From Hymenolepis diminuta (taxonomy: Eukaryota > Platyhelminthes > Cestoda > Cyclophyllidea > Hymenolepididae), in assembly GCA_900708905.1 (NCBI GenBank), contig CAADRB010000016.1:1803000-1866999 (forward strand): a stretch of DNA of 64,000 bases. The letters run 5' to 3'. Of this stretch, positions 1 through 64,000 are shown piece after piece (positions within the stretch are counted from its first letter, which is position 1; each line of letters opens with the position of its first letter). The position numbers and the translations under genes are program-made. The notes under the pieces were generated by a model, which searched no databases, had not been told where the DNA came from, and was given only the letters and a program-made list of their open reading frames with translations.

Positions 1-728
1 AACAAGCAACATTGTGTTTCACTGCGTACTCGTGATCTTTAGGCACCATTTTTAGACCAAATCATAGCTGACACCGACGAGAAGTGGATCCTTTACGACA
101 ATGTTAAGCGCAAAAGACAGTGGCTAAGTTTTGGTTCAAAGCCAATTCCACAACCGAGAAGTGGATTGCACTCGGAACAAATTCTTTTGTGTATGGTGGG
201 ATTTGAAGGGAATTGTTTATTATGAACTAATGGGAGACAATCAAATAACAACATCTGAAGTTTACTGTCGGCAGCTAACTCGTTTAAAAGCAGTTAACGG
301 CAGGAAAAACGGCCTTTTTTGATGGATCGAAAAGGAGTGATTCTGCACCATGACAATACCAGACCCCACACTTCAAGAGCAACCAAAAATCTCGTTGAGA
401 AGTTTGGCTAGGAAGCCATGCATCACCCACTATATTCTCCCGATCTCGCACCAACCGATTTTCGATTTTTCAGGAACTTACCAGAATCATTTAATGGGAC
501 AAAGGCTTACTTCAAGATTAGAGGTGAAAGTGGGGCTAGTTTCTCTTTATGAGTCCAAACTGGCTAAATTCTATGAAGAAGGAATCAGAAAGCTTATGAC
601 AAGATGGGAAGATGTAATTAATAAAAATGGTGACTATGTTGAATACTAAATAAATGTATTTTTGGCAAAATTTTCACTTTAATTCAGATTTAAAAATTGG
701 ACAGAACTCCCGTTACAACATGATAGAT
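1..728 (+). mobile_element. Decayed mariner (DD34D) transposon, 3' part
   Basis: The catalytic core of a mariner transposase can be read, but it is broken. The first aspartate is at 76-78 in a DEKWILYDN context. The second is at 352-354 in HHDNTRPH. The third is at 457-459 in YSPDLAPTDF. The spacings of 92 codons and 34 intervening residues are those of mariner. Between the first two the frame shifts out and back (the CRQLTRLK segment is in another frame). A stop replaces the usual Trp before the third aspartate, and the last 40 or so codons again need another frame, ending near 648. An A-rich tail follows, then a probable 3' inverted repeat around 696-728 (acagaactcccgttacaaca). The 5' half lies left of the window. 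It sits just upstream of, or in an intron of, CTNNBL1. It is a non-functional copy. Confidence 0.85.
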
Positions 729-1003
729 TACGAGTTCGATACACATTTGGCGATTATTCTGGTTAAGAATTTCTTGCTAGGGAGATTCCATGAAGCCTTA
801 AAAATGTGTATTAAAAATGCCTTCCTAAATGGATCTCTCCCCCCCCTCCCCCCATCAGTTCTCATTCAAGGTATGAGTGACTCAGCTCACAGGGCATCAC
901 ATTCTTACTGGGAAACTCTCATTCGGTCATCTTTCTCACGTATTGGGCTTAGCAATTTCCGTCACTGGATGCTAATAATCATTCTTTTCACTGTCCATTG
1001 CAG

Positions 1004-1760
1004 CGTCTTTCGCAGCATCCAAATGTCAGCAAAGAAGAGTTGGAAGAAATGGTAACCATTAAAAAAATGGACAGTGGCCTACTCTCTCTTCAACTTATTG
1101 ACACTTGTCTACTTGATATCTCCGTCAATGGATCACCATCAGTAAGGACAGCTTTTATAAGAGCTTTTTAATTCTATGAAAAAATTATTCTGACTCATGA
1201 TTTTGCTTTTCTAGATTCTGAGATGTCTTCAACGTCTTTTAAAGATGCGAGGTGCGTCCACTGCAGACTTGGTAGCGACGGTTAGAGGTGCGTTTTGAGA
1301 GTTATCTTCCTAAAATATCAAAAAATTTATGCTCAAATTTAGTGGAATAATGGGCAAGCTGTTGAGAACATTTAGATAAATTCTGTTCTTTTTTGAGCCT
1401 GACGATGAATTTCTAAATCTAGTGGTACGTTCTTAACTAGGGCCATTGTTAATAGGATTGCTAGTAAAATAGTTAGGTTCCAAAGCCCACTGTACAAATC
1501 CTATTATTTCTAAGACTGACTCAGAATGAATTTTATATAGCAAACTTACGTTAATCTAGTTTTGCCATTATTTAATACTGATATCTCCATTTTTTCTAGA
1601 TTACGCTGAGAGTCTTGGTGAGAGTCAGACCGTCATGACTACAGAAAAGGCAAGAGTTCTTCGCATTATCGGTCGGTTCGGGGAAATGGAAAACCGCCCA
1701 ACTCAAACACCTTCGACGTCCGTCAGCGACATCCCACTTCCCCCTACTCTTCCCCAATAA
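1004..1760 (+). CDS. CTNNBL1: CTNNBL1 (beta-catenin-like protein 1), last three coding exons
   Basis: Exons 1004-1141, 1215-1287 and 1600-1760 join in frame (phases 0 and 1) and end at TAA 1758-1760, giving about 123 residues. The segments KKMDSGLLSLQLID, LQRLLKMRGAS and DYAESLGESQ correspond in order to the C-terminal helices of animal CTNNBL1. I recall these as a dispensable-looking armadillo-type end of a protein that binds the Prp19/CDC5L spliceosome complex in the nucleus. All three introns have GT-AG borders; the acceptors are ttgcag, ttctag and ttctag. About 25 residues rich in Pro, Thr and Ser follow the point where the vertebrate protein ends. Upstream exons lie left of the window or beyond the mariner copy. 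The gene is convergent with MSRA. Confidence 0.85.
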
Positions 1761-2424
1761 GCCCCCCGCATATCTTTCCGAAATATCCTCTCTTTGTAAT
1801 ATATACATGCAAATGCAAAAAAATTAATACAGCTTGTTATATATAAGTTCATGTGTTTTTATTTCAATATTAGGAAGAATTTGAGTTAAGGGAAATGTAT
1901 GTTTACTTAATTGTACCGTAGCTATTAACAGGTTGCAAATCTGCCACTTCAGAGGTCACAGATTCGAAACACTACAGCACGGTGGGTTTGTGGGGTAACA
2001 GGACTTTAGGTCACCAGATTAGGAGTTATGACTAATGTTTAGCGGCTGACAGCAGATAACCGCAGTCCTAAGTTGAGCCTATTGTATTGTTTTGATCTCT
2101 TTTAGAATTCTAAAACTGCCAGTACTAACGGGCTGGTCAAGTCAATGATCAAATGTCTCAAATATCCACAGGCGACATCTTCAATGTTATCTACTTCATC
2201 ATACATCAAGATTCTATGAGAAAGCTGAATTCAAGAGACCTTAACGTTATTCGCTATCGGACTCCATTAGCACGTTAATACAAAGACTTCACCTCTGTCA
2301 GTTTCATAGAAAACATATGCACAAATTAAAAAAAGATTACATTGTATTAGTTAAGTTAAGTATACTGTTTAAATATGATAACAAAGAACCTGAGTTTTCA
2401 GAAAAGAAAAGGTACTTCGGGGGT
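1761..2424. other. Intergenic region between convergent CTNNBL1 and MSRA
   Basis: This stretch must hold both 3' UTRs. No coding exon is supported. A TTTATT at 1857-1862 could be the minus-strand AATAAA for MSRA, though it is about 560 bases past the stop. A moderately GC-rich stretch at about 1927-2090 contrasts with its surroundings and is listed separately as a possible SINE relic. Confidence 0.5.
1927..2090 (+). mobile_element. Possible tRNA-derived SINE relic
   Basis: The stretch contains acagattcgaaac, close to a pol III B-box, inside a less AT-rich block with tRNA-like phrases. No clear A-box or tRNA fold was found. It may instead be ordinary 3' UTR sequence. Confidence 0.2.
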
Positions 2425-3165
2425 CTACTTCAAAGGGCAGGAAACTCCAGTACCCTTAAGGCCACAATATCCTTTAGGATTTTTACTCAAATATTGTTGA
2501 TGATAAGGTTCAGCATAAAAGAATTCCGTCAGAAGTTTAATTTCTGTCGTTATAGGTTTTGAATCACCGAGGGCTTTTTGATAAGCGTCTCTAGATTCAA
2601 TAGCAGCTTTGAGTTGATCTTCCGTGGAAGCGAAGATTACTGATCTATACTGAGGTCCAACATCGTTGCCCTGACGATTAAGCGTAGTGGGATCGTGGGC
2701 CTCCCAAAAAGTCTAAGGAAAGTTAAAAAGAACTAGCTAATGATTACCTTAAGTAGAACGTTTAAGGGTGTGAGCTGGGGATTGTAGACTACGCGTACGA
2801 CTTCTGCATGACCTGTATCTCCATTACAAACGTCTTTGTAACTCGGGTTGTTCATATTTCCACCACCAAAACCAACCTATCAAAGAAATAAACAATATAG
2901 TTAACACTTAACGTGCACAAAACTAATTCAAGGTCAATAATCTTAAGCTCAATCCATCACGCGATGATAAAAATATCAATGCATTTTATTTTCAATATTA
3001 AGCCTTTTTGAACTTTTATTAACCCACCTGTGTAGAGTAGATGTTTGGAATTTCCCAGAAAAGACGTTCAGCGCCCCAAAAGCAGCCCAGTCCGAACATA
3101 ATGGTTTCACAGCCATCAGGGAATGGGGGATTAAGTGGGGTACCAAGAACATGATGCTTTTGCAT
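2425..3165 (-). CDS. MSRA: Peptide-methionine (S)-S-oxide reductase MsrA, complete
   Basis: Three exons on the minus strand, 3165-3028, 2876-2748 and 2712-2425, join at phase 0 with GT-AG introns. They encode 184 residues from ATG 3165-3163 to TAG 2427-2425. MsrA reduces methionine-S-sulfoxide in proteins back to methionine, with thioredoxin as the usual reductant. Exon 1 carries the catalytic motif GCFWG (Cys at residue 28) preceded by [10 protein letters not shown]. Exon 2 has [13 protein letters not shown]. Exon 3 has [25 protein letters not shown] and the C-terminal [12 protein letters not shown], which supplies candidate resolving cysteines. Length and order match eukaryotic MsrA. No mitochondrial presequence is visible, so a cytosolic form is inferred. 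An upstream exon adding a targeting peptide cannot be excluded. Confidence 0.95.
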
Positions 3166-6100
3166 TTTGTTTCCAATTTTTGAAAACTAATGCATAAAAT
3201 AAAAAAAATACGCAGGTATGAGAATATAAAAACTAATTAGAAAGTTATATTAACGGAAATTCAATTGTTTTAAAAGTTTATCCACTGATAAGCTCTATCA
3301 GCATTATCAATAACAGATTCTAGTATTTTGACCAGGTTTTAAGATTTGTGTCACATTCCAAAAAATTAGACGATAATGCATCAATGATTATGATGAAAAT
3401 GATTATAAACAGAATTTGGCTGGATTAATTATGGAAGATCGCTAAATAAAAATTGTGAATGTTAAGAAAAGTTAATATAATAAAGTAGAACAAAAAGGCA
3501 ACCTCAAAGTATTAATAAATAAGAAATTACATAAGATAAAGCGCAGAAAGTATTCGCAACAAATAAACAGCCAAATGAATTGAATAAGCGAGTGCCCATT
3601 AAGGCTCCTTTCAAGCGCCAAACATCACCCAACCAAAATGAAACATTTTCTAGGTCACATTCTCATTAGCCACAGTGTTACTCATTACTCTAGAGTAAAT
3701 TAGGGTATTAACCATGTTTGCTAAGTTGTTTATGTATATAATACTGATATATACCTAATTTCTAGATGCTTTAAATTTTACAAAAACCAAGGGTGATTAA
3801 GTTGTCATATATCAGAAAAACGTCTTTAATCTGACATTAAAAGCGATGATAATGTGTCTTTTTAGTGTTTTATATGCAGCTTTAAAGAATACATATACAT
3901 AGACGTAACAAATATCTGAGCTGGGTGGTGATTAACTGAAAATGGCGAATTCAATAGGCTAAAATCCCTTTCCTCCTCCTTCAACAAAGGCCTCCTGTCG
4001 GACTAGTTTAAAATGCGATGCCTGTACTGTGTATAAAATGTCATTTTTATTCTCATTTGCTTGGCCATTGCTTTAATGAATCCGGGGGAAAACATCCCGC
4101 ATTGAATCTTATCAGCTAATCAACAAGTTCCAAATATCATCGGCATGAATTCGCTTAGAATCTTATGGGTCAAATCGCAAAAATTGAGCCTTGAGATATT
4201 TGAATGTCATAAGTGAATTAGCTCCTTTATTAGAAAGTAAACAAGTCAATAGTTTCATAACTCAAACAAGATAAGAGTCTTCATATTCTGAATACATTAT
4301 AGACTATATCCCAAATCCTACTGAATGGTTTTACCATTACACGGAATCAAACTAAAACATGTAAGGGTTTTTAGTGACACGGGTAATCATTATATTTTTG
4401 AAATAATCAATTCTGATATACAAAGACAATTTACTGGGGTAATAAGTCACAGAGACAGAGGCTGATTACGTGAATTATAAGATAAAAATAGCGTAAATGA
4501 CATTGTGTCGGTTTGTGACAAGTATCAAGGTAGCTCTAATCCTGAGTAAAGCTACTTAAAGAGCCAGACCAAATTAGACTAGACCGCTCCATATTAGATC
4601 ATATGATATACTTTAGGTTAACGGAAAACAGCAACCTTTACCGGGTGAATGGACCAAATGTCAATTGGGACTACGGGTTTATTGAAAATTAGAAAACGAA
4701 TGAGAGTGGAAAGGAGGAATGAGTGGGGAAAGAAATTGAGAGGAAAGAGAGAGGACAATCCAGATTGTGAGGGACAGACGAAACGGGGTACTTAAGGTAA
4801 TTGTCTGAATTCGTGTTCTTTGTCCATCAACAAGTCGAGAAAATGTATGAGTCAGTCAGAATGAATAATGAGTACACATTTTAAAGTTCGAAATTCCCCT
4901 GGGGTTAATTTTATAACAAAAAGCTGTAGTAATCTGTAAAGTTTAAATGAAAAAGAAAATTGATAGTTCTTTTTCTTTGATGAAGTTTACTGTCTTCTCA
5001 GTTAAAATTGGATTGTCATTTCTGAAGAGTCTCAGTTACAAAACCAATTTAAGGCAAAACAAGAGTTTCTAAATTTTATCAAAAACTAAAAATTTTAATT
5101 TAACATTTACGGAAAGGAGTGATAAATAAAGTTGATTTAAAGAAGGAGAGGTTGATTAAGTGACTTATAAAAGTAGGACGAATGAGAGATGTCACGTCAA
5201 TTTATGACAAGTAGGGTTAAGCGGTTAAATGCATGGAATTGAGTAACTATGTAATATTTAGGATAATTGCAAGAATGTAAGATCTAATAAAAGTGAGATA
5301 TTTAAATAATGCAGCATAACTACTGAATCGTGGAAGGGATACATTAAATAACAATTTTGTTGCTCTTACGGTGAACATTAAATTTAAGTGCATGTATCAG
5401 ATGTAATAGAAACATTTATTTTAAGTAAACAAAAGCACCAATATATGAATATAAACTTTACGATGTTGGTAACATCACATCAACAAAGGCAATGGAGTCT
5501 TTGAAGCTCAAGGAGCAAATATATTGTAGGTACCAACAGATGAGTGTACTAATGTCAGTCTTTGGAATGTTGGCCTTCGGTCCTAAAGATTTCACATTTA
5601 CCTTCCTCATAAGGGGCAAGGTTTTACAATGATAAGCAGTTATGTACTTAATAACTTAAGAAATCAATGTAAGTTTTCAGCACATCCGACCATTGATGAT
5701 GTATCAAATATTGAAGCTTGATAGCTCCCACTTGAACTAAGCCATTTCCAAAAGTGCCAACTTTAAGATGAAGCAAGACCATGGTGATTCTGAACTCTGT
5801 CAAATTTTTCCCTTTCGCCTCTCCACTCCCCACTCCCCCCCTCCCCCCTTTTTATAATCTATTTGGAATATACAACCGTTCTTACTATATAAATGATTTC
5901 TAGTGATTGAGGATAGTAGAATACATATAAACGTTGCCATGAGTAATAAAAATACCAGTATATATGCCCGCAAATAACATCTTTCAAAAATAATAATATT
6001 AACTTTCTCATATAGATAATGATATTTGGTTAAAATTACTGATAAAAAATTTCGAAAAAAACCAGATTTAAAATTTTAAATCAACTAATAAGCTTATTCC

Positions 6101-8035
6101 CTGAAATCACAGTTGATAATGTGTTAAAAGAACAGTTCGTTAAGAAGACAATGAACGATGAATCCTCATGCATTTCTAAAATTGTTACCTAGGTCATCGC
6201 AGATTTCTCGGACCCAATTATCTCGACCCTGCTGCAACCCCAAGACTGTTACCAAGTCCGGTGACCTCAAATGGTTTATTAGCGGAATAAGCCATTTAAG
6301 TGAGTGAGAGTTGCCAAGGTTCAATTTCCCCAATCAGCGATGTTTGGAATCATTCCATCTGTTTACGCTACACATTCTCTATGAAACTATACAAAGCCCC
6401 TAGTATAAACGCATCACACACTTGTCACTTATCTACAAGAACGGTTCTCTCTACTCTCTCGCACTTCTCCTCTCTGTTTTCTCAGTTCTCTCCTGCTCTC
6501 TTGTATTTTGACCGCTGTTCCTACAACAAACTAATAACCCTGTGTGCATTCACCCTTCTGATAGCAACAACTGTTACCAAAACAATATTAATGATCAAGT
6601 CAGTTCTATTAGTTTCACTTGACAACTATCACCAATGCACTTTAAGAAGCAGAAATTTTTTGATTTTATAAAAATTAACAAAATAATGATACTTAATGTT
6701 TCCATCACCTACAATTAATTTTTAGCGGTATGGAAGAGAGAGAAGAGATTAAGGTCTAGATAAGCTATCTTCCTTCTAACCAACTATGATATTCACCATA
6801 TTGGAAAAGTGGCCAGGTTGTGTCGAAAAGTTGAGTCAAGTGGGAATAAAATGGGTAGATCCGGTCTGTCCAAATGAAATATCGCGAGATTATACTGTGC
6901 CTGGAAGCATCAGAACTCTGATAGTGATATAGGGTACCGGCTCGCAAGTAGTAAACAAGTACATTTAAGAAGGGTGCGCTAGAGTTTGTTGTTGGCCTGA
7001 TGACTCCAGATTCACATAAAATAAGTAAACAGTGGATTCGGTGTAAGATACTGAGATTGAATTACAGCAACTGCATTCGACACATTTTGCACATGGCCAA
7101 CCAATTCAATAAAATTATGCTTTTCCTTTTCATTCTGCCCTTAACACATCTTGCCCTTCTCATTCACTCAAATGCATGTTGTTCCATTTGACAGTAAATT
7201 GTCTGAATTTACCATGTACAATTAAGCTACAACATACAAAAGTGGGTAAATGAATACACGCTTCCTGTCTATTTCCCTCTAATTCACCCATTTTGAGTAG
7301 TTGTTATTCTGAAAGAAGTTATGTCCTGAATTACTCTAAAAGCATAGACTACGTTGAGGTAAGATAAATTCACAAACGAAATTAAGAATCCTCCTAATGA
7401 CTAACAGAAAATAAGCGCCTTTTCCGAGGTCTAAAAGGTAAGATTTATGTTTGAATATTAAAACAAAATGAAATGGAAATCTGAACTAGAAATAGGGGAG
7501 TAATAATGAAAATTGATATTGCAAGAGCGGGACAACAAGCAAATACAGTGAGATCGCAAAGTTGGCATATGTAAGACAGGCGGAATAGCTGGGCCATAAT
7601 GGACTGTCTGGGTGAAAACAATAATTTAATTGAGGGCGTTCTTTGGGCACAAGGAGTAAAGCGAATTGACCGGACTCAATTTACGCTAACATTCAGATAA
7701 AATAAACGAAAGAATAGATGGGATATATGAAATAATACGCGCTCCGTAAAAACTTGGGAAGAGTTAGAAAGCATATTCTTTGATTCTATCCACCTCGATA
7801 ACGAATACCCAGTAGTATTTCCAGCTGCAATTAAACCATTGATCTAAAATCTTAGGCAAAACTAAATATAAAATTATTTATTAAGCCAACTCATAAAATT
7901 TATAATGAACCACGGGCGTAACAGACGAAAAATCTTTTCTTGCACTGCATATAGCTAAAAGAACCATCGCATATTTGTAAAATCCAGCTGGAGGTAAAAC
8001 AAATTTCCCAAATAACTGATGCGTCATTTTTTCAG
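3166..8035. other. Long AT-rich region with no recognised gene
   Basis: I found no exon chain I can name here. The region includes a C-rich tract near 5824-5848, a CT-rich run at 6425-6500 that keeps one frame open (6300-6671, judged low-complexity), and purine-rich DNA at 4690-4800. Coding-like but unsupported + strand stretches occur at about 5424-5633 and 7620-7846. They might be upstream exons of the candidate gene that ends at 8608. Confidence 0.4.
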
Positions 8036-8608
8036 AATTTTCTGCATTACCAGAAATTTTGATGAAGCTCTTGAACGTATAACTAATTGAAGTGAATACC
8101 ATTCAACGCGCATAATTCCAAAGTCATCACTCAGCTTAACGGACACTCAGAAATATTTTTTGCAGCTTTACGAGAATCCATTCACTGCAGTAGCATGAAT
8201 CTCATATTATCAAAATACCGCAATTGCTATCACTTTAAATTTTATTTTTAAAAGAAAATAGCACTGGAAGAAGCTTTATTACCATCGCCAACGGCACAAG
8301 GAATATTTACAAGTTTTAATCAGGGAAAAGCATTTGTAAAGGGGAATAGAGAAGAAGAAACTGAAGTCAGGTAATCGAGAGTCTTACAATATTTGGATAC
8401 AGAATGTGTTAGGATCCCACATTCTAGTGCTTCAAAGCTTAAACTTTAGCATTTAATTCATGGCTTTCTGGTTTAGCTTACATTCGCGACGTTTACAATT
8501 TGCAGAACAGTTGAAAGACAGACATTATTGGAAGGGCTCAGATTAGTCAACTGGGCAATGTACTTCTCACTTCGCGAAGGTGAATTCACCCAGGAAACTG
8601 AGGAATAA
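8036..8608 (+). CDS. Candidate 3' end of an unidentified spliced gene
   Basis: Two exons are reasonably convincing. Exon 8262-8370 follows an atag acceptor and ends at a CAG/GTAATC donor. Exon 8506-8608 follows a tttgcag acceptor and ends at TAA 8606-8608. Their phases agree (AG+A) and give LEEALLPSPTAQGIF, then KGNREEETEVR, then RQTLLEGLRLVNWAMYFS. Two short candidates fit upstream in phase: 8166-8189 and 8036-8076, the latter after a strong ttttttcag acceptor. An AATAAA lies 102 bases past the stop. The composition looks like a real soluble, acidic-ended protein, but I do not recognise the family, and upstream exons were not found. It sits between MSRA and the kinase gene on the same strand as the latter. 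A competing 73-codon ATG-started frame runs antisense at 8102-7881. Confidence 0.4.
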
Positions 8609-10135
8609 CTTGAACCCCAAAAATTCGTATTTCGAGATTCTTAATTGCCTTCCTCTTCGCATATTATCCGGACAATTCTTTTTTTACACGTGTTTACATA
8701 CTTACCCTCAATAAAAGGGTAAGGTTCCAATTAACAGAATATGACTCCAACGAAATATTTTTCTTACCAACTTAAATCTGTACTAATTCGTTTATTTACA
8801 GATGTGCCTTGTTACAAAGCTAAATTTCCCTACAACTCGTAGCTATGAGGGCCCATCTGCAAATTCAAAGACTTTAATATAGTTCAAATATTCCTTGGAA
8901 GCCGGAATCAGGAGAACTCCATTCCATCTGAGGCTCCGAATTCTTGCTTTCTCAATCAAGGGATTCACAAGCAGAGTGGGAAATATATGACTGTCTTTCT
9001 AACTAAATGCTCTCCTTTCGCATTCTTCTAAGCCTCTGAGCCATAGTTCGGCGACAATTACAGGATCTAAAAATCAAAATATTCACGTGAACTTCTAGCA
9101 CTTTGGTGGATATACGGATCTTGAATTTGTATTATTATCTTTAATACCAGTGTTTGGAAGAAATTTTCTTAATATTAATAATTAATAATAACTATTAATA
9201 ATTAAGTAGATCAAATAATGAAAAATTAAAAAAAACATTCCCTTTAATAATTTTGAATAAATAATTTACAATTGGCTCCTATTAATAAAAAAGGATATTT
9301 CTGAAAGAAATTCCCATGAATACTTCGTTTTACTGAAAAATGTACGAATAGTTACACAAAACATATCTGAGTCGCATTTTTGCACATATTTTAAAATCAG
9401 ATCACCTTGTATCTTGGGAGCCAGATGGGAAAATAACACGGAAATGGTATGATCAACCACCAAAATTGATCCACTGGGTCGATACGCATTGAACACCAAG
9501 AAAACGAATTAATACAAAAACCCAGGAGACGAATCCCTGAAGTTGAATGTTAAAATATTAGAACTTGAAACAATGATCTGTTAATCGAAATTGCAAGACT
9601 TGAATTCAAACTTCAAATACTGATTTGATATCTCGGCATATTTCCTCAATGTTTCCTCGATCTCCTTCCCTTTACCTCTTATTAGAACATCTCCCGTTCG
9701 CCGAGATTACATATTTTCCCACGATAAAGATAAGTATTTTCAAGTTATTAATGATGAAAGTATGGGAAAATCGTTGATAAAAGCTAATAGAATAAGATTC
9801 TGATAACAAATTGAATAAAATTAGTTCATTTTCCTCCCAAATAAGCTCGAATGTAAAATCAAGTCTGTATAACCGAATGTTAATGAGGACTAAAACTATT
9901 TTACAAAAAGGTGCACTTATTACTTTACCGTGTTCAGAAAAAAAGGAGATCGCAAGTGCTGCATACAAAAGTCCACGCGCATATAGCCGTGCAGATTTAA
10001 AAGCAGGCGTCCAATTGGTTATCAGCAAGTTGGATCTGCGCACACTGCGTATGAGCGGAGCAAGGGGAGGGCCATGATCTTTCAACGCTTTTGAAAAGGC
10101 ATTGGAGTAGGGTGAGCAAACACTGCTGTGGATTA
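8609..10135. other. Region upstream of the PKG gene
   Basis: This holds the poly(A) signal of the candidate gene, an AT-rich palindromic patch near 9160-9215 (repeated taataatta units), and presumably the PKG promoter and 5' UTR. No TATA box is assigned. An open minus-strand frame with one stop (9066-8843) is treated as a finding. An 88-codon + strand frame at 9811-10077 ends shortly before the kinase start and may be only a chance open frame in the leader. Confidence 0.4.
8710..8715 (+). terminator. AATAAA poly(A) signal for the candidate gene
   Basis: Canonical hexamer about 100 bases after the TAA at 8606-8608, on the same strand. The motif is common in AT-rich DNA, so it is only supporting evidence. 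Confidence 0.35.
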
Positions 10136-10662
10136 ATGGCATCCACACACAGTCAGCAACAAGACCAATCCCGCCCCCTTGACACATCCCTCAACTCCGA
10201 CCATCAGAACCCCTCCCAACCTCTGCCCAATAAAATCTTCTCCCGAATTCGCAACCTAGCGGTCAACTTCGGTCACTCTTCGGGAATGATTAGGGGTGAC
10301 AGTCAAGACTTACATCTCTCTACTAGTAGTGCAGCCAGTCCTGGCCGGGATGTAAAACAACCCATGAAGTCTCCCCACATTCTTGAAAGAGATGAGATTA
10401 TCTCTGATTTACGTCGACAGTTGGTGAATAAGGATCAGGAAATAGCCTTTCTCATGTCAGAATTGGACAAGTATCAGTCGGTGTTTAATCAGAAATCGTC
10501 AGGGCTTGGTATGGGACGACAAAGAGGAGCGAAACCTGGGATCGGAAGTATGGAAATGGAAGCTGATGGCCCAAGAAAGAGAGGAATCGGTATTTCGGCT
10601 GAACCGAGAGCACTGAAAGTAGATGAAATGGAACATCCAACACACTATCCAAAAACTTCAAA
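10136..10662 (+). CDS. PRKG1: PKG exon 1: dimerisation zipper and autoinhibitory segment
   Basis: Encodes residues 1-175 and two bases of codon 176. Residues 1-80 are Ser/Gln/Pro-rich and probably disordered. Residues 83-115 form a heptad-patterned helix ([14 protein letters not shown] onward to [10 protein letters not shown]), the docking and dimerisation zipper of PKG. Residues 147-157, [11 protein letters not shown], match the pseudosubstrate/autoinhibitory motif, with Gly/Ile in the phospho-acceptor position. The donor is AA/GTAGGT. Confidence 0.93.
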
Positions 10663-13600
10663 GTAGGTATATATTCACTAGTTATCTACTCTATTTTTTG
10701 CAAGGTTATCTTTTACAATTTCCGACTTAAGATATGAAGTTACTTTGCCCACCAAACGCCGCTGTTACACCTCAAATTAACATAAACCATTAAGTTATTA
10801 GTTTTCAATACATAAATAAAACCACATTTATTAAAAATTTATATTTATTAATAAGGTTGGTATATCTCATACTACTTAGATGATCTTTGCAATTTGTATT
10901 TTGCCCTTGAATATCTTCGTTTATTCGGCATTTTCCTTTCATTTTCGTACTTTTGTTGAAGCAACCCATTAACCTTCTTCGGCGTTAATTGAATATACTT
11001 CTCGAAATAAAATCCATAAGGGTTGGAAAAGAAAAAATCCAGCTTTCTAAATTACATTAGTTGAAGGGAAAGGAGAGCGAAAATTTTACTCCAGTTGGGC
11101 AAGCCATTGCCGACTTGAGATATTATAGTGTGAAAATTCGATGAAAATTTACTTAGGAGGTACTTCTGCAAACTGAAGCACTGCGTATTAGGTTTTTACG
11201 AAGGATTTACATTTTCAAAAACATGAAAATGTCAAATTTGTAAGATAAAGTGGTCTTGCCTGTCCAATTAGCTTAAATGAATATCGATTTGTAAGAATTA
11301 CAAGGGTTACTATTGGATTTTCAATAAATACTTTTATTTATAAATTATGTCTGAAGTCATTAGTCTGTTTCTTCTTAAAAAGTTATGAAAAAATGCAGAA
11401 CCCTGAAGAGGACGAGAAAAGTAAAGAGGTATTACACTTTCAATCGTATTAAATTTTGTCGTCCTAAAGGTGATTTTAAGGTACAATAAATCCAAGGTTG
11501 ATAGGTCCCCTATTTTCCCATTCGAGTTTAATAAAAGTTCTTACTTTTAATTTATTAATTATGAGTGGTTTTAAACAAATTTTAATAAAATTGATTAGCT
11601 TCAGTTTCAAAGTAACAGTAACAATAACAGTTAAATGGACACTATACCAAGGCGAATCAGAGCGATTCCTTTGTAAGTTCGACTTTTTGGGTGAAATCAA
11701 ATTAATATATGCTATTTTTGGGAATATAATTTTTTTCTTCACAAAATTTTTTACATATTTTTATTTTAAGGGAAATTAACATAATAAAAGGAATATTTTT
11801 AAAATTTCTCTTCACTTAATAGAAGCGGTCAAGCCGAGGTGTGAGCAACTGAGAAACAATTTGGATAGAGCGTAGCCAGTTGGGCTTAGGAAAAAACTTG
11901 CAACCTCTCACCAACTCGAATTTTTTGTACAGGAGTGGGTGGGAATCTTCGCTTTTTCCGGCCTTGATTTTTCTTAAACCGATTTAATTGACGATTCCTT
12001 TGAATAGGGTCTCATTATAAAGGTTGTTGGTATCAAAATAGTCCGAATTTTCCATTCTCTATTTTCAGAATTGAATTATTTGGCTATTAATGGGTCTTAA
12101 TAAAGTTGGAACATGAGAAAAACACGATGCGCAGCCATATTTGCTCTAGAACTGGTTTCCGAACTTCATAAAGTGCGAATTACCTGTCACGTTGTTAAGC
12201 ATTAAAACATTTGGAGACGTAGATAGAAAGTTACTCTCCAATAGCCATCTTCCTAGGTTCATAGTTCACAATTTGTTCTATAAAATAATTGTTCAGGAGT
12301 AGATTGCGGGACTGGTTTTGTTCTAGATGCTTAAAATACAACAAGAAAAGAGGAGATTAAAGTCAAGATATCAAAGAGTCTTACTTCATCTGATCTTGGA
12401 TTCTTGTTTCGCAATAGCTCGCCTTTTAAAATTCGGTTTTAATAATTCATTACCTGGATTACTGAAGAAATTCCTGTCCACGATAACCAGTGCTTATCTA
12501 TCGGTTATTTAATAATGATAGCTGATTTTGCCGCTTCAGTAACTACCTTTCCCCCTATGGTTGGGAAAGCAGAATGATCTAACACGATTTTAAGCAGTTT
12601 ACATGATCTTAACATAGCAGAGTAGAGATAGGTAAATTTTCTACCAACTTAAATTTTCTATTTTTGTGAACTACTCTGCTTCAACAAGTTCACTTTGACC
12701 TGAACTGATGTTGACCTCTAGAGAGATGATTTTAAACCTCTAACAATGCACTTTTAGCATTTAGAAGGACTATGTTTTAAAGTAGAACCATTAGCTGGTG
12801 TGTAGCACCTCATTAGACAGAATATTCATGAATATCAAATTTTGCAGTTAATATTTTCTTGAAAGGGAATTCGTCGGCCAGTGAATCATCCACTAATTAA
12901 AATGGAGTCTAGGGGATTTTAGGAACTGCATCCATAAATTTACAAGATTCATATGGTTATAAATAAATAACTTCGAATAAGCCATGGAAGAGTTTTAGTG
13001 TAATCTATATACTTAGGTCATACTAAAACCATTCCGAATAATACGGTTTTTATTACAGTTATAGTTTTAATAATTATAATTCTTATTACTGCTCGCATTA
13101 AAACAAAAATTCTTCTAATTTTAATTGGGAGAAACAAGTGAAATCAGTTAACAGAAAGCCCAATAATTGACAAGGAGGAGGAAATCTAAAAGATACTGAG
13201 AGCTGGGATGTACAATATTTACTTAATGGGAATCGCACGTTTCAAAAGTAAAATTTTATGATTCGTCCTCTGGATTGAAGCAAATGATTCTCTGTGATGT
13301 TTGGTGCCTGTTGATCGATCTTTTAATCAGAGAGGGTGGGTCTTGCCGCTTCATCTGGTTCTTTTCTTTGGATGATTGACGAGACAAATTTTTCTTACTT
13401 ACACTTATTCAGCTTATAATTTTAACATAACCTAAAGATACAGTTTTACCAAACTTAATTCCCTTCACTGGCACACCAAATTGTTAGTTATCGAACCTAT
13501 TACCGAAAAATTCAAAATTCCACAAAGCATTAAAGAGAATTTAAGAATATTACTTCATGATTTTCAATTAATGTCCTTTTCGTTCATTTTATGGGAAGGA

Positions 13601-16600
13601 ATAAAATTGAATGGGGTATAATATCGCATGAGTAACGTCACTAGGTGACCAATAAATGACTGAAATAAAGGTTGGTTTATTTAGAGGGGAATGAAATGTA
13701 ACTACAGTCACGTGAAAGAACAGCGCACATCAGTCTAGAATTTGACTGGCACAACAAACAAAACAAGTGTGAGAAACGTTTGGAAGATTTTAAGCGTTGA
13801 GTCATTAATGCTTCTAACACTTTTTTAATCGTTAATTTGAACTGTCAATTATCAGTCAAGTATTATAGATACTGATGGAAGCCGAAGAGCAAGGTCCGAA
13901 GCTACAGAGTTATGATTTATTTCGGGATGATCATTTCCCGCAGATTGTCTTTAAGTCACTCACCATCATTTTCAGGACGAGAGTGCGCATCCTTCTGACA
14001 GCTTGACAGTTATTTTGAGACACATTGTTATCAGTCTGGAGATGGATTGATCCTCACTTTTCAATAGCATGAAGACAACTTGCATATAGTACCTTTGTTT
14101 GATTAATAAAGTCTTCGGTTAACTGAATTCGACCTCAACCTTCTCCAATCTGAGTCGACTGGAGTCTAGTGATATCCAATGGACGGATATATCATAGCGG
14201 CAGAAACTAGATGAGCTATCAGTATTACAGGATAGTTGAGCCATATTTTACAAAAGTGAGTAGTCATAAAATATACTAATGGTTAAGTTAAAGTTATTTG
14301 ATCGATAATCGATTATAAACACAGAGGAAGGAGATATTACTGTTCCCTTCAACAATGAAAGGGAGATTTCAGTTCGCCAGTTAGAAAGTAATCTGTTCTA
14401 ATAATGGAGAAGAGGAAACATTAAATAAGGAAATATAGGATAAAAAATTTTAATGCTTAATTTATTTTATTAAGCAAATATGGGCTTTAAAAGCGAGAGG
14501 ATGAAAGGTCAGCCCCTTTTGTGATAGAGTCTATAGAATTTTATAGAGCTCAGATGTTGACTCATAAGACAGGTAATGAATTTTCTGATTGATCATCGGA
14601 CAAACAGAGGACACAAAACGGATAGCTCAACTTAACCTACCGCAATTTCATAAGTTCATTTCACTTGGACTGCGTTTGGTCCCTGCTCTTCCAATTTCCA
14701 ATGTTTCTTACCACTTCTCCCCTTTCTCCCATTTCTCCCATTTCTTGGTCTTGGCCAATAAACTCGTGCTCCCGCTCAACTCTTATTCCTCTGATTTCGA
14801 GGAAGAGCTGTTGTGCTCCCCTAGCCTAACCTGGGATTTGGTGCTAATTTGCATCATATTCCTTTATTATTCAAATCACATTTCCTAACTTGCTGACGGT
14901 ATTTTTTGATCTCAGTTGTTTTAGCTGAATCTCGTGTCTTTAAGTGAATATCAGGCATTTTATTTAGAGAAGTTGAGAACAAGTATTCCTTTTTATCTTA
15001 CAACATAGTGATTCACAAGCATATTTGCCAATTTTGAGATAATCAGTTGGATATTCGTCGATATGCATCCAATGAATGGCATGATAACCAATACTTTCTA
15101 CTGTTATTTAATAGAGTGAAAGCAAGATGCATATTTTTCATTAAGGTGGCTCCAGAATGCTACTTATCTACTCAGGATGATTGGTGGAAACGACTACCGG
15201 CTTCGGAAATGCTAAAAAGAGCATTAATAATGTATTGAATTGAATCTTAGTAGAATTTGAATTAGAAAAATGCCTGTAGAAGCCTTTGAGTAGACTTTTA
15301 ATCTCGTAGATAAAGTCAGTCTGGTTGATTTAGACCTTCTCGCTCATCTTCAATGATTGCTTTCCTTAGGGCAAAAGATGTATACTTCTTCTCTTTTAAA
15401 TTACAATGAAAGCTTTCCTCTTCTTTTTTGTCCTCCCAAAATGTCACCCCCCTGAAGGACCATTTTGATAAAAGGCCTCCTCCTGATGTCTTTTACCTCC
15501 GGCTTTGTCTCAGAATCCTTCTCTTGAGGATGAATAAATTAAAATAAAAGTACAGTTTTTGCAAAAAGAACATGAAAATGGAGAAAAATTTAAAATAATT
15601 ACATTACTGAATCTAGTTCAGTCTTTATAACGGTATGTCTGACCGCTTAAGGAAATTTAAATATATTTTAAAAAAATACGGAAAGTAAAAATTATCAACA
15701 CATTTCAATGAAGTATTTTTTGTCTCTTTTTTCCAACTTTATTGTTCTATTGTTCTAACTGAGAAAATGGATAACTGAGTTTTCAAGTGTATTTTGAGTC
15801 TATAAAAATCCTGTTTCATGAATTTCTGCGAGAGGTATTTTTAGATCACTTTTCGAATGATTAATATTTCTTTCTCGCTTAATTTAGATGAAGGTAGACT
15901 CCATTGCGATAGAATAGAGAGAGCGGATGTAGATCATAATTTAGAAAATTAATCAAAGAGACCATCCGGTACAATGTAAAGTGAGCCATATGCTCCTAAG
16001 GTCACATTTTTAGCGTTTTACATTTGGTCTTTTTGGAGTTCTTGAAAAACACCTCAGGAGAATGAATGTACTGAAGTAGTTAAGAATTTTTTGTGACTGC
16101 AAATGTCTGCATCTGTCAAATTAGAGGTCAAGCGATGAATACCTTCCATTGGCTATTGGAAAAAGAATACTCGCCTACTAATTCCAAAGATAGAAGTGGC
16201 TCCACCACAATACCTTAAAGTTGGTCATTTTGAATGCACGCTTTCTTCTGGAATCAGACAAATTGAACTGCCAACGAATGCCAACTTTCGTTTTTGGTAA
16301 CCAACATCTACTAAAATGTTTCGCCCACATTATATAATTTCCAACCAAAAGTTCTCAAAAATTACAAGGTTATGTACAACTATTGGTGGCAAGACTCCTC
16401 ACTTCAGTAAATGTACCCTTTCAAGGCTAAGTTCATCCTCTTCAGATTAAATCTTTAGTACGACCTTTTGTTTAAACGAACCAAAGATATACGAGGATAT
16501 TTAGAACTTAACATTGTTATTTAATAGATCTGAAAGGAGATTTATAACTTTCATTAATTTTAGAAAGGTTATTAATTCAGTTGCTGTTTAACCTAATTTT

Positions 16601-19600
16601 AATCTTACGTTGTTCTAAATATTCGATATTAAAAGTTTCACTTTTACTTTAGTCAAAAAATTCACAGAAGAGGGTGAGAGGAAGTCAAAACATTGTTCCC
16701 TCTAAAAGAACAAAAGGTTAGAAATTAACTTAGCTTTGGGCTGGTAAATTAGGGTGGCCTTAGAAATACCATGGCAAGCATCTTCTCGTCACATTTACCA
16801 CAGAGTTTCACTTTAATTAGGAAACAAAGTAGAGCCATGACAGATTCGAAGGTCAAGAGGTAAATAATTTCTTTAAAAAATCAATTGTGAGAATTTTCAA
16901 GTTTTTCAAAATTAATCGCATGGAAAAGATATTGTTGAAAGCGCAAGCATTATTATACTCTTACCGATATTTAGTTCAAATAAACTGGGTTGATTTGAAT
17001 TTGCTGCAAATCTTGGCTAATACCATCGAACAGCTCGATCGATTTAAAGATCGCAGTGCCATCACCATTCAATCGTCTCCTTTTGCTCTCAAACAAACCT
17101 GAGTTGGATCGAAAATGTAGAATTACAAAACAAAAAACGAATAAAATCCTTCTCTCTTGGATGATAATATCACTTGCAATTGTCACCAGATTGCCTTCAC
17201 AAGACCACAAGATATGGATGTCTACAGAACGCCAATTGAAATTAGAGATATGTATGTTTCAAGATCATAGTCCCTAAAATTTAATTTCACCTTCCTTCAA
17301 TACTATCTGAAGCAAACGCCCAAAATGTCTCTTTGATAAAAACCTGCAACAGAATCATTAAATGAAAATAAATTTATTTTCTCAGCTATTTTAATATACA
17401 CGAACAATTCGTTACTTTTTAGTAACGAATTAATTTCAATTGTCAGTTATTTGACAGTTTAATTTTAAATGGTCTCCTGATCAATATTTATGAGGGAATA
17501 AACTCCGGAAAATGACCCTCCTTGGTATCTATACGATTTCCACTTTTTGATCGAGTTCTCCCACCACTAGTCTCTAAGACTCTAGATAAATCATGATCTG
17601 TAGATTATTAAATCCTACTTCCATAACCCACTATTGGTCTTTAGCATTCATTGGTAGAAAATGAGGTCATTTTAATAATTTTTCTTTTTTGTAAAATTAA
17701 AATTTAAAATTAGAGCTGGTCCGAGGTAGTGCGAACGGTCATCCAATTCAATCTAAGCCTTACTGAGAAAGCTAGCTTATGAGGACAAAGTTTCAGAACG
17801 CCTCGTTATGATATGAAAATCGTACCAGATGAACTCTAAGTTCAGTAACGTTCTTTGGTATCACGATTTGTCAATTTTTTCTAAATGATCAAGGCATTAG
17901 CTCTTACTCCAGCTAGTCCTAGGTTCCTCCTGTTCAGTTACTTTCCTCTTGATTGAAACATGTAAAATATTCTGCTTTACTGGGATAATAAATAATGTTT
18001 CGGTCCATTTTATTACACGACTGTTTGAAATTATGATAGTTGGAATATTTTCATATCTTGATTTAATTGCTATTCCGGATATGTATATACCTATCAAGAA
18101 ATTAACATCTTTCAGGAGAAAACAGTAAATAGATTCACTGAAATCTCTGAATTGTGAAGAAATGTTAGAAATTCCGTCTCATAAATACTGTTCCGCCAAA
18201 TTTTGGAATAATTTTTACGCCTCCGCATGATACATGGCAATAATACCTCTTCAGGTTTCCGATCGAAAGCATATTCCGACTGAGATGAAAGTAATTTTGT
18301 TACAAAAATGCGTATTAGCAACGCAACAAATAATTAATATATTCTACTATTTGTCGAGATTTGCTACTTCATCATGACCAGTAATTTACCAGGAAAGTGA
18401 AATGAATGTTTTATATTTTCTCATCTACTCATCCATTTTTACGTGACGTTAATATGTGGTCTTAATATTTAATTTTCGTGAAAGCGTCTTCATATTTTTG
18501 AAATTTTGAAATCAAAACCCCCAGACTGATAACAATTTTCGGCCCCAATATCTGTCAAGCCGTCATGAGTGATATGCGTCTCATCTTGAAAGTGATGGTG
18601 GAAGACTTGGAGACAATCAATGGAAATTGATTATCCAGAGGCCAAACATAAACACTGCAGCTAAAATCTTTGTTTGACGGCATCCTGTCAGCCAATGCAA
18701 CTATGTTAATATTTTTGATGCCAGTATTAGCCTTTTTATGGGCATTCCAAATTCAAGGCTGCTCTGTGGAATAAAAGGAAGGGTAGAATAAATATAACCT
18801 TAAGTACCAAGTTTTCAAATTAACAAACCGGTAAAGAAATCAGACTACAAGATGAGAACAATCAAATGCCGAAAATGTAACAATCGAACAATCTCCGGTT
18901 GGAAGACAATTTTTCGATTACCAGTTCAGTGAGATACAAAATCTTACTTCAAAATAAGTGATCTAAAGTAACCCTCTTCATTTACTTTTTTGAGACTTCA
19001 ACAATACTTGTTAGACGTGTAAAATGGAGTGAGAAAATTAGAAAATTGTGTGGTTCATTTGAATAAAGAATTATTCGAGAATTTTAACGAAGCGGTATAT
19101 AACTTAATATATAGTAGAGTGCCCACCCAATTTGCACTTTCACATGGACTTTAAAATCGTCCTTTCACATATGCATACCGCGTCTTCAGGGATAGGCTGC
19201 CAAGCATGCACCTGAAAGCACACTGGTAAAATAAAATTTATATGCCCATTCAATTAGTGGAAGCGGCCATCACGCCGTCTAAGCTCGAGTTTTACATGAG
19301 AGGGGCTCGAATTGCTTTCTTCCTATTGTGAATTCTAGAAAATACTTTTTAAATGGGTCTGGAGGTTAATAGTTCTTATACTGAATCAGGCTATCTGATA
19401 AGGGTATTGTATTAAATACTTTTAAATATTCTGCCAATTGTCATTATTCAAGTCTGGATCGTGAGGATTAACATTTGGCCTTTCGAATAGTTATATCTCA
19501 GGGTAGGTTTAATGTTCGTGGTGGTAAGGAAATCGATACGATTATTACAAAATGCAATTTACATATTCTAACCTAAGGGATTTTCAATTTTAGAACACGA

Positions 19601-22600
19601 GAAGTTTTGAATCAGGCTATCTTGGAGAATGATTTCATGAAGAATCTTGACACTTCTCAGGTGGTGGAGATTGTAGAATGCATGTACTCAGTCAAATTTG
19701 CTCCAAATAGCACAATCATTCGAGAGGGTGAACTTGGCTCCGTCGTTTATGTTATGGAAGGTAAGCTATTTCTTTAACATCAATTCATCAGAAGCACATG
19801 TAACTTGGTTTTTATCAAAGAAATGAACTTTTAAACTCCCACGGGGCTATTAATGAAATCACCCATTTCGATTTACCGTAACTGATAAGAGAGTTATGGG
19901 CATTTGGTGATTGGGAGAATTACAAATTTATGAACTTTTTAGTATCAGTCTCGCTAAGCGAGATTTAAATTGTAACTGCATTCTGGTCAGTGGCAGGACG
20001 GTGGAAATCAGCTAACAGTAATGCCCAATTTGAGCATGTCATTAAACTCAGACTAGAATTAATAGCTTTAGAAGGCATAAAATCAGTCATATTCTGTTAA
20101 ACCAACAATGATCAGCCAAAATATTCGCTAAGTGTTATATTATTATTGGTCAGTATGGGAAAGGGAGTGTGTCAAAAGAGTCTTACCTCATTTGAACTTT
20201 GGATTCAGCTATGCGAGTTTTATTTCTCAGATTTAGTCCCCTGCCTCGTGTTCTAATCTTCCAACGTTCAAATTTCAGTATTTTTTCCCTGTTTCCAGGT
20301 TAAATTAATATGGAAGCCTGGTCCACCACTTCGAATAATTATTTGCTAGCAAAAACTATAAGTACCGTTATAGGTGGTTTAGTTCTTTATTTTACAGCTA
20401 TTTTAAATATATTTTTATACATTTACTTGAAGTGCAATCACTTTATTTTAAATTACAGCTAGAATTGGGGATTTTTTAATATTATTAATAATTAATACGC
20501 TGCCATTCCAAAATTACTTGGCATATTTTGGAATTAACGAACAGTTCAATAATTGACTACCATTAATATGTATTATTTGTAAATATTAATTATAATTATT
20601 TCAGTTATATCAATTAACTTTTTGAGCAAATAATATGGAAATTTGGGCCATATGTCATTATTTACTTATAACCAGATGTTCTCTCTAATACCGAAAGGGA
20701 TAAACGGTGCAACTATTTGTAATTGACAGGATCCCAATTATCATTGAAATTGTCAAGAAAATTGTCTGAGAAGAACTGAACTTGACTTTATTTGTTTTTA
20801 AATTATGTTGTTTGAGTGTTTGAATTATGTTGCTTTACTATGATTGGAGAAATTATGTTGTTATTTAGTTCATTTGATCAAAAGGTGGGATTAAAGATAC
20901 AATTTTAGACAATACAACATTTGTTAATGGAGAAAAAGACGAAAAATGAGAATTCAGGTCTTAAATCCCGAAATCTTTTGCAGCCCAGGTTGAAATTGGT
21001 GTCGTCTGGTTCTAAAGACTTTTAAAGTAACACTAATCTTGACAGTAAAGATGCTTTAAGATTTTGACCAAGTTATTCTTGGAGCAACTCCCTTGAAAAC
21101 TAATGATATTCCTAAAGAAAAACAGAATGTAATAGCCGTTCCCAAAATCAGAAGACCAAAAGTCAAAGTGGGGCGTGGTGTATTGGAGAAAGGGCGAGTG
21201 GAAGTAGGGGGTAGGAAGTGGAATTGAGAGGGAAGGCGGTACTGAGCGAATGGAACTCGGTTTGTGGTAAATCAGACCTCCTGAATCAGATTTTATATCC
21301 TCCGTTCGTTGATAGGCAACAGATAAATATTATCAGCTCAGAATTATGATTCACGGAGATACGACTCAGTACATAACAATGATATCAGTTAAGAAGCTTT
21401 AAATTAATCATTAGGCGATTTAGAGAAACAGTTAGCAGTGAGTGTCCTAGCTTCTTTTTGGACTGCATCGTCTTTGGATAATAGCAGTTTCTTCCAAGAT
21501 TATAGAGGAGCTGCAAAGAACGTCGAAATACCTGGGGATATGAAAGTAGGTAAGCTTACGGATAAATTCATCTTCAAATTTTTATAACAAACGGTTATTG
21601 GGTTAGCACAGAACGAGGCTGAGTTTGGGGAGTTTGTTTCATGGAACTTTTCAAATTGTTAATAAAGAGAGGGGAGGAGATTTCCAGGATATACTATGTG
21701 TTCTAAATCCAAGAGGGAATACAAAATTTTTATCATATCGAGAAACCGTAGAAAATATAATGAGTGAAATATCACGGCTGTTTCCGTTTTCCTATCTTCC
21801 CGAATAAAATCCTTTCCATACATTTTTGAGTTCCTTGTAGTTAAGAGAGAGAGTGCAGAAATTTATTGTGGTGTTATGCTCTTGCCTTCTGTGCCAAAAT
21901 TCTGATAGATGAATAGTGCAGTATTACGCAATCAAGGGGATTGAATGTACTTTATTTACAACTAGGCAGTAACGTTGGGTTCAAATAGAACAGGAGGATC
22001 AGACTTGATAAAATTATTTATTAGTGAATGTGCAGTTTCTGCCAAATCCCTGGTTGTTTACGCTAAGTTAGCAGAATTTTTTGTTGATTTTTTGGTCAAA
22101 ATTGTGGTATTTTGATTTCCTTGCTATTTGCCGACAAAAAAAGAAGCCCAAAGGTTATCTACCCGCTATATTTATGACCCTTTTTGCCAGATTTGTCACA
22201 TTTTAATTAACAATCTGATATATTCTATTTAAAGCATTAAGTGATGGCTGAATTTCTCTCTAAGTATCACAAAAAACCTACAATAGAAGATATTATGAAA
22301 GATTGAGAATACTAGTGGAGCAGATGCTCTTTCTGACTGTATAAACTCGGATACCACGAGATAATAATTGAACGGAATCGATTACATAATAATTTATTTG
22401 AGAACAGGGAGAAGTTAGCAACCTTATTATTAGTAGAGGAGAATTGTGATTCAGTGAGGCTCTGAGTAGAACTCAGTGCGCAGGCATCAGATTACTGAGG
22501 AAATCGATAAATGGCTTAGAAACCGACAAATCCTGATTACAGATAGTGTATATATGAAATATCTACACCTCTGTCACTAATTATCTAACTTCATATTGTC

Positions 22601-25600
22601 TTCTTTGTACTCATTTTTGCGCTCTTTTACCCATATTATCTATCCTATTTCACATTTTGTGCTTATAAACTAATCAACTAATCAACTAGCTGACTATTCA
22701 CAAATGAACTTAAAATAGATTGTACTATGTATACTTGAAACCGGAACTGCTATTTGAATATCTTAAACACTTGTTCTCGGTATTTATGAATGTTAGGCTT
22801 AACTTATCTTTTAATAACTGATGAGGTCGACATTTCAGGTCATTTATTCTTCCCCACTATTTCTTTGTCATTCCATAAAATTATTTTGATAATTCAATCA
22901 ACGAAAGTAAATTTTGTAAATACAAAGTGTAAACAATATCATCGTAGTTCACATTAGGCTCAAAATGTCTGCTTTTTACCTATTTATTCTCGTCCGTTTT
23001 CGCTACATTTTTATAACATATTAATTTTTGAAACAATTTCTCCACTTTACATCTTGATTTAGCGTTCACAAAGGGTTACTTTAACCCAATATAACGAGAT
23101 TCAGTGTTTAAAAGCTGGTGAAGTATTTTGTTTAAGGCTGACCATATTAATTCTGTGATGAATTACAATAACTCTAATACTTCTATCATTTCAATGGGAT
23201 AAACGGATGCTTTCCGTTGAATACTTTTAATGTCTTCCAGCCCAAATATTAAATTCTTCCCGCTTTCCACCTACATAATCAATTCCCCATTTTATATTGG
23301 AAAATACGCACAAGACTCTAGGGAGAATACACCTTGGTTTGATCAAATTTGATTATAATATCTTAATTAAAATATATCAGTCACAAATGTAAACAATACA
23401 CTTGTCGACAGGGGAAGGCCAACTATATTAAAGTCACCACGTCTCCATGGGAGTTCATCGTGCAACCCAGATACAGCAGTTATTCCAGTAATATTTTTAC
23501 ATCTTATTTCCTAAAACAAATCGGTGGAAGTAAAGTTCGTAATTCCAGTCGTTGCGACTTGAAGGCGAGAGAGATGAAAGCCGTTCTTTATGTAAAGTTA
23601 ATTCTTCATATTAAGTCAGCAGTGTCTTAGAGAATTGAGAGCGAACTGCCTATAATGAACGCTTTCTATAAGCGGGATTACTTTTATATACTGACAATAT
23701 GAAATTTGGATGAGATGAATGTAGACCTCTTTTACAGTGGGCATAACTGATTTCTCTTGATGAAGGTATTTATATAAACCTCCAGGTAGTGATCTATTGT
23801 ATCTCTTTTAATTAATACATGAAATATCTAGAGAATTAGGAAATGCACATGGTCCATACTATGCAGAGTTAAAATTTCATTGTTTTTTTAATCCTATGTT
23901 TCTAGATAATTTCGAGCACGCGATGTTCTGAGTTTATTGATCTGTTAATTTAACTGGCTGTTCAGTTACGCCACTTCCATAAACTTAATTTAAGCTAGAG
24001 GGAGCACTCTAAAATTCACTAAAATTGAACTCTCATGACGAGACTGCACCTTTCTTTAATTAACAAATAGGAAACCAGTCGTCAGTTCGGAATTGATAAA
24101 ATTTCAAAACTATTCTGAAGAGAATTAATAAATAACTGACTAATGGATTATTAATTGAATGATATTCCGACAATCTAATTAAAAAACTTATATCTTACAT
24201 TTGGAACATAATTTATACAGTCATCTATTGGTTCTTTGCGATTCAGAGGGATCAATCGAGGTGACCCGAGATGGAAATCCTCTTCGTGTAATCTCTCATC
24301 CAACGGTTTTCGGTGAATTGGCAATTCTCTACAATTGCATGAGAACAGCAACGGTTAAGGGTATGAACTGGCGCCTTTTCTTATGCATTAAGCAATACCT
24401 CTTCACTTAACTAAATTAGAACTTCCGATTTCTCAACCGAGGCAAAAAAAATAACGAAAAATGTTTTCCCCTCCTTCTTGTTTAGCCATCACTCCCTGCT
24501 CCCTCTGGGCGATTGATCGAAAATCTTTCCAGGCAATTATGATGAAGACTGGTATTCTGAAACATCAGAGACATTTGGAGTTTCTTAAAAGGTGATTTAC
24601 ATTGTCATTTTACAGTTATTGAGGACAACTACCTTAATATCAAGAAAAAACAATTTAATCATATTGTTTTTTTCAAAATACTTATTCCGACGCCAAAATA
24701 TGCTGGAAGAGTTCCAGATGTTCCACATTTTAATATCACACTTATCATTTATGAAGAATTATTTTTTTAATTTTTTACAGATTTACAGACATCTACAGTC
24801 CATTTGGTTAGAATATTAGGTAATATTAACTGAAAATATTAACCGCACAAGAGTGATCATAGCAGTTTTTAAATAATACATTTTACCGGAATAAGGCCTG
24901 TAGAATGGAGGAACAGGATCACTTACAAAGCGAGAACCCCACTAACTTCACGCTAACCTAACCTTTATGCATCCCAAAGAAATAAGGTTAAAGTAAGTGC
25001 TATTACTGGGATTACTTTAATATGTAGTTAAGTTCGGTCAGAAGTGCAATACCAACTTGATAAATTTGAAAAGTCCTAGTGAAACTAGGCCATATTTTCA
25101 AGTCCAAAGTGAATAAATTCTTATCTGTCGAGCTTCCCTTACCGACTAACTGGTGTTTAGCCATTTTACTTCCAGTAATAAATTGTCCAACATAACAGCC
25201 ATCTAAGTAAGCGCAATTCTTCTTTTGAATTAATAATTCAAACAGCTAACAATTTCGCTTAAGATAGATTGTTTGGGTATTCCATGTTCCAAAAAACCCA
25301 TCTAACTTTGCTTTTATTCGAAGTACTTAGGTTGATGCCGTGACTAAATCCTGTTTTAATGAAATGGATTTCATTCTCTTATTTGCCTAAATTATTTCCA
25401 TTCATTTCATTCGTATAAAATTAAGACTTACCGTAGTGGTAAAAAATTCATAAGCACGTCATTAGTTGCAATAAAGCAGGTTGAATTGCATCTTTCTCCT
25501 TCTTAAATGAGAATTTCAAAATAAGATCACTTAAGCATCTTTGTATTTAATTAGGTAATATACGTGAAGTTAGGAGACCCCAAAACTGAAAAGTAAGACT

Positions 25601-28600
25601 TCTTTAGAAATTCGATAATTATGCATTCTCAGGACCCACCTGACTTGAAGCAATTGGGACTAAAACTGCACCGGATGCTGATTGCTTCACAGGGAAAGTT
25701 TTTCAATGAGTCATATTCTTGGAACCATTTCTAATAGGTTTGAAAAGCAGGTCAGTATATTTGTGAAAAGTACGAGATTATAAGTTTAGGGGATAGTCCT
25801 TATCCCGTCTTCGTAGCTTCAGAACGCTTAGTTGGTCTTCGGTAATATTAGTAAATCGTATATTTAATAAAACTTTCTTATTTTTTCCACAGTGTACCAA
25901 CCTTTGCTTCTCTAGCCCCAGAGACTTTGTCTAAATTAGTGGGTTTGCTTGAAGAGGTACACTATGAACCAGGTGAATATGTGATCCGACAGGGTGCACG
26001 CGGTGATACCTTCTATATTATCGCCTCAGGTCAAGTTCAGGTCACTCAAAACACCCGACCCTCCGGGTCACCGGTACCACATGGTGAAGGAAAGGAGAAG
26101 TTCGTACGACTCATGGGTCGAGGAGAGTGGTTTGGTGAGAAAGCACTCAAAAAGTGAGCCAATGCTCTAATACACTTTCAGTACTCACTTGAACCACTGT
26201 TTTTTAATAATCCTGTATTTTCGCTTTAGTGAAGATATTAGAACCGCTAATATAATCGCCTCCTATCCCAAAGGTGTGGACTGCCTTGTACTTGATCGAG
26301 AGTAAGTTTTGCTCTTACACATACGAACTTATCACTCCGTCAAATAATACGGTTAGTCGACCTTCCTAAAGTTGACTGACTCTCTGCTCAATTACTCGTC
26401 AGACTCATTTGTCATAATTAATGAGTTATTATTATTTATTGAGTTAATTATTCACGAGATAATCATCCTAACTCATTATCCTTGCGTTGTAGTATCGCAT
26501 TATAAATTTATTACTGCAGTACTAACTGTGCATATCAACGTTTTGCAATAAGTTCAAAATGTAAGATGTTCCACTTACGGTTTTGGAATATTTCGTGGGT
26601 GAAATGCTAGGTAACGTATTTTTACAAATTCATTGTTATGGATTGTGAAGTTTTTCATTCTTAAGAAGGACAAATCATTTGGGTCGTGAGGCTCCGAAAG
26701 ATTTTTGCTCATAAGAACCAGAAATACACAAATTCTGAAGAGTTACTTCCTTACTTTGCATAATGCGCAATGATTAAAAGAAGCGCTTGCAACCATTTCT
26801 TGAAAACGTATTTTCTACTTTATTTCTATATTTTCTTCAGATCCTACGGCTTATTAGGTGGAGATATCGGAACATTTGAAAGGCGGTATCCAGATGAAAC
26901 TCTCCTTAAACACCAAGCGTAATTAATTTTTTCAATTATGATCAATTTATTTGTATGCTATGTATCTTTTTCACAGTGCAGCCCTATAAAGTAGCCAAAG
27001 TATTATTAGACCTTCATCTTATTCCATCGGGACATGCGTACAGGAAAAATCGTTAGCAGCTTATTGTTGAGCTCAGTTACGTTTAGTGAAATTAATAATA
27101 ATTAATTAAACGATAATTAATTAAAATCTATTCACATTACACAAAAGGAGATACGTAAGTGAAGAATATGAATGTGCAGTGGATACTACCCAAATAAGCC
27201 CTTAGTTAAATATTGGCGATTCTCACAGAAGTTCAACTATCTGCAGACAAGTACGATTAGCCTCTAACATAGCCTTCTGGTATAATTTGCCCCAAAACTA
27301 GCTAAGCTACGCCTAAAGTAGCGAGACCACAGGAGGTATCGTGTGGGGAGAATTTACTGCAAAAATGCTTAGTAATAGAGTATAATTAGCGCTCTGCTGC
27401 ACGAATTCTGATGGGTGATTGGGTAAGAAGCCTCCGCACCCACCTTCTAAGAGCTGCCTAATCCACCTCTATCCCAATTTTAGTAATTTGGAAATCAATA
27501 TGAGTTAAGGAATTATATCACCTTTTTGTGCAGATTTGACCAGAGGTTAAGCCTACACTTCTCTAATTGTGCAGCGAGGTCTCTCAGAGGAACTTTTTCT
27601 GCTGGCGTTTTAACAATTTTACCATTGTTATTGATATTGAAAACAAAAGCAAGTAACAATAACTTCAATAACTATAAGCACTTGATATTTAGATTTGGCG
27701 TCTAGTCCATCATGGCAGGATTTTTAAAATATTAATATGCAGATTTTTTGGTTCCCTATAGAGAAAGATTTCAGTTGCTTGAATTGAAAGAAACGAATCT
27801 GCAAGATTTCGCGATTGTTGGAACGTTAGGTGTTGGTGGATTCGGAAGAGTTGAACTAGTAAGCTAAATCTTACATCTCTACTGAGGGATTATTCAGTAG
27901 TAACTATCTCCAGTAATATAATTTTAGGTCCAATTGCGCAAAGATCCCACTCGAACGTACGCCCTTAAGAAACTGAAGAAACATTATATTGTTGTAACAA
28001 AGCAAGAAGAACATGTAATGAACGAACGAACCATCCTCATGGCCTGCAACTCAGAATTTATCGTTCGGTAAGACTGATCAAAATACGTTTAAAATAATTA
28101 TCATACTGAAATTTTGAGCCACACAATTTGCCTTCAGATTGTTTAAAACATTTAAAGACCGAAAGTACCTGTATCTTCTTATGGAAGTGTGCCTTGGTGG
28201 TGAATTGTGGACCATACTCAGAAATCGGTAGATTTCATTAATTTAAATAAGCATTTATGCCTGAGATGGTTTCTAATCTAACAATCGTGTTCTATTAGGC
28301 TCTTCTTTGCCGAGTCGACAACTCAATTCTACGTTGCATGTGTGGTAGAAGCACTGATATATTTACACTCTAGAGGAATTGTATATAGGGATCTCAAACC
28401 GGAGAATCTACTTCTTGATCAGTATGGCTACTGCAAAATGGTAAGTTATAATTCAGTAAAATAGATTGACTATTTGATGGAGACATCGAAAATTTAACTA
28501 ATTCTAATAATGCTAGAGGAATAAATTGTGATTCTTAAATTAGTAGATAAGTCAAGGTATACATTCAAAACAATCGAAAACATGATCTCTTAGAAGTTCC

Positions 28601-31600
28601 TTAAAGTATGCTACATCCCTTACCAGAACGACTTATTTGAGTTCTTCCCACGTAGACCAATGATCTTTATAAGGGTTAGTGGGAAATAAAAGGCTTTTCT
28701 AAAACAGGAAGCCAAGTTTTGAATTAGACAAATATATTAAATACCATCAAGTAATGAGAGTAAAATAACAGAAATGAGAAAAATTTGAAACTAATTGGAA
28801 GTGCTGGAAATAAACACCATCTCAGAGTGAAAACTGGGTTTCGTTAAAGAAGTCAAATTACGGTAGGCTGAGTTTAGTTCATTATTTTGCGTCCTTTGTT
28901 AATTTGATGAGTAACGAACACAAATTCATCATCCGATGGTTAGGATAGAGGGGTTGTAGGGTCAGCATGCATATCCGGTAAAACGTAGAAAATATATCAT
29001 TCTGGAGGTATTTTCTCAAGCAAAATAAAATGTTGAAAAAGAAGAGAGTTAGTATTGGCATTTTCTCAATTTTGAAACACTTCCTAAATGACCGTTTGGG
29101 GGTTCGCAGACAATGTTAGCCCTGTTATCAAATGAATTATACAGTACTGATTAAAATATGCACCAAATAAATAATCGTATTCAATCAAATGACCTTGATA
29201 ACAGGATCACCAGCAAGGCTGAATAATTAGACAGAGATCTTAATATTGACCATCGGCTCACAGTCTGGACTATGCTTGCCTTTCGTCTCACCTTTAGCCA
29301 GGAATAAAAATTTTAAAGCTTGTTCAATAATTACTTATTTCTAATGTAGACTGATTTTGGATTTGCCAAGAAGATCGGGCTTGGTCGGAAAACATGGACA
29401 TTCTGTGGTACTCCTGAATACGTCGCTCCTGAGATAATATTGAATAAAGGACATGACTTCTCTGCAGATTCTTGGTCTCTGGGCATTCTCATATTCGAAC
29501 TTATGAATGGAACGTAAGTAGAGTTGACTACTATGCTGAAATATGTGTGTATGTTGAATAGAAATCGATTTAATCTCTCAATATTCGTATCATGTGTATT
29601 TGCTCCTTAAACTTATGATAGACCACCATTTACATCAGAAGAACCAATGAAGACTTACAACATAATTCTTCGTGGAATCGATGCAGTAGAGTTCCCAAGA
29701 AAAATCACCCGAAATGCTCAAAATCTCATCAAGAAGTTGTGCAGGTAATATCACTAGTATTGCGATTTGTTAAAACCGGCCAGAATAAAATCGGTTAAAA
29801 TGATTTACCCTTTATTTATAGAGAGAACCCATCAGAGCGATATGGTTATAGTAAGGGCGGATTGCGAGAGATACGGAAGCATGTGTGGTTTGAAGGATTT
29901 GATTGGGAAGGCCTTCGACATCGTCAACTCAAACCTCCTTATGTTCCAAAGGTGGGATACTATCTTTATATTATTTATTCATCATGACTTAAATGCATAT
30001 GAGATTAATTAATTGCATTATCAGATACTAACTTAAATTTATCTTTATATCATTTCACAAGGTCTTACGTTTGCAATAATATCGATCCAATTTTTAAATA
30101 GCTAATGTTTGTCTCCTCCAGCTTGATTACAAATAATTAGAATAACAGGTGGTAACAATTAGAATACCAAGCTCAGATTGAGAAATAAGAATTCAACTTC
30201 AGTCGTAAAGTTTTGAATTAGCTGAATGTTCCGTGATTGTCCGGTATTTCAAAAGTACGACTTCAACATGGAATTTAGTAAAGTCATAAGGACTTCGATA
30301 ATGCATGCTATTATTAGCTTCAAGTCTGTTAGAAGTAGGTTAGCAACTTTTCTGGAACAAAATGAAGTAAATCTCTGGACGCAGAGCAGACAAATGCGAA
30401 ATCGGAGGTGGGAGCTTAGTGTGGCCACCGGCTAAATCAGATTACACAGTCATCGGTCTTTATCGCTTATGGTGGAGCTGAGTGAACATAGAGCAAATGG
30501 CCGCTTGCTTTCACCATTTGTAATCTTTATGCTTCCTGGTCCTTAGTTCCATTCTTTCATTATGATGCGTATTAATATTTAGAACATGCTACTTAAATCA
30601 TGTTACATAGTTTTGGCTTGTCCAAAGATACTTATTGAAAACGGGCATCGATTAGGTCTTCTTAGTCTTACAACTTTGCAAATCTTGTATAATATAGTGT
30701 GTCATCTATATCGAAAATCTCGACATCGTAATCTAGCGGGGTTGGAAACGTATCTTAAGCTTTATCAAACCCTGACCTTATATTTGGGAGGAATGCAAGT
30801 ATACTTATATCCCGCACTAAATAGCTTTGAGAGCATTCAATGTGCGTAAGACATCGGAGAACACCCTATACACTTTTAGAAAGACAGAAAATGAAACTGT
30901 TAATGGTCGAAACTTACAATTTCTTATAAAAAGACAAATAAACATAATATTAACCAGGTAATATTATATATATCCTCTGATCGGGTGGTTTTTATTGATG
31001 TCCTCTATTACTCGGGTTATTGCTTCCATCAGAGAGGATTTGGTGTAATGGGGATGCTTATTAACTTCCTTTTCAACCACGCCCCGTCCTAGACATAATA
31101 ATTCCAAGAATTAAGGTCTGGCGAGTAGTTAGGAGGCGGCCATAAGTTTGGTGTGGTGTGACATGAACATTATCACCCCTTCAATCCTGGGTTTTGAGAG
31201 CTTTATGTGGTGGAGTCGAAACTTGTTAGAACACAGACTCTTCCTCCATTGGCAACGCTGTCTATCCAAGGCGGATTAACAATGGTTTAAAAAGTCTCTA
31301 CGTAGGCATCTGCCTCTGCATTGACTCTAAGGCCAATTCATCTCCATTGTTTGCGTTCAGCTCCTTTCTAACTTTGCGACTTTTATAAAACTTACGATTT
31401 CTAAATTGCAGTGTTTCGCTTCTGTAGACACTATTACAGCGTGTCTTTTCACTTCATTAGTTATAGTAGTATCTGCTATGAGATTTTCTGATTTAAAAAA
31501 TTCATAAATTATTATCAGGCTAGTTAAAATTACAAAAATATGCATGTTCTCAGATACCTTAAGCACCGTCTATGTATTGAAATCGAATTGCCATTACGTC

Positions 31601-32271
31601 AGCAGATCAAAATTGCTAGACGAATGTAGTTCCAAATCACTAATTTAATTCCTACTATTTCATCGATCAGGATGTTTGGGTGCTGTTACTGAATTAGGAT
31701 CAAGAAGCAGTGTTTAATTAATTAGAAAAGATAGTTCGAAGGCGTAATTTTAAATCTCATTCTCTTGACAACTTTGATTACGCACATTTTTGCCCATCTT
31801 GAGCAGATTTTCGGGACAACTTAAATACAGATCCCTAAAATATATATTTTCAGACGGGTGGACGCTTGAGTTTTAGGTCTGATTAAAGAAGGTCAAATCA
31901 ATTTTCGTTTCTTATTAAACCACAAACAGATTAGAATTTAAGCTCACATCATTTTAGGGTGTTCGATAGCGAATCATGCTTTATAATGTGGTTAACGATC
32001 TCACATTAAAAGCATTTCGACGTAACTTAGTTAACAAATGATTAAAGGTAAGAGTCAGAAACATTGCCTCTTAGGTACTTTTATCCCTTTAAAATTTGTG
32101 AAGTATGAATTCATGAAGGACTAAGAGGGTAGATTAATACTTGCATGTTAACATTACTTGATCTTCTTTGTCAAGGTTGTCAATTCAACCGATGTCGAAA
32201 ACTTCGATTACTACGCGCCAGATAAAGAAGAGCCTCCAGATGACATTTCTGGTTGGGATAAGGATTTTTAA
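10136..32271 (+). CDS. PRKG1: cGMP-dependent protein kinase (PKG), complete 15-exon gene
   Basis: Exons: 10136-10662, 19594-19760, 24247-24360, 24486-24591, 25893-26153, 26230-26301, 26841-26918, 27762-27858, 27928-28067, 28138-28227, 28299-28440, 29350-29513, 29622-29744, 29822-29951 and 32176-32271. They total 2307 bases (768 residues plus TAA 32269-32271), with GT-AG introns and every phase agreeing. PKG is a cytosolic Ser/Thr kinase switched on by cGMP. Domain order: leucine zipper, autoinhibitory segment, CNB-A, CNB-B, AGC kinase, ending in the family-typical SGWDKDF. The first ATG of the open frame is at 10136; the frame opens further upstream only from a TTG at 10091. Intron 1 is 8.9 kb, the size at which alternative first exons are known in other animals. 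The assignment to a PKG I-type enzyme rather than type II is inferred from the zipper and the lack of a myristoylation start. Confidence 0.97.
12370..12403 (+). repeat. Short dispersed repeat, copy 1
   Basis: The phrase tcaaagagtcttacttcatc and what follows recur in similar form at 20171-20206, in the next intron of the same gene. About four bases in five agree by eye. Likely the remains of an interspersed element. Confidence 0.4.
17406..17431. repeat. Perfect 11-bp inverted repeat with 4-base loop
   Basis: The arms aattcgttact and agtaacgaatt flank a TTTT loop, so the stem is exact over 11 base pairs. A weaker tgtca/tgaca inverted pair follows within 25 bases. It could be the centre of a small hairpin transposon, or chance in AT-rich DNA. 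Confidence 0.7.
19594..24591 (+). CDS. PRKG1: PKG exons 2-4: cGMP-binding domain A
   Basis: Exons 19594-19760, 24247-24360 and 24486-24591 encode residues 176-305. The domain opens with [13 protein letters not shown], continues through [18 protein letters not shown], and contains the phosphate-binding cassette [17 protein letters not shown], where the Arg and following Thr are the cyclic-nucleotide contact and cGMP-selectivity positions. It closes with [15 protein letters not shown]. All match the high-affinity A site of animal PKG. Confidence 0.95.
19761..24246 (+). other. PKG intron 2 (4.5 kb)
   Basis: GTAAGC to TTCAG. It contains the second copy of the dispersed repeat (20171-20206), AT-rich palindromic runs near 20480-20600, and a purine-rich block at about 21165-21240. 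No exon is supported in it. Confidence 0.6.
20171..20206 (+). repeat. Short dispersed repeat, copy 2
   Basis: Partner of the copy at 12370-12403, sharing gagtcttac-tca-t-ga-ctt-ggattc with a few substitutions and indels. The boundaries are set by eye. Confidence 0.4.
24592..25892 (+). other. PKG intron 4
   Basis: GTGATT to TTCCACAG. AT-rich. A 75-codon frame at 24592-24819 runs straight on from the exon, but only because of the intron's composition. Nothing else is recognised. Confidence 0.6.
25893..26301 (+). CDS. PRKG1: PKG exons 5-6: cGMP-binding domain B
   Basis: Exons 25893-26153 and 26230-26301 encode residues 306-416. They carry [19 protein letters not shown], the cassette [18 protein letters not shown] with the Arg-Thr pair intact, and DCLVLDRE at the end. 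The loop between VQVTQ and EKFVRLMG is Pro/Ser/Gly-rich and about eight residues longer than in vertebrate PKG as I remember it. This is the B site that links to the kinase. Confidence 0.94.
26302..27761 (+). CDS. PRKG1: PKG introns 6-7 and exon 7 (26841-26918), CNB-B to kinase linker
   Basis: Only 26841-26918 is coding (residues 416-442, [16 protein letters not shown]). It lies between a ttcttcag acceptor and a GC/GTAATT donor. It forms the linker helix after CNB-B and is the least conserved part of the protein. The flanking introns hold AT-rich palindromes (26430-26470, and 27084-27125 with taattaatta twice) and nothing else I recognise. Confidence 0.85.
27762..29951 (+). CDS. PRKG1: PKG exons 8-14: protein kinase catalytic domain
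   Basis: Exons 27762-27858, 27928-28067, 28138-28227, 28299-28440, 29350-29513, 29622-29744 and 29822-29951 encode residues 443-737. The glycine loop is [13 protein letters not shown] (residues 462-474). The ATP-anchoring Lys is K488 in YALKK. Other motifs are GGELWTILR, the catalytic loop [11 protein letters not shown] (Asp 582), the magnesium loop DFG (600-602), the activation segment [13 protein letters not shown] (probable phospho-Thr 615) and APE at 624-626. The C-lobe has [28 protein letters not shown] and [12 protein letters not shown]. Every catalytic residue is intact, so an active kinase is expected. Confidence 0.96.
28441..29349 (+). other. PKG intron 11
   Basis: GTAAGT to AATGTAG, splitting the kinase domain just before the DFG motif. 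AT-rich, with no open frame or element recognised. Confidence 0.6.
29952..32175 (+). other. PKG intron 14 (2.2 kb) carrying a transposase relic
   Basis: GTGGGA to TCAAG. Contains the minus-strand Tc1/mariner-like relic at about 30976-31330. Two + strand frames (30226-30435, 30586-30849) have no family support. Confidence 0.7.
30976..31330 (-). pseudogene. Decayed Tc1/mariner-superfamily transposase fragment
   Basis: Read on the minus strand from about 31330 downward, the pieces [41 protein letters not shown] and then, after a frame change, [15 protein letters not shown] and [13 protein letters not shown] follow in the order of the C-terminal half of a Tc1/mariner (IS630-like, maT-type) transposase. 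At least three in-frame stops and one frameshift break it. The SPDLN motif carrying the family's catalytic acidic region is still readable. It is a dead copy nested in the last PKG intron, and of a different subfamily from the mariner at the left edge. Confidence 0.75.
32176..32271 (+). CDS. PRKG1: PKG exon 15: AGC C-terminal tail
   Basis: Encodes residues 738-768, including [15 protein letters not shown] and the terminal ISGWDKDF. This matches the PKG C-terminus, whose tail wraps the kinase N-lobe. Stop TAA at 32269-32271. Confidence 0.95.
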   Translation, partial: VVNSTDVENFDYYAPDKEEPPDDISGWDKDF

Positions 32272-34627
32272 GAATCCACTATGTCTAATTCCAACGAATT
32301 TCCCAAAAGATTTCAAGTACGTCCACCTTTACAAGCTCTTTCCCTGTCGTTGCCTTGATTTTGCAAAGTACACAAACGCATATTTGATTTCCTCTATCCT
32401 TTTTCTCTTGCCTGTCTTTTCCTATTCCCGATGAGGGTATTTGCCTTTTATTATCTCAAATAGCCAAATTAAACTGAGCGGTGCCGATTATGGGTAATAA
32501 AGATGTATTCCATATTTCAAAAATAGAGAACTGCTGCTTTTTACCTATTGGATAAGACCATCTAAGTAATGATCGGGTTCTTTGTCCATCCATATCTACG
32601 CTCTATCAATTTATTGAATACTAGCTTTGGCCAACAACACATTTACTAATCTTTCTGTTTACATGTTTATTAATTAATTGTAATTATAATGTCTTGAACT
32701 CTGAAATATTTATCGGTTAATAAAAGCATCCAGGTCAATTAAAGAAGGCGGTAACAAAGCTTGGTTTATGCCACCTTATGAAAAATTCGCAACCTTTGAC
32801 CTCTCCAGTTGATTACTGTGGTTAGCCACCCACTTCATTGGATAGGGACTGATGAACGTCATTCTCATGGTATGTCTTGATATAGGTACATGCTGATCAA
32901 TTTACCACTGGTGCGATTGATAGTTAATAATCGAAACTGATATTCTATAGACCGGTATTCAAAGGCTTATAGCATACTCGTACCTAATAGACAAACTAAA
33001 CTTGATGCAGTGTTCAACATAATGACTTCAGAATTAAGTGACCAGCCGATTAGAGAAATTTTTTAACGCACAAATGTCAGTTTTGTTTTTGTCAGTGTGT
33101 GACATCCAGCAAATACTGAAGCATTGTATCACATTGAAAACTGAATACAATGGTATAGAGATATCACCTGGGTAAGGAAATATAATCTTCAATTTTTGAA
33201 GGCACTGCAAAAAAGACTCAAACTTAGAAACCATCGATGTTGCACAGAGAAAAATTGCTTCGCTATTGCCTTTCCTAGTTTTTTCAAATGCACTACCAAA
33301 AACGGTGAATGGATACTTGTATTGGAAGGTGTAGAGAGTTGACATTAGCCTCAAAAAAGTGCTCTGAAATGGTGACCAGGTGACCGAGTAAACGTCGAAG
33401 ATGTACGTTTTGGATAACATGATAAAATCAATATTTAGCATAAGACCAAGTAATGGCATATATATGGGTGTAATTAAGGAAGTTAACAACCAGATTAAAT
33501 CGATAAATGACTAGGAATAAACTCAAGTGCCACAACTCAATGGTTTCTACATAACTTCCGCATTCCACTAGTAGAGAAATTAGAATCACCTCTGATTTTC
33601 TCTTGACAATCTCCAGCCTCTTCTCAGGTTTCAGTAAAATTATTCATAAGTTAAATTTAAAAATTTTTCAATAAAACGGTATTCTAATTCTCTCCTGAAG
33701 TTTAATCTTATCTGAGGTAATGGATCTTACATATTTTTTCTAGGACTTTGGATTTGGATTACAACAAACGACCCTAAAATTAAAATAATGTCCCTTCAGT
33801 GAATTATTCTTGTTTGTCTAATGCTAATAAGCCTTTCGGAGTACCATTTGAAACTTAATCATATTGCTGATTTGTCGCCAGAAATCAAGTAGCTCCCAAA
33901 AGTGGACATCTAGAGGTCCAATGCCTTGATCAACAACTGCAAATTTTTACAGACTCGCAACCAATAAGATTTGCTATAACTTAACCTAAAGAGCTTAATA
34001 AAATCAAAACAAAACGATAACTCAGGAGGCTGATGGGATGCAAACAAGCATAACTTAGGACAGCATATTTTGTCTAAACCGTCCATCCCACTTGACCATA
34101 TGTAGTCGCATACTCCTCTCAACAGCTTGACTGTTATTATGGACAAAATTTATTATCGGTCGGCGGTGGGTTTACCTTTTAGATGCCGATTACATGAGGA
34201 AGACACTTATTATCATGGTCTTAGTGTGACAGTTTAATGTCCTTGAGTGATCGGGGTACTATTATCTCTCTCTGAGTTTGAGCCAATTGAAGCCTCACAA
34301 TATCTAGTGAGTATCTAGGTTATAGCATCACTGGCCATTTTTAAAATTATAATGACAGTAGCTCATCTCACGTGGCTGGGAAAAATTTTTAAAACTCTTT
34401 ACCTTGGGGAAATATCCCAACACATAGAAAGCTTTTTGACCAAACCCAAAAAAACCGTTCTTTTAAGATTTGAAATAAAGACAAGAAATACACAATATGT
34501 TACCATTCATTGTTAAATGCACTCTTCAAGATTATGCACAAGAAAAATCTCTGGAAGTTTAAATGAAGACGGGATGGGGGGTATGAAGTATTTTTGATGA
34601 ACAGAAAAAATGAAGCTGAGGTACTGT
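32272..34627. other. Intergenic region between convergent PKG and the ZP-domain gene
   Basis: Holds the PKG 3' UTR on the left and the 3' UTR of the minus-strand gene on the right (TTTATT at 34149-34154 could be its AATAAA). A 151-codon minus-strand frame (33489-33034) is open but starts at TTG. Its first ATG is at 33459-33457 and I recognise no family. Its hydrophobic composition could be chance or a fragment of a membrane protein. Confidence 0.45.
32496..32501 (+). terminator. AATAAA poly(A) signal for PKG
   Basis: The first canonical hexamer after the PKG stop, 225 bases downstream, on the same strand. Confidence 0.5.
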
Positions 34628-34898
34628 TTAATCCAAGAGTTCCCCTTCAATAGGGTTATTACTTGTTCCCCCACCACCGTGACTATCACCACTGACCGCA
34701 GTAACACTATTGTTTGCATTAGTACATGTTGAGGAAGCAAGACAGTAGGAGAATTCAGGCATCATGTAGAGTTTTGAGGGAAGTCTATATAGGGTCTCAG
34801 GCGCAAGAGTAATCGGCCGTGTTCCCTGACTCGAACCTAGGGTCTTCACTCCAGAGATCAGACACAGAGGTCGGTTTTCCACTACACCACAGCTATTT
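34628..34898 (-). CDS. ZP gene terminal coding exon, overlapping a tRNA-SINE-like sequence
   Basis: Follows a ttttatag acceptor and joins the previous exon as AG+A. Encodes about 89 cytoplasmic residues (TRPITLAPETLYRLP, then a Gly-rich SHGGGGTSNNP) to TAA 34630-34628. The first 75 bases overlap pol III A- and B-box-like motifs on the same strand. The reading frame rests on phase and on openness over 90 codons, not on homology. Confidence 0.7.
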
Positions 34899-37800
34899 CT
34901 ATAAAATCGAGATTTCTAAATGTTTAGTAAGCAATATAATAGCCCAAACAATATGACAAAGGGAACTTACCTTGGAATATTCGAAATTTCAATCTCTGGA
35001 GCGTGGTTATTGGGTTCAACAGTTGTCGACGTTTCTAGCACGAACGTAGAATTTCCTGGTTGTTGATGATTGTCCAATATCCATTCTGGTTCGTTCTTTC
35101 GATGTTGAGTTCGATTAATGTGAGTATTTGCAGTAACGGGAACAAGGAGTGTAGGATGTACTTCATTCATATCCCCGTTTGCGTAAACTAAACCCCTTCG
35201 ATTATCTATTTGTGGTGAAGTGAAGAGATCTTGTCCACACTGAAGGTGTCGTCGATGGGGTAAAGTCTGATAGGTTTCATGAATACATGTGGAAGGAAGT
35301 GTATGGAAATGTTGATGAGTTGATTGGAACTGGGGAGGATTGTAGAATTGAATGTAATTCTGTTCTGGTTCATGTTGCAAGAAGGCGGCTGAAACAGATA
35401 TCTCATCAACTCCATTCTGAGGCAATAGATGACTAGGTTGAGTAGTAGGAGAAGGCTTCGATCCGTCGTTCGACTGACGTAAGGTGAGGAAATTTCCGTT
35501 AGGTGGACAGATTGTGAGGTTTGGAGATGAGGTGGAGGACTTAAGGTGAAATAGATAATGATTTCGAGAAACCAGACATCCACAGATCATCGAGAGGCAA
35601 AGCATAGCTCCCAGAGAGACCATTATGAGCAGTAGTTGAACTCTGGGCTGGCAGAACACGCTGGTACAGCTTTGAGTACCTTTAAAATCAGCAGGGAATT
35701 TTTACGTTCTTAGTAATTCATGCACTTTAAAGATAATCTCGCCGAGAATAAAACTAAGTTTTGAGGATTCGTCAATATCTCTCCTGATTGGAGAAGATTC
35801 AAATTATTCATTAGGTATGGGGAGGCGAAGTCAGCTGAATTCATTTACGTAAAAAGATAGGAGGAATAATTTGGATGACTCATCTACTTTCTTCCCCAAT
35901 TATGCTTTCAGCTATTCGCTAGAGAATCAAAATTGTTACTCAGTTCGAATAACGCGTTATTTTAGCGTGAATGAACGAACGCATTTGTCCAACAAGGAAG
36001 TTATCTGGTGCATTGAAACGAAATTTAACCGAGTCATTTGTCTTATTAATGATCGTATATCCCTGATTAATTTCCCCATGATTTTGTACCAAATTTTCCG
36101 CAGCGAAATTTGTATTTCTAAGTCGTCCCAAGTCTGACTTAATTACTAAAATGACTCATTCCCATTAGTTATCCCAACATAGGCCCGTTTGAGTTAGCTT
36201 ATGAATTTGCAACCACGGGTGTATAAAAGTGTCCTTCTAATATATTGGACTGTTCATTATCAGTCATTTATGAATTATGATTTTGGGTTTTTTTCTACCC
36301 ACATTTTTATTTGACTGTGTAACCTTCAGTTTTTTACCGACTGAGCTGTGAAAATTGCTAGAATAGAAACCAAATCAAGTTAATTTTCAATAATCTCTTT
36401 CTTCAAGGGAGAGATTCAAGTGTTTATACCCACCGTCAGTTTAGCAAAAGTACAAGTGGAATGAACAACAGAGAGTGGCTATTGATTTAAATATTTACCA
36501 GATGGAAATATCAGCAACTCTGGAGACAAATCTAGTACCATTTTGTGAAATCATCCATTAATACTGACTTTGAATAAGGTGATTGCCTAACACCTAAGTG
36601 AATATACCTAGTCTGATGGGTCTCGGGTCTATTGAAAAAGAGTTTTTCAACATATTCTGGGCAAAGAAATAGTATTCTGATGAAGACGTTCTTCGTTAGG
36701 ATAAAATTTAGTCAACTGCATCATCATTAATTTTACTCACCGAGAGAATTTGATTCGTCAGAATGATGAGGTGAGGGATTGAGCACCTCCAAAATAAGGG
36801 ATCGAACAGCGAAGTGGATTTTGGGGGGCATAAAGGTTGTACGCTGGTGTTTTTCTTGATTTCCACCACATTGATTGGGCTGTAAAAAAGTTATCTGCTA
36901 CATAAAAACTGTAAACTGTGAAATATCTTGCAAGATCACTTGTCTTCTCAACCATAGTTAGAAAAAAACGATCAATTAGCATTGAATATCGCAGACGATC
37001 ATGAGATACAATCTGGGGAACAGATCGTGAAATTTGAGTCCTGGAGCGCGAATCGATATTTGTACAACCCAAATCCAGAAATCGATATTGTTTTCAGTTT
37101 CTTTCAGATCATCTCCTCTTTATCATTTTTGGGCTTTCTGTCATTCGCTGTCAGTTGCTTCCCATAATTGAAAGTTGTAAATTTTTTTAATCACTGTGGT
37201 TAATACTAATGATCAATATTTCAAATAATTTTATTTTATGAAAAAGGTAATTTCAAATACGAAGTTTAAATATGAGAAAGGTTTAAATAATCGATAAAGG
37301 TCCAAATGTGCTAACTTCAAAAGAATTTGGTCAGAAAAAAACCAATTACAGATTCCTGTGGTCCACTGGGAGTTTAGCTCTCTGACTAGATGAAAGTTCA
37401 TTTGTAATGATAAATGAATCAGTTGCTGTGTCCTTCATTAATGCACGGTAGCATTCTTCATTCAGTGTAATAGACTTAATCAGATGGTGGCATTACTTAT
37501 TAAAAAGAATGACCCTCTTTATTGTATAAAATAATAAAAAATGAAATGAAAATTAATAAAAGAATAAGGAACAATTACATCTAGTAGCTAAATGTGTATT
37601 GGTACAATATAAGAGATTAAGTAGCATATGTCAATAGGCCTTATTTTAACTCCCCTCTTAACGAAAAGTTTTCTACATAATTTTCGCAAACGCGTGATTG
37701 GCTCACCGATTCCGTTAAGTCAATTACACCCCAATGCACAAAACTAACTTCACGGTATTGGATTAGTCGCCACATAACCGAAGCCATTAAAATCGACCCC

Positions 37801-40800
37801 CCTTGATTCACTCTCTGTCACCTAAATTAACTAATTATGCTTATATGAATTTATATCTTAAAACGAATTAAATTTCTCCCTCCCTACTTCGTTCCCTATT
37901 GAAGAACGAAGAGGCAAGATAGAAATATAGATATTCACATTTGAATGAACCGAAAAATTGCGTGCAACTGTCAAATTTGATTTTGGTTGGGCCACTCCCT
38001 GTATGAAAACAGTCAAGATCTACATCATTGATAAAAAATAGGATAGATGACTGGTCTCAGCTAAATTCTACCAATGATAGAACATTATTCAACTTTTCTT
38101 GCTTCAGGAGGTGGAGTAGAGCTCAGAAATCAAGCTGTTTGATTGCAAATTAGGAAAACAACAAGGAATCGAAATAGAAAGCTTCGAATAAAATGAAACT
38201 CGGTACTTATAAAGTGTGATGTACAAAAATTTGAATAGTTATTTTGAGATAAAATAGAAACGAATTAATTTTCCATCTAATTTAATTAAACTGATTTAAT
38301 CTAATTTAACCGATCCACGTCAATACGAAGGGTAGAAAGGAAAATATCCGACACTGAGAATGTTGTCTAGGTCATTCATAACGTTTCATGACATACTGAA
38401 TCATCTTAGACAACTTACAATAGTTGCTGAAACACTTTTTAATTTATAAGATATTCTCACAAAAATAATTTTAACTGTTAATAAGGAAAGACTAATCTGG
38501 TAAAGTTGTTTTTCTCGAACCTTTAGAGATTCAGAATTCCCAGAAACCGCAGAAAATATTTTGAATTCAAAAGTTGAAAATTCAATAGGGAAAGAAAACC
38601 AATGCAGTTAACATATTATTCCTGTTTGAATGCAAGTGTGATTTGCTCCCCTTTGTCTAGTTAATATTTCAGATTTCCATGTAGATCGCATAGTTTTGAC
38701 CTAAAACCGATATGATCTGTTTGTACACTAAATCCCACTATTCCTTCTTGATATTTATTTGATACTGCCAGATTCCAGACAGGTCACGCTGATGTCACAC
38801 CTGTCAATTATTAATACTTGGTGGTCATGAGATTTGATCTCGCTGAACATGCTACTAATCTCGAGCGCCACGAATGGCAATTTCATATCACTCCTTCAAC
38901 TCATTGAAAGAAACATATGCTAGAACTTATCTTAAGCGGAGGATTAACATCTTGAAAATTCTCTCATGAGAAGCTTTTATTCTGTTATTCATCTTCTAGG
39001 CAGTTTGACCAGAGCAGTTAGTCATATTTTTCACTGGATGGATATTGAGTCCATGAATTGGGACTCGGCAGACTTGTTATTATCACCCTGTCACAAAAAT
39101 AGTAGCAAATAATTACAACTATTACATACCACGTGTCTATTAATAGCACTTACTATAATTACGTGTCCTTGCCGTTCCATATGAAAATATCTCTTTCAGT
39201 CTTAGAAAAATTATCTTGTTGCCAGCGGCAATGGTTTAGGGTTATCAGCTTAAGTGCAAGTAAAAAGTTCATATGATATCTACTTTGTTCCATCCATCTG
39301 AGCCAACACTTTCCTTCAGTGATTAATGAGGCTATCATTTAAAAACACTTTGAAGAAGACGTTGACTACTATACGCAACCTTAATCCACACTAGCATTCA
39401 GCGTAATTTATACAAATTTCTGTACAATTAGTAAATGGAATTTATCTACGCAAACCTACTTCAAATTTCAGAAACTAGTCGATATGCCCGTTAAAATGAG
39501 GGCGAAATTTTTTCTGTTGGTTAACCAATTGAAATAATTCATTAAACATATCATATCATGTCATGTGTTCAGTCCTATTATTATCAGAATCCATGGAATA
39601 ACAAAATTTGGGCACGTTTTGAATATGATGTGCAGTACAAGAGGTCAATTAAGTTGTGAAGCAGGAGTGGACAGAAGAAGGATATCAATAAATCTTTGAA
39701 TCATCTGAATTCTTGATTTATCAGTACGTAATTCAGGCTGCTTACTTAGTATATTATAGATTTAGTTCGTTGAAACATTGCCTAATGTTCCATGGTTTGA
39801 CCCCTACGTCAGCGATATTCAGAACTAATCAATGATTTGGATAAAGTAAATGATGCATCATGGCTTTTATGACTTAGACAATAAAAAAGCCGCCATCTAA
39901 GATAATTTCAACCTTACGAAGCCTATTAGAGACTAGTTAGGTGAAACACTGCTTAAAATTTCACATAAATCTCTGTTAGCACGGATATGGGGAGAAATAA
40001 GAATTAATTCTTATGTGTTTGAATTGAAGCAATGCTACAGCGTATGGAAGTTAAGCATTTTAGGGAGCACCACTTACCAGACTGCACCAAGCTCGATGAG
40101 CACAAAGTCGAAATGCACAGACGATTTTTACAAGAATAGAGGAGGAGTTGGACTGAAAAGTGGAGGAATCTATGCGAGCTGATCCATTCGGATTGGAATT
40201 CTAAAACAAATAACAAAAAATTACATAGTTCCAATGGTTTATATTAGATTAAGTAGTCTAAAATAGTTTACTAGTTATGATGCAATATTTAGCTAATTCG
40301 TTCAATTCAAACAGAGAGCAGGTAGACGAAAGCCCTTCTACTAAGTTTGTTATTGTGCCTCCTCAGTTTATGAGTGACCTTACCTCGTGTCCGCATTCTG
40401 CATGCATGTAGCTATGACAAAGCCTAAGCTTACTCCATTTATTTAGGTGTTCTCGTTACTTGTAGTTGTTCAGCAATGTCGTTAAAGAATCCTAAAATCG
40501 GGAACTTAGAGAACAATTTGTACGGAATCCTAGAGGCAAAACCATAACATTTTCTCTTTTATAAAGATTTCTGCTTAGGACTGTGGCGGATGTTTCACAA
40601 ATACACCTGCTTGCTAAAGCTCAGTAATCCACTTAGAATTTCAACTAGTTGCTAACACATACAACTAGTCTCTAGCAGAGTCATCGAGTATAGATTTGCC
40701 CCTAAGATAACAAGAACAAAGGAGATGTTGAGTGGAGAGAGGTTGTTGCTCACTACGGCTCGCTGCAAAAAGCGTAGCCATTAAATACTATCAACGCTAA

Positions 40801-43800
40801 TACGCTACAGGGATATTGACCACTGATTGGTTGTGTTGGCCTCTGAACGCACGTCTCCACTTGCTCACTACGTGATCGGTTACACACCACACTTTCCAGA
40901 ATGTTCTAGCGCACGTGAGGTTCATTTGACCAACCTTAGTACCGTTGTAAGCTCCACAAGAGATAGGTTATCAGTATTGTTATTTTACTATTCGATACAA
41001 TATCAAGTAGCATTTGAGGTTTTGAATGTTCCAGTCAACATATCTTCGTGAAATTAAGTCAATCTTCGAATTGCTTAGCAGAAGCCAAAGTTTTATAGCA
41101 TTTTAGAGTTTTGGGAAAAGTCAATAGATACTTCTCACCGTTTTGGTTTAGCGAATAATAAAAAGCGAATCAACCAAGTTTTACTCACAAAATATTAAAC
41201 CTTATTTAGCATTTCAGTGATCAACAACTTATATTACTATTAAAATGCACTATAGAATATAAATGATACGTGTTTTTTTGAAGTTAAATGAACATTACCT
41301 GACCGGGATGAGTCGCAGACGAAATTATTACCATAAAAAACATTAACGAAATCATGCATCTTGCGTGCTTCTAGTTCATGGTTTTTTCGACGATTATTTT
41401 CTACTTTACGTTAATGGAGAGTCCATTAAAACGCTCCTAACTACGAATACATTATAGGAAAAACAGATAAGCCATCTTAAATGTCTTCTGGTTAAAGCCT
41501 TGATGGATGCTCATGAAATGAAGATTTGCGATTCTATTTTAATATTTCATAAAAATTTATATATTTAAGAATAAGTAAACAGTAACTCTTGCACTATGCG
41601 AAATGCATTGCCTCTGGTCTCATCTGTTTGCTCTCGGTGGTCAAAAGATACAAATAAATCGTAGTGGTATCATCAACAAGGAAAATAAATCAATCGGTCA
41701 AAGATCGGTGAATTTGGTGAACGTAATCTCACCCATGAAACTGGGAGTCAAATGACGAAGATTGTGCATTACAACATAATAAAGTAAGTCCTATTCTACT
41801 CTCCTGAATTCAAAAGAAAAAAAATAATGATAATCGTTTATTTAAACAATCCATTTAGAAGGATTTCAAAGGCTTTTAAGCGTTTGAGAGGAATAATAAA
41901 AAATAACCGCGACATTAATGAATAGTTTAGACTTGATCAGTTCCAGGTGAAGGCGTACATTTGTAACAAAGGAATTAGCATCCGGGTTCTCAGTGTCGGT
42001 CCACATGATAAACACTCTTTGAGATAGCAACTTGAGTGTAATAGATACAATGTAACACGATGCGATTGAAATAAAATGTGTTCTCTCTGAGATCTTATGG
42101 GTTTTGTACATTGTTCTCAATGCATTATAGATAATGTCATGTAAAGAAATTTGATTAAGGAATTAAATATTTGAACTTACCGGGGAGAGAACGAAGGCGG
42201 GGAATTGGGAGGAGATAATGGAAATGAAGGAAGAGGCAGTAGAGAGAGATTTGGGTGAAAATCCCATCGTTGGGGCATCACGACCAGGTTGGGCAAACAC
42301 ATAAGTTAGAAAATTTCCTCCAAAATCGGTTTCAGTGTTTGGACATCTATAAATATTTTTGAAACATTTTAGTATTTATTCAAAATTCATTTTCAGGATA
42401 TTGTAGTATGTGGTAGGATTGTCCATCTTCCCTCGCGATTAAAAAAAATTATGTTTAATCTTGTGATCACTAAAAGACAACAATGTTAAAATGAATTTCA
42501 TTTCATCTTGAAGTTTCCTTATTAGATTAAATATAGCACCCTTTTCTTTAATGGAATTAAAACAAATATTTAATAGACCATGGATATGTGAATGATATTT
42601 TTGGGCGGTTGGGAAATGGAATTTCTTAAATTCTTATAAAGATCTGTCTTTCCTGCCTATGTAAGTAAGGCACAAATTTCAACATAAATAAATGATCAGT
42701 TTTCCAAGCACTTAAGATGGGCAGAATTTTATTTTGTACTCTTAGTCTAAATGTTGGTTTTTTTTTCGAAAACATTATTTATGATCTTAGTCGTCAAGTG
42801 GTTTACATTTATTTTACAGTGAGGATCAATTTCGAAGTTCTTAGCATCGCTAATAGTGAATCCTAACCTTCGCGAATTGGCCAATCGATTTTACAAACGA
42901 ATAGACATATTTCTTTCCCTAACTGAATTAGAGATTCTACAATTTCTGGACATATTTGCCACCCCTTATATGACGGTACGTGAGTACTAATATGCTATAG
43001 GCTTCTCACAGAAGTTTGCCATGATTACAGCAGCCCTGACACAGTATGAAGAAAGGAGAAAACCAGTAGATTTTACCTTTCTTTGATTAATAAAGAATTG
43101 GTGTTTATAGGATAGGTTAGCTACCAGATTACGCAAGTACGGGTATTCGAAATAACCAGTAACTGACAAACGATATCCTTTACACAGAATTTCCATGAAT
43201 TTTGGTCAGAGGCATCAAAATATTCGATATTTCTATTTAGCTCTTCAAATAGTTGAATGCTAAAACTACCGGTATATGTAAAAAGTTACGAAGCTCACCG
43301 AGAATTCGGTCTACGTTAAAATAATGGAATTAAACTCAATCTTATAATATTCTTATCCCCGGATGAGTGCTAGTACGTACAAACTTCACTTTTGATTCAA
43401 TTGCATATGTTTTTTAGGCATTCTTAATTCACCCAGATTGTTGTCTGTATAGTCTGTCATGAAGCAACTGACTGTTGTGACTCAATTAGTCTGCGAGAAT
43501 ATTTGATTTGTCCCTTCGCCGACTTTATGACTGATTGGGATCGACCCATTAACAAGGAGCATTGATTATCAATAAATTTTAGGATCTATACGGAAACCGC
43601 ACTCAAAACATGTATCAAGCCAATCAGGGCAAATTACAATTTTGAGAGTGATATTCTACCAAATTACACTATAAATTACTCTACGCAGATATTTTCGAAA
43701 AGAATTGTAAACTGCTTATGATTCTTATAAGACGCCTTAAATTTGAATACCCTCGTTATCCAAGAATTCTTCCTCTGAATATGTGGAAAACTTGATAGAA

Positions 43801-46800
43801 GAAATAATACTAACCTCATGTCCACTAGATCATATTGCTACCATCTCAACTATTAGAAGGAAAGTGTTGGATGATATGGTCAGCCATCTGAGTTATTCAA
43901 ATGAACAATAAATCGTGGACAAGTCGGACAAGATCCCCTAGATATTGAAGTTTGAAACTTTGTAACTTGACGCACTAAGTACACATTGTACAACCTGAGT
44001 GCAAAAATCAAATGAGGTAAGATAGCCTCATGATAGCAAGATTCTTTTGATAGCCTGACTCAAATCTCAATTTATACTCGATCCTTTTTGCTCTTAACAT
44101 ATAGTAAACAATTTTTCGATTCCTTATTTTTAGATATTACTTCCTCTATTGAAAATTTTGAGGTAAGATTCTATCATTGACATGATAGATTTCACAAATT
44201 TTGAAATGTCGTATGCATGACTTACCCTCGATCGATGATGTTAGCATGCATTACGCCGCCTGAGCTCGCGTGGCAAGATTCCACTGCAAACGTCGTGTAA
44301 GTTGCTGCAAAAGATGGAACGATGGAACATAGATCAGTTAAAAGGTTCCTATTCTGCGCAATTAGGTGGTTATTCAATACCCATTGCTGTGAGTAAATCG
44401 TTCTTTTATTGCAAGGAGTTAGGATAGCAAAGTTGCCCTATATGGTAGTTTTGTATCATATTGGTTATCTGCTCAAAATCACCAAGTCAGAAATGATGAT
44501 GAGAGAACACCTTCTTTACGACTTTATCGACAAATATTAGTTCGTAGAATAAAATCCTTAGTCTCTTAGCCCCCAAAAATTAACCCAGTAAGTCTATAAG
44601 AAGAGTTCACTTTGCCACCAGTGCAGGGTGATCTCAACTTTTCTTTATGATTTAAACCAGAAATATTAGTAAACTCTTTATGCAAAACTTCGCCGATCCC
44701 TTAATAGAGTCATGGCTGTGATTGACTCAGGTCCAGTATGATTCGTAAGAAGGCTGAACTACCTTACACTAAGGGCACCAAAAACTGTTAATGAAAATTG
44801 ATGAATCTTAAAGTAATTGAAGGCTTAAGTGCAGCGTGTAACTAAAACTATGAAAGTTTTATGCGGGCCGTCAAAATATAAAAAGCGTGCGTCCGCCTAT
44901 TGATAAGGCTGACAGAGCCTACGAGACCACATGTGGGATGTGAATTACCAATCTCGAGTCAAAATAAGGGTTGAGTCTTTGGGCCCTTTTTGTGGCTTTC
45001 CTCCCCCGTTCCAATTTAGCAAGCAGAACTTCTTTTAATCTTCTTTCATGCACACTCTGTATATGTTTGCATGTGTTGTGGATTAAAAAGGAGTGAATTT
45101 GATCTTTATATACTAGCTTAATAAGTTCCTGTTTTAAAAATGTTATAACTAGATAAAAGAAGTCTATCAACTCTATCAGCTCTCCACTGGTCTACTGCTC
45201 TCCAACTGTTAACCGTCACATGGAGTATTTGTCTAGGAATGGGCACCTGTATATACTCGTTACTTATTCTACCTGCTTTAGTGCTGGCCAATAAAATTGG
45301 AAATACTGTTTCTGTAAATGCAAATCTATTATCAGTGATAATAATATCAATAAAGTTCAAGGGACAGAGCGGAATTGTTTTTCACCATAGTCATATTTAA
45401 AATAGGGCCTATTTCCTTACAAGTGGGATCAAATAGAGTAGCCTTCAATTGTATTGGCGACGCTAGCAGAACCTTTGAGACGAGTTGTTTAGATGAAGAA
45501 ACAGCTTTGAGGGAGAGATCAAACGCAGCTGGAGTTGGTCTCACATTGTCCAAATTCCACTGATCAGACAGCCGTTGGGACCTGTGTATGCAAACGATAA
45601 GATGCAGCTATGGAGTATAAAAGAGCCATTACAGAGCGCTATCTAAGTTACCCCAACAGTATATTTAGTTTGAGTGATGGTGAGTGGTGGCTTTTGTGCA
45701 TTTGGATGCTTCACTTAATCTTGAAAGACCAACTTTAACGATTTTCTACTTGGTATACTCATTTGTGGGAAGAAATTGAAGAAGTTGAGAAAGCAGCAAT
45801 TCAGAAAAAATAATACAGAAATTCTAGGATACTGAGGGAGTCGAATAACCATCTCCACTATAATTAAATTTGTCTTCCCTATTTCTTCATCGATTTTATT
45901 AAATAATTTTCTTTTTTATCAAAACACCAAAATGCTGAAAAACATGACCCTAAGTCTATTCTTTGCATTGGGATGGGCAGTTCACATTCCACTAATGGTT
46001 TTCAAGTTGTCTGTCAATTATATTAATATGCGGATCCATTTAAACATTATTCGGGCTGGAAATGCTATTAAACCGGCTTTGGGTTGGCCTTCAACCATCA
46101 AATATATGAAGAGATTTTAATTCGTGAAAACTACTATTATGTACATTAATTTAAAAGTTCGTAAAAATTACATTTACCGTTACTGATTAAAGGTAGAGGG
46201 ATTATGACATTTAGAGGTTTAAGCATAACCCTAAGGTGTGATCACGATTGAGCCTTGGAGAGTATTCCGTTCAGTTAAGGCTCAGCTTTAAAGGAGTTGC
46301 AGATATTGGTTCTCAGGACCGAAGACGTATCTGGTAGGTAAAGAAGACCTACACACTTATTTACTAATTTTAATAGGTTAGATGGTTTCACAGGACCGTT
46401 AATTGACATTTTGTATTTTAATAGCGCAATAAATAGCCTTTTTTGAATTAATAAATCATCTTTAAAGTAATTTATTTTGTTTCAGTCGATATTATATTGA
46501 CGATTAAGCCTTATATAAAAAATAAAATGCTTCTAATATGCCTAAAAGTATGTTGATTCAAAATAAGCATTCAGTGGCTTTAAGTTTTCTATCTCATTCC
46601 CACCTCTCTACCCCAAAAGTCAGCTTACCTCTTTACGCCGAAGTATTTACACCAAAGTAGCCTGATATTCATATACATTAGTTATAAGTTCCTAATAAGG
46701 CATGGGTGAGAACTGATAAAATGTACTCTACCTGATCATTCACGCAGATATCGCCGCTGCTGTTAGCTTAAAACAATGTCCACTGAACATAAAATGTGTA

Positions 46801-49800
46801 TTCACTCTTATTCTTATTAAAAACAAGAAGAGCAAGTAATTTTAGGCGTGGATAGGAAGGAGGAGGTTGTCAAGTAAGCACACAGTTGAGTGAGCAGGAA
46901 ACACCTAATCCCTGGTGATTGTACCGTCGCAAACCATTGTTTCTCAATCCCTTTCTCTGCGCCAAGAGAAGAGTACAGGCGAAATAATAACTGCGTATGT
47001 TATTGTCTCTCACTTGTTCTCTCACTAACTTATTTTGACAGCTCGTGTTGACAGAGGAAACATAAGGAGAATGGGCGATAGAGTGTTGTGAGATGATACG
47101 AGGAGGTAGATTATTTATAGCTGCGGAAATTGAGTTCACAATGATTTAAAGGTTGATTTTTGAAGACACGGGATAGGTGAAAAGACTTAATATATGAATG
47201 ATATGGAAAAAATGCTTTCGACTTAGAAGAACCGTTCGGAATAAATTATGACGAATTCTAAATCATCTCCTTCATGAAAATTTTCAGACGGTTAACTGAT
47301 CAAGAACATATCAAGTTATTGTCATACTGTGAGGCCTGGAAACTTTTGGAACAAGTACGAATGTGACGAAAGACGCTACAGAAGTATGCAAAGACCTTTA
47401 GCAGCCATTCTGCGAAACTTATGATCCCAAGGCCTATAATAAAGTTTTGAAGGGATTAAGAAACTGCAGGCGCATATTTGTGCATAAATTGAATTTCAGC
47501 TGAGACCTCGATGTTATTTTCTTTTTCATCAAATCATTTGAATTTTAAAATAGGGTTTCTTCTCAATCACTCTGTTATTCATAAATTAAAGTGTCTTTTT
47601 AACTGCGTTTAGAAGAATAATTAATAATCAAGTTTGACGCTCCTAACTGACTTCTTTTTGGTGTCTCATAACAATCAAAAGTTCAGTGATTAAATGTCAT
47701 TATCTGTAATTCAGTTTTTGCATAATTAACAAACATTCCAAAACATGGAACACTTCCAATAACCATTAGAAATTCCCAAGCCCATTTGAAGATGCACTCA
47801 AAATGCTCGACTTTGGTAGAGGAAAGGTATCGTGAAGTCATTCTTACGGGGAAATCATGTTATACAACCTCTCATGCTGACCAAAATTAGCCAGGATTGT
47901 TGGTTATCCACACCACTGGATGGATGGAAATTGATCTTGTGACCTTTGACTGGACGGACGTGCGCATTGGCCGCTGCGCCATTGCAAACAATAACCAATG
48001 GCAGTTTTTAATACATGTCAACAAATGAATAACTGAATGCAAAAGCAGCACGAATGATGAAAAGATCAACATGTACGGTTATGATAACCAATTTGACTGC
48101 ATTTGCGCCGGTTCATTCGACCTCGTCAAAATAAAATAGTTATAAAATATTAACGTCTAATTATTTAAGGGATAGCCAATTTGATGTTCGGATGCACAAA
48201 ATGCGTATAAGGTGTAAGAAGTTCTCGTTACCACAAAACCCATGACGAATTTAAGGCGGATGTTCAAGTCAGATATTTTGCGCTAAATTACCTACTTCTG
48301 CAGGGATGGGCCTCCCACAAGCCCAATGCTCTATAATGGTCGTATCTTGCCCACTTTTTGCCGTAGATACTCGAGATATCCTTGATCTATCTATTATTTC
48401 TCTCTCCTAATCGCCGCTTTACAACTTCACCACGGTCTCCACTTCATTTTGTTGTGCCTTGGAGATTACAACAAGATGGATAGGCAATAGATTATGTAGA
48501 CGCTCTGAAGCCACGCATAACACTCCTTAGACACCTTCCTTTTCAACACATTTTTACACTCACGCATACATTTTAGTCAAGTTCATTAGATGGTTGCCAT
48601 CGTGAATTCCGATAATTTTTAAATTTAATTTTAGAAATATTGCAGAGCAGTAGATTTTAATTCAGCAACATTATTTGGTATAAAATCTATATGTGATTAC
48701 CGATTTCATTCAGCAGATACACCTCAGACCTGACGGAAAAACACAAAAATCTACAAGCTGCAAATCGATTTTCAGCGCCATTTTTGAAGGTGGGGGAGAT
48801 AACGCTGATAAATGATTTAATGGGTGATGAGATGAAAAATAGCAAAATCTAGCCAATCTACATATTTGTAATTATCTTAGTCCCTAATTGACCTATCGGA
48901 ACTGATGAGATGATGCATGAGGTCAGTGTTAAAGACACTAGCAATCTTCACCAGTCTGATTGAAAGTATTTCCATGGTTATTGATCGGTGTGTTTCCAAC
49001 CTCTCCTAGATATTCATCTTAATGCTGAATTCTGTGTAAATTGGTTCTTCGTAAATACATATTTTCTCATTCTGATCATCATCGCAACCATCAGCCATGC
49101 ATCTTGTCTTTATGGATATAGTTAAGTAAATAACCGGGGAGAAATGTCATAGTAAGTCATTCCGATTTTTGAATGTGCATAAATGGCTCATCAGGAATTT
49201 AAATTGCCGCCTATTATTTGAAATGACTTAAATAAATTCAGACTGAATTCTTACCAAAGACCCTCTGATTGTTGCCGTTGTGAGGTCTGATGATCACGGG
49301 ATTTAATTTTAGACATACTGCTACTACCGCTTCTAGTAACAGTTATAGTGGACGCTGCTGATTTGGCCAAAGCAGCATTACTGGTTACATTGGCGACAGC
49401 GGCGGAGGCGGAGGAGCGAATGAATGTTGAGCAGCGGAGATCAAAACGCACGTCAATGCTGCTTTGCCACACATGAGCATCCGTTCTTACCTCCAAAAGT
49501 CCCTTCATACTCACCACTGTCTGTTGGCGAGTTGAAAAAACAAACATTCATGCATGAGATTAAACAATTATTCTCAAATACCAAAAGCATATGTCGAATT
49601 TACCATTTAAACCGGAATTAATTGTAGCAGGTAGTTAGTAGGATTGAAATGAATTGGATTCGATCATAAAAACTTAAAATTTCAAATAAGTAAATAGCGT
49701 AGTTACTACTATTTTTAATGCATTATAATTTAATTTGATGAATTACCTAAAAGGTAACTTAATAAATGTTAAAGTGCACTGAAATTGAATGTCTCTCTAT

Positions 49801-52800
49801 GACTCTGCTGGGATAATTGAGTGGGAGTTGAATAAAACTGCTAATTGTTAATTGGTAAATTGTAAAATTAGAAATATTTTTGTTTCATCATGAGTAATAA
49901 TGATAATAATAACAATAATTCTAGTTCTTGGGGTTAACACGCACCTCTTCACTTATTTTGATTGTAATTGCACTACTTGATATGAAATCATTTAGAAATC
50001 CAGGGCAAATTCTTGAAATTGGAACTTTGAAATATTTGTACACGTGGCAGTGAATTATGACTATTTGCAAAAGTAAAGATATAATGGTGGAATTAGCGTT
50101 GAAGACAAGCAAGCGTCTTCCGATGGCTTTGAATACTAACTGTAGAACTCCCCAAACCCATTGTTATGAAATAATTACAACCGATTGATCTCTGAAAGAG
50201 ACGAAATGACAGCGTAAATTACAGAGACTGTCCCTTCGGTCACCGTAAGCTTTAAAAAGACTTGGCATATTAAAATTGTGTAATTAATGACATACGCACT
50301 CAAAAACGGAATGGAAATCATTTCCTCTTCACACTTATTGTATATTCACTCAAAAGAATACGATAGCAAATATGAAATTCGTGTATTACGGTATTAATTA
50401 TAAAGGAAATCTTCAGAGTGTGTAGCAAGCTAAATTTTTAAAATAAAATTTATTACCTCATTTTTAAAGTACATCAGTCCGCAAGGCAGTCGATTTTGAC
50501 TTTTATCCACATCCAGATTCACACAAAAATTTCGAAGAGGTCCCAACTCCCATCCCGAGGCAACTAGAAGTGTGCCATCATGAGCGAAGTCGTAAGGTTT
50601 CAACACACAGTTTCTTGAAATTACAGCGTCTGCTTGTCGTTCACCGGTTAAGTAGGCGATAGCGGTGCCATCTGTTAGAGATTGGTGGAGCTGTTGATAA
50701 GGTGGCCAATTTGGAGGAAGAAAACAGGCCAGAAATCGATTCGGTGAGCACGAAACATGAACTGAAAGTGCAAAAAAAACGTTATCCACTGCAAAGCAAT
50801 ACAGAATTCTATTAGTACAAGTGTTGTAGGCCAAATCGAATATTTACGAAGCATTTAATGGAGTACACTAAGAATATATTCAGTGCATTCATAAGTTCAT
50901 CCTCCATACACTGAACCATTGATCATTTGGATTCTTCAGTGAGACTTGGGAATGAAAAACCACCCACTGCTACCAATATTAAACAACCAGTTTGACGATC
51001 ATCATTTATTTTCTCAATAGTGGACCGTAACAAATGTTTTTCCTTCCTGTTCTAGAGTGTGAATAGTTTGTGGCTATATTAGGAAACAACTAAGCAAGTT
51101 ATAAAAACAGGGGAAGTATCTAAGCACGGAGAAAGATAGAAAAGTTCGATTGGAGAGATGGAAGTCATAATATCAAGATGGACTATTTGGGGTGCTTGTA
51201 TGTTTCGTTAATTGTGTGATAGACGAGTTCAATTTAAGAACTGAGGCTCAGATTGTTTGATAATTGAAAGGTCAATACATTTAACTGGATGATTTTTCCG
51301 GTCATCTTGATATATCTGCTCCTTCTGGCGGTGAAAGATCAGCGACTAGGTAGCTGATAAGCTTTTGAAGAGCTTACTCAAGATGAAACCCCATAAAAAG
51401 AATAATAATTTTAACAATAAACTTAGTCCATAAGGATTTCCTTCATATTCGACGTATGAAATACCTGATATAATATTTGAAGGATTGAAGTTGCTCTAAT
51501 CCTCTCCACACTAACTGCAGAAAATTTAAGTACAGAAGGTCCGAAGAATATTCCATTTAATCCTTCGAATGGTGTTCGAACAAGACTTAAGGGCTGTTAA
51601 AAATATACATCTTAATACCATCAATTTGATTAAAACCATTCCATTTTGAGCAGAGATATTTCATTGCATATGAAAGAAAAAAAACTCATCCCAAAGTAGT
51701 CATTATTACAAAATAATTACTAGTTCGAAATGAATAACGGAAAGTTCAAGACACAGGAATAGCAGCAAACAGAAATAACTGCAAAATGAATTAAATTTTA
51801 AATTATTATTAATTTTTAAAAATTATTGAGAATTTCACAATTTATGCTCGTTATTCAAATTCATGAAATTTAGATTGAATTTACGAAATTGGATGAAAGT
51901 TATTCGCTATTACAATTGTTGGAGTAAAGTGTAGTCCAATAATCCATTAGACATACCAAAGAATAGTTGAGTCTCTTTTCTCCCCATCTTTGTTGCTATA
52001 AGAGTAGTTAGAGTGATTACCCTAGGGAAATAACTTCTCCACTCACTTCCTTTTTTATTTTTCCCCAAATTAAGTACTAGGAGCATCCCACTTTCCTCCC
52101 CACATAATAATATGGGGCTAAATAATGACAGACCCCATTAGTATCTACCCGGTTTTCTCTGCTGGCATGCTACTACTCTGTTGGACTAATGGAATGTCTA
52201 AGAAAGAACGGATGGGAGCACCTTCCACTCCTGCTCCTCACTTGCTCTCATTAACGTATTCCTTTTCTCTCAACACCCCAACACACATACTCTAAAACCA
52301 TTGTTTTTAGGTAGAGTTGTAAATTAAGTTTGGTGGGCGAAGAGTTGTACGGTGATATTGATGAAAATTCTGTTTGTCTCAGAATGGCTAGATTTGTAGA
52401 AAATTATTTACAACTGTCGAATAATGAAAGTCGGTAGAAATGAAAATTGTTCATATTTGTTAATAGTACTATCTTCTTTATCACAGATTAAAACTTGATT
52501 CAATCGTGAAATTGTGCAGTATGATACTTTTAAATATTTACATCGAAATAATAGTTTATTTAAAGAACGCCCTGTTTGTTTTCAGGTTCCAAGATGTAAG
52601 ATCTACAATGATCTGTGGTGATTTATTTCGTACTGACTATTATCTGATTATATTGAACCGTTGATTAGTTTTGAAGAGTGTTAAATATATTTCGTCCAAG
52701 GTTTACAAGAATCTGGGAAAAATGATTTTACTTATTGTCACTGAAACGGCTGAAAATCGCGAATAACCCAAACTTATCGAAAGGAATTTTCTTCACTTTC

Positions 52801-55800
52801 TGAAGCTCCTGACTAGACGAAATCCTTTTAATAAAACACGACTAAGTCGATATTAAATTGTGCGTATTTAACTACACATGAAGCCAAAAAGAACTCCAGT
52901 GATCACCCCTAAGAGGTGCCTAAATCACATCTTTGTTTGTTGCATGAATTATAACTTTACACGATACGCTTGACGACAGGAGGAAGTCAAACACATTCAA
53001 GTAGATATATTTCAAATGGAGTTACGATTTGGCTAAACACTGAGAAACTGGATATCACACGTGTGGTTGTTTCTATTCTCTGGTTTCAATAACCTGAACC
53101 AACATTTCTGAAGCCTCTTCGATTTAAAACCATGCATTTTGTAGGCTATTTGTGAGAGGAGTTAAAAATCTGAAAACAGTGAAGATTTATCGATGAGACT
53201 TGACCGAGAAATCTCTAAAATGGTTGACATCCTTATCATCGTCATCGGTGTATATAAGTGAAAATGCACTTTGAATTTGTATTAGTCAGGTAAGGTTATC
53301 AAAGAAAACCACGGATCCTGAGTAAAATGGATTTTTTTGTTCATTAGACTTCACGGACACCTTTTGACTTGTTCTCCAAGGTTTTGATGTGCCCAAATAT
53401 TCCTGTTTTGTCATTTAATTTAAATTTAATTTACAAAACACAGTTTTCTATCCTAAGTTACCAATCAAATCGGAATTGTTCTTTTTCTTTCATTAAAAAT
53501 ACATTAAGCGAAGCATTTCTAGTGAAAAAAGCGAAAATGTGCTTCTCGCCCAATAATTTATAATTCAAATCAATGTTCTCTCCCGTATCAAAAAGACAAA
53601 ACAAAGCCTTAATGATACTTTAGTCCAAAGGACGGGGATCAGGAATTTAAGAAATATTGATTATCTAAACCTGAAAGCAGAATATTATGATGGGCTAGAT
53701 TCAAAAATATGATTAAATTTTGCATTCCCGACATAATTTCAAAAAAATTGGAAAATTTTGGACAAATTTAAAACTTTTTACTGATTAAGAGGAACCCTTT
53801 TTAGGCTCTGACGGAATTCTCTTTGTCATACCACAGCGGACAGCATTTGGATTTCAACTAATCTATTCTTCTTAATTAAGGTGAGCATACAATACTAGCG
53901 CCACTCATTCTGGTTTCTACGTTAATGTCTGATGAGGAGCACAATTTATAATATATCAAATAATTAAACGAGAAAAAAAATGAAGAATTCTTCTTCTATC
54001 TCATTTCTGACATTTTAAAATCATCTCACTCTTCCTAATATCTTCTCTTTCTACTCTTAACTTGGAACAAAGAGTTTTTATGAATAAATTGATATGCCTA
54101 TAAAACAATGCATATAAAACAATGTTTTAAGGCAAAACCTTTTCCCCCCTCATCAATAAAACACCTCGACATAGTTGGCGGGTAGAAATATTTGTAATTT
54201 GTCCTTACCTCAAATTATTTACTCATTTCAGTTGAACTTCCATGTTAAATATACATCTACAAAATTAAAAATTTAGCACATAATTGTTTAAATTATATTT
54301 CTGGCTCCATTAAAACAGGGATAAACTAATTCAAGTTTGTCGATTCGTAAAAGATAGACTTTGGGTAAAATGAAAGGGGAGTTTCAGTTTTATGAGGAAT
54401 AGATGGCATTTGTGACATTCTAAAGTATCCAAGCTGAAATTCATTTTTACTTTAAATGCGCACATTTGAGGCCTGTCTTTTACACAAATTATTGCTTTTT
54501 ATTCCTTGTAGCGATAATTTGTCGTTTTAATTTCCCCAAAACTATTTCAAAAAGGTTTTGAAACGTCGTTTTTCTATTAACATTGAATGCTTAATGGCGA
54601 AACATGGAATAAGGACAGTTGTCATTTATTCAGAGCGCAGTTATTATTAAAATATATCGTAACTTTTCAAAGAGTATAAAAGAACAATAATCATCAGAGG
54701 CGTTTAAGGATGCATGGAAATAATGTTACTCAAAGCAATTAAAGATCTAAGAACGGAGGTAGATAGTAGGTTGGATTTTCAAAAAGTACATATCGTTCAG
54801 TTATCAGGTGGTTTAGTGGCAGCCTTTGCAAAGTCAGAGGCCGCGAGATCAATGTACATCCAATGGTGCGGGTGATCAATCGCACTGGTTAAATCTGGTG
54901 AACAAGAGAGGCGGTAAAATTTGATTTTATCGTAAGAGCGGCCCATTCTCCCCAAGTCACGTGTTGCTAACACTTCCTCTAACGGACTTTGAAAGTATGA
55001 TATATCTTGCAAGATAAATTTTACTCTGCAAAAGCAAAATTATATAAGTTTGTATTGCCCTGCTAGTCCCATTGATGTAAAAGACGGAATCTAATAGATT
55101 GCAACCATACCAGTCAGCATCCCTGTAACTCCACAGACGGAAGTGACACCTCTACTAACCATTGGAACTTGAAGAATTCCGGGTGTATGCCTTCTTCCTC
55201 TATCAGACAAATGTAAGATGGTTTGAGAAACGTGCAGAAAAATATATGCCTTTGATGTTCAAAATTAATATCTGGTGTCACTGTTGTGGGGATGACATTG
55301 CAAGTGACCTATAACCAAAAGCATAGGCTTCGGGAAGGCTTTGGAGACAGATTGACGCCATTGAAATCTTACGTAATCTAGAAATTTTAGGTTCCAGCGT
55401 CGAAATATATAAATTTCCAAATTATCTTTCTATTAAGTGTTATATAAACCATTGCCTACCTCATCTAAATCGCATCTTTGATATGACCTTTTGATTTAAT
55501 CAACTTAACGAAAAATCTTTCAATGTCAAACATTTTCCCCTGATCAGTAGACGTAATGATCAGAGAATATTTGTCTACTTAATTCTAGCTTCTGGTAAAA
55601 TTTTTAATGAACCTTCTTAGATAATGCTTATTCTATCTGATTCCTGAAAGCGTAGCAGCATTTTTTTTCCATAGTCCCTTTTCGGAAGATTATCGATTTT
55701 CCTTAATATTGTTAATACATTTACTCACATTGATACTAAGGGAGTAATTATTAATCGAATGTTTTAAATGGGACCAGATCATGGTACTTACCAATAAAAA

Positions 55801-58800
55801 GAGTATTTTTGAGTCAAGCATGTTAAATTACTGCACGATGGTTAAATAGCTGCAGCAGTTTTATTAAGACACGAAATACTCTCTAAGGCCAGTGGTAATT
55901 TTAAGTTCTATCAAAAACTTCTGAACGGTATAAAGTAGAATCTATAAAATTCCTGCTCCATTTTTCAATGTCCATTTTCTACAACTAATTTTGTTTAAAT
56001 ATCTGTTTTGTTTTAATTACAAATAACGACTTTTTTCTTTTGTTAATATAAGGGGAAAATCTTCACCAAAATTTTCAACTGTTGCTAATTTGCGGAAATG
56101 AAAATAAAGATAAATATTTTCTGAAAGATAGTACAAAATAAAAACTAATTTCAAAATCACTTGCCAAGTGGCCTTCCACAATTTTCACCAGCAGAATCAC
56201 TAATCCTTGAATCAAGGTCGGTCATTGCGCTTATTTCTTTTCCCTTCTCCAAGATAATATCTAGAGCTGGCCAGTCATGTGAGTAGGAGATGGACATTGG
56301 TTCACGAGATTCGTGCATTTCTGGATGAACTGGGGAGAGATTAAACGAGGTGCCGTTTCGTGAGCAGAAATTATCATCAGGTATTCCGTCACCGTTTAAA
56401 TCCACGCAGATATCAGAATCATGACCATTGCTATTTCGTTGGCGTTTGCATGGAACCTGCTTAACTGGAAAAGGAAAACATTTTAATAACAGGAAATATA
56501 ACACTGAATCACCTTATTTATTACAACTGAATAAAAGATCTAGCAAGAGGTACGTTTTACATTATGATTTTAGTGTCTGCCATAAAGTCCGATGTTGTTC
56601 GTATTCAATTGGGAAAACATTACTGTCTCGAAAAAATATGGGTACCGGTATGTTGTTGGAAATGTTTTCAACTATATTTAGTACCAAAGCATCAGCTAAA
56701 AAGGAGAGTTTGCGACGATATTCTTGCTTCCTGCTCCAGGAATACAATGAAAAACATGAGCTGTCACTGATAAAATCTATTGAAGAAATCGAAATATATT
56801 CTGCGAATACTCCTCGGCCTCAATTTAAAATGCTTAATATGTCGAGTATTCTTTAAACGGTTAATTATTTTTATGCAATGAATGAACTAAACTAAGTCTT
56901 TGGTTTAATATTTTAACATTAATAAACATTTAAATGGAAGAAAAATATTTTTTAAATTTCATTTTGAAAGGGGAATCCTGGAATAAAGCAAATTATTCGA
57001 GCAATTAAACCTGGAATCGAGTTAACTGGGTAGGAGAACTTGTAATCAATTCTCAAATATTCTTCGAATCATTTGAAAGACCACTTTTTACTTAACGCAA
57101 TTATAAATGCTTTAGGTTGTATCACCTCAAATATTTCCACCTCTTCGGTTTAGTTTCAATTCAGAAAATTAAGACAATTTCAAATGTTCTGGTAATAAGA
57201 GTAAATATATGAGCAACGATTAACAAGGTATCTTTGCTGATATGTTTTAAATACGAAATTTATAAGATTAACAAGAATGAACCAGCAATTTACAGCATTC
57301 ATGATAGTGAAGGCTTTGCTGATAGACTGGAAAGTAACCTGATTTGCAACGACAGGTACGCGGGTCTCCATTTCGTGAGGAGCATTCTGCATTTCGTGGT
57401 CTGCATATTAGATCTGCGTCATTGCATAGCTCACCAACGTCCACTAATTAATAAAAGAAATTAATTGAAATAAATAGTATCAATTTTGTAATTGAGGGTA
57501 AGAGCAAAACATAAATACAAATTTAAAAATTTAAATTACCAAGAATTGCTCTACAAAATGCCCACGGAGATAGACTCTGGTCATTTGAGGCATAAACTTG
57601 TTTTGGCATGGGCATCGCGGTCTTGTAGGGGCACGAGCAGCCAAATTTTGGTCTTAAAGAGGGAAAACTGCCTTTTATGCAATATTTGAGTAGTATTAAT
57701 ATAACGCGATGCATTTTTGAGCATGTTTTTATATAACTTCCTTTAGTATTTAGAACAAATAAATTAAAAAACTGTTGTAATTATATATTCAAAACATAGA
57801 TGTCCCTTATCAAAAAAACTTAAAAAAATGTAGCATAAACACAAAATTATTTTCAAGTGTTAAAAAAGGATTAATAATAGAAAGAAAGAAAAAGTGTGCT
57901 CTCTGTACCATTTATTAAATGTTAAATAAAGTAATGAATGAAGAAACTTACGTTTTATTTTCACTATCACCTTTATCTGGCGTATCGGCGTAGAAGCAAA
58001 TCCCATTGATTTGGGTACACTTCTCGCAGAAGCTATTGTTAGTTTGTTTTTCTGCCAAATTCCCTATAAAATCCGAAGAAAAAAGGCAGAAAATAATGCC
58101 CAGTCTCACAATATTTGCCCATTTTTCAAAACAGGCGTTGGATTTGACAATTCAACCAAAAAACCTGAGCTTCATTAATATTTAATCGACACAGTGGGTT
58201 ATTTTTATCTTTACACGCTCCCCACAATCTCAAAGAGAATGCAGCAGAATGAATTTTATGCGAAATGTGCCACGCTTATGGTTTTTTGCCCACTTTCAAG
58301 TTGGTCGTTCACAGGAACAGCACAGGGAATTAATTTGTAACGCTCTAGTTTACTAAGCAAATTGAAAACCATGCGGAAATGATGAAAGTAGCCAACAATA
58401 TGGCAGATAAAAGGAGTCCCGTACGAAGTGGTAAACAAAATATTGCCAACAACAATTTGTTTTTAAAGGGTCAGTACTGTTGCGAAAAAGCTTCACTCAT
58501 AATGATTACGATCCTATTGTTAATTTACGATTATAAATTAAATTATGTAAAGCCATGATACAAAGACACAATTAGTGGTTTAATAAACAAGAAAAAACGA
58601 AATAATTTAAAAAAATATTTCTTAAATTTAATTTATTAATACTAAATTTGTCCAAATTGAATCAATCAACAATCCGACAAATATGCAATAACTGAAATTA
58701 GAAAATGTAGATGAATGAAAATCTTCATTCTCAAATCTCCATACTCCCTGTAATTATTGTCCAGTTACCCTGACTGCTGAGCTCTAAACTGATGCTTTCA

Positions 58801-61800
58801 ACAGATAGATTTTGACAACAATTAGGGCTATGCAGATCCGCTAAGTTGTCTTTGCACTCTTTAATATAATATAAATTACATGTTCGTTTATTAAGATACA
58901 GACAATATACTATTCGAACCAGCTGATGCATAGTCACAGTAGAGACGAAATACTTTTGGAAAGGCTTGGGAGATTTTAGCCATGCGATTCGGGATGCTTA
59001 ATATTTCTCACGGTCCGAAGAATTGATACTTCTGCTTCTTCAAATGACTTTTTACAAGGCCTGAACTAATCCTGATACCAACAATAAGGATGACATTCTG
59101 CCATGTGTCATTTCGATCTCAGTAAATTTTGTATTAAAACCTATTCTCCACATGACAAAATGGTATCTTATATGCTGCATTTTTAAAGAAACCAAAATTT
59201 ATTTAAAGCTATGATTAAGATAGTTCCAGTTCAACTATTTTTACTCGATTGTGAGTAGTAATGTTGTTCAATCTATTTTTTCACTCCGAAATAAGAATTT
59301 AAATAGGTAAATGCACAACTTTTAAAATAAAATTTGCCGTGAGAAAAGAAGTGAACTTAATCGATTTATGATCGAAAACTCATTGTTTTAAGTAAACTCT
59401 GTCTTGAAATGTTTAAGGTCATATCCTCTGAGAGAAGGTTTGGATTGAAAGTAATCAGGAGCTCCAAAGTAACGGATTGAATGCGTTTGTAATAGTGTAA
59501 GTTTATTACCTCTAATGCGTATATAAACAACCATGTTATTAACAGGAATCCAGGGAATTAAAACGGCTTTCTGAAAATATTATTTCCTAATCTCATTCAG
59601 GCAGCTAATTAAATACCGTGAATGTGAATGCAGTAATCTATTTTTAAGTTATTTATTTCAGGAAATTTTAAACTAAGTGTAGTTAAAACTAATATATAAA
59701 AATCTGAAAACCTTTTTAAAATAAAATCAAATTTTCTCTAAATCCGTCGTTCACAATTGTAACATAAAAACAATTCATTTTGGTTTTAATTGAGAGAAGT
59801 AATAAACCAATTAAGTTCAAAATACCGAGTTTTGTTTGTGCTGTAGGGAAAAATGACAATAATTATTATAAAAAAGTTTACATTTCATAAAAATTTAATT
59901 GGTTGAATGATTCGCAGCGTCAGTAAAAAGAATCATTTCAAATCTCTTTTGATCTGAAATGATTAACCACCTTCCTTCGATTAACTCTTGAATCATTCTC
60001 TGGCGCCAATTCTTAATAATTAAAATTCGTCTAACTTTTTGATGTTACACATATCCATAAAAAGTGAATGAAAGATCAAGTAAATATTAAAATATCAACT
60101 CCTAATTTCATGAATGAAGTGTAAACACTTTGAAGAAGGTGGAAGGTACCCCCTAAAATCTAATTTCATTTAATATATTCTTGAACAGCGGGAAATCTGC
60201 GAAATTCAACCAAAAAATTATGACTCTAAACATATTAATTTTGGCGGAAAATACGCCAAATTAGAGTCGTATTTATCGCTGAAAAACTTCATCCATTTAT
60301 GCCTACTAAAATGATATAAATATATGCAATTTCCCCACTTTAAAATCACCTATGTTTATGTCATCTCTTTGTTTATCCAAAGTATTCATGAAAACTAAGT
60401 AGTTTATTTATGAAATTCCTCCACTTTGAATCAAAGCAGAAGCTGCCTTTTACCACCCTAATAAACTTCCAGAACATTTTAGGAAACTCGACAATTTTTG
60501 CGCCATTAAAAGCCACCGATATTAATGCATTTTTCTCAAATCCTCCAGAGGCCAAAAACTGTTAAGATGCGATTTCCTTAATGCGAATATCTCCTCAACG
60601 TTTCCAACAAAGCTTTTAATTTTATGCTTAAACCCTCTTTGCTTCACTTGAAATATGCCCCAGCTTGCCATTATCTTATCAAACATTTAAATATTTCGCG
60701 AATTACCAAAAATCTAATTTTTTTAAAAAGTGGAAATCTGTTCCAGTATGAAAAATATATTATTAGTAAGCTTGATAATTCATAAAATCGGCAATAAAGT
60801 GACTTATGTTTTTCAGTAGTATTTAAAGGGTCTATTTTAGCGCTGGAAATGAAAACAGAGCATATACAGATTTTCTTTTTCATTAAATAAATGAATTAAT
60901 ATTATAGCTTAATGAAATACTAATTTTAAATAATTTTAATGTGTATTAGGTGTATTTTGGTTTAATATGTATGATATCTGTAAGATTAAATTTTTTAATC
61001 ATCTCGTCTCGGTTTTGTCAAAACTGTAAGCTGAAGAGTATTATGAGGAATCCTTTCCTTGCCTTTCCTTGCATTGAAATAAAAATTAAACTGACGGGGT
61101 CAGACGACTATCACAACCAAAAATCGGTATAGAAGCACTGGAAATCGGAGATAAGCATTCGCATTTCGGAATGTGAACTAAACATTTAGTAGAGATTTAC
61201 AAGTCGAATCAAAAAACCAGATGAAGTAAGATACTAGGGTATTTCCACATTCCGCACAGCCTCCTTTTAGACCCTCGCTCTATTATGATTTGCTGGATTT
61301 TTCTGTTAACCGATTCCCGTAGTTTCTCACAGTTAAAAGTGTAACTTTTTGTATTATTGTAAAAAATAATAATGCACAATATTTAAATCAGGCAATTATA
61401 ATATGTTTAATATATTTAACAGAGGTTCATTCATTTTATGGATAATTGCTAATGAATGCCACATATTTTACCTGATAAATGTAAAAAGAGAAAAATAAAT
61501 TTTATTTGGACCAAAATTTAAATTTAACTCATTTTTGTAGAATCGTTGTCCACTATTTTCCGAGGAAAATATGCTGAAAGTGGAGTTTCAATTATAATGA
61601 GAAATGCTGGTTCCTTTGAGTAGAAAAGAGTGAAATATCAAATTTCTGAAGGAAACGAGTTAGATGAAGAAAACTGATGTGCGATTTTTTTGGAAGTGAA
61701 CGATCGTCTGGACAAACTTAGTAGAAGACGCAAACGCTCGCTATTATTTGTTTTAGTGAAACATGGATTCGGATATCTAAAGGCCGTCTATCAAAAGGAA

Positions 61801-62768
61801 GTACGTAATGGATTATGCTGTTTAAAGTGATTACTGCAGAATTAGTTTGAACTGTAAAAATTCCATTTATTCCATTTAAAAAATTTTACTGAAAGGAAGA
61901 CAAAATGTAAACACCGTTTTTAGATAAGCCATTCGAAAACTGTTGGAACCCTTTTCTTACTATTGGTTCTCTCTCCCTTTAGTCATCATTTTTCATGAAT
62001 TTTGTGACTTTCTTTTTTAAATATGCAGGCTTTTAATTTGCTGCTAGCGGAAATAACTCTGGAAATGATGCAAGGAATCATTCTTACTCAAAGAGAAAAA
62101 GGAGGGTGAATATAGAGACACGAATTAACTTACAAATGAGAGAGAAATTCCTTGCGTTTTATCTAATGAAAGCCAGAGTATGAGACGGTCAAGTGTGTAA
62201 AGAAATTACTCTGTGAATCAAATGTTCAAATAAATAAATAAATAAAGACCATAAAATCTCAACATTTATTAAAAATTCAATTCCATTCTCTACCCTTTAT
62301 CCCTTTTTAAATTAATTTACTGTTCCACATGCATAGATACCTTCCAACGAATAAAAGTAGAAAAATGACCCTCTCGTGGATAACGTCAATCCTAAATTAA
62401 ACTACATAGTGCGCTAACGAAATATTTTAATATCTATTTGTAATAGAATTTCTAAAAGCAAATAATAAATTTTCAAGTAAATCTAATTCTGGTAAAAGTT
62501 TCTTGCTATTAATACTCTCTCCCATGATATTGCATTTTTTATGGTAAAATAATAGATTCATTTATTCAAATATAGGAAACGTAAATTCCTGAATATAATA
62601 AAACGAGTATAATCAAGAAATTCAAAGTAGTTGACTTACGACAAGCATGTTCTTGAGCGACATATACAGTTCCTCCAGGACACGCGCAGAAACCGGCTCC
62701 TGGATGACAAATGCTGTTTTTGACGTGAATGCAGTCCTTGTCAACATGACAGCTCAGTGACGTTAGTA
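34628..62768 (-). CDS. Large membrane-anchored protein with EB/EGF-like modules and a ZP domain, 5' incomplete
   Basis: Exons read on the minus strand: 62768-62640, 58858-58769, 58063-57952, 57652-57540, 57443-57294, 56464-56161, (55025-54886, weak), 50761-50457, 49520-49255, 45581-45421, 44304-44226, 42346-42181, 40200-40078, 36879-36741, 35679-34971 and 34898-34628. Every junction is GT-AG and phase-consistent, and the whole frame closes at 1084 residues plus TAA 34630-34628. Order: cysteine-rich modules, a DLNGDGIPDD calcium-loop-like segment, ZP-N, ZP-C, one transmembrane helix, long tail. ZP proteins polymerise outside the cell or act as apical matrix receptors. This one is expected at the cell surface with its C-terminus inside. 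The first exon found lacks an in-frame ATG, so the signal peptide lies in upstream exons not identified. The family beyond 'ZP protein' is unknown. Confidence 0.82.
34790..34898 (-). mobile_element. tRNA-derived SINE-like sequence with A and B boxes
   Basis: On the minus strand, tggtgtagtgg at 34889-34879 matches the pol III A-box, and ggttcgagtca at 34837-34827 matches the B-box at 10 of 11 positions. About 41 bases separate them, within the normal range. The stretch does not fold into a full tRNA cloverleaf: the T-stem pairs only partly. It is therefore read as a SINE head or tRNA pseudogene rather than a tRNA gene. It lies inside the last coding exon in sense orientation. The 3' limit is unknown. 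Confidence 0.5.
34971..35679 (-). CDS. ZP gene exon with transmembrane helix and cytoplasmic tail
   Basis: Follows a tttaaag acceptor. After QSCTSVFCQPR comes a 22-residue hydrophobic helix (LLLIMVSLGAMLCLSMICG) and a short CLVSRNH stop-transfer. About 200 residues of Ser/Thr/Pro/His/Asn-rich, probably disordered cytoplasmic tail follow. The tail contains several Tyr residues in polar settings (NYIQFYNPP, ETYQTLP) that could be phosphorylated, which is inference only. No GFFKR-type integrin motif or kinase domain. The donor is AG/GTAAGT. Confidence 0.85.
35680..36740 (-). other. ZP gene intron before the transmembrane exon
   Basis: AT-rich with GT-AG ends. Open frames on both strands at 35871-36137 look like composition effects. 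No element recognised. Confidence 0.5.
36741..50761 (-). CDS. ZP domain (ZP-N and ZP-C), seven exons
   Basis: Exons 50761-50457, 49520-49255, 45581-45421, 44304-44226, 42346-42181, 40200-40078 and 36879-36741. ZP-N: HVSCSPNRFLACF, SRNCVLKPYDF, then NRLPCGLMYFKNE joined to TVVSMKGLLEVR and VRFDLRC, the paired-cysteine pattern of ZP-N. A Ser/Thr-rich linker follows. ZP-C: PIQLKATLFDP, then TFAVESCHASSGG, then IIDRGCPNTETDFGG, then VKIVCAFRLCAHRAWC and PNQCGG. This reproduces the order V-x-C, D-x-GCP and the cysteine cluster of cuticlin and tectorin-type ZP-C modules. After the cysteine cluster, NQEKHQR ends in a K-x-x-R sequence, a minimal furin-type site where ZP proteins are usually cut. That role is inferred. 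Confidence 0.88.
36880..40077 (-). other. ZP gene intron (3.2 kb)
   Basis: AT-rich. Contains a possible SINE relic near 38757-38890. No other feature recognised. Confidence 0.5.
38757..38890 (-). mobile_element. Possible SINE relic
   Basis: On the minus strand, attagtagca is followed by cagcgagatcaaatctcatg. The gcgagatcaa phrase recurs in the element at 54797-54900. The A-box match is poor. Relationship to that element is suggested, not shown. Confidence 0.25.
40201..42180 (-). other. ZP gene intron (2.0 kb)
   Basis: No ZP exon is required here by phase. A + strand frame at 40827-41051 ends in TLSTV/GTAAGC-like sequence and could contain a short exon of an opposite-strand gene, but it starts at TTG directly after a stop and has no clear acceptor. 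Confidence 0.4.
42836..43565 (+). CDS. Possible 3' exons of an opposite-strand gene nested in a ZP intron
   Basis: The + strand frame from about 42832 to 42973 reads ASLIVNPNLRELANRFYKR then LTELEILQFLDIF, up to an ATGACG/GTACGT donor (phase 0). A phase-0 acceptor at 43436 (cacccag) opens a frame reading IVCHEATDCCDS and REYLICPFADFMTDWDRP to TGA 43563-43565, with AATAAA at 43571. The left border is unclear: the strong acceptor at 42820 gives a stop in this frame, and only an AG eight bases later works. No family recognised. Without transcript or homology evidence it may be chance. Confidence 0.27.
44305..45420 (-). other. ZP gene intron with coding-like minus-strand frames
   Basis: Just after the exon ending at 45421, two overlapping minus-strand frames run through 45360-44919. 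They contain VNSWRAVDQWRADRVDRLL and, in the next frame, SVHERRLKEVLLAKLERG. The basic, Arg-rich composition is unlike the surroundings and could be a broken retroelement or a small nested gene. I do not recognise it. Confidence 0.3.
45582..49254 (-). other. ZP gene intron (3.7 kb)
   Basis: Contains a + strand 62-codon frame (45932-46120, listed separately) and a minus-strand frame at 47139-46870 that opens at GTG and lies after a ttccgcag acceptor. Its phase does not fit insertion into the ZP transcript. Nothing else is recognised. Confidence 0.4.
45932..46120 (+). CDS. Small hydrophobic ORF, hypothetical
   Basis: A complete 62-residue frame from an ATG in a good context (caccaaaATG). It has a hydrophobic segment near the N-terminus (LSLFFALGWAVHIPLMVF) and a basic end (STIKYMKRF). 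It could be a tiny membrane protein nested in the intron on the opposite strand. No family recognised and no splice support, so a chance frame is as likely. Confidence 0.2.
   Translation: MLKNMTLSLFFALGWAVHIPLMVFKLSVNYINMRIHLNIIRAGNAIKPALGWPSTIKYMKRF
54797..54900 (+). mobile_element. SINE-like sequence, + strand
   Basis: tggtttagtgg at 54809-54819 matches the A-box and resembles the one at 34889-34879. gagatcaatgt at 54845-54855 is a weak B-box. The block is richer in G and C than its surroundings. It overlaps, in antisense, the end of the uncertain exon 55025-54886 and its open extension. Confidence 0.33.
54886..55025 (-). CDS. Uncertain ZP gene exon before the ZP domain
   Basis: The acceptor gcttttgcag and a weak CCA/GTGCGA donor give a 140-base exon of the required phase (VKFILQDISYFQSPL ... 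LSCSPDLT). It would join directly to HVSC at the start of ZP-N. The frame stays open beyond the donor to a TGA at 54799-54797, so the exon could instead be a terminal exon of a short secreted isoform. The downstream part overlaps SINE-like DNA. Confidence 0.33.
56161..56464 (-). CDS. ZP gene exon with calcium-loop-like segment
   Basis: Follows a strong ttttccttttccag acceptor. Encodes about 101 residues starting KQVPCKRQRNSNGHDSD, then CVDLNGDGIPDDNFC, in which D-x-N-x-D-G-x-x-D-D looks like the calcium loop of thrombospondin type 3 or EF-hand repeats, framed by two cysteines. The rest is Ser/Glu/Asp-rich. The donor is AA/GTGATT. An open + strand frame (56428-56856) overlaps antisense and is rejected. 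Confidence 0.75.
57294..58063 (-). CDS. ZP gene EB/EGF-like module exons
   Basis: Exons 58063-57952, 57652-57540 and 57443-57294 join in phase. They read NSFCEKCTQINGICFYAD, then KFGCSCPYKTAMPMP and LSPWAFCRAIL, then VGELCNDADLICRPRNAECS, NGDPRTCRCKSGYFPV and HYHEC. The spacing (C-x-x-C, NGIC, C-x-C-P, final C; then C..C..C..C-x-C..C) is that of EB or EGF-like extracellular modules. The acceptor of 57652 could be 15 bases further upstream in the same frame. Disulfide-bonded extracellular protein-binding modules are inferred. Confidence 0.75.
58769..58858 (-). CDS. ZP gene 90-base symmetric exon, probable
   Basis: Encodes CKDNLADLHSPNCCQNLSVE and nine more residues between an attaaag acceptor and an AGG/GTAACT donor, phase 1 on both sides. 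The neighbours also join directly in phase without it, so it may be a cassette exon. The three cysteines fit a module linker. Confidence 0.5.
58859..62639 (-). other. ZP gene intron (3.8 kb)
   Basis: Very AT-rich. Includes a short AAAT microsatellite at 62234-62254 outside any exon. No further EB-module exon was recognised. Confidence 0.5.
62640..62768 (-). CDS. ZP gene first identified exon, EB-type module
   Basis: Between a tattttcttcacttag acceptor and a C/GTAAGT donor. Reads LSCHVDKDCIHVKNSICHPG, then GFCACPGGTVYVAQEHAC: six cysteines in EB-module order. The frame stays open to 62847 upstream but begins at GTG with no ATG, so this is an internal exon and the start lies further right. Confidence 0.75.
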
Positions 62769-64000
62769 CTAAGTGAAGAAAATAAGTTTTACAATATCTA
62801 ATTAACACAACTAGGTTGACAGTCTGCAACTTCCCGATTAAATGCACCTAAAGCAGAGACCATTAGAGTTAGGCATATTCAATAACAATGTTTTTAAAAG
62901 GAGACGAAGACTATTAGATTGGTAATAGGTTACTTAGATAATGATGTTATTTTGATAATTATTTGCCTAATTTAAAAAAAATACGATTAGCATTACCAAC
63001 CGCAAATCAAATTTCTGAAGTCTCCTTCCCCTTTTTGGAGGATACCTATGCCTCTTTCTGCAGATATTCCAATATATGAGTCATCGGCCAGATTTCAGAA
63101 AATTAATCAGAATATTTCAGCACGAAAAAATGTTAAGGCAACTGAAAAACCGTTATAATTTTACTATTTGTGAAGATGATAGAGAAATTTGTCAATAACT
63201 CTCTTTCATATTTCAAACCCTCCCTCCAATAATAACAGAATATAATAAAATGACGTATTTAAGAATTTAATCTTTAATAAATTTAATAGTCAACAATGTG
63301 TTTGAGGTTGCGGTTCCACCAGTTGCAGTTTAAGATAAATAATTTTAGTGAACCGACTGTCTTATGCCATACGGACATGTCAGCATCTGCGACTTTGTCT
63401 ACAACCGTCTGGAAATGTGTGTCTATCAAAATATTGTTACATTCCATTACAAAACTTCTCCATTTTGATGGAATAGAACTTTGAAATATGTTCTGCATAT
63501 GGCGTTCATAAACTTGTTCTCTCAATTCCATATTTAATGTTTAATGTAATCAGCTTACCAACACATCGTCTCGTTTATTTATTTAAAATTCTATTTTAAT
63601 TATTTCAATGACACAGGTTTTCGTTTTTGTTAATATCATATTTACCTACCATTATATATTTAGGGAAATTTTGTCTCATATAATCCCATAGTTATTTGTT
63701 ACTACTTTCCTTGTTCCAAAAGAACATTCTTGGATTTTAAAATAAAGATTTTCATAGATAATTTGTGTATCTATAATTTTTTTAAGATTTAAGAAAAAGA
63801 TTTGAATTCTCAATTTACATTTTTATTTAAATGAATACATCATTTGCTATTTCTGAATTTCTTAAATGTAACTGAATCTAACTCCACAATTTTGTTTAAA
63901 ATATCCTTTTATTGAATTATTTCTGGAATATTCGAACAGATACGAAAATTAAAGAAATTTACTCAAATCAGTTGGGTAATTACCAACCAAGTTTAGAAAA
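62769..64000. other. Right edge: expected 5' part of the ZP gene, not resolved
   Basis: Should contain intron and perhaps the signal-peptide exon of the ZP gene, but no ATG-plus-hydrophobic exon ending in phase 1 was found. A cgatgtgttg/GTAAGC donor-like site at 63559 (-) and an 82-codon frame (63531-63283) are the only items. Confidence 0.4.
63283..63531 (-). CDS. Hypothetical 82-residue ORF
   Basis: Runs from a true ATG at 63531 to TAA. Contains four Trp and two Cys (FQSSIPSKWRSF, ADADMSVWHK, FILNCNWWNRN), and ATTAAA hexamers follow the stop. No signal peptide or known domain. It could be a small single-exon gene, a terminal exon of a gene beyond the window, or chance. Confidence 0.3.
   Translation of the reverse strand: MELREQVYERHMQNIFQSSIPSKWRSFVMECNNILIDTHFQTVVDKVADADMSVWHKTVGSLKLFILNCNWWNRNLKHIVDY

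What the first reader, a model, noticed from the sequence alone, without database searches (positions are those of the whole stretch)
34628..62768. EB-module plus ZP-domain transmembrane protein of unusual architecture
Splice sites and phases assemble 15-16 exons into a 1084-codon frame with cysteine-rich modules, a calcium-loop-like segment, a full ZP domain, a transmembrane helix and a long tail. Most described ZP proteins have short tails, so a tail of about 310 residues suggests signalling or cytoskeletal contact. The combination looks undescribed to me, and EB modules are mainly known from ecdysozoans.
Basis: partly seen in the sequence, partly recalled or inferred. Interest (0 to 1): 0.75.

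Follow-up and report, generated by a model that had tools for sequence, protein, structure and literature searches.

The report
Tapeworm transmembrane ZP-domain receptor-like gene
This stretch of a tapeworm genome carries one real, conserved gene for a cell-surface protein built from cysteine-rich modules, a zona-pellucida domain, one membrane span and a long inner tail; relatives were found only in parasitic flatworms, and no study of what it does was found.

Summary
On the minus strand lies one gene of 15 exons and 1,078 residues. Fourteen exons are in the window (62768-34628); exon 1, with start codon and hydrophobic N-terminus, lies outside at 66730-66517. Four other tapeworms have near-full-length orthologs; the closest match is Hymenolepis weldensis. 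The ZP module is real: Pfam PF00100 passes its cut-off in 2 of 6 orthologs though not in the window's protein, and Foldseek with two AlphaFold models ranks solved ZP proteins first. "EB" is not established: no tested module reaches Pfam's cut-off, and M4 fits an EGF model slightly better. The loop DLNGDGIPD and a 289-residue tail are confirmed, but tails of 277-402 also occur in paralogs. All 21 relatives found are tapeworm or fluke proteins; the genome has a second copy on another contig. None of the 17 members with a detected membrane span has the classical furin site, and tapeworm orthologs lack an aromatic residue that paralogs keep. I read it as a membrane-held ZP receptor or anchor; that mechanism is inferred.

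The parts
62640..62768 (-). Exon 2: cysteine-rich module M2 (phase 1 in, phase 1 out)
   Evidence: 88-91% identical to Taenia crassiceps and Echinococcus orthologs by tblastn; splice sites and phase
57952..58063 (-). Exon 3: first half of module M3 (CxxC...G.C type)
   Evidence: tblastn, phase
57540..57652 (-). Exon 4: second half of module M3 (FGCSCPYKTAMP...FCRAIL)
   Evidence: tblastn with P0001, phase
57294..57443 (-). Exon 5: module M4, EB/EGF-like (Pfam EGF_3 19.0 bits, EB 17.5 bits, both below cut-off)
   Evidence: tblastn, Pfam on the piece, phase
56165..56464 (-). Exon 6: module M5 with calcium-loop-like DLNGDGIPD; followed by a GC-AG intron (G|GCAAGT)
   Evidence: tblastn, loop pattern, splice site
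50457..50761 (-). Exon 7: ZP-N subdomain, first part
   Evidence: 77% identical to P0001; fold match of the homologous region of P0006 and P0004 to uromodulin
49255..49520 (-). Exon 8: end of ZP-N (VRFDLRC) and low-complexity linker
   Evidence: tblastn, phase
45421..45581 (-). Exon 9: start of ZP-C
   Evidence: 89% identical to P0001; part of the ZP-C piece scoring PF00100 at 19.9 bits, below cut-off
44226..44304 (-). Exon 10: ZP-C, FAVESCHAS...IIDRG
   Evidence: tblastn with P0001, phase
42181..42346 (-). Exon 11: ZP-C, CPNTE...
   Evidence: tblastn, phase
40078..40200 (-). Exon 12: ZP-C, IVCAFRLCAHRAWCSL
   Evidence: tblastn, phase
36741..36879 (-). Exon 13: last ZP-C cysteine and segment between ZP and membrane (no R-x-[KR]-R site)
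   Evidence: tblastn, furin-site scan
34971..35679 (-). Exon 14: C-x4-C pair, transmembrane helix (about residues 766-789) and most of the tail
   Evidence: tblastn, hydropathy, phase
34628..34898 (-). Exon 15: end of the tail (LYRLPSKLYMMPEFSYCL) and stop codon
   Evidence: tblastn with P0001, phase

Best explanation
A single-pass (type I) membrane protein of parasitic flatworms: hydrophobic signal-like N-terminus, five cysteine-rich modules (M1-M5, the last with a calcium-loop-like segment), ZP-N plus ZP-C, a short stalk with a conserved C-x4-C, one transmembrane helix, and a cytoplasmic tail of 289 residues for which no structure was predicted. Shown: gene, architecture, ZP fold (on orthologs), conservation across tapeworms, relatives in flukes. 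Inferred: because it lacks the classical furin site, and because the tapeworm form has a non-aromatic residue at a ZP-N position where its relatives keep an aromatic one, it most likely stays on the membrane and does not form filaments by itself. On that reading the outer modules bind an extracellular partner (matrix or ligand), the ZP module dimerises or contacts ligand, and the tail couples to trafficking, signalling or cytoskeletal proteins.
Against: No expression, localisation or binding data. The looser R-x-x-R motif occurs in 8 of 17 members, including two Taenia proteins 53 residues before the membrane, so cleavage is not excluded. LET-653, which lacks the tyrosine, still joins a matrix, and PMC4970718 keeps polymers as a reasonable model for it (passages), so loss of the residue does not prove non-polymerisation. 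That my alignment column is the published tyrosine is inferred, not superposed. The models are weak: mean pLDDT 50.6 and 34.2, and they are of orthologs, not of the window's protein. Tail tyrosine conservation is not significant (p = 0.057), and Mesocestoides keeps only 2 of the 6 tyrosines that are invariant in the other five.
Confidence: 0.5

Rival explanations
1. A conventional apical-matrix ZP protein: the ectodomain is cleaved near the membrane, polymerises, and lines the tegument, protonephridia or reproductive ducts; the tail only prevents early assembly.
For: [quoted passage not shown] Foldseek's best hits are filament formers, uromodulin and egg-coat ZP proteins. Two Taenia orthologs have R-x-x-R 53 residues before the membrane.
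Against: No classical R-x-[KR]-R in 17 of 17 members with a detected span; non-aromatic residue at the ZP-N column in 5 of 5 tapeworm ortholog rows that cover it; tail longer than an assembly block seems to need (inference).
Confidence: 0.25
2. A co-receptor for a TGF-beta/BMP-type ligand, working like vertebrate endoglin or betaglycan but of separate origin.
Against: No ligand-binding residue was tested. The tail is much longer than those of endoglin and betaglycan (recalled, about 40-50 residues).
Confidence: 0.15
3. The model joins two genes: an N-terminal cysteine-rich secreted protein and a C-terminal ZP membrane protein.
For: Public models in Hymenolepis weldensis are split into P0007 (N-terminal part) and P0003 (ZP-C to tail).
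Against: Single models over 96-99% of the query in four other tapeworms and long single models in several flukes; matching splice phases throughout; the paralog on contig C6 has the same order.
Confidence: 0.03

Closest known systems
Uncharacterised flatworm orthologs and paralogs (e.g. Echinococcus multilocularis EmuJ_000926400; Schistosoma haematobium MS3_00010468, UniRef 'ZP domain-containing protein')
   Same: Same module order, ZP region, C-x4-C before the membrane span, tail
   Different: Paralog rows keep an aromatic at the ZP-N column; tail lengths run from 79 to 402 residues; Anoplocephala paralog P0009 lacks the calcium-loop pattern
Endoglin and betaglycan (TGF-beta co-receptors)
   Same: ZP module without the classical furin site here; best VIA-align rows for ZP-C
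   Different: Cysteine-rich module array instead of their N-terminal domains; tail of 289 residues; ligand unknown (their domain layout and tail length are recalled)
Uromodulin and egg-coat ZP proteins
   Same: ZP-N plus ZP-C fold; Foldseek's best hits
   Different: Those polymerise; here there is no classical furin site and the ZP-N column is not aromatic in the tapeworm orthologs
Mollusc EGFZP shell-matrix protein (table passage in PMC13361971)
   Same: EGF-like modules together with a ZP domain in a lophotrochozoan
   Different: Described there as a shell-matrix protein; no sequence comparison was made here

Membership tests
ZP-domain proteins | Pfam ZP-C profile PF00100 at cut-off | tested here: inconclusive
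   Over the 24.6-bit cut-off in P0004 (27.9) and P0006 (25.4), below in P0002 (22.2), no match in the other 3 of 6 orthologs; window's final protein none, its ZP-C piece 19.9; 3 of 15 rows of A4 match at all
ZP-domain proteins | ZP-N plus ZP-C fold | tested here: met
ZP-domain proteins | Conserved cysteines: typically four in ZP-N, four, six or eight in ZP-C (passage of PMC7665627) | tested here: met
   Window protein: six cysteines in ZP-N (344-471) and six in ZP-C (594-710); most of these columns are conserved in the family, some flukes lack part of the ZP-C set
Polymerising ZP proteins | Furin site R-x-[KR]-R between ZP-C and the membrane | tested here: not met
   0 of 17 members with a detected span, the window's among them; the looser R-x-x-R in 8 of 17, not in the window
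Polymerising ZP proteins | Aromatic (tyrosine) residue in ZP-N | tested here: inconclusive
   Non-aromatic in 5 of 5 tapeworm ortholog rows with a residue and in the window; equivalence to the published tyrosine rests on sequence alignment only
EB module (PF01683) | Pfam EB profile at cut-off | tested here: not met
   M4 alone 17.5 of 24.3 bits, below EGF_3 at 19.0; M1+M2 of the window no match; no EB hit in full-length scans. M3 and M5 were not scanned alone
TGF-beta co-receptors (endoglin, betaglycan) | Binding of a TGF-beta or BMP ligand | not testable with these tools
   Only a fold resemblance of ZP-C

The most novel reading that the evidence does not exclude
A flatworm family of membrane-held ZP receptors with long signalling tails: the tapeworm branch lost the ZP-N aromatic residue linked to filament formation and became a non-polymerising surface co-receptor, arrived at independently of vertebrate endoglin and betaglycan.
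Probability: 0.2. Interest if true: 0.7.

Novelty: new variant of a known kind. Interest (0 to 1): 0.45.

Why it matters
A 2026 review (PMC13361971, passages read) says that direct molecular and genetic study of individual ZP genes in flatworms is missing. This gene gives a defined, conserved target with a worked-out exon structure, relatives in tapeworms and flukes, and a testable contrast: paralogs with and without the ZP-N aromatic. If it is a surface receptor, it would be a new kind of signalling or anchoring protein in worms of medical and veterinary importance.

Tried and rejected
Rejected: ORFs at 55152-55025 and 55039-54800 as exons (no counterpart in orthologs; the second has no Pfam hit). 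Rejected: two separate genes (see rivals). A dynamic-programming gene finder used 11 anchors and frames that I chose by eye, so its agreement is not independent; the ortholog matches are. Its codon model was trained on long open frames from kinase loci and had little power. One search had exon 7 two bases too long and gave a broken frame; one search corrected it.

Tested and not supporting: tail tyrosine conservation, p = 0.057, and only 2 of the 6 invariant tyrosines are kept in Mesocestoides. No PF00100 hit in the window's final protein; its only match at E<=10 is a phage tail-fibre model at 15.9 of 22.5 bits, which I take as chance. Profile search of solved structures by sequence found no ZP protein with A1 or A4; the ZP evidence from the PDB is by fold only. 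First AlphaFold model (P0004) had mean pLDDT 34.2. PF00100 in a six-frame search of the genome found nothing, with the control genomes silent too. NCBIfam gave one sub-threshold match over 4 proteins. The tree (14 ectodomain pieces) groups the window with Anoplocephala P0001 (100/100) and with the other three tapeworm orthologs used (100/100), but the placements of P0009 and P0017 are flagged as long branches.

Paper searches used to look for prior description. One search held 453 papers, of which 15 were listed. Of papers, I saw passages only of PMC13361971, PMC8638415, PMC7665627 and PMC4970718; the rest were search listings. The only gene-level mention found is Smp_244190 'ZP domain-containing protein' in a table of PMC8638415; whether it belongs to this family was not tested.

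Full report
WHAT IS THERE. The window lies on contig C61 of a 170.6 Mb genome. Cutting the minus strand into frames and splice sites gave candidate exons. A draft protein of 1,014 residues typed from these found six proteins: Anoplocephala perfoliata P0001 (61% identity, 99% of the query), Taenia crassiceps P0002 (54%, 99%), Hymenolepis weldensis P0003 (95%, 54%), Echinococcus multilocularis P0004 (EmuJ_000926400; 55%, 96%), Taenia asiatica P0005 (53%, 99%) and Mesocestoides corti P0006 (50%, 64%). The genome is therefore that of a tapeworm close to Hymenolepis weldensis; the species was not determined.

GENE MODEL. tblastn of three orthologs against the window plus 10 kb of neighbouring sequence fixed the exons. 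The final model has 15 exons, 3,237 coding bases with the stop, and 1,078 residues. Thirteen introns are GT-AG; one, after exon 6, is GC-AG (G|GCAAGT). Exon 1 (66730-66517) is outside the window. It starts MIWMFIVILEPWWMVKADEYHVV, and a stop codon lies upstream in frame; no signal-peptide predictor was run, only hydropathy. Modules M2 (exon 2), M3 (exons 3 and 4 together), M4 (exon 5) and M5 (exon 6) each begin and end in phase 1, so each can be left out without shifting the frame. The public Anoplocephala model lacks M2 and M4, and the Taenia asiatica model lacks M3 (alignment A1), which may be alternative splicing or annotation. Control: with P0001 as query the window gives 11 matches at E<1e-5, all minus strand; 20 windows shuffled base by base within 2-kb blocks give 0 each, best 25.0 bits.

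CYSTEINE-RICH MODULES. The cysteines of M1, M2 and M4 follow a C-C-C-CxC-C spacing conserved across the family rows that cover them (columns). Pfam does not decide their type: M4 alone scores EGF_3 19.0 and EB 17.5 bits, both below cut-off; M1+M2 score nothing; the same region of a Schistosoma relative scores EGF_Mua-3 at 17.1, also below cut-off. I call them EB/EGF-like. The loop pattern Dx[ND]x[ND]GxxD occurs in 17 of 22 sequences (the window plus P0001-P0021); it is missing in P0002 (one changed position), in P0009, and in the shorter models P0003, P0006 and P0011.

FAMILY. The three searches gave 21 distinct proteins, P0001-P0021, all named as tapeworm or fluke proteins (Clonorchis, Opisthorchis, Schistosoma, Heterobilharzia, Calicophoron among the flukes). 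The search needs shared five-residue words and similar length, and only the 7,994 best candidates were scored, so absence from planarians or other animals is not shown. The window's genome has 17 matches to paralog P0009: 14 on contig C6 (3986023-4010214) and three on C61 that are exons 1, 2 and 5 of this gene. So there are at least two copies; counts from that tool are lower bounds.

MEMBRANE AND TAIL. Seventeen of 22 sequences have a detected span; the five without are P0007, P0012, P0016, P0018 and P0021. Of the 17, all have C-x4-C next to the span, none has R-x-[KR]-R in the 130 residues before it, and 8 have the looser R-x-x-R. Tails are 267-299 residues in this gene and its orthologs (289 here), 277 in P0009, 385-402 in P0013-P0015 and 79-153 in the other flukes. 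The long tail is therefore not unique to this gene. Of 288 tail residues counted, 110 are invariant in five species (Mesocestoides left out), among them six of eight tyrosines; that excess is not significant (p = 0.057), and Mesocestoides keeps two of the six. Matches such as YIQF and YQTL to sorting signals, or YANG and YMMP to SH2-type motifs, rest on recalled consensus patterns and prove nothing.

A CONTRAST WITHIN THE FAMILY. In alignment A4 one ZP-N column holds Y or F in 9 of 9 rows of flukes and P0009, and I or V in 5 of 5 tapeworm ortholog rows with a residue there (P0003 has a gap). The window has M at this place (VVSMKGLLEV, aligned by eye). Passages of PMC7665627 and PMC4970718 report that a ZP-N tyrosine present in most polymerising ZP proteins is missing in endoglin and LET-653. 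If the column is the same residue, the tapeworm gene resembles these. Two cautions: I could not verify the residue by superposition, and LET-653 is nevertheless built into a matrix, so the loss alone does not settle the matter.

LITERATURE. PMC13361971 (passages only) states that ZP genes are known in flatworms from genomic surveys but not characterised individually. Ten searches (listed in Tried and rejected) found no description of this gene or architecture in the held open-access library; most subscription papers are not in it.

VERDICT. New variant of a known kind. Mechanism inferred, confidence about 0.5.

Noticed in passing
contig C6:3986023-4010214, minus strand (loci L032-L042), same genome: A second, paralogous gene of the same family, 64-91% identical match by match to Anoplocephala P0009, with the same order of modules.
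   Followed up: partly
window 56165 (exon 6 donor): A GC-AG intron (G|GCAAGT) that a GT-only gene finder would miss.
   Followed up: yes
P0003 and P0007 against window 62768-34628: The public Hymenolepis weldensis annotation splits this gene into at least two models (ACTXT7_001986 and ACTXT7_001984); the first residues of P0003 resemble a stretch inside intron 8 (about 47.9-48.0 kb) and may be a false or alternative first exon.
   Followed up: partly
window 55039-54800, minus strand: An 80-codon open frame with raised GC (0.43) inside intron 6, without Pfam hit and absent from the orthologs; unexplained.
   Followed up: partly
window 1-64000: No tRNA (bacterial-code scan) and no Rfam family at the gathering score; the part below 34 kb was not searched for protein genes.
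   Followed up: no
contig C106 around 1.09-1.13 Mb, same genome: Six protein-kinase matches, each in one open frame without stops, on both strands.
   Followed up: no
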